From: Thysanoteuthis rhombus
Lineage: Eukaryota; Mollusca; Cephalopoda; Oegopsida; Thysanoteuthidae
Length of the DNA: 64,000 bases
Direction: 5' to 3'
NCBI GenBank assembly: GCA_963457665.1
Contig: OY735207.1
Coordinates: forward strand, 59,192,113-59,256,112
A program made the translations under genes and the position numbers. The notes below the pieces were generated by a model. That model had not been told where the DNA came from. It was given only the letters and a program-made list of their open reading frames with translations, and searched no databases. Shown here in pieces: positions 1-64,000 of the stretch; position 1 is the first letter of the stretch, and each line of letters begins with the position of its first letter.

Positions 1-1740
1 TTTCAACGAGCAAAGACCTTAAAACAACTGGTTTTGAGACAATGCTGCACCAAAATTTGGAAAAAAAACACATACAATCACGTGAGATTGGATAATATAC
101 TCTAAACCCCTCTAAAGAGAGAAAACACACATGAACAAACAAACATACCAATCACACAAACACACATATACACATGAAAATACACACAAACAATACACAC
201 TCCAAAACTAGGCAAAAACGAATCCTTTTTGTATGAACACGAACTCCGAAACAGAGACACATCAATGTACTTTATCTATGTGTACCTACTTGAGAACCAA
301 AATACAAAATGTTCATACGGTGTCCAGAGATACCTTGAGCCTGGGCCCTTTTGAGCCACATCCGGGTTCTCTGATACTGCCCTCTCTTTTTTTCTCCACA
401 AACAACACTGATTTTATGGCATTCATTTTAGTTCAACATGTAACGAGATGCAGTTTACAATTTCCTGGATAGCAAAAAAAAAAAAAAAAAAACACTTTTG
501 GCGACGCTGATGAAAAAAGATGAAATCCATAAAGTCATTTTAATGATAACAAAAAAAGATTCAGCACAAGTTTTTCTCAACCTATCATTTCCACATTGTC
601 TACTGCTACTACTAAACTGTTATACATAAACATGCACATACATATATATGTACATGGGAGAGAGAGTGGTCGAGAGAAAGACAGGTGGTGCGAGTGGCGT
701 GACTTGAAATCTGATCAGAAATCACATAATTATTTGTGAATATCCGACATCCATCCACATTGCAATAGTCAACTCGACGTTTGAAAATGAATTTACGGAA
801 CCGATAGAAAGAAATGGTTTTATTCGGCGTTTCAGTTTGATCCCTTGTCAAACATACATAAAAATGGACACTTCCAAGTTTTCAGCTCATTTTTTTTGCA
901 AAATTTATTATCCAGAGCAAATTGTTCGCAAAACAATGTTCTGGGTTCCTAGTAACCATCTTGTTCCCAATTCATCAAGGACATTTTTCGTCTGTCTCAC
1001 CAGAATTCGGAATGCCTTTTTTTCCTGTCTTATCCACTGTTGAAAGAGAAAACCATGATAACGAGTGGAAAAAATGCAAGTGAGTGACTTATAAGGGCAA
1101 CCACACTAATTAGTTTATATTCAATTGAAAAGACAAGACTTTAAAAAATCATGAATGTATTGACAGAACGCCGAAAATTGTTTATCAATACATGAATATT
1201 TATAGGATTATGTTTTATCAGCGATTAATAGGATTATTTATTATCAGTGGTGAATACCAGACGATTTACTGCTTCAGATTTAAACAATCTCAGTAAAATG
1301 GAATAAAACTCTAAAATATTCAAGAAATATATTTTATGCTAGCTAATTCTTCATTTATTATTTGAATCTTGATATTTATTCTTTAGGGGAATCTCAGCTT
1401 TCACAAGTGTCTCTTTGTAATTTCAAGAGAACTGAAACGCTTTAGAACTCAAATAACAGAATGTTTGTTCTTGAAGGTACGTCCGAAAGGATTCGACCCC
1501 GAGAAGAAACTAATTCGAATATAACAATATCGAATTTTCCAATCGACTCATTAGCATATTCATTGTATTTCTTTCTATCTAGCAAGCTAACTAGTTAGCT
1601 AGCTAGATTGATTGATTCGGGTAGTTGCTAACATACACACATATATATATATGCGTATATCATTACCATAGATGTGTTATACAGTGATTTGCAGTTCTGT
1701 TTTTACAAAAATTTAAAATTTTCCGAAATATTTAAACAGT
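1..1740. other. Intergenic sequence, no gene recognised
   Basis: No open frame here resembles a known protein. The stretch is AT-rich with simple CA/AC-rich sequence near 120-200, an A-run near 474-491 and short TAGC repeats near 1583-1606. Short frames at 233-472 and 837-1043 look like chance: no domain, no repeat family, no splice context. Confidence 0.5.
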
Positions 1741-2110
1741 ATTAGGTTGGGCCAAAAGTTCATTCAGTATACGAGATAAGAGTGAAAGACATGTTTTGTT
1801 TGTTTTTTTAATTTTACTCTTACTTATCAATCACAGCAGTATGTATAAGCATTTTTGGATTATAGGGGAGTTTTCATTTAAATTTGCACAGTTCTAGGCC
1901 TAATGATGTGTTCGATAGCGCTGACACAAGATTTTTAAAAGAGTATAAGAAAAATATGCTATTAAAAAGCACTTACCAAAATTTGAAAAACAATCTTTTT
2001 CAAAAGATGTGTTGGGGAGTTCTCGTCTGAATTTGCACACTTCTATGACTAATATATGTGCAAGTATACGCACGCGTGTGTTTGTATTTATCTATGATAG
2101 CAACATTCAG
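1740..2110 (+). mobile_element. Mariner-like terminal sequence and adjacent decayed repeat
   Basis: A TA dinucleotide is followed by TTAGGTTGGGCCAAAAGTTC at 1742-1761, which closely resembles mariner-family terminal inverted repeats (TTAGGTTGG...AAAAGT). I could not find the matching inverted end, so this is a one-ended remnant or a coincidence. Just inside it a segment near 1863-1905 (ggggagttttcat...aatttgcacagttcta) recurs at 2012-2045, giving a diverged direct duplication with a period of about 150 bp. No transposase frame is visible. Confidence 0.4.
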
Positions 2111-2242
2111 CGATTAGCTATAAAAGCTGAGGTGCCTTGAAATCACCAAGCGTATTGTCATTTGTTTTGTCTTCACCGTGGTGCAAGCATTGGTTTTCTA
2201 TAGTCTCATTGCAGTTGTCTTTATAGGTAAACAGATGCACAA

Positions 2243-2870
2243 TCTTTTCCTTTTATCGTCTGTCGTTGGCCACAGCTCAACCCTGGGATTCGCCACACCT
2301 CTCTACCGTGGGCATCACAGAGCCATTTTTCTAACCTATCCAGTTCGTGTCGCCATCTCATTTTCTGCCAGCCTGGATTCTGCATTTGATATCTGGAGAT
2401 CCATGTTGTGAGTCGTAATGCTATTCTTGAAGCATGACCAGCCAATTACCATTTGATTTTTCTGATGGTTTCTATGATGTATCAGATTCCTAGTTTTCCT
2501 CTCAATATACTGTGCTGTCTTGTGCTATCTCCATGTGGGGTTGAGCACCTTTTTACACGTGGTCCCAGGGGGGGTGAGCTGTGACGAGCCACAGTGTCCC
2601 CTCATTGGCTACGGCATTGTACCTGCGCACTAATGAGCTCGTTGCATGGTTCTCAGTTTGTGGGTCAGTGTCTTGATTAGGTTCCATGTTTCAGTTCCAC
2701 AGGCGACTATCGGGAGGATGCGTTGATTTAAAAACCCTTCTTTTTAGGACTAATGGGATCTTCTTGTTCTTAAAGGTTGAGCTTGCTCTGCCGAAGACTC
2801 GTCATCCTTGAGTGATTCTTCGCTTGATTTCTTCCTTTTTTGAGGATTTCATGGAGACTTGTTGTCCTAT
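2243..2870 (-). mobile_element. RTE-type LINE, 5'-truncated 3' fragment (copy 1)
   Basis: Read on the minus strand this matches the same LINE seen better at 52647-53505: the end of the reverse transcriptase ORF followed by the short 3' end. Shared landmarks include the segment encoding the RRITLGWQAF-like region near 2800-2850 and the ERI.LG-like region near 2540. It is old: many substitutions, several frame breaks and an interrupted terminal segment. The tandem trinucleotide tail seen in other copies is lost. Confidence 0.75.
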
Positions 2871-3050
2871 TACTTACCAATTCGCCTTCATGCTCATTAT
2901 GGCTTCCCTATTTTTTAACCTTTTATCGTGGATATCAAGTTTAAATTGAATAAAAAACGATAATTTGTTCGTAAAATGTCAGATGAATATGGAAGATGCA
3001 GCATGACGTCATAGATGTTCTATTTATAATTTTTTTTATCTTTTATACGT

Positions 3051-3135
3051 TCATCATCATCATCATCATCCTTTTAGTGTCCATCATTGGATATAGACCT
3101 TCCCCAAGATTCCCCAGACTTCTCTATCGCTATAG
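3051..3135 (-). mobile_element. RTE-type LINE, extreme 3' end only (copy 2)
   Basis: The + strand begins with (TCA)n then a match to the LINE terminus (cttttagtgtccatcattgg, 3071-3090). On the minus strand this is the last ~65 bp of the element plus its (TGA)n tail. Similarity stops near 3127-3135, where the TRIM-like remnant begins. A very short, 5'-truncated insertion with a trinucleotide tail is typical of RTE elements. Confidence 0.75.
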
Positions 3136-3142
3136 AGGATGA

Positions 3143-4110
3143 AATCGAATCCATCGCCAGAAATCGGTGTTACGACTGCCAAAACACTTGGATGTAATAG
3201 AGAAGAGTGAACTGATAAAATCGATAACTGAAATGTGTTCTTTACAACAGAATCCCAAATATTCGTATTGCAGGCGACGTAGCAAGTGTTTTTGTGATGC
3301 ATGTTATAAAAGTCATCCTGTTGATTCTTCTCGGTGTTCATCTCAGCCATTGTCCGTGAAGGGGAAGGTTTTGAAACAAAAATCCCAAGGTCCTACCCTG
3401 GACAAAGAAGTGGATGATTTCGCTATACGTCTAAGAACAAGAATACGAGGAATTAGACTGAGGAACTTAAACTTGATTATGATTGTGAATGCAAACAATT
3501 ATGGGAGGATTTCGAGGGAAGGAAGGAGAATGCCAAGCGGGAAACAAATGAGTTGTGCAAAGATATGAGACAAATTACGGCTAGCCAGATAAAAAAAAGT
3601 GGTGCAATTTATTGGAAGAAAATGAAAACATTTTGAATCAATTGGAAATCTTGTGCATCAATTTACGACATTTGTTGAATGCATCCCAACAAGGCGTGGG
3701 CGATGTTTGTGATTTGCGCTTGCTGGGATCGAAACAGTCGTTTCGGATGCCAAAATCGATTAGACAGGAAGTAAAATGTCAGTAGTGTTCGTCATGTTTC
3801 CCAAATGCTGGCTGCAAGTCTTGGAACAACTCAAAAGTAAGAAAAAAAAATGGCTTGGTGTCTTTGAGAGTAGAAAAATTGCCTGCATAGAATTTCACGT
3901 TTTACAGACAGTGGTAATCTGTGTAGATCAAACTGTATTGTTCCATCGAGGCACGTACGGCAAAGACGACTACGTCTTTGTTTGTGATTGAAACAACAAC
4001 TCGATAATGGAATTCACTGAATGGGGAGATTATGCTTGTGAATGTAACTTATTTGACATGACTAACAAATTAAAACCTTCCGATAGATGTTCAATTTCCT
4101 CGGACATGTT
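3143..4110 (+). pseudogene. TRIM-like (B-box / coiled-coil / propeller-like) gene remnant
   Basis: The + strand shows pieces of a protein spread over different frames. The first piece, 3143-3460, contains CRRRSKCFCDACYKSHPVD, a cysteine/histidine cluster like a B-box zinc finger. The second, about 3460-3590, is charged and helical (EGRKENAKRETNELCKDMRQ), as expected for the following coiled coil. Later pieces (3600-3780, 3776-3991, and 4020-4085 with GDYACECNLFD) resemble the long, mostly beta C-terminal half of molluscan TRIM proteins. The order fits a RING/B-box/coiled-coil/propeller protein whose RING has been lost. At least three frame changes and several stops break it, and there is no initiator Met. 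No intron boundaries are seen, so it may be a retrocopy or a fragment of an intronless gene. The assignment rests on residue pattern and order only. Confidence 0.45.
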
Positions 4111-4119
4111 TTTGGAATG

Positions 4120-4880
4120 AAGAAAAATTCCTCCTTTCAAAAAATCATTCACACGGAGAAAAAATGTTGTTCTTTCTGTCAAATGAACGATTCGATTTGC
4201 GTTTGTTATGATACTATTCTAGTTGATTTCATTATAAAAGAAGGCGAAAAAAAATAAAAACAGTAAAAACTGGGGAATCGTGGTCTATGTAAAGGCCCCG
4301 AATTTATGCTGATCATTCAACTGCTAATTTGGGGAAGTAAAATTATTTTCCTCTGAAATATCTTGTTTTAATTCAAATTTGAATTTGATCGTAGAAAACT
4401 GAAGTGATTTCAGACTTTTCTGTTAATGAATTTGGTCGTATATATTTTCGTAATGAGGAGTTGTTTGTTTTGTTTTGTTTTGTTTTTCCTCAAAGAAAAA
4501 ATTGTTCAAATTTTAAAAATCTGAAAAGTATCTAAAAAATTTCGTATAAAGAAATGAAATATTCATCTGTCTTTGAAGTGATAGAAAATATCTAATTGAA
4601 ATCTTCAAATTCTGTCACTGAGAAGAAACAGATATCTTTTTTAATAATCTAATTTTGATTATAAAACATTTTTCCTAACTGAAACAATAACTGGGCCGAA
4701 AAAATCATATCTTTAGTTTATCATCAGTTAAGGTCATTTGGTATCCTATTAGGGTAATTGGACCTTTAACCAATTGTTTTCAATCCATGATATAGGAAGC
4801 AAGAGCTATAATGCAAATATTTATTTTTCAACGCCTTCGCTAAATTTTGAATGTATTTATTGATGGCGCTTCTACTGTTT
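4120..4880. other. Non-coding AT-rich stretch
   Basis: Nothing gene-like is visible. It contains A/T homopolymer runs and a short TGTTT repeat near 4464-4488. It separates the TRIM-like remnant from the repeat upstream of zinc-finger unit A. Confidence 0.5.
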
Positions 4881-4883
4881 TAT

Positions 4884-5839
4884 CATGGATGCCAAATCAG
4901 CCATTCATCGGTTAGATCTAGCCATTTTCCCCGTATTTAGCTGAGAGAAATTTGCAATAGCAGTTAACCAAAAATAACGCCATTTAAAAAAATAATTTGA
5001 GAATTCAATTTTATAGCCAACTCAATATTAATATTTTTAGCTCCAAGGTTGGCTGGGGATGGGGACATTTCAGCCATTTTTTTTAAGTCAGCCAAAAGAA
5101 ATGAAACTGTATGAGAAAGAAAAATATTTTTATTATTTTCATCACTGGGGTTCCATGAAACTTACCTTTTGATTTGAGAATATTTCATGAGTTTGATACT
5201 CCATTTTCGATCGTGAAATTTCGTTCAATTGAAAAGGACGCTTTTCATGCGACACCGTTTTTGCTTGTACCCGGTGTCGACGGAGATTTCTTGTGTTCAA
5301 TTTATTTAATGTATTATTTAGTCAATTTTTCATTGTAAAGTAAAATAAAACTATTTTTTGTATTCATTACATCTTGTAAATAAATGATTCAAACTATATG
5401 ATATTATATATGAATGATTAGATAGGTATATTATAAAGTTTCATTTCATGTTGTCATTGTTTACAAATGTTTTTTTAAATCTTGTTAATAGATAATTAGA
5501 GAAATATATTATAATCTTACAATTATTATCGTTATGGTTCCTATACTATGTTTTAAATTGAATACAAAAGCTCCTTAGCTTTGATAACGGAATAAAAAGG
5601 TAAAATTAAAATCATCTATCCTAAATCAACGAAAATTCATGGTCGGGAATTCAACGTTTGTATTAAGAATGAATGCACAATTATTTTTTCTGGAACATCA
5701 GATATCTTATTTGATTATTGGGCTATATACGCGTGAAAAACATTTTTAGCCATAAACCTAGCTAAAAGTTGGAGAGTTTCAGCCAATTCTATAGCAGTTT
5801 TAGCCGGAAAAAACATATATGGGTTGGCAACACTGACTG
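4884..5839. mobile_element. Probable non-autonomous DNA transposon upstream of first exon A
   Basis: The left edge reads CATGGATGCCAAATCA and the right edge, reverse-complemented, reads CAGTGTTGCCAACCCA: terminal inverted repeats of about 16 bp with a shared TGCCAA core. The interior has repeated TAGCC/TTAGCT motifs and no coding capacity. Related sequence recurs in inverted orientation at about 12725-12960 (gatttggcatccctg on +), and shorter related stretches lie at 7283-7345, 18270-18345 and 40495-40565. Three of these abut the conserved non-coding first exons, so the element probably sat upstream of the ancestral zinc-finger promoter. I found no convincing target-site duplication, so the boundaries are approximate. 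Confidence 0.5.
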
Positions 5840-5939
5840 ACACTGCTAAAATCACCGAACAGATTATCGCAGTAAATCTATATCCATCCCATCTTTTTCA
5901 AATACAGAAATTACCAAAATCTATTTATTTGATCATTTT
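5835..5939 (+). other. Non-coding first exon of zinc-finger unit A, with splice donor
   Basis: This short block is one of four related copies (also ending at 18477, 18905 and 40702). Shared words include gattatcgcagtaaat, atcccatctttttcaaata and gatcat(c)tt, followed by a donor GTAAGTATTTAAAGCTTTA at 5940. Each copy lies about 2.6-4.2 kb upstream of an exon full of C2H2 fingers that begins with a matching acceptor. The simplest reading is the 5' UTR exon of the gene. The exon's 5' end is unknown; the left edge given is where inter-copy similarity begins. No long open frame crosses it. Confidence 0.6.
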
Positions 5940-6539
5940 GTAAGTATTTAAAGCTTTATTTAACTAACAGACTTCAAGAATTAGTGACAAAAATCAGCTT
6001 TTTAATAACCACCTTCATATACGATAATACTTAACTCATTCCTTATTTGTGCCCTCCTCGCCAAATTTTATTAATCACAAACAAATATATAATTTGTTAT
6101 TGTTTACTTGGTGAAATAACCATTTATTCTTTTTTATTCTTCATCTCTCACTTTATTGTTTATCGTCAGAATTCATGCAGAATAATTGAGTTGATTTAGT
6201 TTGCAATACTTCAACATGAAAAATCCCATCAGTTTCAGGCATGAGTTTGGAGAAAGAAGGAATGACATCAAATGAAATTATCCAAGCAGAATTTCCCTGT
6301 TTACTTACCTTTCATACATAGAATTGTACGTTAACAGGCCATTTCGCCCAATCTATTTGGACCTAATTATTATGCATGCTATGGTTGGACTATTTTCCTC
6401 ATCTATGTCTTATTTTCACTGTTTCGGCCGTGTATCCCCTGAAGTCTTAGACGAGGGAATGTATTCCCACCGTATTTACATAATAATTATTACACCCCGT
6501 CCATTCATACGATAACTATAAGGAGTCATTCAATTATTA

Positions 6540-6542
<3 letters not shown>

Positions 6543-6588
<46 letters not shown>
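6543..6588. repeat. (AT)n microsatellite
   Basis: An uninterrupted TA dinucleotide run inside the intron of unit A. Confidence 0.95.
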
Positions 6589-6589
<1 letters not shown>

Positions 6590-6818
6590 GAGGGGTCACA
6601 TTTTACTCGACATTGCATTACACGCTGGTAAATAGAAAATGATTGCTCCTAGCGGTGATCACCCAAATTAGTTCCTTTTCTATACTGTTAGACTAGTTTC
6701 GGGTGTTTCCAGGGGCATTTCGGCGATCATCCGTAACGGTTGCCAGCGATGTCATGTATGAAAGATCGGAATAGTCTGAAACAATTAAATATCACTGACA
6801 GGATTATACCATTTGTTA

Positions 6819-6826
<8 letters not shown>

Positions 6827-6881
<55 letters not shown>
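6827..6881. repeat. (AT)n microsatellite
   Basis: A second long TA run, about 240 bp after the first, in the same intron. Confidence 0.95.
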
Positions 6882-6883
<2 letters not shown>

Positions 6884-9521
6884 TCCAAAATTTCAACTCA
6901 TTGAATTAAAACAGGTATTAGCAACAAAATTAAATTAAAAGAAATATCAGAGACTGGAACAACATCGGATGTATTTATATATCGATTTATCGGGCACTAG
7001 TATCATCTCTGGTGGGTGGAAATCTCACAGTGTACTAAACCATGCGGTTGTTAATCATAGAAGTCATTTGTTAATCCAAATGTTCACACTGCGCATATGA
7101 ACACCATTGACAGCAACTTGATCTAACATTGAAAAGTTAATTCTGAAAAATGCAAGGAACATCAAGATCATTGTGAGAATCATATTTGTACGAGTGTATA
7201 TTTCCTCAAAGTTTTTCAGATAATGTTTTTATGAGTTTCATTTCTTGGATTTATTTCTCACTAATATACTCATTAAAATTAAAGATTTAGCCGATATTAG
7301 CCAATTCTTGTTTCAGTTTTAACCGAAAAAACAGTGTTTACCTTGTGCTATTCATGATTTTCACAAAACTTACTGAGTTACTTCTAATATAAATTGTGGA
7401 GGCATTACTTTTCATAGCACCAACCCTTAATTCATTTGGATTGCCTACACAAGTGGTGCAGCTACATTCAGTTAGAATTGAATACATCCAAAAAATTTAT
7501 CAAAATCAGTCAATTGATATATTTTTGGTGGATTCAGAAAATGTGTATGAAAATATAGCTGAAATTCAGTCAAGATATACTGCTTTTATGGTGGTTACTT
7601 CTAATTTGCAAAATGTAAAGAAGTTTAAGCACAATTGTTTTCAAATTTATTCCGGCCGCAGAAATGACTTCCTTAGTGGAAGCAATCCATCTTCTATCTA
7701 ATAGAACCCAAAGTTTTATTATGATAAAATTGATAGCTTTCAAGTTTCGGGTCTTATGTCAACACCTGTTGCATTTTATCCAAAGCCACAAATAATCTCT
7801 AAAAGGTGAAGGAGAATCTCCCCATCCATTATACTGGAACGTAATAAGTGTCTGATAGAGCACTATATTTTGATATCATGCAGGAGTTTATAATAAGAAT
7901 GCATAGAAACTTAGAATCAAAGTTTTTAAATCTATTTCCAAGTATTTTGACTACATGATTCACTTGAATTCTACACAAAGTTGAAGAGCATTGATTTCTC
8001 TGCAAACTCCAGTTGGTTTGATGGCAATATTTGATGGGGCAGATCCCCCAAACATTTTTTTCTTCAATCACTTCATTCTGCACTCAATGAAAAATCGGAC
8101 AGTGGCTGTTTTGGCCCTTTGTATGAACATAAATTGAAATTTGCTTTCAAATTCTCTTAAGGTCGAGTGATGGAAAAAAAGATATCAATAGATTGAGAAT
8201 TGAATTTTTTCATTATGGCATGCATAACACTCTTGTATTAGAGAACATGGAGATTGAACATTCTATACAAGATACCAGGATGATGGGCATACCTGAAGCA
8301 TTTTTACATTTAATTCCCTTCATCTTGTTATTGCAATGAGAGTTTTGACATTGGAATTCCTACAGATATGCCTGGATCAGAGTTCTAAACATACCAATAC
8401 ACATATTTTCAATGTTCTGTTTAAAGAAAAATTGTGCCTAAACTGTTATGAATTCTTTGAAAACTGTGGCCAAAAAGTTTACATCCATTTTAGGGGGCAT
8501 TTGTATGGAGAATTGAGCATCAGATGTCGCAATTACGTTTTACATATATTGTAAATGAATCACCCATTTTAGAGCCAATTTACTCATTACAACTAAAAAA
8601 GTTTTTTCTCGAAAACAAAAAAGAAACTAAAAGAGCATTTCATTCTACATTTGGAAAATGTTTTTGTAATGATTTTGTCAACTTTGATTAAATAATCCTA
8701 ACAATGTCAAGTTTTCTGTGTACCTCCGAAGATACATAGACATCACTTTTTTGGTACTAATTTACAATTGGATCACTATGAACTATTGGATTTTGCTCAG
8801 ATTTTCTGTATAAAGTTGCAAGAATGAAATAGTTACCGCATAGAATACAAAATTCACTGAAAAAAAACTCTTAAAAATGCAACAAAAAACTTTCCAAAGA
8901 GAAAATATTATAGTTTGATAGCATTCCTTATTTTCCAGATCAGGGCCAATTTTCAAAAGATAGTCAAATAAAATTTTAACTGATTCAATTTCTCTATGGA
9001 CTTATCTTGATATAAGAATGTCAATATTTTTGACTTGTAAAACATATTTTATTGTAATTTGATGAAATTGAAAGAGGGTGTGACTTAGAAAAAATATTTT
9101 CATAAGTTTTACAAAATACCCATTTCATGAGAAAAATTATTTCAAAATTGAATAATTACTGAAAGTTTTATTGAAATTGTATTGTATTGAAATGAGTATA
9201 TTTTTGATGGAATTTCATAAATTATGTATAAATTGGGTTGAATTTTCCTCATAGAAATGTCTAGGACTTATTTCAGACACAGAATTGAAACCAGTAAGTA
9301 CATGTTTGTTTTACAATGAAAACTTTACATAAATTTGTTTGATAATTCAGGAATAGATAATGGGAATTTTAACAAATTTGTTTCTGTATGAGGTATCAAA
9401 TTTGTGTATATATATTGAATGCATCTGTGCTTATTGAAATACAGTGTCAGTTTCATATAATTACTGATTTCTGAAATTGTTATTCCATTTTTTAAACTCA
9501 ATTTTTTTATATTTTTTCTAG

Positions 9522-9732
9522 ATTTTTCTCCCTAAAAAAAATTCAGTAAATCTGAATGGATCATTTTCTTGGACACCTGGAACAGAATATATTAAAATCT
9601 ACTCAGAAAAATGTATAAATTGTCTGTTATTTCAATTTAAAAAAAAAATACTTGATACAACCTGGGGAGAAATCATTTGCTTGTGCGGTGTGTGAATCTC
9701 GTTTATCATCCTAATCATATTTCAGCTGCAAT
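9522..9732 (+). other. 5' part of zinc-finger exon A with a short upstream frame
   Basis: The exon starts after the AG at 9520-9521. An ATG at 9556 opens a 20-codon frame beginning MDHFLGHLEQ and ending in TAA at 9616-9618, in the same frame as the finger ORF. The same start region occurs in units B (MIRHFLGDLAQ), C and D (MIHHF.GDLA). Between 9663 and 9732 is a decayed first finger (CAVCES...) with an in-frame stop, directly before the first usable ATG at 9733. The upstream ATG is therefore probably the ancestral start, now cut off. Confidence 0.6.
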
Positions 9733-10602
9733 ATGCAAAAACACACTGGAGGGAAGCCATATTCTTGTGAAGAATGTGGCTTTTCCTTTTCCCAGAAGTC
9801 AAAATTGAGCCGACATATGCGAATACACACTGGAGTGAAACCATATCCTTGTGAAGTGTGTGGCTCTTCCTTTTCTGAAAAGTCCACCTGGAGAGTACAT
9901 ATGCGGGTACACACTGGAGAAAAACCATATTCTTGTGAAGTCTGTGACTTTTCCTTCTCTGAGAAGTCAAAATTGAGCCGACACATGCGAACACACACTG
10001 GAGAAAGACCATATTCTTGTGAAGTCTGTGGTACTTCCTTTTCTGAAAAGTCAAAATTGAGCCGACATATGCGAACGCACACTGGAGAGAAACCGTATTC
10101 TTGTGAAGTGTGTGGCTCTTCTTTTTCACAAATGTCACACTTGGGCAAACATATACAAACACACACAGGAGAGAAGCCATATTCTTGTGAAGTATGTGGC
10201 TCTTCCTTCTCTGAGAAGTCAAGCTTGAACCTACATATGCGAACACACACTGGAGAGAAACCATATTCTTGTGGTGTGTGTTGCTATTCCTTTTCTAATA
10301 AATCAAACTTGAACCAACATATACGAACACACACCGGAGAGAAACCATATTCTTGCAAAGTTTGTGGCTCTTCCTTCTCTGAGAAGTCAAAATTGGGCCG
10401 ACATATACGAATACACACTGGAGAAAAACCATATTCTTGTGAAGTGTGTAGCTATTCCTCTTCACATAAGTCAAACTTGAACAATCATATACGAACACAC
10501 ACTGGAGAAAAACCATATCTTTGTGAAGTGTGTGGTTCTTCATTTTCACGGAAGTCAGATTTGAGCATGCATATGCGAATACACACTAGTGAGAAACCAT
10601 AG
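9733..10602 (+). CDS. C2H2 zinc-finger protein A, 10 fingers
   Basis: The 289-residue frame is almost entirely tandem C2H2 fingers (C-x2-C-x12-H-x3-H) joined by TGEKP-type linkers, the classical architecture of nuclear sequence-specific DNA-binding proteins. There are 10 fingers of 28 residues. Helix contact residues (-1, 2, 3, 6) include QSKR, ESTV, ESKR (three times), QSHK, ESSL, NSNQ, HSNN and RSDM. Finger 2 has Trp in place of the core Leu, and finger 9 lacks the core Phe, so both may fold poorly. No KRAB, BTB or other effector domain is present, and the start is set at the first Met after a stop in a decayed leading finger. The stop at 10600 falls in the linker after finger 10, and decayed fingers follow. 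It may encode a short DNA-binding protein or be an early pseudogene; the target is unknown. Confidence 0.8.
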
Positions 10603-10830
10603 TCTTGTAAAGTGTGTGTCTCTTTGTTTAGCAAATATTACGCTTGAGAAGGCATATACAAATGCACACTGGAGAGAAATGTCTTTATTATGTGTGTGGC
10701 TCTTCATTTCATGGAACTCATATTTGAGGGTTTATATGCAAACACTGAAGAGAAACCATATTCTTGTGAAGTGTATAGCTATCCTTTTTCACAGAAGTCA
10801 TATTTGTGCCAACATTTACGATCCATAATT
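10603..10830 (+). pseudogene. Decayed fingers 3' of zinc-finger protein A
   Basis: After the stop at 10600 the finger pattern continues for about three more units with frame changes and lost cysteines; the last is recognisable as EEKPYSCEV near 10747-10775 and the SQKSYL helix near 10792. The ancestral array was therefore longer than the present 10 fingers. Confidence 0.75.
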
Positions 10831-11330
10831 TTGTGCAGCATTTGATTATTTTTTTTGTTGCAAAGGAATTAAATTTGGTGCAACATATGCAATCATACAC
10901 TAGTAAGAAATAATATCCATTTCTAGCATGCAGATATTTTAGTGAACATACACCTGCAAGTTTCCAAATTTGTGAATTTTCATTTCCACTCAATTCAGCC
11001 TCAGCATACATATCTGAAGAAATATTGAATATTAACCATATTTTTGTAAAAGACTACTTATCAAGATTAAATGCTCAAGTTGGTATGATTTGAGATATTC
11101 ACATTTAGATGGAAAAAAATGAATTTTTTATAAGATTTAAGATTCCTCATTGCTATATAATGTGATCTCTTTCTATATTAACTGTGATGAGAATGTAGCA
11201 AAAAAAGGCATACACAAAGAATTTGAAAAATATTTTTGTTGGGAAAAAGCATGTGTAGTGTCTGTCTGTATATGCATTTTGGAGGTGAGGTAAAGCATAA
11301 TTTTCTCTATCTAAATAAAGGTCTATGAAT
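10831..11330 (+). other. Shared 3' UTR of unit A with candidate poly(A) signal
   Basis: A block near 10955-11010 (agtttccaaatttgtgaatt...) recurs after unit C (25885-25940) and unit D (47758-47810). Further on, AATAAA at 11314-11319 sits in the context aataaaggtctatgaat, repeated almost exactly in unit C (AATAAA at 26943-26948). Conservation between two units makes this the best candidate polyadenylation signal. That role is inferred. Confidence 0.5.
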
Positions 11331-12724
11331 ATCTAAAGTTGCTGTGTTATTTTCATCTTCAGATATACATATTCCTGTGTTGTTTGTTGCAATGCTGCTG
11401 CACTTTGTTACTTTTGTACCTTTTTCAACAAATTACCTCGATTGATCCCATGACAACTGATCTGAAATTCAGCAACTTCACAAAGCCAACGATGCTGAAA
11501 CATTGATAAATACACTGTGGAGATAGACAAAGCATATAAAGTCCAGTGAGATCACAGAGTTCATCTTTTAAGATAAAAGGAGGTTGGTTTATTTCCCTAC
11601 TTGCTACCAATAGGATCTCTATGTACAGAATACAAGCTCATGAAGTAAAATATTTCATATTCAAATTTCCTTTGAGTTTAGAGGTACTGAAAAATTCTGG
11701 ATAGAACTTCTAAATTAGATGTCAGTCAAAGTCAAAACTGCTACATTTGTCACAGTTCTTTTGACTCTTTTCATATCTTTGTCTCCAATGACATTCATCC
11801 TCGCTTCATCCCTACTATGGGGTGAGCTCAAACCTCTCTGCCCTGCCCATTATCTCCAAATGACTTACAAAAAATCAGAATCTTTTCCTTTCAAACTTTT
11901 CCCTCCTGAAATTGAAAACCTTTTGTCTGAACCGTTGACGAATCAAAGGTTGGCACAGTAATCTGGTAGAGCTGCCATCTTCATCTAAATGACCCCAGTC
12001 AAACCTCTTTCTTTCTTTGACCCATATTTCTTGGGCCAGTCATACAACATTTGATTCTTTCTGTCTTTCTCTTAGATGCTATGTTTATCTTCTTCCCTGT
12101 TTACTTTCTCTTCCTTTCTACGTTTCGTTTTGTATAAAGTGGATTTTTCTCCTGAATCCTTACTAAAAAACCTTGGATATGACCAATTTCTTATTTTTTC
12201 TTACAACTGTTTTTAATGTCTTCCTTTTCTCCCAACAATTATCAGGTACTTTCCAAGAATCTACGTCTGGACATTCACTAAATATTGAATTACCGCCTTT
12301 GCTTTTACTCTAAAAGCTGAAAACATGACAAAGTTGTTGGGTTTCACATATTTTTCATAAGATTCCAATGTCTCAATGAAAAGCTCTGATTGCATCCATG
12401 TGGAAGATCACATTTTTGTCTCTTCTTTGTAATTTTAGATTCAAGTTATTCAGTTTTCCAAGCACATTGACCACATACGTGAGGTGTAAAGAGAAGTATT
12501 TACTTTAAAAACATTTAGCGATATTGACTTTTTCCCTTCCATCAAATGTACTACACTTCTGAGTTCAATGAATCTCTTCAAAAATTTTCCTGTTGTTAAC
12601 CAGCACATTGAGGTGTAAAATAACAACAGGTCATGTTCAGCATTGACATATGCATGTGAACACTTTCAAATGTGTGGCAGGACTTTCTATGTGGTTTCTA
12701 CTGCTTGAAACAGCTTTTAAGAAA

Positions 12725-12960
12725 TGGCTAAAATTGTTTAGATCTGTCCCACTTTTAGCTAACTTGATTGCCAGAAATATTAAATATATTTGTTTTATGC
12801 TAGCTATAAAGTAAAATTGAATCAGCCAATTACTTATTTATGAAATGGACAGATTTTTGGCTGTCTATCGCAGATTTTTATTGTCTAAATAGGAAAAAAA
12901 TCACTCAGACCTAGCCAAAAAATAGTTGATTTGGCATCCCTGTTTTCACTCAATAGCATG
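12725..12960 (-). mobile_element. Partial copy of the TGCCAA-ended repeat
   Basis: Reverse-complemented, this begins CAGGGATGCCAAATCA and continues with TAGC-rich sequence like that at 4884-5100. Only one end is recognisable. Confidence 0.45.
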
Positions 12961-13592
12961 AAGTTAAATATTAGTTTAGAAGAAGAAGTATGGCTAGATT
13001 TCACAAATATGCCTTTTTAAAAAGCATCCGGCCATGAACTTTTTGTGGTAATTTTAATTCAAGTATCCTAAGTTTTTGGAAATTCTCAGCTCAACTCAAG
13101 CTGTTTTATAGAATGCTTAAGTATATTGTCTGATGATAAAATGTCATGTAAGAGAAGTCACTAATGGAAAAAAGTCATAGAAACTTATTGCAATAAAAAA
13201 GAATATAAGCAGAAAAACATTCAATTTTTGGTGACCGTATCTGCAAGTTTTAAGCCAGAAAAGTCTAACTATCATAGGTGAATAGCTCTCTTTGCTCCAT
13301 CTAGAGATGAAAGGTAAAAAGAAGAAAGAAACCCAGGTGCATTCATGTTTTTCTATCTATAAAGCTGAAGTGGTCTGTATGGCAACAGGAATATCCCATT
13401 TTTTATTACTCCCCTCTCATTTCCCACCCAACTATTATCAATGTATTATATGTAGTCGATTCCATTATGAAAAATTGGTAAGTCAGGGATGTGGCAATTT
13501 AAACAAACTCCCAAGGCTCATTTACCAACATTTTGACAGGCAATAAAATCCTCCCCAAATACACTACATCCTTTCACACACCATACATATAT

Positions 13593-13618
13593 ATAGAGAG
13601 AGAGAAAAAGAAAGAGAG
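13593..13618. repeat. (GA)n-rich simple repeat
   Basis: An agagagaga-rich stretch of low complexity. Confidence 0.8.
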
Positions 13619-14299
13619 TCTATAGCCACACTGAAGAGTTGAAATATGATGAAATAGCAGTCTGTGGATGACATTATTATTAATATATACATATATATAA
13701 GCTGGAAATTATATGCATAGTTATATCGTGAATAGAACTCTATTCTAAAATCCTTTAAAAAAGTTTTTCTTGCAACTTATTGATTTAAAACCTTCCCTTG
13801 GTCCATTGAATATGCATGCAAAATTTAGTTGAGCTGTGTCAATCCTTATGGGGGGCGCAATGACAGAGCCAATTGTTTTATTTATTAGACCAACCGATGT
13901 TCCCATCATTGCTACGGGAAAAAGACTGGAGACGTAACAATAAAATTCAAATTCAAAATAAAACTAATATTTAATTCCTTGATAAAAATGGTTTTCGAAA
14001 TAGTAAAGCAAAATTCATTAATAACAAACATTTTGTTACTCAAACATAAGGGTGCCCGCCATTTATGAAATGATGGACACATAATTTTTTCCCAGTTTAG
14101 CAGTATATTTACATAGTAAATGAAACATCCTCTGACAAAAAGACGGACATAAAGAGTACAGTTGTGTATCTTACATCATAAATGAAATCCCGACTGTAGA
14201 CCCAATTCACTGGCTTCCAATTTAAAACCTACTTTAGAATTCAGTTTAGCATGTTGATATTCATTTGGCTTGCTTCTCTACTCCAAGATTCATTGAGTG

Positions 14300-14960
14300 A
14301 GAAGCATCTTCTACCAGCAAGAAGAAGTAAGGTCTAAACCTGACAAAATGATAGCAATAGACACCTAGTAGTGTGACAATTGTATTGTATTGTGTTCTAC
14401 GCGTTGACAATGTTGAACTTGAAGATGGCATCACAGCAAGCTTTGAAAATGCCCCGATCTTATTAAATGATGAAAACTATAGTGCATGGATAAGTGATTT
14501 GAAAGTCTGGAAACTCTGTACAGATCTTGATAAGGTGAAACAAGCTTCTGAAGTTAATCTTACTCTGACCCGCCAAGCTAAAGATTATGTCAGAGATCTA
14601 AAATTGCTCATGAGAAAGGTGTTCAGAAAATTGCAGGTAAACTTCATTCACTGTTTTTAAAAGATGAAAATGCACCAGACCAATCCGCCTTTAAAGAGTT
14701 TTATGACTATCGTCGTCCATCAAGTTTGAACATAAAAGAGTTTGTGGTAAATACTTATATATTTTGAAATTTGATAGTGTGATTACCAGAGTGGGTACAT
14801 GCATTTTACCTGTAGCTTATGGCATGTGTGTGAGGAAAATGATAGATTGGTTTGCGCTACTTTTGTGTCCATAAAGTATGAAAAATGAAGAATTTTAATG
14901 ATCCAGCTGATGGTAAAAGTAGGGCATCATCTTCTAATGCTGTACCTGTTTTTGTTGTTT
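14300..14960 (+). mobile_element. Ty1/copia-like retrotransposon fossil, gag portion only
   Basis: The open stretch at 14373-14660 contains a copia-type gag-like region (NYSAWISDLKVWKL), and the following sequence resembles the rest of that gag. Only the 5' part of an element is present; no protease, integrase or reverse transcriptase was recognised. The matching, longer fossil at 29560-31165 lies at the equivalent place in the next duplicated unit, so the insertion predates the unit duplication. It is broken and old. No terminal repeats were identified. Confidence 0.6.
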
Positions 14961-15062
14961 TGTTTGGGGGGGGTTGTAGCTGAACTAGGGTTAAAAAAAT
15001 GGCTGAGTGGTGAGCAGCGCTTGTTGGAACAAAATGTCGTTCCTTAGGAAGAGAAAGGAACG

Positions 15063-15084
15063 AAAGAGAGAGAGAGAGAGAGAA
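15063..15084. repeat. (GA)n microsatellite
   Basis: A short run of GA dinucleotides. Confidence 0.85.
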
Positions 15085-15595
15085 ATTCGGGAAAAAAACT
15101 ACTTAATATCATGGCAGTTTTGTTTAAAAAGGAACATTTGTTTTATAGAAACGTAGGTTTTCATTGGATGAATTTGAAAAAACGTCAGCCAAATGTGGCC
15201 GGAAAATGGTCCCTTCTATTTCCCTCGACTTACCTCCCTTTTCACTCACAGAAGAAAAAAAAAAGTATTCATTTAAGAAAAACAAAAAAAAAGCATATGG
15301 ACCATAAGGTGAGCATAGTCTTACATGAGGTATTTTTCCTCCCAACATCCCAAGAAAGTCTCTGAAGTTGTTGACTGAGTGGTCATAGCAATATCAAAAG
15401 GAATAGCGTCAAAGGGGGATTCAAAATATTTGTGGTAAATGGTAAACTACAGTTGGCAGATTTCCTTATCAAGAAGAGGTTCTTCTATTCTTAAATTGTT
15501 AGAACAGAGACAACAATGAAGTTTTAAAGGTTGAGGGACAGAAAGTTAGTGCTTGCTTGAGGCATCACAGTGGAAACTTTTTAAAAAAAATGACT

Positions 15596-15964
15596 CCTCT
15601 TGATTGCTGGAAATTGAGAACCATGCAACATGTACATGAAAGAATTATGCTCGGCCTCATTTGGAGAGACAGCACAGTACACCTGGGAGAAGACAGGAGT
15701 CAGGGACACCATAGAATCCATTAAAAATCTCAAATAGCAGTGGGTTGGCCATGTTGCAAGAATGGCGGACAACCGATGGACATCAAAACTCATGACATGG
15801 ATCTCTCGAGATCACATGCGCAACAGAGGCCGGCAGAATAATAAATGGAGAGACGGGCTAGACAAATTCAGAAAGTACTGGCTCTGCAACACCCGTGATA
15901 GGGAAGTGTGGCGAATCCTGGGAAAGGTCTATGTCCAACGACGGACATTGAAAGACTGATGATT
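15596..15964 (+). mobile_element. RTE-type LINE, 5'-truncated 3' fragment (copy 3)
   Basis: The + strand carries the C-terminal end of the LINE ORF. The stretch at 15762-15959 translates in one frame as MADNRWTSKLMTWISRDHMRNRG and beyond, ending in the conserved terminal QRRTLKD before TGA. A shortened tail (gatgattatt) follows. The part before 15740 has frame breaks. Insertion is 5'-truncated near 15596. Confidence 0.85.
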
Positions 15965-18270
15965 ATTTAGTTATGCTTTGAGATTCATAATATCAGAAAT
16001 CGGATGTATTTCGAACATAATCAATTCCAAATGTTGAAATTACCCTGTTTTCTGACTGCATTTTTTTTCAACATAGATAGCTCCTTAAAAAAACAAAAAT
16101 GAATCTACAATATAAATTTTGGACATCGGATTCGAAAGTCCGATTTATTGAATTTACCAAACATGGAAACTTTGTTCTCGTGAAGTCCAACTAAATAATT
16201 TCCAACTTTTGAAAGGCCAAGATTGTCCGTTTATTCCTTATAACTGTTCAATATAGATAATTGAATCTCATTTGTGACATACTCGATCGTAAACATGTCT
16301 TCCAACATGACCACTGGAATTTTATTTCTAATGAGCCATACATATAAATACATCCATTTTGAATTAAATCAAGATTTGTATTCACTCCAAAAATTGTTAT
16401 CAATTTCTTTTTATTGTTAAGTTGAAACATTCCCGGACATTTGAAGAGATCGACATAAAAAAAAAAGGAGTCAGCTTGTTGTTTTAATGATATTGTTGAT
16501 TTTTAAACTGAGCAAAATCATGGATTTATCTGCACATCTGTTAACCAATCAGATTCTTGAAATCATTTCTTGATTAGTTTTTTAAAAAGTGGATATAATG
16601 TTTTTAAGATGCAACAATTCACTTTTTTTTTCTTCCACATCTTTACAGGTAGGATTTTATATGACTCTTTGTCCTTTTATAAAAAAATGTCTATTTTTCA
16701 AAAAGAACTGGGGCATGAGCTGTTCCCACCCGGCGTCTTGAACCCTGTTGAATTACTTCGCACATTTCAATTGTAAAGCATAACCAGATACCGTTGTAAA
16801 TGTGTAGATACATGTGTAGAGATAGCTGACAGTGAAAATTTGAATCTTCTAGTAAGCAGACGAGTTATTTACCCTTGGCTAATTCCTCCTGGTTATTTTG
16901 ACCGCACAAGTGCAAGCAAGACCGCAACCGCTGGAGGAAATCCGCTATTAAGTCAAAGAGGCGCGATTATTAATCCCCTTTCTTGGCCCCTCTTTTCTCT
17001 GTACTTCAATTCTTCTACCTATTCAAGGATATTCCTCTTCTGATAAAAGAAGCTTTTCTAACAAGTCCAATTCTATCAAAAAACTCACCCAGCTTTGTGT
17101 CTCAATACGATTGCTTCGATTTTTCTTCTTTAGAATTACATCCTTGATAATACATAAGCGAAAGTGAATTAAAAACATTTATCTTGACTGTCAGCATCCT
17201 CAAGTTTCGTTCCCTCTGCTACTAGATCCATCCAAGAACTTTCTATTAGAGATGAATATTATGTACCTGCATTTCCTTATTGAGTATTCTCATGTATTCG
17301 CTTTTTAAAAAAAACTTTTTTGCTCTAAAGATTACTTTATCATTTTACCGATCTCTGACTTGATATTATTTCCTCTGCGATCAATTCCTCTGAATTATAT
17401 TCACTTTTGTAATTGATGAAATGGCCATAACTTTTCCCTTGTTAATTTTTATTCCAGGAAAACTGCAGTGTGTTTTTGCTATAAAAAGACCAAGTCAATT
17501 CGTGAAACATATGCTGCCACAGTTTAGGTTATAAGAAATTGTAGACGGCTAAATTATTGGTTATCACCTTTATTTTTTTTTTTTTTTTTGTACTTGTGGA
17601 GAATAACCAATACCTCCGTTTTCGACTCGTAGAAGAACAAAAGAAATTACCCCCGAGATTTCGCCCCCTGAAAGTGAAAGATGAAACTTTCTTATTGATT
17701 TTGACCCCTAAAAATGAAAAGTTTCTTCCATGTGATCGACGTAAACTCTGATCCTTGAATTTTGTATTTTTGAAAAATGTACCTCAGCCGTACTACATTA
17801 AAACATGCACTAGTGAAAACACCACTTGTCAAAGTATTCATGAACAATCAATAAACACCGCGATGAGATGTGCTAAAATATGTTTTTGCTCCTCTTTGAA
17901 TGAAGAACGCATTTTCATCTCCGAAGATTGATTGAGAAGAAAGAATAAAAAACATTTTTTTATTATACCATCAAGAAGAATTTCTCCATCGTTGATGTAT
18001 AATCATATAAATAGATCCATCCCACCGCCGACCTTATTTGAAACCCCCTAAAACATTTTTTTGTGGAGATGGGGTAAGAAAAAAAAAGAATTTGCTGGAA
18101 ACATTTCCCGGAGATCAAATTCTTACCCACAGTAAAATTTCATGGATTTATATCTAGTAGCTTTGTGGTAGGCGAATACTGACAGACGTACTTTTGGTGA
18201 GATGATTCACAATGATTAATTCAATAAAAAATGAGATTATTGAAAGAAAAAAATCGTCTTTATAAACAAT
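15965..18270. other. Intergenic stretch between units A and B
   Basis: I see no recognisable gene. Short frames at 16570-16776, 16840-17043 and 17557-17751 show no domain or repeat family. Low-complexity T runs occur near 16621-16631 and 17571-17589. Confidence 0.5.
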
Positions 18271-18329
18271 ATTGATATTTGGCCATCTGTGGCCATTTTC
18301 TACGTGTTTTTGGCCAGAAACGTCACCAA

Positions 18330-18477
18330 CTATCTATCAAGCCCGAATATGAAGGACGCTAGGCGAATGACACCGCCCTTGACAAACGTTGAACGAAACC
18401 TCGCCGTGGATCCATCCTAATCCATTCCACGTTTTCCAAACACAAAAACCATCAAAAGTTACGCATTTGTTCATCTT
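18330..18477 (+). other. Non-coding first exon of zinc-finger unit B (copy 1), intact donor
   Basis: Aligned by eye with 5835-5939 and 40565-40702: shared words near the 3' end (atccatcc, ttttccaaacacaaaaacc, gttacgcat) and an intact donor TTGTAAGTATTTAAAG with GT at 18478. It lies about 3.06 kb upstream of the acceptor of the unit B finger exon. The upstream edge is where similarity to the other copies starts. Confidence 0.55.
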
Positions 18478-18779
18478 GTAAGTATTTAAAGTTTTATTTT
18501 AGTAATTGACTCGTATAAATAGTGACTAAATTAGTATTTTTTTTCTCGATGATATTTACCTAACTCTAACACTGTTTATTGTTGAATAATTGAATGAATT
18601 CCATGGGCGATAGTTTCGGTCTGTAAGTTTGCTGTTTATTTCTAATCACTGCTTCTCACAACAGATTGGATTGAGATATATCTTACCAAATCAAAAAAGG
18701 ATATAATTTTTTTTTTTTTTCGACATTTGTAGTTTGGGACCTTAATTTAGCTCTAAAGATTGAAGAGTTGGCTAGTTGT

Positions 18780-18905
18780 GATAACACTGGACGCAACGCT
18801 AAAGACACTTCCTCAAGCATTGAATAGATTATCGCAGAAAATCCTAATGGATCCCATCTTTTACAAATACGGAAATCCCTTCAGTTCGCTCATTTAATCA
18901 TTTTG
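18780..18905 (+). other. Second first-exon copy in unit B, altered donor
   Basis: This copy (caacgctaaagacac, cctcaagcattgaa, gattatcgcag, atcccatctttt) is clearly related to 5835-5939 and 40565-40702. Its donor reads GTGAAG at 18906 rather than GTAAGT, probably weaker. The intron that should follow is interrupted 20 bp later by a 1.29-kb inverted-repeat element; sequence equivalent to the start of the other introns resumes near 20214. Unit B thus has two candidate first exons in tandem, suggesting a local duplication or fusion of two units. Confidence 0.55.
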
Positions 18906-18925
18906 TGAAGATAGAAAACTTGACG

Positions 18926-20213
18926 GCTCTTCGTGTGAAGCCGGGCCCGGACCTAGACCATAAAATTTCCTTACGAAGAATTACACCGGTGTTATATGAA
19001 AAAGTATGCTCCTTCATATCCATCACCGTTGTATGGATTCATTATTTTCGTCAATATAATATTAACAATCAAAAATAATTCCGTCGTATTGATGAAATAT
19101 GTTCGTGCCGTAAAAAAAACTTTTTAAAAAATCAAATGTCAATCTGCCGTTCATTGTGCTGTTGGACTGCGTGATGTCTGAAGTAATTTTAATTTAAGCA
19201 AACAATATATGACATACTTGATGCAAAATATTTTTTTTTAACAATTTATCACACCGGTGCTATAGTGAAAATTGTTATTGATTGTTTCATCATTCATAAC
19301 TTTAGGTGAGACTTTTGGAAAAAAAACTTTTCGGAAAATAAAGAAGTGTGAATCAAAAAAAAAAAAAGAAATTGAAAATCAAGAAGAAAAAATTGAAATT
19401 CAAATTCAAAAAAGAACTAAGATGTGTGAAAATGATGGTATTTCATTTTAATGAATATAAATACACCTTATGAACAAAGACAATCCATTCAACAAGATCT
19501 CTCGTTAGATGAAAATTTGTTATGCAAATAATTAAATCTATGGGATTTCAGTAGTTTGTTCCCAATGAAGAAATCAGACCCCTAAAAAATTTATCAAATT
19601 CATTATGAGATTCCTTCATTGTGAGAGATATCACTTTTCATATGAATTTAGTTTCAATGAATAGGACAAAATTTTGTATTAAGTTTGGTATAAAAGTATT
19701 GTTAACTATTGCATTGTTTTGGATTAGATAAGTATTGAATACTTTGTAGCTTTCTAAACAATTCAATTATTCATTTAGTGTGTGAAATATCATTTGTTTA
19801 AATCAAAATAAAATGATAACATGCTTGTCTAGCAGCCAAAGTGTGACGGAATTATTGTTTTGTATTGAAAAAATTATTTTTGTTAGATTTATTGTATATT
19901 TAGTATGTGAAATATTGTATATCTAAATTAAAACTTTTGATAAATTAGTTATAAAATATTGTTTGTTTCAATTAAAATTATGTTGATAATACATCTAACA
20001 GCTATGAATATGATAGATTGTTTAATTTTTAAAATGTTTTAATTGCAGCATGAACATATTTCATCAATACAATGACAGAATTGTTTTTATTTGCTCAAGT
20101 TAAAATTATTTATGTCCAAAACAATGAATATAATGGAGTTTTCCTCTATAACCAGTTGTGATTTCATAAGGGATTTTTTATGTGTGTCTGGGTCTGGCTT
20201 CTTTCAAAGAGCC
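18926..20213. mobile_element. Non-autonomous DNA transposon with long terminal inverted repeats
   Basis: The left end (GGCTCTTCGTGTGAAGCCGG) and the reverse complement of the right end (GGCTCTTTGAAAGAAGCCAG) match. Similarity extends inward about 170-190 bp: the left arm near 19090-19113 (attgatgaaatatgttcgtg) pairs with the right arm near 20047-20070 (catgaacatatttcatcaat). Arms diverge at perhaps 25-30 percent by eye. The interior is AT-rich and non-coding, with repeated tgtgaaatatt...tttaaat motifs. No clean target-site duplication was found. It lies in the intron of unit B, just after the second first-exon copy. Confidence 0.65.
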
Positions 20214-21538
20214 AGTTTTATTTTATCAATTGACTTTAACAAATACTAGTAACCAAATCAGGTTTTCTAGTGGCCACTTCATATAAAATAATACTTAACC
20301 CATGCTCAATTGGATCCCAGAAAAGAGCCAATCTTGAGATTTATTAAGGAAGGAAAAGTGCCCATCAAAACACAATTAGCCCATCGTATAGCTCCTGGGA
20401 AAATTTTGTAAGGTTTAATTGAAAAAAAACATCTGACACAACTTAGCAAAAGTGGTCCTTAATGGAATAGTGGCAGAGTTACAACATCATAACTTGGTTT
20501 CCAGTTCCTAACTCTAATTCTAATACTTAAAAACAATAGGGAAAATTTTGCTTGTTTCTTTTTCCATTAACTTTTTGGTTATTTTGATTGCAATTTTGCT
20601 CAGTTTATTATTATAGGACACCCAGTTTATACTTATCAAGAAATTTTGATAACTTATAGTGATTTTGACTGCTTTTGAATTAGTTTTTCTCTCTGGAAAT
20701 TTGAGCTGACAAATCCACACATCTGTTACATCACTGTTCAGAGCAAATGATGTCTTACTTATTGAAAAATATTGAGTTTTAAAAATTTTAATAAGGCTAC
20801 TTTTTCAAAGAGAATTTTGATTTTTTTTTTTAATTACCTACAATACATTTCCTCAGATACTGTAGCACATAATTCAGAATCGTGATTTATCTCCCCTTGT
20901 ACTTATCAACAGGTGTTGAAAGGATGTTGATAAGCTGTTGACATTTCCTGTCATCCATTAAAAAATCTAAAATTACAAACAAAACCCACTGATAGTAGAT
21001 ATGGTAGGGGAAGGTATAAACTCTGATATTTTACCTTTGAACTTTATTCAGGCACCACTGCTGGTAAATAAATGCATTTTTTTGCTAAATTCTCTATGGA
21101 AAATAAGCAATATTTTTCTCCAAATCAAGTCAATTGATTATTAAATTGATCAATTTTCTCTAAATCAAAATTCTTTAAAACTCTCCTCCAAATCAAGTTA
21201 ATTAATCATATAATTGACTAATCAAAATTCTCTGGGGCCAGTCCCAATTTGGAAGAATTTTGAACCTGACTTTCTGATGACAATTATGACATCAATTGTA
21301 GCAGAATCAGTATTTTTTGAGGCAAATTCATAAAATTATCACAATGGGAAAAACGCTCAATCTCAAATATTTCAAAACATTTTTGGTCACAAGTAATAAT
21401 TAAATTTTTTTTTTTTGTATAAATATTCAATTGAAGTTCGAAAATTTTAACTAAAACATAGCATAACAATAATAAACCCTAGCAGTTCATATAATCCGCT
21501 GATTACATAACTATATCTGTTAAATTTTTTATTTCCAG
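20214..21538 (+). other. Rest of unit B intron up to the acceptor
   Basis: The first ~90 bp (agttttattttatcaa...aataatacttaaccc) matches intron sequence just after the donor in unit A (5953-6035), showing that the inverted-repeat element interrupted this intron. The remainder is AT-rich and non-coding. It ends with a polypyrimidine tract and the acceptor atttccag at 21531-21538. Confidence 0.55.
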
Positions 21539-21708
21539 ATTTTTCTTCCCACCAAAAAAATAAATTGGAGAATATGTATGATTCGTCATTTTCTTGGTGA
21601 CCTAGCACAGAAGATATTGAAAATTACTCAGAAAAATATTGTTCTGGAGACTGAATGTAAATTGTCAGAAAATTCACTCACTGTGAAGAGTAACCATGTA
21701 TTTGTTGG
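21539..21708 (+). other. 5' part of zinc-finger exon B with upstream frame
   Basis: After the acceptor an ATG at 21578 opens an 83-codon frame (MIRHFLGDLAQKILKITQKN at its start) that overlaps the first fingers in a different frame and ends at 21829. Its start matches the upstream frames of units A, C and D. In the finger frame, a stop in what was an EEKP linker lies just before a decayed first finger. Translation of the fingers would need the ATG at 21709 or 21754. Confidence 0.6.
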
Positions 21709-23283
21709 ATGTGTGAATCTCCTTTTTCGTTTCAATCATATTTCAGCTACAATATGCAAAAACACACTGAAGAGAAACCATATTCTTGTGAAGTATGTGG
21801 CTCTTTGTTTTCGAAAAAGTCAAATTTGAAAGCTCATATGCAAACACACACTGGAGAGAAACCATATTCTTGCGAAGTGTGTGGCACTTCCTTTTCTCAT
21901 AATTCAAACTTGAAACGACATATGCGAACACACACTGGTGAAAAACCATATTATTGTGTAGTGTGTGGCTCTTCCTTCTCCGATAAGTCAAACTTGATCC
22001 ACCATATGCGAACACACACTGGAGAGAAACCATATTCTTGTGAATTGTGTTGCTCTTCTTTCTCTACTGAGGCAAATTTGAGGAGACATATGCAAACACA
22101 CACTGGAGAGAAACCATATTCTTGTGAAGTGTGTGGCTCTTTATTTTCACAGAAATCTGCCATGAGTCAACATATGCGAACACACACTGGAGAGAAACCA
22201 TATTCTTGTGAAGTGTGTGGCTCGTCCTTTTCACTGAAGTCTACTATGAGTCAACACATGCGAACACACACTGGAGAGAAACCATATACTTGTGAGGTGT
22301 GTGGATCTTGTTTTTCTAATAAGTCAAACTTGAACAAACACATGCGAACACACACTGGAGAGAAACCATATTCTTGTGACGTGTGTGGCTTTTCCTTTTC
22401 TGATGAATCAAATTTGATGGGACATATACAAACACACACTGAAGAGAAACCATATTGTTGTCAAGTGTGCTGTGTTTATTTTTCTCATGAATCAACCTTG
22501 AGACAACATATGCAAACACACACTGGAGAGAAACCATATTCTTGTGAAGTGTGTGGCTCTTCCTTCTCCAATAAATCAAACTTGAATCAACATATGCAAA
22601 CACACACTGGAGAGAAACCATATTCTTGTGAAGTATGTGGCTCTTTGTTTTCGAAAAAGTCAAATTTGGAAGCTCATATGCAAAAACACTCTGTAGAAAG
22701 ACCATACCATTGTGAAGTAAGTGGATCTTACTTTTCTGATAAATCAGCCTTGAGACGACACATACAAACACACACTCGAGAGAAACCATATTCTTGTGAA
22801 GTGTGTGGCTCTTCTTTTTCGCAGAAATCTACCATGAGTCAACATATGCGAACACACACTGGAGAGAAACCATATTGTGAACTGTGTTGCTCTTCTTTCT
22901 CTACTGAGGCAAATTTGAGGAGACATATGCAATTACACACTGGAGAGAAACCATTTTCTTGTGAAGTGTGTGGCTCCTTATTTTCGCAGAAATCTGCATT
23001 GATTCAGCATATGCGAACACACACTGGAGAGAAACCATACTCTTGCGAAGTATGTAGCTCTTTGTTTTCGCAAAAGTCAAATTTGAAGACTCATATGCGA
23101 ACACACACTGGAGAGAGACCATATTCTTGTGAAGTGTGTGGATCTTGTTTTTTTGATAAATCAAACTTGAATAAACACATGCGAACACACACTGGAGAGA
23201 AACCATATTTTTGTCAAGTTTGTGGATCTTGTTTTTCTGGTAAGTCAAACTTGAACAAACACATGCGAACACACACTGGATAG
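21709..23283 (+). CDS. C2H2 zinc-finger protein B, 18 fingers
   Basis: The 524-residue frame has a degenerate leading finger ([18 protein letters not shown], first zinc His replaced by Asn) followed by 18 tandem C2H2 fingers with mostly perfect TGEKP linkers. Helix types recur: TEANLRR (fingers 4 and 14), KKSNL(K/E)A (1 and 11), NKSNLN(K/Q) (7 and 10) and QKSTMSQ or relatives (5, 6, 13), so the array grew by internal duplication. Finger 12 has lost its second zinc Cys (CEVSGS), and finger 14 lacks one residue in its leading linker region. It is expected to be a nuclear DNA-binding protein with no visible effector domain. The frame stops at TAG TAA (23281-23286) exactly where GAGAAACCA encodes a linker in its neighbours, and fingers continue in the same frame beyond. 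Function is not known. Confidence 0.8.
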
Positions 23284-23286
23284 TAA

Positions 23287-23604
23287 CCATATTATTGTGA
23301 ACTTTGTAAGTTTCCTTTCGCCATTAGATCAAATTTGAAGATACATATGCGAACACCCACTGGTGAGAAACCATATTCTTGTGAATTGTGTTGCTCTTCT
23401 TTCTCTACTGAGGCAAATTTGAGGAGATATATGCAAACACACACTGGAGAGAAACCATATTCTTCTGAAGTGTTTGGCTCTTTATTTTTGCAGAAATCTG
23501 CCATGAGTCAACATGTGCGAACACACACTGGAGAGAAACCATATTCTTGTGAATTTTGTGGCTCTTCATTTTCACAGAAATTTACCATTAGTCTTCTTCT
23601 TACA
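23287..23604 (+). pseudogene. C-terminal fingers of protein B cut off by a tandem stop
   Basis: The finger frame continues without shift after TAG TAA: four fingers (helices IRSNLKI, TEANLRR, QKSAMSQ, QKFTIS). The second has its first zinc His changed to Tyr (RRYMQTH), and the third has lost both zinc Cys (SSEVFG). The last is cut mid-helix at about 23600, where the sequence switches to DNA matching 44265 onward. This tail is untranslated unless the stops are bypassed; lost zinc ligands suggest relaxed constraint. Confidence 0.8.
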
Positions 23605-24141
23605 GTCCTAGATTGTCTAAACACTGTTATTATTTGATAACATCTCAGGTTTCCAAAGAACATAAATATTAAAGAAGAAAATTTCCCATTTTTTTTTTTA
23701 ATTTGAGGGAATACTTTGAAAATCTTGAACAAAGATTTAATGGAAATTTTTTTTCCATTTTACATACTGCAAGTGTACAATATATTTCAAAAGATTGCTA
23801 AACAAATGGATATTTTAGCCTCATTGATATTTTGAATTTTCATTATCAGAGGGCAAATGCATCCATGGTAAAATAATCTTAGACAAGATCAAATTGATTT
23901 AAAATCTCTTGGAAGTTGTAAGTGAGAAGTCATGAAATTATATAAACAGGGTATTTCCAAATAAATATTTCCAATAATCTTTTTTTTTTTTACAGTGTAA
24001 CCTTTTCATGTACAAATTCAGTCATCATTAAATGAATAACGGGTTTTATTAAATCTGTTCTTATACATGATGAGAAGATAATTTTATATGAGATTTGTGT
24101 ATAAGATATTGGATTCATTTGTGCCGATTGAAGTATAATGT

Positions 24142-25078
24142 TGTGACACTAGGGGGCCAGGAGTCCCCCATGTCCTGAAAATTACAAAAATTACTATGGC
24201 TGTTACTAAAAATTACTATGGTTATTACCAGTAATTACTATTGTTATTACAAAAGGAGTTAGCTGTGTTGAAGGGGATAATGTGTTTTTCGAGATGTCAT
24301 AGGAAGTTGGGTCACCTGTGATTTTTCAATCTGGTGTCATCTGTCAAGTCCTGGGTTGCAAAAACAAATGCTTTTGGAAAAAGGTTTTGTTCCCGATTCG
24401 ATGACCATGTCATGGGAAGTTGAGTTATCTGTACTTTTTCAATCTAGTGTCATCTGTCAAGTCCTGGGGTTCAAAAACAAAGCCAGATATAAGGGCCAGT
24501 ATTTGGGGTCTAGAGAGAGAGAGTAAAAGCTTATGAAAGAAAAGTTATTTGCAGAGTCCTTGGGAGAGGGGGAGACTAATTTATGATATTGAACAGACCT
24601 GCGTCGCGAGATGAATGAGGGTCAATGTTTTGGGTTTTTCCGGAAAGGTCGAGATGGCAGGAAAGGGAGAGAAAGGGAAGTCAATTACAAGAGATACAGT
24701 GTTGATACCAAGGGCTTAAATAGGAAGAATTTTCGTAACAAGCAAGCAGAGTAAAATTTGGGTTTGGAGAAGAGACTCGCTGCCAGGCTCTCTCTCGTGT
24801 CAGCCGTCCGCCCTTAGTAACCGTCAACCGCTGCTACCATTCAGTAGACTACCGTTCGTGATATGAGAGACCAGTCGTCATTTTGACTTTGATAATAATC
24901 GGCCTCCTCTCTTTTCAACTGCGAATAGGCATTTCCCGTCTCCAGAGATATTGATAATCAATATTCTATATAAAACATATAAACGAAATCCCGTCTTGTT
25001 GCCTTCTTTTACTAACCCAGAACCACGGCTGGGCTTAGTATAGTTTGGTGAAACCACCCCCAACAGGAAAACCCCACA
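24142..25078 (+). mobile_element. Solo LTR (about 937 bp) of an LTR retrotransposon
   Basis: The insertion starts TGTGACACTAGGGGG and ends AAAACCCCACA (TG...CA ends). It is flanked by ATGT on the left (24138-24141) and ATGC on the right (25079-25082), consistent with a 4-bp target duplication with one change. The paralogous stretch at 44790-44815 reads straight through as gaagtataatgtgagttt, a clear empty site. A TATA-like stretch (tatataaaac) lies near 24968, and a ~110-bp tandem duplication near 24292-24480. No internal coding region is present. Family is unassigned. It is younger than the unit C/D duplication. Confidence 0.75.
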
Positions 25079-25150
25079 ATGCGAGTTTATATAATCTACT
25101 GATTTTTCAAATTACCGTGTCAGCTTTTAAATTTGACTTTTTTTTTGTAG

Positions 25151-25700
25151 TTTTTCCTTCCCCCCCCAAAGATATTTTGTGGAATCTGAATGATTCATCA
25201 TTTCCTTGGTGACCTAGCATAGAGGATATTGAAAATTACTCTTTGAAAATATTGTTCCGGAACCTGTAAATGTAAATTGTGTCTGATAATTCAATTTTAA
25301 AAAAACACTTGACTGTACATCTTGAAGAGAAACCAGGTATTTGTAAGGTGTGTGCCTCTCATTTCTAATTTCAATCATATTTTAGCTACAATATGCAAAC
25401 ACACACTAAAGTGAAACCATATTGGTGTTAAGTATGTGGCTCTTCTTTTTCTGATAAATCAACCCTGATTAGACATATACAAACGCACACTGGAGAGAAA
25501 CCATATCCTTGCAAAGTGTGTGAATCTTCCTTCTCTGATAAGTCAAACTTGAACCATCATATGCAAATACACGCTGAAGAGACACCATATTCTTGTGAAC
25601 TTTGTAGATTTTCTTCTACACGGAAGTCGCACTTGAGCTGACATACACAAACACACAAAGGAGTGAAACCATATTCTTGTGACGTGTAATTCTTCCTCTC
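25151..25700 (+). pseudogene. C2H2 zinc-finger unit C, disrupted
   Basis: An acceptor (ttttttgtag) ends at 25150 and the exon begins like those of units B and D, with the upstream frame MIHHFLGDLA followed by a stop. The decayed first finger has the same in-frame TAA as unit D. Three to four fingers follow ([23 protein letters not shown]), interrupted by several stops and a lost Cys codon in the first finger; the array ends by about 25700. The first two fingers match fingers 1-2 of unit D. No first exon is found between unit B and this exon, because the duplicated segment starts inside an intron. It is very likely dead. Confidence 0.85.
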
Positions 25701-27000
25701 CTGATAAACCACACTTGGGATAACGTTTATGAACACACCAGGAACTGACAATATTAGGTACAGTGCGTTATTGTTCTCCATAGAAGTTGAGTTTGGTTTG
25801 CCACGCTGACACACACTGGAAAGAAATACTATTCATCTCTAGCATGTAGATCTTTCTTATAGTGAACATACACTTGAATACAAGTTTCCAAGTTTGTGTA
25901 TTTTCATTTCTACACAATTCAGCTTTAACGTACATATCTGGAAAAAAACACATTACAAAGAACTACTTATAGATATTAAAAGTTGAGTTTGTGAGTATGA
26001 TTTATTATATTCACATTCCCCAATGGCAATACCAGTGTAGATAACAAAATTCATCTCAAATATCCTTGAAGCCATTGATGCCTGAAAAAATTAGAAATAT
26101 TCATCAAAATTCTGTGTCAGATTTGAACTGCGACTTGGTTACCATCCTTCATATTATCAATTAATATCTTTCCAAGTCTTGTTTTTCAAAGTATTGAATT
26201 ATTTTGGCATTACCGTAATATTTGGACCAATCCTTCTTTGAGCAGTCTTAAGGTGACCAACCCAAAATTAAAAAGACAGGTCACATATCACTAAATATGA
26301 TAGCAGCTTATTCCAATGAACATGTACTACAAAGATGATTCAATATTTGTTTTATCCAAGGATGTTCACTAATTTTTCCTCTGCTGAGCAAATCTACCCT
26401 AGCTTAACTTTGGCTGATAAATGCCTCTCCTTTCAATTTTCCTCACCATACAATAATGTTCCCTATCTGTTATTTAGATCTAATTTCAATAAGATTGATG
26501 TGAAACTATCTTCTTTAAAAAAATCCCCGAATAGGATTTGTTGATATTTTAACGTTTTGTTGAAATGAGGATAGTATGAACACTTTCCCTTGCAGATATT
26601 TCTCTGGAAGTATTTGTTGATATTTTCAGTTCAGTGATCAACAAATTTAAGCCTTCGTTGATTTTTTTTACATCATAATTCAATCAGACAAAACATCAAG
26701 AAGCTTTTTAAAAAAAGATGCGTTCATGAATTTTTAATATTATTTTCCATTTAGAAGATTCTCTATCACTGTATCATATGATTCCTTGCTACATTGACTG
26801 GAATGAAAATAAGAATCTAGCGGCTTTAGCAAAAAAAGATATACCGAAAGAATTTGAAAGAGTTTCATTAGGAAAGACATGTAGTGTCTGTCCATATATG
26901 CAATATTTTGAAGGTGAGATAAAGCACAATTTTCTCAATCAAAATAAAGGCCTATGAATATGCCAAGTTACTCTTATATCCCTCTTCAGATATACATATT
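25701..27000 (+). other. Shared 3' region of unit C
   Basis: It contains the 3' UTR block common to units A and D (about 25885-25940) and the conserved AATAAAGGCCTATGAAT at 26943-26959. No coding region is recognised. Confidence 0.5.
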
Positions 27001-30000
27001 TGCTGCTGCACTTGGTTACATACTTTTTTCAATGAATTATCTTAATTGATCTGATGACATTGCTAATTGATTGGAAATGCTGTGATTGTGGCCATTGAGA
27101 AGTCATTCACAAAGCCCTATGATGCCAAAACGTCATTAACAAAAACACTGGGTAGAGGGAAGAGGTATATAAGATGCAGCAAGATCTAAAACAGAGTTCG
27201 TGTTTTAGAACAAAAGGAGATTGGTTTATTTCCAAGTTGCTACCAAGAGGATTTCCATGTACAAAATACGAGCTTATGCAGAAGAACATTTCAGATACAA
27301 ATTTTCTGTCAGTTGCACTTTACTGAAAAGCTCTGAAAAGAACTTCTAAATCAACTGTTATTCACTTACAGTTAAAACTACATTTACCTCAGTTCCCTGG
27401 ACCTTTTATCATTTTTGTCTTCACAGATATTTATACTCTCTCTTTTTCTCCGTCATGGCCAAAGGATGGTGCTCTGTACCTACAAAAAATCAAAATCTCT
27501 TTATTTCAAACTTTTCCTACTCAAATCCCCAAATTTTTTGTCTGAACAATTGACCAATCAAAGAGAAATGTGGTATCTGCTACATCAACTATCTTTCCAT
27601 CTTTATCCAAATGGCCTCAGTCAAACCTCTTTCTTCTTCCGACTCACATTCCTGCGGTCAGTCCTATGACATTCGATTCTTTCTCTCCTTCTCTTATTAC
27701 TTCCCTAAGATGCTACATGTTTTTTTCTATTGTTTTCTTCATTTTGTACGAAGAAGATTTGTCTTTAGTTTTTAGAATATAAATTTCAAAATTCAACAAG
27801 TGTAATAAATGACAAACTCTTTTGAATTATCTTCAATATAAGTGTTTACTTGTTTTTTCATTTCTTCCAACAAAGTTATAGGAAATTATGGGCTACTTTC
27901 CGAGAATCTGAGTCTGGACCTTTACTAAATATCGAGTTACCTCCTTTGCATAAATTTTCAATTGATATTTATTTTTGTGTAGATAAATCTTTAAAAAAAT
28001 ATGCCAACTGTTATTATATGAAAGAAAGTGCGAATGGAAAATCACAGCTTTTTTAAAGGTAATTTTTTTTTTTTTTTTTGCGGGTATACGTAAGGGAGGT
28101 AACTCAATATTTACTGAGCTTAGTTAATATCCAGACCCAGATTCTTGGGAAATAACAATTAGTGTAATAACAATTCAGTAACAGCTACAAAATAATCTGG
28201 GGGAGTCTTTAGGCTTATTTGAAAGCTTTTTAGATGCTTTATAATGAAGACATCTTACTACTTTGGAGAAGATGCCATCTTTTTTTCTTTATTACCAGGA
28301 CAGCGTACATTGGGTCCAACATCTCAAATTCAACCAAAATTTGCTTCTGTATATTTTGTATCATTTCTTTTGAATAAGAGAATATTTTTTTTTTTTTACT
28401 ATAAATTTTATATTGATATCTCTTGAAGAGAAATTACTGGACATTTTTTCTTGTAAAAATCAAAATTGACAACCTTTACTGAACCAATGATTCCTAAATT
28501 GATACTACCGAAAAGAAATTATTATTCTAAGATATAAAAGTGCATATTGTGGATCACATTTCAGTGAAAATGTTTTTTATCCAATGTATTTTTCTGCATG
28601 TTTAAAGTATCTAATAAAACCTGATATAAGACCATCTGTTGTCTTGAGACCATGTTTTTTGCAAATTTATCTTGTGCAAATAAGGCCATGTTTTCAGGAA
28701 AAGAATCTGGGAATGAACAATATATTTTATCATGATGGATTTGAAATGTAAATATTTTACTTTTTTGTTCCGTTTTCCATTTGTGTTTTTATTCATTCAT
28801 GATCTGCTTTGAAAGCAAAAATTATATTTTCTATCTTTTCTTTTCATCAGATACGAATGTAACAAAGAAACAAATCCTAAATTCTTCTTGGCCCCACTGT
28901 TGAAAAGCCTTCTACACACATAAAACTACTTCATAACATACTTTATTCTTCTAACATTCATCAAATGAAAATTCCGTCTTGATAGTAAATTTTGTCACTC
29001 CATTTGATACCAAAATAGAAAAGATTTCTACACTTACATAGGTACATAAGTACAAAGAGAGTCACTTCATAGCTTTCTTTGATTTTATGATATTACTAGC
29101 TGAATATTGGGCAGTTTTCAGCTGGTATGTATATGTATATTGATCAGAAATTAAGGGTTCAGTTTAGTATTATAGTTGCATTGTAAATGAAATCCCCCTC
29201 TAAAATCTTTTTAAAATGTTTCTCTCACAACTTTTTACTTTGAAACCTATCCCTTTATCCATTGAGTATATAACGATGCCTGCCATTAATGGAATAACAG
29301 ACGTATGGTAAGTTTACAGTTTAGTATTTTATATGCATTGTGAATCACAGCCATACTCATATAAAAACTGATGCAAATCAGGATAAATATCAGTTTTATT
29401 CCAAGATAAGGGTCCAGTTATGCACCATATGTATTTCATTAATCAGACCCAAACTTTAGAACCAACTCACTTGCTTCCACTTCTAAACTTTGGTCAAGAT
29501 ACAGTTTAGCATGTTGATATTCATGTGACTTGCTTCTCTACTCCAAGATGTGTTGAGTTAGAGGCATCTTCTACCAGCGAAGTAAGGTTTAAAGCTGACA
29601 AAATGATAGCAATAGAGACCCAGTAATGTGACAATTATATTGTGTTCTACGCATTGATGATTTTGAAAATGCCCCAATCTTAGTAAATGATGAACACTAT
29701 AGTGAATAAGTAAACAATTTGGAAATCTGGCGACTCTTTACAGACCTTGGCAAGGCTACACAAGGTCCTGAAGTTTATATTTACTCTGACTGGCCAAGCT
29801 AGAAATTGTGTTAGAGACCTAAAACCAGAGGAGATTGATCATTAGAATGGTGTTCAAAAAATAACAGATAAATGTGATGTACTGTTTTTATAAGATGAAA
29901 ATACACAGGTTGACTTCACCTTTAAAAAGTCATCCGTCAGGTGTGAACCCAACGTTTGTGGTGAATTTCAAATACTTATTTTGTAGATTTGGAAATTTCA

Positions 30001-30200
30001 AAGTGCACTTCCCACAGGAAGTACAGGCATTTTTCCTGTTGATTGGGTTTTGCTAATTGTATGTCCATAGAGTATGAAATTATAAAGTTGATGATTGAAA
30101 AGATTTTCTGTGATCAAGCCGATGGTAAGGGTTGTGCACCATCTTTTAACTCTGAGCCTGTTTTTGTAACTAAACGTCTGAGTGGACTTCAAACAAAGGG
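25880..30200 (+). repeat. Segmental duplication, copy downstream of unit C
   Basis: Counterpart of 10950-14950, with landmarks in the same order. Part of it (about 26000-28700) also resembles sequence downstream of unit D (49075-50850): for example the cattcccaaatgacattaccagtgtag segment and the acctgatataagac...ccatgttttcag segment (28620-28700 matching 50770-50840). The downstream flank thus travelled with the zinc-finger exon in all three units. Confidence 0.65.
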
Positions 30201-31165
30201 TTGGCCTGATCATGGCAGAGGCTGGACTAGTAAAGGATTTTGAAAATTGAAAAAAATCCAGCAGAGATTCTGGAGTAAATAGGGGTTCTAATCCAGTTGA
30301 CAGAGATGGAAAGATTATGAGAAGATAATGATTCTATGAAGCATTTCTCAGGAGACTGCAATCCTCATCATGAGAATATTGAAAATGTACAAGAGATTCA
30401 TATAACATTATTTAATAGACAGTGCTTGTACAAAAATTGCCACTGGTGAGACTTGGTTAAAATTCTTTTGTTTATACCTCAAGTGATCAAGATAAATCTT
30501 TAGTTGAATACTTTGTAACTAATACAAAAATCAAGTCTGATGATAAAGCCAAAGTTACTACAACTAAGAAAGTGAAATTTTCAGCAGTTATTGGCTGGGA
30601 AAAATTCATGATTGAGACTAGTGTAGTAAATGATAAGATGCTTCTGCTCTTGAGTAAAACCTTTATGATGAAAACTGAGGCTGTTTGATATTTTGTAAAT
30701 ATAGCTAAGGCTTTGGGTATTATGGCGGACTTAGTTTGTGCCTCACTGTTGTATTTCTCTCACAAACTTGCTGACCAAGGTGATTTAAGTGTTTCCATTG
30801 TGTTACATCTGCTATGAAATCTTTAACATAAGAAGAGAAAAAAAGAGAAAGATGAAGAAGTTACTCAGACAATTTCCGCTTGCTTCAAAAGATATGTGCA
30901 AACTTCTAGATGAGACTAAGTATTTTAGTGATAATGTATCCTTGAAGATGATTGAAAAATGCACTCACTCATAATGTATAATTATGGTGATAGTTTATTA
31001 CTGCCAGAAAATTTACAATTAAGGGAAGGCCCTACAGTTGTTCTTGGAAAAGTAGGGCAATGTGTATTGGCACACCATAAAGGTGCTCACTGTTGTATCC
31101 ATCCACATTGATTGATGAAAGTGAAAGGTAATAGATGCCACATTGAAAAAACTTTTAAAGACATC
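29560..31165 (+). mobile_element. Ty1/copia-like retrotransposon fossil, gag to integrase-like parts
   Basis: Read in pieces on the + strand, this shows in order a copia-type gag-like region, traces of a zinc-knuckle region near 30300-30430, an aspartic-protease-like region near 30430-30790, and an integrase-flank-like region near 30820-31000 (KKLLRQFPLASKDMCKLLDE). A trace near 31030-31110 resembles the element's C-terminal part. It is heavily broken (more than ten breaks), old, and lacks a recognisable reverse transcriptase and paired LTRs. Its 5' part corresponds to the fossil at 14300-14960, so it was present before the zinc-finger units duplicated. The family call rests on my memory of related elements. 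Confidence 0.55.
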
Positions 31166-31450
31166 AAAATTGGAAACACTTAACTCCCTAATCCCCCCAA
31201 AAAAATATTCAGAAAATAAAATAAGAAAAACATGAAATTAGCAAAATTGGACTCACTGATCAATTACATAAAAAGAATCATCAAATCTGCAATTCTGGAC
31301 TCAGAGATTTTTTAAAAATTAAATTAAAAAACCTAGATTTATGATACTGGACTTGCAGTTTCAAGAAGAAAATTAAAAAGGCCTAAATTTGCAATACTGG
31401 ACTCACAAATAGAAAAAATTTGACAAAAACATCAAATTGGCTATACTGGA

Positions 31451-31838
31451 ATCATCATCATCATCATCATCATCAGTCTTTCAAAGTCCGTCGTTGGACA
31501 TAGACCTTCCTTGGATTTGCAAACTTCTTTATTATATTTCTGAATTTGTCCAGTTTGTCTCTCCATCTAGTACTCTGCCTGCCTGGGTTGTGCACGTGGT
31601 CTCTGTGGATCCATGTTGTGACTTGTGATGTCCATCGGTTGTCTGTCATTCTTGCAACATGGCCAGCCCATTACCTTTTGAGATTTTTAATGGATTCTAT
31701 GATGTCCCTAACTCTTGTCTTTTGGATGTACTATGCTATCTTGTGGTCTCTCTATGTGAGGCCCAGCATAATTCTTTCATGTGCACGTTGCATGGTTCTC
31801 AATTTGTGGATCTGTCTCTTGGTTAGGTTCCATGTGTG
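31451..31838 (-). mobile_element. RTE-type LINE, 5'-truncated, inserted in the satellite (copy 4)
   Basis: On the + strand (ATC)n is followed by the reverse complement of the LINE terminus (agtctttcaaagtccgtcgt). Read on the minus strand it ends at the element's 3' tail and is truncated near 31838. It sits between degenerate satellite monomers (the left flank ends ttggctatactgga), so it landed in the array. Confidence 0.85.
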
Positions 31839-31839
31839 A

Positions 31840-32030
31840 GTAGTTGCCATTGAAGCACATCAACCCCAACCAAAGCTAGTGATGTGGCTGGGCCTTTTGG
31901 GGCTGAAGACCAAGCAGGAACAGGCGGTGTAATTTTCTTTGCGCAAACCATTGGGAGTGTTAGGCCATTCCCTGCCATACTGATCCATGATGTGTTGGTG
32001 GGGTACTGACATCACTAGTTCAAAAAAAAT
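31840..32030. other. Unidentified non-satellite sequence inside the array
   Basis: Between the LINE's truncated end and resumed satellite lies about 190 bp of less AT-rich sequence (ctgggccttttggggctgaa and neighbours). It does not match the LINE copy at 52647 or the satellite. It may be a short retroelement or a passenger joined to the LINE during insertion; no family is recognised. Confidence 0.4.
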
Positions 32031-33082
32031 CTTTGAGTCTAGTATTGCGAATTTGATGGGGTTTTTTATTTCATTTTTTTGAGGTTTTGAATTCAATATT
32101 GAAAATTTAAGGGTTTTTTTTGTTGCTCTTTTTTTTATCTAATACTGGAATAACTGATTAAAAAAATTGAATTATAAAAATCCCTAAATTAGCAAAACTG
32201 GACTAAGAAATTCTAAGAATAATATAAAAGAAACTTCAAATTTTCATTACTGGACTCACAGATTCAAAAAACAAAATAGAAAAACAAAACCCTGAATGTA
32301 CAATACTAGATTCAGACATTCAAAGAATTTTTTTTAAAAACATAAATTCGCAATACCGGACTCACAAATTGAAAATATTGTATAAAAAGGACACCTAAAT
32401 TTGCATTACTGGATCCCCCCCCCAAAAAAAAATGAATAAAAAAAAAACATTTATGTATTCAATACTGGATTCCAAGATTCAAAAAGTTGGATAAAAAAAA
32501 ACCTAAATTTGCAATGCTACTCTTCCAAATTCAGAACATTGAATGAAAAAACTCCCATGCAGGTTTAAAAAATTGAATGAAAAAACACCTAAATTTGTAT
32601 TACTGGACTCCTAAGTTTAAAAATTCACATACATACTAGATATAGTTTACTTACATACTAGATATAGTTGAAATATTGTACTCCCAAAATTGGAAAATTG
32701 GATATCAAAACACCTAAATTTGCAATACTGGACTCCCTAATTCGAAAGGTTCAATCATTCCTACCCCTTAATTTGCAATGTTGTACTTCCAAAATTAAAA
32801 AATTGGATAAAGAAAAAACATATAATTTTGCATTCTGCACACCTGATTAAAAAAAACAAAAAAAAAACACCTAAATTTGCATCACTGGTTTCATAGATAC
32901 AAAAAATCAAATCTAAAAATCACCTAAATTTGCATTACTGGACTCCTGATTTCAAAATATTGAATTTAAAAAAATGCCAAAATATGCATTTGTGCTCTCC
33001 CAAATTCAAAAAATTTAATGAATAAACCTATATTAGCAATTTTGGATGCCTAAATTAAGAAAAAATGAATTTAAAAAAACAC

Positions 33083-33725
33083 CTAAATTTGCAATACTGA
33101 ACACCAAAACTCAATAAATTGATAATAAAAAAACACCTAAATTTGCAATACTGAACACCCAAACTCAATAAATTGATAATAAAAAAACACCTAAATTTGC
33201 AATACTGAACACCCAAACTCAATAAATTGATAAAAAAAAACCACCTAAATTTGCAATACTGAACACCCAAACTCAATAAATTGATAAAAAAAACACCTAA
33301 ATTTGCAATACTGAACACCCAAACTCAATAAATTGATAAAAAAAAACACCTAAATTTGCAATACTGAACACCCAAACTCAATAAATTGATAAAAAAAACC
33401 ACCTAAATTTGCAATACTGAACACCCAAACTCAATAAATTGATAAAAAAAAACACCTAAATTTGCAATACTGAACACCCAAACTCAATAAATTGATAAAA
33501 AAAACCACCTAAATTTGCAATACTGAACACCCAAACTCAATAAATTGATAAAAAAAAACACCTAAATTTGCAATACTGAACACCCAAAATAAATAAATTG
33601 ATAAAAAAAAACACCTAAATTTGCAATACTGAACACCCAAACTCAATAAATTGATAATAAAAAAACACCTAAATTTGCAATACTGAACACCCAAACTCAA
33701 TAAATTGATAATAAAAAAACACTTA
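33083..33725 (+). repeat. Satellite array 1: about 12 tandem copies of a 52-55 bp monomer
   Basis: The monomer starts acctaaatttgcaatactga and continues acacccaaactcaataaatt then gataataaaa. Copies differ mainly in the length of the A run (six to nine) and one has AAATAAATA in place of CTCAATAAA. Homogeneity is very high compared with the flanks. Confidence 0.95.
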
Positions 33726-33970
33726 AATTTGTATCACTCAACTCACAGATTCAAAAAATTGAATTTAAAAAACACCTAAATTTTCATTATTGGACTCCCA
33801 AATCCAAAGATAAAATTTTAAAAATACCTAGATTTGCAATATTTGACTCCCAAATTCAAAATATTGAATTAGAAAAACTCCTAAATTCGTATTACTGGAC
33901 TCACAGGTTCAAAAAATTGTACAAAAAATACCTAAATTTGCATTAATAGAATACCTAATTCAAACTATTG
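33725..33970 (+). repeat. Degenerate monomers joining the two satellite arrays
   Basis: Four to five diverged monomers (ggactcccaaatccaaagat, ggactcacaggttcaaaaaa) lie between the 54-bp and 108-bp arrays and are intermediate in sequence, supporting a common origin. Confidence 0.8.
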
Positions 33971-36900
33971 AATAAAAAAACACCTAAATTTGCATCACTG
34001 GACTCACAGATCTAAAAAAATTGAATTAAAAAAAATACCTAAATTTGCATTAATAGAATATCCAATTCAAACTATTGAATAAAAAAAACACCTAAATTTG
34101 CATCACTGGACCCACAGATCTAAAAAAATTGAATTAAAAAAAAATACCTAAATTTGCATTAATAGAATACCCAATTCAAACTATTGAATTAAAAAAACAC
34201 CTAAATTTGCATCACTGGACCCACAGATCTAAAAAAATTGAATTAAAAAAAATACCTAAATTTGCATTAATAGAATACCCAATTCAAACTATTGAATAAA
34301 AAAAACACCTAAATTTGCATCACTGGACCCACAGATCTAAAAAAATTGAATTAAAAAAAATACCTAAATTTGCATTAATAGAATACCCAATTCAAACTAT
34401 TGAATAAAAAAAACACCTAAATTTGAATCACTGGACTCACAGATCTAAAAAAATTGAATTAAAAAACATACCTGAATTTGCATTAATAGAATACCCAATT
34501 CAAACTATTGAATAAAAAAAACACCTAAATTTGCATCACTGGACCCACAGATCTAAAAAAATTGAATTAAAAAAAATACCTAAATTTGCATTAATAGAAT
34601 ACCCAATTCAAACTATTGAATAAAAAAAACACCTAAATTTGCATCACTGGACCCACAGATCTAAAAAAATTGAATTAAAAAAAATACCTAAATTTGCATT
34701 AATAGAATACCCAATTCAAACTATTGAATTAAAAAAACACCTAAATTTGCATCACTGGACCCACAGATCTAAAAAAATTGAATTAAAAAAAATACCTAAA
34801 TTTGCATTAATAGAATACCCAATTCAAACTATTGAATTAAAAAAACACCTAAATTTGCATCACTGGACTCACAGATCTAAAAAAATTGAATTAAAAAAAA
34901 TACCTAAATTTGCATTAATAGAATACCCAATTCAAACTATTGAATAAAAAAAACACCTAAATTTGCATCACTGGACCCACAGATCTAAAAAATTTGAATT
35001 AAAAAAAATACCTAAATTTGCATTAATAGAATACCCAATTCAAACTATTGAATAAAAAAAACACCTAAATTTGCATCACTGGACCCACAGATCTAAAAAA
35101 ATTGAATTAAAAAAAATACCTAAATTTGCATTAATAGAATACCCAATTCAAACTATTGAATTAAAAAAACACCTAAATTTGCATCACTGGACCCACAGAT
35201 CTAAAAAAATTGAATTAAAAAAAATACCTAAATTTGCATTAATAGAATACCCAATTCAAACTATTGAATAAAAAAAACACCTAAATTTGCATCACTGGAC
35301 CCACAGATCTAAAAAAATTGAATTAAAAAAAATACCTAAATTTGCATTAATAGAATACCCAATTCAAACTATTGAATAAAAAAAACACCTAAATTTGAAT
35401 CACTGGACTCACAGATCTAAAAAAATTGAATTAAAAAACATACCTGAATTTGCATTAATAGAATACCCAATTCAAACTATTGAATAAAAAAAACACCTAA
35501 ATTTGCATCACTGGACCCACAGATCTAAAAAAATTGAATTAAAAAAAATACCTAAATTTGCATTAATAGAATACCCAATTCAAACTATTGAATAAAAAAA
35601 ACACCTAAATTTGCATCACTGGACCCACAGATCTAAAAAAATTGAATTAAAAAAAATACCTAAATTTGCATTAATAGAATACCCAATTCAAACTATTGAA
35701 TTAAAAAAACACCTAAATTTGCATCACTGGACCCACAGATCTAAAAAAATTGAATTAAAAAAAATACCTAAATTTGCATTAATAGAATACCCAATTCAAA
35801 CTATTGAATTAAAAAAACACCTAAATTTGCATCACTGGACTCACAGATCTAAAAAAATTGAATTAAAAAAAATACCTAAATTTGCATTAATAGAATACCC
35901 AATTCAAACTATTGAATAAAAAAAACACCTAAATTTGCATCACTGGACCCACAGATCTAAAAAATTTGAATTAAAAAAAATACCTAAATTTGCATTAATA
36001 GAATACCCAATTCAAACTATTGAATAAAAAAAACACCTAAATTTGCATCACTGGACCCACAGATCTAAAAAAATTGAATTAAAAAAAATACCTAAATTTG
36101 CATTAATAGAATACCCAATTCAAACTATTGAATTAAAAAAACACCTAAATTTGAATCACTGGACTCACAGATCTAAAAAAATTGAATTAAAAAACATACC
36201 TGAATTTGCATTAATAGAATACCCAATTCAAACTATTGAATAAAAAAAACACCTAAATTTGCATCACTGGACCCACAGATCTAAAAAAATTGAATTAAAA
36301 AAAATACCTAAATTTGCATTAATAGAATACCCAATTCAAACTATTGAATAAAAAAAACACCTAAATTTGCATCACTGGACCCACAGATCTAAAAAAATTG
36401 AATTAAAAAAAATACCTAAATTTGCATTAATAGAATACCCAATTCAAACTATTGAATTAAAAAAACACCTAAATTTGCATCACTGGACCCACAGATCTAA
36501 AAAAATTGAATTAAAAAAAATACCTAAATTTGCATTAATAGAATACCCAATTCAAACTATTGAATTAAAAAAACACCTAAATTTGCATCACTGGACTCAC
36601 AGATCTAAAAAAATTGAATTAAAAAAATACCTGAATTTGCATTAATAGAATACCCAATTCAAACTATTGAATAAAAAAAACACCTAAATTTGCATCACTG
36701 GACCCACAGATCTAAAAAATTTGAATTAAAAAAAATACCTAAATTTGCATTAATAGAATACCCAATTCAAACTATTGAATAAAAAAAACACCTAAATTTG
36801 CATCACTGGACCCACAGATCTAAAAAAATTGAATTAAAAAAAATACCTAAATTTGCATTAATAGAATACCCAATTCAAACTATTGAATTAAAAAAACACC

Positions 36901-37652
36901 TAAATTTGCATCACTGGACCCACAGATCTAAAAAAATTGAATTAAAAAAAATACCTAAATTTGCATTAATAGAATACCCAATTCAAACTATTGAATAAAA
37001 AAAACACCTAAATTTGCATCACTGGACCCACAGATCTAAAAAAATTGAATTAAAAAAAATACCTAAATTTGCATTAATAGAATACCCAATTCAAACTATT
37101 GAATAAAAAAAACACCTAAATTTGCATCACTGGACCCACAGATCTAAAAAAATTGAATTAAAAAAAATACCTAAATTTGCATTAATAGAATACCCAATTC
37201 AAACTATTGAATTAAAAAAACACCTAAATTTGCATCACTGGACTCACAGATCTAAAAAAATTGAATTAAAAAAAATACCTAAATTTGCATTAATAGAATA
37301 CCCAATTCAAACTATTGAATAAAAAAAACACCTAAATTTGCATCACTGGACCCACAGATCTAAAAAAATTGAATTAAAAAAAATACCTAAATTTGCATTA
37401 ATAGAATACCCAATTCAAACTATTGAATAAAAAAAACACCTAAATTTGCATCACTGGACCCACAGATCTAAAAAAATTGAATTAAAAAAAATACCTAAAT
37501 TTGCATTAATAGAATACCCAATTCAAACTATTGAATAAAAAAAACACCTAAATTTGCATCACTGGACCCACAGATCTAAAAAAATTGAATTAAAAAAAAT
37601 ACCTAAATTTGCATTAATAGAATACCCAATTCAAACTATTGAATAAAAAAAC
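33970..37652 (+). repeat. Satellite array 2: about 34 copies of a 108-bp dimer, with higher-order repeat
   Basis: Each 108-bp unit has two related halves: cacctaaatttgcatcactg...gatctaaaaaaattgaatt and tacctaaatttgcattaata...aactattgaat. Diagnostic variants (tttgaatcactggactc with acatacctgaattt) recur near 34425, 35397 and 36153, and an aaaaaatttgaatt variant recurs near 34988, 35960 and 36716. The first spacing is 972 bp (9 units) and the second 756 bp (7 units), so a higher-order repeat was copied and then shortened. As 108 is divisible by 3, chance frames of up to 102 codons run through several units wherever TAA has become TTA; these are not genes. Confidence 0.97.
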
Positions 37653-37840
37653 TTCTCGATGTGCAATACTAGACTCATAGGTATGAAAAATTGAATAATC
37701 AAACAATTGAATAAAAAATCACCTGAATTTGAATTAATGGGCTCCCAAATTCAAGAAATTGAATTAAAAAACACCTAGATTTGTATTACTGTATTTCAAA
37801 ATTAAAAAAATTGAATAAAAAATCACCCAACTTCCGTATC
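37652..37840 (+). repeat. Satellite block, degenerate right flank
   Basis: Three to four diverged monomers (cttctcgatgtgcaatacta, cacctgaatttgaattaatg, cacctagatttgtattactg) follow the homogeneous array before unique sequence begins near 37835. Confidence 0.8.
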
Positions 37841-38440
37841 TTGACCTATTATTCTTGTCAAATATTGATAAGCACAGAGAACTCTTTGAAATGCACTTGG
37901 ATACAACATCTATTTATCTTCATACTGATGATCTAAATATTCTAACTTCATCACTCTCTTTTAAAGATCCATATCTTAGGTCACAACCACAAAGCAGTTG
38001 AATTTTGACCACCAATTTAGTGCTGTCAATAATGCTGACCATTCAGTATGAAAGGCATTAATAATTAGTCATGCAAATTTTTGTCTTATCGATTCACAAA
38101 AAATTGTCAGCAGTGCAAACAGGAACATTATGGTCTCCTTAAATTATGTAGTGCATAGAGACATATAATTTCAAGAAGACATTTTGTCTTGATAACTCAA
38201 ACAGTATTTAGATGGCACGTACAGTGTAATGACTTAATTATTTTAGTTTACTGTATTGTTATAGATACAGAAGCTCAAATCTAGCTAAGGATACAATGAA
38301 TTACTTTTAGCTCTTTCCTATAAAAGCCTTAAACTTTTCTGTATTTTTACCTTTTGGTTTCCATATTCTTTGCTAGTTAACTTATTTCTCTCTTAATTTG
38401 ACTTACTTCAGTAAGCGCATATGGGTTATATTTGCTTGAC
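37840..38440. other. Sequence between satellite and LINE, no gene
   Basis: AT-rich sequence with no recognisable open frame or repeat family. Confidence 0.5.
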
Positions 38441-39110
38441 GAAGATCATGTGCAAAAAACCACATCGGAGATAAAAACACCCAAAATCAAAATCGAGGAC
38501 ACAACTGGAGAAAACAGATCACTACATCTACCTACAACAACAAATCTCCATGAAACCTTCAAAAGAGGAAGAAATCAAGTGAAGAATCACACTAGGATGG
38601 CAAGCCTTTGGCAGAGCAAGCTCAACCTTTAAAAATAAGAAGATCCCATTAATCTTAAAAAGAAGGGTGTACAACCAATGCATCCTCCCAATAGTCACTT
38701 ATGGAGCTGAAACATGGAACTTAACCAAGAGACAGACCTTCAATTTGAGAAACATGCAATGTGCACATAAAAGAATTATGTTGGGCCTCACATAGAGAGA
38801 CCACAAGACTGTACAGTACATCTAGAAGAAGACAGGAGTCAAGGACATCATAGAATCCATTAAAAATCTCAAATGGCAGTGGGCTGGCCATGTCGCAAGA
38901 ATGGCAGACAACCGATGGACATCGCGATTCACGACATGCATCCCCAGAAATCACATGCGCAACCGAGGCCTGGCAGTATATTAGATGGAGAGATGAGCTA
39001 GACAAATTCAGGAAGTACTGGCTCCGCAACGCCCACAATAGAGAATTGTAGCAAATCCTGGGGGAGGTCTATATCCAACGACGGACGTTGAAAGACTACT
39101 GATGATGATG

Positions 39111-39150
<40 letters not shown>
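38441..39150 (+). mobile_element. RTE-type LINE, 5'-truncated 3' fragment with (GAT)n tail (copy 5)
   Basis: It starts at the codons equivalent to KMKIMCNNH in copy 6 and runs through the end of the reverse transcriptase ORF to a long (GATGAT)n tail at 39105-39147. Several frame shifts and stops interrupt the coding part; 38432-38632 and the following text show shifted pieces. The long, nearly pure tail suggests replication slippage after insertion. Confidence 0.9.
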
Positions 39151-40490
39151 GAATAGTCACCCTGATATGCGTTTTTATCCATGTTGAGAATGGCCCTCAA
39201 GTTTGCCTGAGGCGATCATAAATTAGGGTGCGTCACTATGCTTCAGAACTTGGCCATAACACCGAATTTTCCTGTTTTCAATTATAACCCTAGTCTTTGA
39301 AGCAACTTCTTCTTACAGTACCCCTGCATATCGTGGCCAAAACAGCGATTAGATTACCCACTCCAATCTAACACTCATCTTTCCATCTTCTTTACTATTC
39401 CTGCTAGTTAAAACTAACAAAGAATTCTCGTGCAGCAGAGAAATCACAACTGTCGCTCCTAAAATGTTGCAACATAGTAATCTTTTCTAATTTGGCCAGC
39501 TCAATCACAATCGATCTTTCGATTATATGTTTCACTGTACAAATAAAAAAACATTGAAATTGAGAAATGCGTATATGCTTGTCACTATACCTCCACCTTC
39601 AGTTATGAATGGTGGAAATTGATGATTTCAATATTTATGTAATATAAATTTATTGAAATTTGAAATGTGTAATGATATATATATATATATATAATGGTTA
39701 TAATTGGAAGAAATGTATATTCACAGACGTCCATTTTGAATTTCGGAATGTCAACCCTTAACAATCGAAGAAAAACTAGCAATATTTTTTTTTAATTCGG
39801 GTGGTCTTTCGACATGATTTATCTTTCTCACAAACATTCTAGACCTCAAAAAACGAAATCATAAAAAATGTGCCAGAGACCGTTTGTTCCCTGAAAGATT
39901 CAGACAATTCAAGATTATTTTCACCGCAATTTTGGTTGTAAAAATTGGTGAAGTTTACGTGGACATCCTATGTTCGAGTATGAATTTTCAAACTAAACAA
40001 TGAACCACAGTAGGACTCCATTACAAACGCAATATAATTCTGCTGCCAGTGATACTTGTAGTTCAACAATTGAGTTGGCCAGAAGCAAGGTTCATATTTT
40101 GGCAATTTTATGCCCCACTTTGACAAATCCGGCTTTTGTAAAAACCATTTGGCCATGAACTTTTTGGTTTGGTCATATTTCATTTTGGCCACTTGACTTT
40201 TCTGTGGATATGTTCTTACTTTAGGGGTTTACTCCATTTAATCCAGGTCTTATAAACAATTAATATTAATTTTTCAAACGCCTATTTACTTTCACATAAA
40301 TTTTTCGGTTACTCTTTATAATTGCAACTTTCATCATACTAAGGGTCTTCACCGTAAAGTTGTTATAAAAAGCAAGTGAAAAATTAGGTGTGAAGGTAAA
40401 TAGTTCGTGGTATTTTTTTCCATTAATACTGATGAATGACTTTCGATACTTCCTCTTAAAAAATAAACTATAGAAAATGGCTGATAAATA
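39150..40490. other. Intergenic sequence upstream of unit D
   Basis: No gene is recognised. There is a short (AT)n run near 39676-39693. Small frames near 39968-40192 and 40266-40645 have no domain. Confidence 0.5.
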
Positions 40491-40494
40491 ATTT

Positions 40495-40565
40495 TGGCAA
40501 TACGCCATCTGTGGCCATTTTCTGTGTGTTTTTGGCCAGAAATCTCTCCACCTGTCTGGCAACCC
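40495..40565. mobile_element. Remnant of the TGCCAA-ended repeat beside first exon D
   Basis: gccatctgtggccattttct...gtctggcaaccctg closely matches 18283-18345 and resembles the right end of the 4884-5839 element. It directly precedes the conserved first exon, as in units A and B. Confidence 0.5.
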
Positions 40566-40702
40566 TGTGGAGAAGTAGCAACAATTGGACGCCAGGCTAA
40601 CGATACCGCCTCAAGCAACAAAGAAACTATCGCTGTAAATCCCAACTCATCCCATGTTTTTCAAATACAAAACCCACCGAAGGTTACGTATCCGATCATC
40701 TT
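40566..40702 (+). other. Non-coding first exon of zinc-finger unit D, with splice donor
   Basis: This is the best-preserved copy by eye: gccaggctaacgataccgcc, tcaagcaacaaagaaactat, cccatgtttttcaaatac and the donor ATCTTGTAAGTATTTAAAGC (GT at 40703-40704). It lies 4.17 kb upstream of the acceptor of the 27-finger exon. No long open frame exists, so a 5' UTR role is inferred. The transcription start is not visible. Confidence 0.6.
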
Positions 40703-43700
40703 GTAAGTATTTAAAGCTTTATTTTACTTATTGGTTCGAACACATAGTAACGAAATTAGTTTTTCCAATGCTTTCTTCGTATTCGAAGATACTCATACAT
40801 TCTCTCAGTCACTCTATTGTTTATCGCCCCACGTTGGATAATTTATTTTTAGTTCGGTTGTACTACAGCTCAATAATTCGGTCTGTGATTTTGTCGTATA
40901 TTTTTAATCACCGCTCGCTACCCACAACAGACCGGGATAAGATCAGTTGCGTGTGAAGATATGTATCACGAGTGTGGATGCACAAAAAAGCGAAGATATT
41001 TTTGGTTCCTGTGGAAAGCAATGGACATCGAAAGTCTTATTTGGTACGTAGGGAAAGTGGTCCTGATTATAAACAGTAAAGTTTAATACCCTCGTTCATT
41101 CGATGTTACTAACGGTAAACAAATCAAAAGAAATTAGAGAATTATTGAGGATTAGTTTTACAATCAACTTTCTAAAAAAGAGAGAATCAATTTACTTAAC
41201 GTTTAAAAAATGATTCTTTCTCAAAAAAATGGTCATAATTTCATTCATACGAATTTACGAAATCGTAGAATTTGTTTTGTAAATTTGTATTCACGAAAGG
41301 TTTTAATTTTATTTTTGCATTGATATCTGAAGAAGCTTTTATTGATTCATTTCAAAAATGGGAGAAATAAGAGAATTAATGAAACATTGAAAAGTCTTTT
41401 ATAGGTACTAAATTTCAAAATTCCATCACAGGAATTCTGAAATTTGTATTACAGGCAGTAATAATTTTGTACTACAGGCTGTGGTATTTTGGTCTTACAG
41501 CCTGTACTTAGAGAATGTAAAACAAAACATAAGAGGAGAAAAAAAAGTTTTTAATTTCTTTGAAATAAATCTGTAAAAGCTTCTCTCAACTGACACTCAT
41601 CAGAGAATCACCTTTCAGAAAATCAATGTGGACTCCTGCAAATTACGATCGAAGTCAGAAGACATCAGTGAAAAGACAATACTGTAGTACAAATATTCCA
41701 ACTGAATTTTTACTAACTAAAATACCTACTTAATCTTAGCTTTAAAGTTGGTCCGAATTCTTACATAGTCTCTAAAAAAAACCTGTTTTTTATAATTTAA
41801 AAGGCATAATTATCCAACGCAGTCCCCAGAAATTAAACATTGTTTACTACATTGACACAATAATGCACGACTCCATTATGATCTGCGGTAGTTAAACTAA
41901 ACATCTAAAAAAATAGTAATTTGAATTTGGTTGAATAAAAAGTTCTAATTCCATTTCTTATTAATATCTGAAGAATGTGATGTTTGAATATACTTTTTAA
42001 TTCAAGTACATACCTTTTTTGAGCCTACATCTTCACGAACTAAATAGTTTTGCTATCAACTTATTAAAAAAAAAAAAGGTTCAACATGTTTAACATTTAA
42101 AGAATGATTTTTCTTAAAAAAGAAGGTCATAAAGTTGAATTCATTTACTTTGATAATGTCGTACATGGGCTCCAAAAAGTAATTTTCAATTAAAATGAAA
42201 CAAATTTTTGAGATATTAACGCAAAGATAAAATTAAAATCTTTTATCCATACAAATTAGCAATATAAATTTTTCAATTTCAACTCAGTAAAATCAGATAA
42301 AGACATAATTATACCTTTTATTTAAGAATTGTACTTTTTAGAGATCTTGTGTGACTTTTGGGGTTACTTCAAATCAAAGATTAACTGATATTATTTATTC
42401 TAGTTGTAAGAAAATGTCCTAAAATATTACTTATTTCATATTGAAGTATTACTAATTTTATTATTCAAATTTTAAAAAATGTTTATCACTAATTCTTCCT
42501 GTGATGTATGGTATGAAATGAAAGATAGAATCACAATAGAATGGTTATTCATTTGAATTTTTAGAAGGCAAGAACTGAAAATTCAATAAGGTGTCCACTA
42601 TGGAGTTTAAACATCATTATTGCTGGATCACATGACCTTGAGTGAATGATAATTTTAGGTAAGAAGCATCTTATCAAGGAATACATATTTATCAGCTGAG
42701 AAAATTGATTTTAAAACAAAATTAGATGAAACCTTAAAAGGAAGATTTTTTTCAGGATAGGAGCATTTTCTCAAGAAACCCATTTCTCTCAAGTGTAAAG
42801 TTAATCTGACTCAATTGAGAAAATTGATTTTGAAACTAAGTTTAAATGCCATTATTACCAAATCCCATGATCCTGAATGGAAGATTTTCTCAAGTAGTAT
42901 CATATCAAGGGACACCTTTCTACCAAGTTCCAACTAAATATGACTTGAAATAGTTGGGAAACAATATGGGACAGACCTGCTGGCTAACCAAAGCCTCTTA
43001 TAGGGAGGCAAGGACACCTCTGAAAAAACTAAATTGAATTAATTAGTACAAATTCATTTGAAATATTCATATTACGGTGTTGTCATTCAGTTCTGATGCC
43101 TTTTTTACTGATTGCGATTGTAACTTGCAGTAGTCTATTCTACACTCTTGTCCTTTTGGTTGATGCCTTTTGTCTGGTCACTGTCTGTGGAAATGACTGC
43201 AAATGTAACAACTCTGTTCTCCCTTGCTTTAAACCTTCAAAAAAAAAGTTCATCCTCACTTTTCATCTTCTGAAAGGGGCAAAAACTCCCTGAAGCTTTG
43301 GACTTTTAAAAGTGAGACTGAATAAAAATTTCCCCATGGAATAGGATGCCAAGTCTATTATAGTCTGCATGTTCAAAGCCTTTAGCAAAATTTGCTCTGC
43401 AAATAATAAAAAAAGTCTGTTTTAGTCTCCATATTTGCCACATTTATTGAATTTCATTCAGTAAATCCAGATTCTGTTCAGATGGATCACTAGTTTGTTA
43501 AAACCGAAATTCGCTATGAGGGTTTACTGTGTATAAGAACATGCAGTGTTTTGTACAAAATTGGATAAAATAAACCATGCTTTTATGAAAATTAGCAGTA
43601 TCCTAGTTTCGTGGTCAAGCCATTTGGTAAATTCAGATCAAGATCAGAATGTACTGTCTATTCTTCTCATATCAGAGAAACAGCATTAACTTCCCATTTT

Positions 43701-44867
43701 CAATTTTAAAGATTATGATTGTATTTTGATTGTTTTCTTGATGAATTTAAATTTGATTTGTATATTTTTTCAGTTGACAAAAACCAAAGTTGTTATGAAT
43801 CTTATTTATTAATGATACTCAAACTCAAAACTATGCAACTGAGAATTCCAGTTTTAAATTAGAAAGTTTACTCCACTCATTTTTTCACACTGAAAAAGTA
43901 ATTTGATTTCATTAAATCATTTTAACTTATTATAACTCTTTTTTAGCCTAATAATTATTATCAAGTTTTGTATCAGGATAAATCATTGTTTTGTATTGTA
44001 TGATTGTATGCTTTGACTGGAAATTATTGTTTTATAAAATTCAAGAGACATTCCAAGAAACAATTAAAATACCAACATTATATAACCTTTTTTTGAAAAT
44101 CGAAAAATTAAATTAAAATGCCATTCATGAAGTAAAATAAGTGGGTTTTTGAATATATCATTTATCGCATAATGAGAAGGGGATCTCCATTTTGGCTGAT
44201 TACATGAAACTTGTAATTAAGAAAAACACTTGTACGATGAACCAAGATTTAGGGATGATTCTTATATTCCTAGATTGTCTAAACACTGTTATTGTGTAAT
44301 AATATCTCAGGTTTCCAAAGAACATAAATATTAAAGAAGAAAATTGCCCATTTTTTTTTTTTAATTTGAGGGAATACTTTGAAAATCTTGAACAAAGATT
44401 TAATGGAAATTTTTTTTTCCATTTTACATACTGCAAGTGTACAATATATTTCAAAAGATTGCTAAACAAATGGATATTTTAGCCTCATTGATATTTTGAA
44501 TTTTCCTTATCAGAGGGCAAATGCATCCATGGTAAAATAATCTTAGACAAGATCAAATTGATTTAAAATCTCTTGGAAGTTGTAATTGAGAAGTCATGAA
44601 ATTATATAAATAGGATATTTCTAAATGAATATTTCCAATAATCTTTTTTTTTTTTTACAGAGTAACCTTTTCATGTATAAATTCAGTCATCAATAAATGA
44701 ATAATGAGTTTTATTATATCTGTTCTTATGAGAAGATAATTTTGTATAAGATTTGTATATGAGATATTGGAGTCATCTGCACCAATTGAAGTATAATGTG
44801 AGTTTATATAATCTATTGATTTTTCAAATTACTGTATCATCTTTTGAATTTGACTTTTTTCTTCCAG
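40703..44867 (+). other. Intron of zinc-finger unit D
   Basis: It opens with the conserved GTAAGTATTTAAAGCTTTATTTTACT and ends in the acceptor cttccag at 44861-44867. It contains a diverged tandem duplication near 42590-42940 (gagaaaattgatttt with flanking similarity, period about 150 bp). The last ~600 bp from 44268 matches the unit C segment. A 65-codon frame at 43096-43293 is Cys-rich with a hydrophobic start but belongs to no family I recognise. Confidence 0.5.
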
Positions 44868-45250
44868 ATTTTTCTTTCCCCAAAAAATATTTTGTGGAAT
44901 CTGAATGATTCATCATTTTTTTGGTGACTTAGCATAGAGGATATTGAAAATTACTCTTTGAAAATATTGTTCAGGAACCTGTAAATTTAAATTGTCTGAT
45001 AATTCAATTAAAAAAAAACACTTGACTGTACATCTTGAAGAGAAACCAGGTATTTGTAAGGTGTGTGCCTCTCATTTCTAATTTCAATCATATTTTAGCT
45101 ACAATATGCAAACACACACTAGAGTGAAACCATATTGGTGTGAAATATGTGGCTCTTCTTTTTCTGATAAATCAACCCTGATTAGACATATACAAACACA
45201 CACTGGAGAAAAACCATATCCTTGTAAAGTGTGTGAATCTTCCTTCTCTG
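44268..45250 (+). repeat. Segmental duplication: unit D segment matching unit C
   Basis: Counterpart of 23605-25560 without the LTR. The match starts abruptly at cctagattgtctaaacactg. It includes the intron end, the acceptor, the MIHHFFGDLA upstream frame, the stop-containing first finger and the first two intact fingers. Confidence 0.85.
44868..45105 (+). other. 5' part of zinc-finger exon D with 10-codon upstream frame
   Basis: An ATG at 44905 encodes MIHHFFGDLA then TAG, in the same frame as the finger ORF. Further on the decayed finger CKVCASHF is followed by an in-frame TAA at the same place as in unit C. The first ATG of the long finger frame is at 45106. Confidence 0.6.
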
Positions 45251-47409
45251 ATAAGTCAACTTTGAAGCAGCATAACCGAACACACACTGGAGAGAAACCA
45301 TATTCTTGTCAAGTTTGTGGATCTTCTTTCTCACAAAAGTCACACTTGAACGAACATTCTCGAGTACACACTGGAGCGAAACCATATTTTTGTGAAGTGT
45401 GCGGCTCCTCCTTTTCACAGAAGTCAACTTTGAATCAACATATGCGAATACACACTGGAGAGAAACCATATTCTTGTGAAGTGTGTGACTGTTACTTTTC
45501 TGATAGATCAACCTTGAGACGACATATACTAACACACACTGGAGAGAAACCATATTCTTGTGAAGTGTGTGGCTCTTCCTTTTCACACAAGTCAACCTTG
45601 CGTCAGCATATGCAAATACATACTGGACAGCAACCATATTTTTGTAAAGTGTGTGGCGCTACTCTCTTTGATAGGTCAAATTTGAGGGTACATATGCGAA
45701 CACATACTGGAGAGAAACCATATTCTTGTGAAATTTGTGGCCGTTGCTTTTCTGAAAAAGGAAACTTGAGACGACATATACAAACACACACTGGAGAAAA
45801 ACCATATTCTTGTGAAGTGTGCGGCTCCTCCTTTTCACAGAAGTCAACTTTGAATCAACATATGCGAATACACACCGGAGAGAAACCATATTCTTGTGAA
45901 GTGTGTGACTGTTACTTTTCTGATAGATCAACCTTGAGACGACATATACTAACACACACTGGAGAAAAACCATATCCTTGTAAAGTGTGTGAATCTTCTT
46001 TCTCTGATAAGTCAACTTTGAAGCAGCATAACCGAACACACACTGGAGAGAAACCATATTCTTGTGAAGTATGTGGCTCTTTGTTTGCACAGAAGACAAA
46101 TTTGAGGACACATATGCGAATACACACTGGAGAGAAACCATATTCTTGTCAAGTTTGTGGATCTTCTTTCTCACAAAAGTCACACTTGAACGAACATTCT
46201 CGAGTACACACTGGAGCGAAACCATATTTTTGTGAAGTGTGCGGCTCCTCCTTTTCACAGAAGTCAACTTTGAATCAACATATGCGAATACACACTGGAG
46301 AGAAACCATATTCTTGTGAAGTGTGTGACTGTTACTTTTCTGATAGATCAACCTTGAGACGACATATACTAACACACACTGGAGAGAAACCATATTCTTG
46401 TGAAGTGTGTGGCTCTTCCTTTTCACACAAGTCAACCTTGCGTCAGCATATGCAAATACATACTGGACAGCAACCATATTTTTGTAAAGTGTGTGGCGCT
46501 ACTCTCTTTGATAGGTCAAATTTGAGGGTACATATGCGAACACATACTGGAGAGAAACCATATTCTTGTGAAATTTGTGGCCGTTGCTTTTCTGAAAAAG
46601 GAAACTTGAGACGACATATACAAACACACACTGGAGAGAAACCATATTCTTGTGAAGTGTGCGGCTCCTCCTTTTCACAGAAGTCAACTTTGAATCAACA
46701 TATGCGAATACACACCGGAGAGAAACCATATTCTTGTGAAGTGTGTGACTGTTACTTTTCTGATAGATCAACCTTGAGACGACATATACTAACACACACT
46801 GGAGAGAAACCATATTCTTGTGAAGTGTGTGGCTCTTCTTTTACACAAAAGTCAACCTTGTGTCAGCATATGCGAACACACACAGGACCGAAACCATGTC
46901 TTTGTAAAGTGTGTGGCGCTACTCTCTTTGATAGGTCAAATTTGAGGGTACATATGCGAACACACACTGGAGAGAAACCATATTCTTGTGAAATTTGTGG
47001 CCGTTGCTTTTCTGAAAAAGGAAACTTGAGACGACATATACAAACACACACTGGAGAGAAACCATATTCTTGTGAAGTGTGTGGCTCTTCTTTTACACAA
47101 AAGTCAACCTTGTGTCAGCATATGCGAACACACACAGGATCGAAACCATGTCTTTGTAAAGTGTGTGGCGCTACTCTCTTTGATAGGTCAAATTTGAGGG
47201 TACATATGCGAACACACACTGGAGAGAAACCATATTCTTGTGAAATTTGTGGCCGTTGCTTTTCTGAAAAAGGAAACTTGAGACGACATATACAAACACA
47301 CACTGGAGAGAAACCATATTCTTGTGAAATGTGTGAGTCTTCTTACACCAGTAAGTCTAACTTGAACAATCATATGCAAACACACTGCAGAGAAACCAGA
47401 TTGTTATGA
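45106..47409 (+). CDS. C2H2 zinc-finger protein D, 27 tandem fingers
   Basis: The 767-residue frame contains 27 C2H2 fingers and no other domain. Most linkers are TGEKP; TGAKP, TGQQP, TGPKP and TGSKP occur at fixed places. Helix types follow an ordered pattern: QKSTLNQ-DRSTLRR begins a five-finger cycle (420 bp) at fingers 4, 9, 14 and 19. Fingers 3-10 reappear as 13-20 with an 840-bp offset and almost no base changes, and fingers 21-23 reappear as 24-26 at 252 bp. Contact residues include DSTR, QSTQ, HSTQ, DSNV and EGNR. The DRSNLRV fingers have Leu in place of the core Phe. A 2-bp loss near 47385 shifts the end of the frame (HCRETRLL), and more fingers decay downstream. The encoded protein would be a nuclear DNA-binding protein recognising a long, internally repetitive site; the target is unknown. 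This is the longest intact frame in the window. Confidence 0.88.
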
Positions 47410-47745
47410 ATTGTGTAGCTCTCCTTTTTTAAAGAAGCCAACATATGAAAATAACATTGGTGTGAAACAATATTCTTTTGAAGTGTGTTGCTTTTACTTT
47501 TATGATGAATTAACCTTGAGATGACATATGCATACACACACTGGAGAAAACCCACATTTTTCTCATGTGTGGATTTTCTTTTTCATAAAACATATGCGAA
47601 CAGACACTGGAGAGAAACCATATTCTTGTGAATTATGTGGATCTTTTTCTCAGAAGTCACCCTTGAGCCCACATACACAAACACACTCTGGAGTGAAACT
47701 ATATTCTTGTAATGTGTGTTGTTATTCCTTCTTCAGATAAACCAT
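47410..47745 (+). pseudogene. Decayed fingers 3' of zinc-finger protein D
   Basis: About four further fingers remain in shifted frames, for example [20 protein letters not shown] near 47605-47663. Cysteine and histidine positions are partly lost. They show the ancestral exon encoded at least 31 fingers. Confidence 0.8.
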
Positions 47746-49140
47746 GCACTTGAATGTAAGTTTCCAAGTTTGTGTATCTTCATTTCTACATCATCTTCAA
47801 TGTACATATTTGAAAAAACATTAAATAAAATTTGTATTCATATGAGAAAAGATATATAAAGATCAAACACTTGAGTTTGTGACTCATCTACATAATTCAG
47901 CTTTATCGTTACCATAAAATGTGGTCAATGTTTTTAGGTAACAAAAGCACTCAAGAAAACTGATCACGTATTTTTCTGTATTTTTTTTATTTCTGTAACA
48001 ACTAATGCATATTTGAATTTTAGCACCTGATTGAAATATACTTTTTATGTTTGGGCATATTTCATATAAAATGTGTTTATTCAAACATTTGTTAATACAA
48101 CTCTGAAAATCGATAGTTTTAGATAAATAAAATTCTTTGGTATTCTTTGATATATTTTAATGATGACTTTTTTGTTTTATCATAAAGTTTTATAGACCTC
48201 TCAGTTCTATGACAAAGACTTGTATTTTTTGTTGAATTGATTCTTTTAGATTAAATTAATAAAATAAACCTGAAATTTCTTTCAAATTTCACTAATATTC
48301 ATTTCTATATCTGTGAACTCAGAAAACAATTTGATTTTCATAATTATGTGGTCTAAGTCTTGGCAATTTTTTTCTACTATCTTATCGCCAATCAGCATTG
48401 AATAAAAAAGTGCATCATGCAAATAAACTAGTTAATACCTGCTAAGCCAGACTATTTTTTTGTAATTGATTAAAAAGGTGAATATCTGTGACATTCAAAG
48501 GGTCTACAGTTTATTTGATTGAAATTGAAGGTATGTTAAATTTGTTTTGTTTTTAAGTCCTTAGCAAATCATTGGAATGTCTGTAGTGACCCAAGTTACC
48601 ACATCCAGTGGGTATTCAGACCACTGTTTTTTTCTTCCAGGAAAAGATCTTCTTAATTGTTTAAAGGTCAGTATGTATTTTCAATTTACATTCTATCTCT
48701 TTGTTATCTAGAAACATTATTTTGAATCCTCAATTATTCTATAGCCAAATGATCTCTGCAGTATCAATAGGTAAAAATCAATATCTAATTCAATATTACA
48801 TGTCTTGATATTCCTGCATATGGTTGCCTTTTTATGAAAGTGATTCATATGATAACATTGAAGTTGAGTTCTCTGTAAGCTCATGCTGACAATTTTCCGA
48901 GAAGAGAAATGTTTTACTGATTTAAATGAATGTGAGGAATGTATCTGCATTTTATGGTACATATTTAAGAGAAAAAAATAAAAAAAACAAATATTGTATA
49001 AAAACCATATTCTCATAAAAGACTACATATAAAGATTAAACACAAGTTAGTGAGTACATTTTGAAATATTCACATTCCCAAATGACATTACCAGTGTAGG
49101 TGACAGAATCCATCAGAATTATTTTCAGCTCCTTGGAGCC
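47746..49140 (+). other. 3' region of unit D
   Basis: It includes the 3' UTR block shared with units A and C (about 47758-47810). A related block seems to recur near 48890-49080, followed by attcacattcccaaatgaca as in unit C, so the 3' region may itself be partly duplicated. A candidate AATAAA lies at about 48125. No gene is recognised. Confidence 0.45.
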
Positions 49141-50860
49141 ATTGATGTTCTATCAATTGTTCGTCTTATACCGCATCATGTGGCTGTTGACACATGGAGC
49201 TTGTGATTTTTGCATAAATGAATTTGTTTCAGCTGGAAAACCAGTCAGTATCAGATTACTTTACAAAAAAATTGGTTAGTAAAAATGTCAATGACAGAGA
49301 AGACTAAAGAACTTGCTTTGCAGATTCCCAAGGCTGTAGCTGCGATTAAAATAGAATTTTAAATCAAATAGAAAAAAAAAGTTCAAAAAGAGATTGAACT
49401 GTCCTTTCAATTCTCAATCGATGCACCTATGAGACAAAGACTGAAATTTCCTAAATTATGTCTCAGGCTTCATCTCTTGAAAAAAAAAATATTCAAAATT
49501 TTAATACAAAAAAAACTTCACTCATCATAAAATTGAATAGCTGCGATGACTTGATACGTCTTCCATTTTAGCAATGAATTTACAGAGTTCTCAACAACAA
49601 AATATAAACCTTTATTGTTCTGTTGATATAGGAATGGAATATTTGCCAATTATGACCTTAGTGATATGTTTTACTACTGAGGAAATTTTACATCTCTTAG
49701 AATGCGGTTACTAAAGAGAAGAACACCAAAGTACTAATGTAGAAATGAGTAGAAGTTTTGTCCAATTTCCTCATTCAATGACTGGTTGGCCTTTTGGGAT
49801 GTTATACAAATTTTACTTTCAACTTGGGTCAAAGGAGTGTGCATGCCAAAATTGGTTGGGAAAAATCGGACTACTTGCATTATATGGAAATCAAACCATT
49901 ATTTTGGGGATGATAGTAAATGCAGACTCCACAATTTTTTTTCTTCTGCTGCAAAAGCGAAATGTGAATTTAGCACATATACACAGCCTATTTGGGGCCT
50001 GCTGGAACCATTTTAGGCACAGAATAGAGTAAAAAAAAAATTAAGTGGTTCAATCAAAAATTGATCACTCTAAAATTGCTTGGACAAATAAAAAAGATAA
50101 ATAGAAATCAGACAGGGCAAGAGTGAATGTGGACTCAACTATTGGGGGGGGGTTGCAAAATGGGAATTGCTATTGTAAAATAATATAATGGATTTGGGGG
50201 GGAACTATTATATAGAGGATCATTTTTGAATTTGAATATCTTGAATTCTACAAATACAGCCCAAAATGAAGGAAGAACAATACAATTATGAGAGAAGATG
50301 AATGCTTCAGAAATTTGTTGAGTTAGATTTTTTTTTTTTATTTCAATGAAAAAAATTGCAGTTTCTTGTATCCAAAATTCCAAAACTTTCTAGAAATGAA
50401 ATCCAATATAATTATATTTTATCAGTAGTAAATTCTGAACTAGAAGTATTTAGCTTTATCTATAAGTAATACTTATGCTCCAATCATAGCAATACTTGGT
50501 TAATTTCATGGATAAAAAATATTCAAATTTACTATTTCTCTCCTGCAAGTGTTCATTTGTGCACATCTAAAGCTGTATTGACAGAAAATCCAAATAAACA
50601 AATATCTATGGCATAATTTCCCTTCAGTAAGAGTAAGCTTGCGTGTTTTTAGAGTTTATTGAAAAATTGTAAAATGTAAACATGCATATTATGGATGACT
50701 TCTCTGTTGAAATATTTTGCACTAAATATATTTGTCTTATCTGTAAATACTAAGTATTCAATAAAACATTTACCTGATATAAGACATTCTATTTACAAGT
50801 TCATCTTGAATGAAAACATAGTTCCATGTTTTCAGACATTGTTATTTGATGCCAATCCAT
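49140..50860 (+). other. Downstream flank of unit D, no gene identified
   Basis: Sequence at about 50640-50850 matches 28510-28700 in unit C. Overlapping frames at 49745-50032 and 49786-50016 encode peptides (for example WKSNHYFGDDSKCRLHNFF) that look like fragments of some coding sequence, but I recognise no family and neither has motif support. Confidence 0.4.
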
Positions 50861-51185
50861 GAATACGGATCCTCACTTGTAAGAGTATGCGTGTGTGTTT
50901 TGGGAACGAATCAGAACAAGTGAAGTGTCCCAAGGATATAGTTTCTCTTTCATGTGTATCAGCTTAGCATTATTTACACTCATGTAATTTAAACATTCCC
51001 GAATGTTACACGAGTATGGTTTCTTGCCAGTGTATATTCACATTTTATATGGCTACACATTTTTCAAGGATATAGTTGCTCTCCAGTGTTGGTTCATACA
51101 TGTGCATTCCTGAAGCAAAAACCTTGGAATATATATATTCACAAATGTCACAAGAGTTGTTTTACTACATTGTGTTTGCATTCTG
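50858..51185 (-). pseudogene. Decayed C2H2 zinc-finger array on the minus strand
   Basis: Reverse-complemented, the segment contains atgcaaacacaatgtagtaa, cactggagagcaactatatc and acactggcaagaaaccatac (YTGKKPYSC), spaced at roughly finger intervals, with stops and lost cysteines. Three to four finger remnants are recognisable. It is the only finger array in reverse orientation and the most decayed, so it is probably an old inverted member of the cluster. Confidence 0.65.
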
Positions 51186-51189
51186 TTAT

Positions 51190-52640
51190 TTTCTGTGTAT
51201 TTAGATCGTGGATTAAAATCATCAAAATAAATATGTTCATCTTAAAATTTTTTTGATGTGTCCTGAGGTAAACCTTCTCAAAGAAGCACAAACATACTTC
51301 ATTAAAGAAAAAGAAATTTCCAGTTAAATGAACAATACATTTTAGATAAGGTAGATGAAGAATTGAATGTATTAAAAAAATTAAAGAAAAATATGTTTTA
51401 TTATCTGCTATTCATTTTCATGGAAACTTTTCAAATATTAAATCTTTGAATTAGTAAAATATCTTTCAAGAAAAATTTGATGTGATCTTCTAATCTGTGC
51501 CATAACAAAATAACTTGAAAGTATTCTTCAAGAAGTCTGTTTAGACTATCAGTAAGGGAGGTGACAATTGATAAATCAAAGGTTGCTATTTTTCTTCTTT
51601 AATAGAATCACTAACAGAAAAATCATATCTTCTTCATGTCACAGGTCCATCACCCCTGGTTTAGGAGATTCTCAACTTGAGTTGAATTAGCTATTAGATA
51701 CCTCTCGAAAAAAAAAAAAAGAAAAAAAAAAGGTGGCTAGCAGGCATTGATGATGATCAATTTATATTCAATCTATCTAAAATGATTTAAATGTGACAGA
51801 TTCTTGCATATAGGTATAACGCAAGTGATAATATGCCTTTGCAACTCAGGGGAATTAAAATTCACATTAAAAAAGGTCACGATAGATAACCTGTAGACTG
51901 AACAAAACAGGTGAATGCAAACATTTTTGGTTACCTGATCTTTATTTTTTTTATTTCTTCGATTATATATATATATATATATGTATATATATAAAGGGAA
52001 AGTTTCATTTATATCTTATTCTTGCTTCCCACTTATACATTTTATTTTTTTTCCTGTGTTGTCGACCTAGGAAAGCTGTTGCATATATATTCGTCATCCT
52101 ATGGTCATCAGTTAGTAACATGCATTGAAATAGAGAATAGCAAGGCTTGAAGTCACTTTTTCCTCACTGAGCCTGTCTTAACACAACAGCTGCCTTACTG
52201 ATAACAACCATTCCACTGTAATAGTATTAGCAGTGATACTACTTTTTTTTTTTTCAATTCTTCAGATGAAGTCTGGTCAATTAATTTTTCAACCGGCAAT
52301 TTCTTTCATCTATTTTCAGTTGTGTTTTATCACAACTACCAAGCCATCATTCTATGGTCGACAGTAAGCAAAAAGCAACTGGAATTAAGATTAAAAGAAA
52401 TTGCCCGTTGAAAAATCAATAATGGACAATGATTCATCGAGAAATTTCACAAAAATATTACGGCTGAGAAAATTTCACCAGATTCATTACTGGATTATCT
52501 CCCCTTTGATCTGAAAGTATTGCAGTTGCTTTCACATAGAACCAAATGACAGCTGCTGTTAAGGACCAGACATGGTATGAAAATGTTTCATCAAGGTCAT
52601 TACTGAATTATCTCCCCTACAGCATCAAATGACAGCAGTG
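51190..52640. other. Intergenic stretch, no gene
   Basis: AT-rich with A runs near 51709-51731 and an (AT)n run near 51965-51993. No coding region or RNA gene is recognised. Confidence 0.5.
51965..51993. repeat. (AT)n microsatellite
   Basis: A TA run with a single GT interruption. Confidence 0.9.
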
Positions 52641-52646
52641 GAAATC

Positions 52647-53505
52647 ATCATCATCAGTCTTTTAGCGTCCGTCGTTGGACATAGACCTTCCCTAGGATTT
52701 GCCACACTTCTCTATCATGGGCGTCACGGAGCCAGTACTTCCTGAACTTGTCTAGCTCGTCTCTTCATCTAACATTTTGCCGGCCTCGGTTGCGCATGTG
52801 GTCTCGGGGAATCCATGTTGTGAGTCGTGATGTCCATCGATTGTCTGCCATTCTTGTAACATGGCCAGCCCACCGCCATTTGAGATTTTTTATGTATTCT
52901 ATGATGTCTCTAACTCTTGTCTTTTCCCGGTTGTACTGTGCTGTTTTGTGGTCTCTCCATGTGAGGCCCAGCATTATTCTTTCATGTGCACGTTGCATGG
53001 TTCTCAGCTTACGGGTCTGTCTCTTGGTTAGGTTCCATGTTTCAGCTCCATAAGTGACTATTGGGAGGATGCATTGGTTATACACCCTTCTCTTTAGGAT
53101 TAATGGGATCTTCTTATTTTTGAAGATTGAGCTAGCTCTGCCAAAGGCTTGCCATCCTAGTGTGATTCTTCGCTTGATTTCTTCTTCTTTTGAGGGTGTC
53201 ATGGAGATTCGTTGCCATAGGTAGATGTAGTGGTCTACTTTCTCGAGTTCTGTGTCCTCGATTTCGATCTTAGTGTTTTTATCTCCAATGTGATTGTTGC
53301 ACATGATCTTCATCTTGCTGAAGTTCATGTGTAGCCTGACTTTCTTGCTCTCTTCATTTAGTTCATCTATCATTAGTTGGAGGTCATATAGGTTCTCTGC
53401 GAAAACGGCTATGTCGTCTGCGAATCTGAGGTTGCTCAGATACTCACCATCTATTTCAATTCCTTTACTCTCCCAGTCTTTTCCACAGCCTGCAGTGAAA
53501 ATATT
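52647..53505 (-). mobile_element. RTE-type LINE, best-preserved 3' fragment (copy 6)
   Basis: On the minus strand the reverse transcriptase ORF is readable from about 53500 through GEYLSNLRFADDIAVFAENL (the FADD catalytic motif of RT, near 53410-53460) into an open stretch of 202 codons at 52765-53373. That stretch contains KEEEIKRRITLGWQAFGR, IVTYGAETWNL and RWAGHVTRMADNRWTSRL, the thumb and C-terminal end typical of RTE-clade elements. The ORF breaks near 52765, and the 3' terminus follows with a (GAT)n tail at 52647-52660. It is 5'-truncated: endonuclease and most RT motifs are absent. It is the least diverged of six copies by eye. Confidence 0.92.
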
Positions 53506-53540
53506 CCAAGTTTATTACTAAACTGAAAGTGAAAGTGAAG

Positions 53541-53580
53541 GTGGCCTAAGTGGTTCAAGGCTCAGAGAACGGGATCGACC
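53541..53580 (+). repeat. Possible tRNA-derived SINE head
   Basis: TGGCCTAAGTGG fits the pol III A-box consensus, and GGGATCGACC about 30 bp later partly fits a B box. No full cloverleaf can be folded by eye and no tail is clear. Confidence 0.2.
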
Positions 53581-53599
53581 AGCAGAGTTCTATGACAAT

Positions 53600-56500
53600 A
53601 AGAATGACTAGGCAATTAACAAGTAAAGTCTACATATTGAAAATAGTTGGGATCAGTTGGTATAACAGGGACTGAATTAATTCTGTCAAGTGTAAATTCA
53701 GTTTTCCTGTCTGAAAATCTTTGACTTTCCTTGAGTGTTAATCCATTAACTGCAGACGACGGAAATATCCATGTCACACAATGGTCCATTCTACATGAAT
53801 TTTGACAAATTTTCTGCTTGTTCCTATTTTTGTAGCGTGCAGAGGACGGGTCCATTGTTTACAAAGAACAACTGTTCAGCTTATTTTTCTCCACCCTGTA
53901 TAATCAAAGACACTACCAGGTTTAGAACCCAGCAACTGAGCTGCTCCTGCTGCAGTCAAGATGACTTTCCATCAGAATCATAAGACAATGAAGTCAACTC
54001 GTAGAATGTGTGCATAAATGGAGCCTTGAAATGAACAAAGAATTCTCCATTTAACAAAATATCCTCTTCATTTCTAAACAAATGTTCAACATTTCACTTA
54101 CTCACTTAATTGATGTTCAAGTACTGCAAACAAATAAAATAAAGCAACCTCATTTCGAAACAAATCTTCAACATTCCACTCTACCACTCAGTTGAAAACG
54201 GCGCACAAATAAAAACAAATCGATATTCTCATTAATAATTTTTTCTTTCAAGGGGAGATAATCTGATACAATTTGAAGCTAACAGGAGTTATCTTCATGT
54301 ATGCACGCGTTCCAAGGACCTAGTTTCTAACCATGGCTTTCCGAATATTTCTCTCCATAGTTAAAAATCAGAAATAGTTGATTGTGAATTTTATTCAGAC
54401 AAGTGAATTCTTCCTTCGTGTTCTGGATACGATTACAACAAGAACATGAAGGAGTTAAAACAATTGTGAATGTTAATGACTATTCTCATGGTTACAGACA
54501 AGAGAATTACTGGTACACCTTGATTAGCAAATTCATTCCAAGATTTTCTGTTCTGTTCAAGGTCTCATCAATTTTTTCTTTGTAGCTTATACTTGGTTAT
54601 TTAATCATACTTAATCAAGACCAGCACAATTCAAGACATTGCAGTAATTGATATTTACTCAGACTTACCTTCTTACACTTCAAGATCTAAGATCAATCTT
54701 TCCTGCCTGTAATCCATTGACACAGCCGTGCCTGGCAGGTTTCTCTCCCTTGTTCACTAGATCCAGTCTTCATTGAATAGCACATCTAGAGCCAAAGGTC
54801 AAATATTTCACTATTTTGTAAGACAGCCTCTTATTTGTGCTCATAGCATGTTTACATGACCCAACCTTGATGGTTTCCAGTTTCCTGTGTTCGTTCTTAT
54901 TCTGCCATGCCTGTTCTTATATTCCTTTCAAGCCAATTTGTTGCATTCACTCATGATGGTATTTAGTCTCATCTTTTTTTAAAATCTTATTTGTAGCTGT
55001 TGTTGTGTTTGGTCTATTTTTCTTCAACATATCATCATAAATTACCATAGAAGTAGTAATGGTAGTAGTAGCAATAAACATTTTCTATTCTTCCCTTAAA
55101 ATCAGAATTAATTGATATTTACTAAAGTTTAGTTAAGCAGAAGCCGAGAACAAAAAGAAAAAGTTGGAAAGCTTTTTTTTAAAGTTTGAACTCAAGTATC
55201 AACTTCTATTATCTAGAAGAAAAGCTGAAAGTCTTGGCATTAATTAGTTCATGGAGGATAACAGACATCATGCAACTTCCAGTAAATGTCAGGGGGTTCC
55301 ACAATACTTGCTTACTTACTAATTAATAACTTGAAGAACTAATAAACTTCTGGATTGAATGACTAAGGCTTCACCTTCGATTTGTAGACAATACGAGATA
55401 TTTTGTATCAAAAGCCAAAATGAAGTTTCAAATTATTTTGGGAATTATGTTTACTTGTATCAACAAACTAAAAGACTATGTATAATGATCCCATTTTTTT
55501 TTTTCAGAAAATTCTATTTTTGAAACCAAGTGGTGAGACTATGGGATTCTTCACTGGAATACGTGGTGCTATCAAAGATGTAAATAATTCAAGGTTTGTT
55601 ACGTCACCACAAATACACAAGACCCTAGATATTGAGTAAATATGTGCGTTATTATGTATGCTTGTACATACAATTCGTAATCTTTTATGCTCAGAAAACT
55701 CTTCTCGTAGATAACCAAGCTGCATTTACCACCCATATTGCTCAGCTAGAACAACTTACAATATAAACTTTCTCCTAATGAAAGTCTATCTGGGTGCTAC
55801 TTTTTATACAACTCGTGTCTACAATCTCATATGAACTCAGAGTAAATCCATAGCTGAAAATACCATTACAAAGTGTAAGCAACTTAATTGACAAGTTGAA
55901 CTTTCTTTTAAATGATATGATACATTTTTTTTTTTTTTACTGCAATCATGGGAACTTGTGTACTGAGGTTCCTCAGGAAAGAAGGCTTTCAATAAATGCA
56001 TATATTATTATTGTTGGTAGTAGTAGTTAAAGTTAGAAGACTAATGGTCTAAAGCAGGTCATATGGAAAGAATGAAAACACAAAGCCAAAATGATAACAA
56101 GAAAATGTATTGAATATCAACTAAGATTGTACAGAAAAAAGATGCTTCAGATGAAAATATGAGTTCAGAATTAAGAAAAAGACATGAATGAATAGGGTGG
56201 ACTGAGACATTTTTTTCTCCACTTTACAATAAACAAGTATTACAAAGTTCTTTATAAAAATTGTAAGGTATTTTTCCATGCAATTTTAGGTTTTAAAAAA
56301 GACAATTGTTTTAACCAACTAGAAGACTTGCCCAAAGTCTAGCAGGCCACTATCAGGCAACATCAAAGCAACCGGTCAGAAAATGAAATCAGAAGTTTGA
56401 AGTGAACATGGTCCTAAGAACTTCCCATTGTTATAAATAGCTACGTCTTGTATGTGAAAAAGAAAGTTACCTCCCTTAGTAAGTCATTTTGGATAGATTT

Positions 56501-59500
56501 GTTGGTCTGTTGGAAAATTGAGCAAATCGTCATAATCATACTCACCCAAATAACCTCAAAAGAATGCTTTGGAATAGCAGGTAAACACCAATACCTATAT
56601 CAGCCTTATTCATAAAGGTGAGGGCAACATTATGGCAGCTTCGGAAAATAATCTCATCTCCCAAGTATGGCAAACTTATGCAAGTAAATGGATGGACTGA
56701 CTAAATCGACAATTGAGTGGATTCTAAGAAGGCCAGAGTTTAAAAGAATTAGTAATCCAGTGGCTGATTTATATTGAGAGAAGAAAATGGGTTTGTCTTG
56801 CATGAATTTCTCTAATGAAAAGTTACCTCCCTTGGCGAGTCAGTTGCATTAATTCCCATTTGCTCTGAGGCAGTAATTTCTGATTTTATAAGCGAGTAAT
56901 ATAAAACAATTCTAATAATAAAGTATTTGTACTTAGGGTTAAGTCTTCTTTTCCTGGTCATGCACACAGATTTCTTCTACTTGGAATTAAACACTGGTTT
57001 GGATGCACACCTTTCTTGTCACTGAGAGAGACTGATCAATATTTCCAACTATGTGTGGTCAGGTTCCTATTTGACTAAGAGGGATAGAATTAATGGTAAA
57101 TTCTACAGCAATGTCTGAAACGGGGGGGGGCTCACTTCAAAGATACAACATACAGTTTTGCCATATCTGGTGGGGATATGGCCATCAAACAATGACCTTG
57201 TGTCACATTTGGTTGAGGGGAAAGAGGGTCAAAGATCTTCCCGAAAAGATTAGCCCAGTATGTCACCTATTCTCTGCTGTGCTATCAAAATTTTTTTTTT
57301 ACCACTATCATAAAATGAAACTGATATTTTCCTATACAATATTTTAGGTTTCCTTTTAGAGAAACAAAAATCCTTGACAGGCAAGAATACTACCACTGTA
57401 CCAAGAACACAGGAAAGCAGTTTAGAGTAGCTTCCATCACTATCATTGCATCAACACTATTTCTTACAACCATAAACCATGATATACAAGTCAACCCCTA
57501 CCTCCCACTATTTTATGGTCAAAATTCAAATTAAGATCAACATACAAGTAGACACCCTACTTCCCACAGCTCGCAAAACTCATGTCCAGTGAACTTATTT
57601 AACTGAGTTTATACTAAAATGTAGAAAATTCAATATAATTGAACACTACACCATTCCTTTTCTTCTTACACAGATATGCTATCAGTCATCTTGGAAATTA
57701 CACTAAAATCACACTTCCAGTAAACACGATCAATCAAAAATCAACTAATTATCAAATGATTTAAACAGTGTGTCCTAATGATACCATACAAAGTTATTTC
57801 CATTGCTTTCTATATACATGAAGAATACAAAAAAGGTACCAGCAAATTCTTCACAGGCTATTCACTTGTTCACCATCGTATGGTAATATTTATATTGCCT
57901 ATAACTTGACCCCTGGTTTGGGAGGGACTCTTTTCAAGTGTTGACTTGTACTTCAACCCCCCCCCCCAGTAAATTAAAAGAAGACTGGAACCTTTTTAGA
58001 TACTGCTTTTGGATATACAAGTTAGAAATGTAGGAAAAAAAGCAAAATAATAGTTCTGCTTCCTTGATTTTGCATTATCAGAGAACAATACAAAAATCAT
58101 AGCCAAAATGAAAATTGACCCTCTATTTTCAATGCTCATAGATTTATTTGCAGACAACTGAACTCCTTGTTCAAACAAATCTTCTCTCCAATAATAGCAG
58201 AAATCCTGGCCAAACAAGGAGAGGAAATAAAAGCAACTGAATCCTATAATATACACATTGGATATCTATTGGAGAAAGGAATCTTCTCTTAACCATTATT
58301 AAATTGAAATAGTACACCTGAAGAAGGCTGTAAAATAGATTGGCTGAAACCTGTTGTTAACAAGGAGTTCAACCAACAGAAAAGCTATGAATGTTATTGA
58401 CCCTTCTCAAAACTATAGACAGTAAATTCAATGTTTTTTCTGAATATTAAAAGACTAATAAGTGGAGGGCTGGGGAAATGTTAACGTACTAGTTTTATCC
58501 TCAACAAAATATCAAGATGATGATCTGCGTTTTCATCAGGAAAAATCCTATCTCAATCAGGTTAAGAAAAATATCCCCTTTTCTGCCCAATTAACAGATT
58601 AAGATTTGTTCAAAGTTTTGAGATAACTCACTTTCATGACTTTCAGATTGACATCCTGTCACGATTTATTTAGACTGGTATCCTCAAAGCATTGTTTTTA
58701 CCATATTGTTGCCCGATGAAGAATTACAGGCCCAATATAAAATTCAACATTGTATGGATGTCTGTACTCAAGAGTGAATATAAATAGATAAATCTAAAAA
58801 AAAAAACAACAAAAAAAAAAAACCACACACACAATCAGGGTTTCCCAGAGTTTAGAAATGACATGATCAGTTTTTTTGTGTGCAAAATGAGAGAATCAGT
58901 ACTCCACTGGGTAAATGCAGCTGGATTTCTACTTCAGGCTGTCTACTTTACTGACCGAATGTACGAGTCTTCAATGCCTGGATATAAAGCCATCTTTAGA
59001 AAAGAAGGCCCCCAACTGGATGAGATATACCATTAAAGAGGGCAGAAGAATACAGCAGCCAAAATATTGTGATAAAGTCAATGAAATTGAGGATACTAGT
59101 CTAAATAACTCATCAAATGATTACTGATTGAGATCATAACTTCAACTTTTGCCAGAGTATAGAGCAAGAAAGACGGAGAGGGGAAAAAAAAAATAAAATA
59201 AAATAACGAATAAAAATCAGTGATTACCCAATGTCTTGAATAGAGGAGCCCAAATATTCTAAACGTAAAAAAATACCTTTCTTACATTGAAGCATGGTTG
59301 CCTGATTTGTCCAGAAAGGGATATAATCCGAGCTTTACTTAAAAAAAAACTTACCCAACACGGGCATTAGAATAGCAATGAATACAGAAATCTGAGACAA
59401 AACCACCATCAAGCCAAGGTTACCAATTTTGATGTTTTTGTTTTGAATTAGTGAGTCCAATGTTTTTTTTTGTCAGGTGTTTTTTTTTTTTTGTTTTTTC

Positions 59501-60090
59501 ATGTTTTAGAATCTAGTGTTGCCAATTGAGATGGTATCAGAGTGACTTCCAAAATGGGGGGGGATCACCTCACATCACAAATTGGTAACCCTGACCAAGA
59601 CTGGAAGAAGGAAGGGGATAAAATCCAGTTATTTTTTAACACAATCCAAAGCTATGACCATGAAAGACTACGACTGAAAACTAAATTCCCAAAAAACAAA
59701 TAATAGCCATATAAAACCAGACTTCAGAAACACTCTTCTACAGGATGAAAACTAAGATTTCTCACAGAGCATATTAACCTGAACGGAATAAAATGAAGAA
59801 AAAAAAAAAAAAAAAGAAAAGAAAATTACACTCCCCAGTCAGAAGTTTTTTTTCCTTGAATTATTTTAAACATTTAATCTGCAGAGAATGAATAAACATT
59901 GGACAGTTCACGTGCACTGCGATGGCCATATTTATATATGTACAGAATTAGGCATGGACGCGTATGTATGTTTGTAAGCATTTTTTTTAAAAAACTCATG
60001 TACACATACAAAATACAGTACCATGCAGACAAGGGTAGGGAAGAGGAGAAAAAAATGACCATGAAGATGAAAAGAAGGGCCAGAGATGGT
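53600..60090. other. Long stretch without recognised coding sequence
   Basis: About 6.5 kb with only short frames, none with a domain I recognise. It holds several A/T homopolymers and a G-run near 57123-57130. The part next to 60094 probably includes the 3' UTR of Cfdp1 on the minus strand, but I could not place its polyadenylation site. Confidence 0.5.
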
Positions 60091-60093
60091 CGG

Positions 60094-60184
60094 TCACCTC
60101 TTGCTGCTTGATTGTCTCAAAGACTTTTCTATTTGGAATTGCCGCTGGTCAGTACGGTCAAGAAATGCCATTCGCTCCAGATAA
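60094..60184 (-). CDS. Cfdp1: Cfdp1 (BCNT family), last coding exon
   Basis: Read on the minus strand after the acceptor cttttcag, this 91-nt exon encodes YLERMAFLDRTDQRQFQIEK and nine more residues, then TGA. It is the end of the BCNT-C domain (family pattern GYxERxAFLxRVDxRQFExE), which defines CFDP1/BCNT, the animal counterpart of yeast Swc5. That family acts in the nucleus in SRCAP/SWR1-type chromatin remodelling, which deposits H2A.Z. The first base completes a Ser codon with the last two bases of the previous exon, so phases agree. The tail differs from the vertebrate KMKP ending. It is a single-copy host gene with intact reading frames, unlike its neighbours. Confidence 0.93.
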
Positions 60185-60820
60185 CTGAAAAGCAGAGAGG
60201 AGAGAGAGAAAAAAAAAAAAAAAAATAATGAATAAATGAAATTACAATATTTCTTTGAAACAAAAAGGTTTTGACAAATATTCCCTTTAATTTTTGTTTA
60301 CGTGCACAATAATCTTATGGAAATAGTGAATTTTCCGTTTCAAAGTAGCCACCGCCCCAGCCGTATAGCAGCAGGCACTCATGGTGTATTCAAAGTCAAA
60401 GAAGCAGACAACAATAACACTAACCCTGCAGCTACGGTGGCGGCCACTTTGAAACAGGAAAGGTAACAATAGCCATCTTATGTAACAAATTTTTTTCAGT
60501 GACTAAAGTGTGCATGTGTGCACTTTTGGATCAGTCATTGTGAATCAATAGTTTTTCAATAAAAACTCATTAAGCCACCTAGAGAATTTGGAATCTTTAG
60601 TGCATCCATTAATTTCCTTTGTACACTGGTTGCACAGATCAGAGGGAACAATGGTTTTGACAATGTAAATTTGTTAACTGATTAGAGGTTTTAACAATTG
60701 AAGGTTGAATGTAAGGACTTTTCGATCCACTGTTAAAAAATTAGGGTCATTCATAAGATTTCATTACAAATAGACTAACGAGATTGTATAAGGATTTCTT
60801 CAATAAAAAAGGTTACTTAC

Positions 60821-60906
60821 GACTGCTTGCTTCGATTGTGCTGTGTCAATTCAGACTCAATACCTTCAGATTGTTTAAAGGTATCCCAATCTAATTTAGA
60901 TTTATC
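60821..60906 (-). CDS. Cfdp1: Cfdp1, penultimate coding exon (BCNT-C domain)
   Basis: The 86-nt exon lies between the acceptor tttgcag (60907-60913) and the donor gtaagt (60815-60820). It encodes DKSKLDWDTFKQSEGIESEL followed by TQHNRSKQ, matching the family core KSKLDWExFKxxEGIxEELxxHNRGK. It starts in phase 0 and ends after two bases of a codon, which the next exon completes. The W-x-x-F-K core typical of BCNT-C is intact. The 636-bp intron to the last exon is AT-rich and unremarkable. Confidence 0.93.
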
Positions 60907-61435
60907 CTGCAAAAAAAAAAGAAAAAAAAAAAACAACTTCAATAAAATATGATTTAAGGTCAATTTAGGATTACTTATATTTGCAGTTCTTATTCATAAA
61001 ATTCCTGGGGGGTGGGGGTCTGGCGGACCCTCGCTTTCATGAGATTACTTATTTCCTCATTTCAGCTCCCTTGTCTTTTCGATTTGCTTGAAAATATGAA
61101 TTATGATAGCATGTCATATAAAAATTTTCAGAAAAATTCTTGTCACAGAAATTATTTCTTGTTAATTTGAGTTTTTTTCCACTTGATTAATAACTCCAAA
61201 ATTTAAAATTATATCTTTTCAATACTAAGTTTGTTTTATTATAATAAGGGGGACATCAAATCTTTTGAGCTGTCATGGAGCAAAAAACGTTGAGAATCAG
61301 ATTTAAACATATGAGAGAAAAAAACTGAACTGATAACAGTTCCCCATTTTCAAATTGTCTAGCTTGTCCTATACACACATAAAAAGCAGGGAAGAAGACC
61401 AGAAGTGTAAATGCTCATTGTTCTCTCTCTCCTTA

Positions 61436-61458
61436 TATATATATATATATATATATAT
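61436..61458. repeat. (AT)n microsatellite
   Basis: A TA dinucleotide run inside a Cfdp1 intron. Confidence 0.9.
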
Positions 61459-62228
61459 GTTATGAGGTGAAGAAAATATCTTGCTCACTACTCATCAGAT
61501 TATGGAAATGGTTAAGCCAAATATATTATGGTTAAAATAATTGGGGAATAGTCGAAGACCTTGAAAATAGTAGTTGGCAGAAAGCAATAGGTATAATATT
61601 TTCAGTTATTACACTCTACAGATCCAAGCATATATTCTCTTGTGTGGAAACAAGAAAAATTCAATAGAAAATTAAGATGTTCCTTGTCCATTGTATAGTT
61701 ACTTTTTTGCGGGTTCAGTTATTTATGAATGAAGAGTGCTCAACAGCATATGATAATAGGTGTACAATCAAGTTTCATGCCATTGCATAGGTCAGACAAT
61801 TGTACTGGCATCAAACTTAAAGTCCCCTCAAAGCACGGAATTATACATACATACATATATATATATACATATATATAAAACATGTCTGGTAACTTGCCCC
61901 TGTAGTTAACAACGTGTCCTTTCGATCGATTCATTCTTTTTTAAATATAAGGAGAACTTTGATCATGTTGATACATTTTATAGCAAGCTGTCACGGTCTG
62001 TGATGGTTCATCTATCACCCAGGCCTCCAGTAAGCCTCCCCTAAAAGATGTAGATGCGTAAATACATCCATATCTCATTCAGACTTTACTATAATGTCCC
62101 TTTTATACTGGAACAATAAGGCCTTCAATCTTTCAACTTTCTTGATAGAGTATACAAATTTTAAATGGTGTGAAATAGATAGAGAAATTGATGCAGACCC
62201 AACTATCCATTCAGTAAATATTACTTAC

Positions 62229-62313
62229 CAAGGTGCTGATTTTTGGTTTCTTGCCAAGTTTATTGAGAAGACTACCGAGGCCACCACTAGCTCCTCCACC
62301 AGGGCGCTTATTT
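62229..62313 (-). CDS. Cfdp1: Cfdp1, exon upstream of the BCNT-C domain
   Basis: Between the acceptor tttatttcag and the donor gtaagtaa (62221-62228) this 85-nt exon encodes NKRPGGGASGGLGSLLNKLG followed by KKPKISTL. It matches the family's linker just before BCNT-C (KR.SGMSSLLGKIG.KKQKMSTL in vertebrates). It begins with one base of a split codon and ends in phase 0, which fits the next exon. The acidic N-terminal half of the protein is not in the window; those exons must lie beyond 64000, apart from a doubtful mini-exon at 63850-63890. Confidence 0.9.
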
Positions 62314-64000
62314 CTGAAATAAACAAGCGTGAAATCAATAAGAAATGATTCTTATGCACTAAGACATCCCTGGAAGTCTGAAGATGATTGCAGAAGTGTT
62401 CCACCAAGAATGTCTACAAAATTGACCTTGGAAATAAATAGAAACTGACCATGAAAAAAAGAAATGAAATTTATAGTATAGCGGTATTAGAAATGTATAA
62501 GTGCACATAAAATCATCACAGATATTCCCCAGTCCTCAGGTAATGACTGGGTTTTGTTTCAAGGACCAGGTTGCAAAACTAAGAGTTCAAAAGAATCTTC
62601 ACTTGTTTTTCCATTTTTTTTTTGCTTATAAAAAGACAAGAGTCCATATTTGGCCTTTTTAATCTCTGCAACTGACATCTTATATTTCCATGAAGAAACA
62701 TTTTGATCACGTTTCTATTTTTCTCCATCTTTTACAACTCAATTTGTTTCAGATTGTTCCTAATGGGGCATGAGAATCAAACCTCAGACTTTTCAACCTC
62801 TAACATTGTCTTATCTTTTCCGGGAGAGGAAATGTTTTTGCTTTCATTAAATTTAAAAATTCAGAGTAAATACCATAAAAGATTCAATAAAGAAGAATTT
62901 CTTGATATATAGTTAAATAAAATGTTGGATTGACTCGAGCAAAATGATTTTTTTAATACTAAAAATTTCAAGAAATTGATAAAATTTTCGATATTCTGTA
63001 AACCTCCACCTATATATACAGAATACATTGAAAATTTTCATTATTTTATAAACATAAAAACAATCATGTTTCTCTTCTCTGAAATATTAATGAGCAAGGC
63101 ATTATGATCAATATTTATACAAGGTAAGAAAAAAAATCACATCATTTGATTGACTCCAGGATTATTGTACACAAAATACCTGACAGTTAAACAGGTCTGG
63201 TTAGTCACTCGATAGAAACTGAAACTGTCACATGACCAACATTCTTTGGCAGCATAATTGGGGATGATTGATCAAATTACTTTGAAAAGAGGATAATCAA
63301 CAAATGAATTACTTTTCTTGCCTTCTGTTGAGAGTTGATCACTAAGAAAAAAAAAAAAGAAGCTGGATGAACACTGCCAGGCACAAACTAATAAACCAAT
63401 TTGGCATGAATTTAGATTGTAAACTGGAACACCCCACCACCAAAAAAGATTTTTGGGAGGGAATTTTCACCCATGACCCAAAAAGCGTTTTTTCCAGACA
63501 TAAGGGAAAAATGTTCAAGTTTTCAGCCCTTAGCTCCATTGGAGCAGTCCCTATATACGATAAATATTTCGAAATAATGATCTTTTCTTGCACATCAACA
63601 AACCAATTTTATATTTCCTTCAACAAGGTAGTTAAAACGTTTCTTTTCCTTGCTTCATAATAAATATGTCAAGTTGATATTTTTCAAAATATAAAACACA
63701 GCAAACAGTTCATGTTTGATAGAAGACAACAACTTTCATTATTATTCTTTGCTTTTCTTCAATAAAAGTGGAAAGAAAAAAAAGGTAACAAGACCAAATA
63801 TTTCAACTACCTAAGTTTTAGAGCAATAGACCTTCACTAATCTGTCTACCTGAAGTCCATTTCTTCTAACTTGGCAATAATTTCAAGTTTCTGTGAGGAA
63901 GGGGGGGGGTATTGCACCAATCTGCTGCACATGGTTTCGATTGTGCTAAATCTGTCAACCTGTTAACATGCTCTTGTAAACATGTTTTCCAGCATTTATT
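62314..64000 (-). other. Probable Cfdp1 upstream intron sequence
   Basis: No clear coding exon is visible. A 41-nt segment at 63850-63890, flanked on the minus strand by cag and gtagac, could be a mini-exon. A frame at 63367-63660 on the + strand has no recognisable domain. Confidence 0.45.

Follow-up and report, generated by a model that had tools for sequence, protein, structure and literature searches.

Comparison with described zinc-finger and protocadherin systems

In mammalian KRAB zinc-finger genes the upstream exon is coding and specifies the KRAB domain. In the clustered protocadherins of vertebrates a short shared promoter element lies before each unit, and the variable exons are themselves coding and are spliced to common final exons. 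According to the available portion of PMC10547256, KRAB zinc-finger genes have one or more upstream exons spliced to a single finger exon, and the zebrafish FiNZ genes (FZNF), a large C2H2 family made up mostly of recent duplicates, have an upstream exon and a finger-array exon. The same text describes the FZNF first exons as so alike that a single morpholino was expected to target 447 of 684 genes, and early FZNF genes as sharing a promoter architecture with a TATA box, which later ones lack. For cephalopods, 2785 C2H2 genes are given for one squid (PMC9068888) and C2H2 expression has been linked to the nervous system's tissue (PMC12513265), both from partial texts. A shared exon 1 would be a handle on the regulation of such a large number of similar genes. 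Accounts of the coleoid expansions deal with counts, clusters and expression, and the portions available are silent on a first exon or promoter module common to the genes. Nor was such a module described in the literature searched, including portions of PMC12513265, PMC10547256, PMC9068888 and PMC13218726; the 2015 octopus genome paper lay outside this scope, so the module may already have been published.

The window (the whole 64,000 nt stretch of Thysanoteuthis rhombus DNA that was analysed) carries C2H2 units belonging to a set that is very probably the coleoid cephalopod C2H2 expansion, with 17,878 candidate fingers in the genome at first look. The largest group of top-scoring fingers is on contig C17, where protocadherin-type ORFs lie at 17–46 Mb and many top fingers at 49–62 Mb, so that this C2H2-rich contig also holds the protocadherin supercluster, as does squid chromosome 15 (PMC9068888, partial text). 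The window units resemble FZNF genes, as far as the available text describes these, in being a duplicated C2H2 family with similar putative first exons and with the fingers in the predicted second exon. However, FZNF exon 1 codes for the FiNZ domain whereas the squid exon 1 is apparently untranslated, and early FZNF promoters have a TATA box whereas the squid block shows no TATA cluster. The predicted two-part layout is also that of KRAB genes, but there the upstream exon is coding. KRAB is absent from the Pfam matches listed for the finger exons of the window (the scan covered finger exons only), and the coding analysis of exon 1 described below speaks against an upstream exon that codes for a KRAB- or FiNZ-like effector domain in frame with the fingers. 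Vertebrate protocadherin clusters are similar in their repeated promoter element, but differ in that each squid unit has its own finger exon.

Block copies and finger exons in the window

Three units (A, B and C) have an intact copy of the block, and their features are as follows.

5810–5939, + strand: unit A, putative non-coding exon 1 (alignment and HMM match; 5' end estimated at about -130 from the donor)
5940–6134, + strand: unit A, 5' splice site GTAAGTAT and intron start (position inside the conserved island; 36-copy conservation profile)
9522–10602, + strand: unit A, exon 2, acceptor TTTTTTCTAG/ATTTTT; 5' UTR, then 10 C2H2 fingers; end is the stop of the open frame
18348–18477, + strand: unit B, putative non-coding exon 1, donor intact (alignment and HMM; 5' end estimated)
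21539–23283, + strand: unit B, exon 2, acceptor TTATTTCCAG/ATTTTT; 17 fingers; end is the stop of the open frame
40573–40702, + strand: unit C, putative non-coding exon 1, donor intact (5' end estimated)
40703–40897, + strand: unit C, 5' splice site followed by the conserved first part of the intron (conservation profile)
44868–47409, + strand: unit C, exon 2, acceptor TTTCTTCCAG/ATTTTT; 27 fingers; end is the stop of the open frame

Transcription of some of the duplicated C2H2 genes is likely to start in the block, which would comprise a TATA-less promoter, an untranslated exon 1 of about 130 nt and a strong 5' splice site, and would have been spread by duplication of whole units and kept by selection. 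On this reading, drawn from sequence comparison, the promoter would give rise to a transcript whose untranslated first exon ends at GTAAGTAT and is joined, across an intron of roughly 3–10 kb, to one large second exon that would hold the remaining 5' UTR and all of the fingers.

The last exon bases of the intact copies are 5939, 18477 and 40702, and the same donor follows each of them (5939/GTAAGTATTTAAAG, 18477/GTAAGTATTTAAAG and 40702/GTAAGTATTTAAAG). The initial annotation had described four unit heads, three with an identical donor and one with GTGAAG. These donors are present in the sequence and the three intact ends were placed correctly, but the fourth block ends at 18904, one base from the 18905 given, and is a broken copy, so that three units have an intact head and the fourth head is a relic. 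Acceptors with a polypyrimidine tract had been placed before 9522, 21539 and 44868, and all three were found there. The predicted introns are 3582 bp (A), 3061 bp (B) and 4165 bp (C) long, with 2633 bp from 18905 to 21539, and in every unit all fingers (10, 17 and 27, counted with the expression C..C.{12}H.{3,4}H) lie within one open stretch. In a leave-one-out acceptor profile, 12 of 22 units scored above the best antisense score. The threshold (15.7) was missed by the other ten, including units A (12.4) and B (15.5), and only unit C passed in the window. The acceptor common to units supports the predicted joining of exon 1 to the finger exon.

The decayed pieces of the cluster are:

18775–18904, + strand: broken extra exon-1 copy, donor GTGAAG (HMM match 18788–18940; 5' end estimated)
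18925–20213, + strand: element inserted near the beginning of the intron that follows the 18904 copy (terminal inverted arms of 28 nt, 75% complementary)
20214–20300, + strand: 18904 copy, rest of its intron island past the insertion (HMM match 20214–20268; end set by eye)
25152–25439, + strand: decayed exon-2 copy (76% identity to the start of unit B exon 2)

The inserted element is 1.29 kb long, with arms at 18925–18952 and 20186–20213. A single recognised finger is found near the decayed exon-2 copy, at 25510. Decayed heads such as that at 18904 can be flagged through the module as likely off.

Conservation of the block among its copies

A search of the genome with 40566–40702 gave 23 matches including the query itself, the best of the others at E 1.8e-20, and a pattern of 32 nt centred on the donor, in which as many as 3 mismatches were allowed, gave 105 (0 for the reversed control). 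In a further similarity search 40 of 389 candidates were scored, 38 of them outside the window. Once 8 rows that belonged to 7 duplicate loci had been removed and the intron-only fragment at window position 20214 set aside, GT was present in 37 of 37 donor-anchored copies and GTAAGT in 35 of 37. Mean pairwise identity, calculated over 36 copies of which one was unaligned at the donor column, is highest at the donor itself (0.87 at +1 to +15), about 0.7–0.8 over -75 to +135, and about 0.32–0.47 in most steps outside. Likeness begins some 90–120 bp before the donor and extends about 195 bp into the intron, declining after about +195. The block and splice site described as conserved and non-coding are thus conserved, but the conservation is not limited to the exon. 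This promoter-proximal island of 280–300 bp (most of the exon and about 195 bp of intron) would mostly have changed more slowly than its flanks, probably through a need for splicing, transcription or a bound factor.

The likeness might instead reflect only the shared ancestry of duplicated genes, perhaps with gene conversion, the block having no function of its own. Some pairs are indeed alike past the island: a match beyond it was found in 40 of 561 pairs, although in 16 of these the stretch contains another copy of the block, which accounts for the match, and several matches do not keep register, and ten pairs give one collinear alignment extending well past the island, as expected from unit duplication. 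In 11 hand-picked pairs, the exon part of the island was more alike than the flank (-300 to -120) in nine, while in two, both on contig C10 (L013/L015 and L012/L015), the flank was as alike as the island or more so, and constraint is therefore not uniform. Over the 36 copies, however, the flanks are near background and the island is not, and identity peaks at the splice site, so we consider descent without selection unlikely, if worth keeping in mind.

A different function, as a conserved enhancer, insulator or binding site in which GTAAGT is not a used donor, could explain why conservation runs on past the donor as well as before it. It appears quite improbable, since no other 15-bp step is as well conserved as the donor with its invariant GT, a second conserved splice signal, the acceptor, precedes the fingers in the 12 units that exceed the antisense score, and all copies examined point the same way with respect to the fingers. 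A second donor-like site is found at +183, where 15 of 36 copies have GTAAGT; the main donor has it in 34 of 36. It was rejected as the main exon end on these counts and is a possible alternative one.

Sequence downstream of the copies

The 40 scored of the 389 candidate similarity matches are distributed over 9 contigs, half of them (20) on C42, and the 100 listed of the 105 pattern matches are spread over 19 contigs. Downstream DNA outside the window was analysed for 16 of the 38 similarity matches and for 4 of the 105 pattern matches, each of the latter being the single listed match on its contig. A same-strand multi-finger C2H2 array follows at about 3–11 kb in 19 of these 20 copies (15 of 16 and 4 of 4, respectively). 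No antisense multi-finger array was seen in the stretches downstream of the 20 copies, which contained one lone antisense finger, on C438. The array of one copy (L048) continues to the end of the stretch examined.

The number and spread of the copies, and the presence of other repeats in finger clusters, could suggest that the block belongs to a dispersed repeat or transposable element whose place in these clusters is a matter of chance. So could the one exception, a copy on C6 that has no fingers within about 14 kb; a finger-less ORF of 547 aa, Cys/His-rich at its start, lies after it. Such an origin seems very improbable. The same-strand arrays in 19 of 20 copies and the acceptor shared by 12 of 22 units argue that the block heads C2H2 units, and the collinear flanking homology of the ten pairs points the same way. 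The element inserted at 18925 has partial matches on 26 contigs among its first 40, against 9 for the 40 scored block matches, and no ends or terminal repeats of the block itself were noticed, without a dedicated search. The search suggested in the initial annotation thus shows that copies outside the window also head C2H2 exons, and its alternative, a block equally frequent away from such exons, is not what the 20 copies display.

The block does not head the whole family, since among 127 loci with top-scoring fingers it was detected upstream on the same strand at only 4. Because the sequence upstream of blocks outside the window covers at most 1.5 kb, this comparison is based on coordinates, with 16 of the 40 similarity matches (approximate donors) and one row per locus, and 4 of its 12 upstream pairings are the window's own. 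For the genes that have it, exon 1 with its invariant splice site is a sequence tag for annotating true 5' ends, and could find units that gene callers may miss and sort subfamilies by promoter type. One splice-blocking oligonucleotide at CATCTT/GTAAGTATTT could block many family members together, comparable to the translation blocker for zebrafish FiNZ genes in the available text.

Coding potential and RNA structure of exon 1

The description of the first exon as non-coding agrees with the window sequence, as none of the three intact units has an AUG from which an exon-1 reading frame continues into the fingers. Of 33 copies, 27 have one particular exon-1 frame open, where 24.3 are expected from the alignment columns, and identity in this frame is lowest at third positions, a periodicity that is equal in the intron. 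An ATG in this frame is open to the donor in 20 of 33 copies, but 13 of these ORFs have only five codons and 5 have at least 20, and a short upstream ORF is possible in some copies. Given this weak coding signal, and with no AUG in the window units that leads into the frame of the fingers, it is scarcely credible that exon 1 codes for a KRAB/FiNZ-like effector domain, for a short peptide at the N terminus or for a conserved upstream ORF, and a coding exon 1 was rejected. Alignment folding of the 33 copies gave 0 pairs, and searches of the window returned 0 Rfam matches and no tRNA.

Upstream sequence and expression control

The motif ACTTCCGCAAAATGG, starting 122–130 bp before the donor, is recognised in 12 of 35 copies and in 0 of 330 control windows when as many as 3 mismatches are allowed, having been derived from copies among which the matches were then counted. 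It is unrecognisable in the three intact window copies (7–8 mismatches). Two other candidates were rejected in 33 copies, a set that, as for the ATG counts, omits the relic as well as three copies that are partial or extra: TATAAW positions are scattered without a cluster, and a YY1-like AAGATGGC with one mismatch is weak (13 of 33 copies, against 1–8 of 33 in ten control windows). One upstream element was placed in the window:

40504–40542, + strand: upstream element GCCATCTGTGGCCATTTTC..TTTTTGGCCAGAAA, common to unit B and partly to C10 copies; subfamily-specific

It had been proposed that the block gives the cluster common expression control. This was not borne out in simple form, because the upstream sequence varies between subfamilies, perhaps by divergence or exchange of upstream elements between them. 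The promoter and exon-1 module itself would have been carried along in the copying of whole units. A bolder and rather doubtful extension is that selection maintains a single ancestral module of promoter, 5' UTR and intron start across perhaps at least 100 C2H2 genes on at least 19 contigs, including head-to-head pairs with a compact two-way promoter, and that a single trans-acting factor (perhaps one of the finger proteins) licenses the set while the tissue or time of expression is set by subfamily-specific upstream elements, TGACGTCACTTCC for example.

In the head-to-head pair on C5, the likeness of the arms extends to +92.

A putative shared first exon heads the finger units

The shared first exon is a real feature, ordinary in kind, and is best described as a putative common exon 1, apparently untranslated, with promoter-proximal sequence, serving a subset of C2H2 genes. 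No description of a shared first exon of C2H2 genes was found in the literature searched. The initial annotation had reported four related blocks in the window, each a candidate non-coding exon with its 5' splice site (donor), lying ahead of a C2H2 finger exon (exon 2), and all four are real. The exon ends at 5939, 18477 and 40702 were confirmed, as were the acceptors with polypyrimidine tracts directly before 9522, 21539 and 44868, where the second exons of units A, B and C (all on the plus strand) carry 10, 17 and 27 fingers, respectively. These three units have an intact head, but the fourth head is broken, and its exon ends at 18904 rather than 18905. It is a relic, with GTGAAG at its donor, and its intron part picks up again at 20214, past a 1.29-kb stretch. 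Because the first 40 matches listed for pieces of this stretch, not for the whole, fall on 26 contigs, we call it a putative inserted dispersed element.

18925-20213: 1.29-kb stretch in the intron start of the fourth block, with 28-nt inverted arms (75% complementary)
25152-25439 (25152-25510 in the wider delimitation): decayed extra copy of exon 2 (5' part of the finger exon), by eye similar in sequence to that of unit C

Within the unit C array (45082-47409), long runs of several fingers recur almost unchanged, as from recent internal duplication. Elsewhere in the window, 32001-38000 has a low GC content (about 0.25) and differs strongly between its strands, the GC skew being about -0.32 to -0.39 and the AT skew about +0.25 to +0.32, and a reverse-transcriptase-like ORF lies on the minus strand at 52765-53511 (Pfam RVT_1, 29.4 bits, just under the cut-off of 29.6).

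The block family across the genome

The window occupies C10:59192113-59256112 of a 2.73-Gb assembly. A search of this assembly with 40480-40920 gave 389 candidates, 40 of which were scored and lie on nine contigs, with 20 on C42 and seven on C10 (two of these being the window's own). A 32-nt pattern across the donor, allowing up to three mismatches, occurs at 105 places genome-wide, and the reversed control pattern at none. Among 37 donor-anchored copies, a count that leaves out one intron-only fragment, all have GT and 35 have GTAAGT.

The initial annotation had raised the question of whether the block heads other C2H2 exons, and it does: a same-strand array of 4-18 fingers follows in 15 of the 16 copies for which downstream DNA was taken (from 38 non-window matches of the 40 scored). 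The DNA covered ran from about 1.5 to 7.5 kb past the block, and as far as about 14.5 kb in five copies initially without fingers. No fingers were found in the first 1.5 kb downstream of blocks, no other intact block intervenes between these blocks and their fingers, and the stretches taken downstream of the 16 copies showed no antisense array, only one lone antisense finger (C438). The one copy of the 16 that has no same-strand array is C6:13896066. What follows this copy within about 14 kb is an ORF of 547 aa, Cys/His-rich at its start, instead of fingers (stretches L043 and L057), and by eye the intron likeness of the copy is gone beyond about +110. A separate prediction for four isolated pattern matches (on C2, C11, C15 and C29) gave same-strand arrays of 7-21 fingers in all four, about 6-7.3 kb downstream.

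From the finger side, and by coordinates alone, 12 of 38 exon-2-like loci have a same-strand block within 15 kb upstream, all at 2.8-6.7 kb, with four of the 12 pairings lying in the window itself; an opposite-strand block lies upstream of none of the 38, and there are also two downstream pairings. Among 127 top-scoring finger loci, at least four have a same-strand block within 15 kb upstream, at least one has an opposite-strand block upstream and at least three have downstream pairings, all lower bounds given strict detection and partial lists. No pattern match among those listed falls in the C46 finger cluster (about 31.7-32.0 Mb). The block marks a subset of the C2H2 family.

At first look the genome holds 17,878 candidate C2H2 fingers, of which 150 were scored, many top ones lying at C17 49-62 Mb; protocadherin-type ORFs number 293 candidates, and nearly all of the 150 scored lie at C17 17-46 Mb. 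A study of coleoid genomes (PMC9068888) describes squid chromosome 15 as C2H2-rich, with a protocadherin cluster at the opposite end. The C17 layout is therefore taken as that of a coleoid cephalopod, and the block-headed genes are very probably cephalopod C2H2 genes.

Shape of the conserved island

Outside the island, the conserved stretch around the donor (minus, exon side; plus, intron side), most steps show a mean pairwise identity among 36 copies of about 0.32-0.47. This identity climbs from about -120, is about 0.7-0.8 through the greater part of -75 to +135, reaches its maximum of 0.87 at +1 to +15 and fades beyond about +195. The earlier description of a conserved first exon and splice donor holds for both parts but is too narrow, since conservation reaches about +195 in the intron, and the intron start belongs with them. 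The island aligns in 541 of 561 pairs, and collinear alignment extends well beyond it in 10. In nine of 11 picked pairs the exon part of the island shows greater likeness than does the flank at -300 to -120; the other two pairs are L013/L015 and L012/L015. Judged from sequence, these comparisons mostly fit whole-unit copying, in which the island may have changed more slowly.

Splice acceptors and coding potential

With an acceptor profile built from nine acceptors and scored leave-one-out, 12 of 22 units come out above the highest antisense score (15.7); in the window, unit C (18.8) lies above this value and units B (15.5) and A (12.4) below. Several other units below the threshold have polypyrimidine-CAG/ATATTGCAAT or similar (slash, splice site). 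The common form is ...TTTTACAG/ATGTTCCAGC, and that of the window ...TTCCAG/ATTTTTC.

When the exons of the three intact window units were joined in silico, no AUG in exon 1 ran into the finger frame, and the AUGs that would start the fingers lie in exon 2. There are also short upstream ORFs, among them one within exon 1 of unit B and another in unit C spanning exon 1 into exon 2. One exon-1 frame stays open in 27 of 33 copies, against 24.3 expected from the columns, and the periodicity of the intron is similar to that of exon 1. An ATG is open to the donor in that frame in 20 of the 33 (13 five codons long, five of at least 20 codons). We treat exon 1 as an apparently untranslated leader, some copies of which may carry a short upstream ORF.

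Upstream sequence and regulation

No TATA box clusters at any position in the block copies. In 12 of 35 copies (up to three mismatches; control windows, 0/330) the motif ACTTCCGCAAAATGG begins 122-130 bp ahead of the donor; it resembles an ETS site adjoining a YY1-like core and cannot be made out in the window copies. Another, TGACGTCA, a CRE-like site, is found at about -139 to -147 in seven of 33 copies, six of them on C42, and in 0/33 in each of ten control windows. In place of these, the window copies and some C10 relatives carry GGCCA-type and TGGCAAC elements, so the upstream sequence is subfamily-specific. Common expression control had been proposed for the cluster; this is opposed by the upstream differences and by one study, in which duplicates are divided among co-expression modules (PMC12513265). 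Compared with a single common control, a shared core that receives different upstream inputs is the better fit.

Head-to-head pairs

Among the 100 listed pattern matches there are four neighbouring pairs less than 3 kb apart, all four divergent, and no convergent or tandem pairs at that spacing, which suggests that the head-to-head pairs may act as compact two-way promoters.

C5:9298900-9299800 (stretch L064): divergent pair
C42:3114592/3115324: divergent pair
C42:2852686/2854815: divergent pair
C12:4537908/4539315: divergent pair

The donors of the C5 pair are 301 bp apart, and the alignment of its two arms runs from about -132 to +92.
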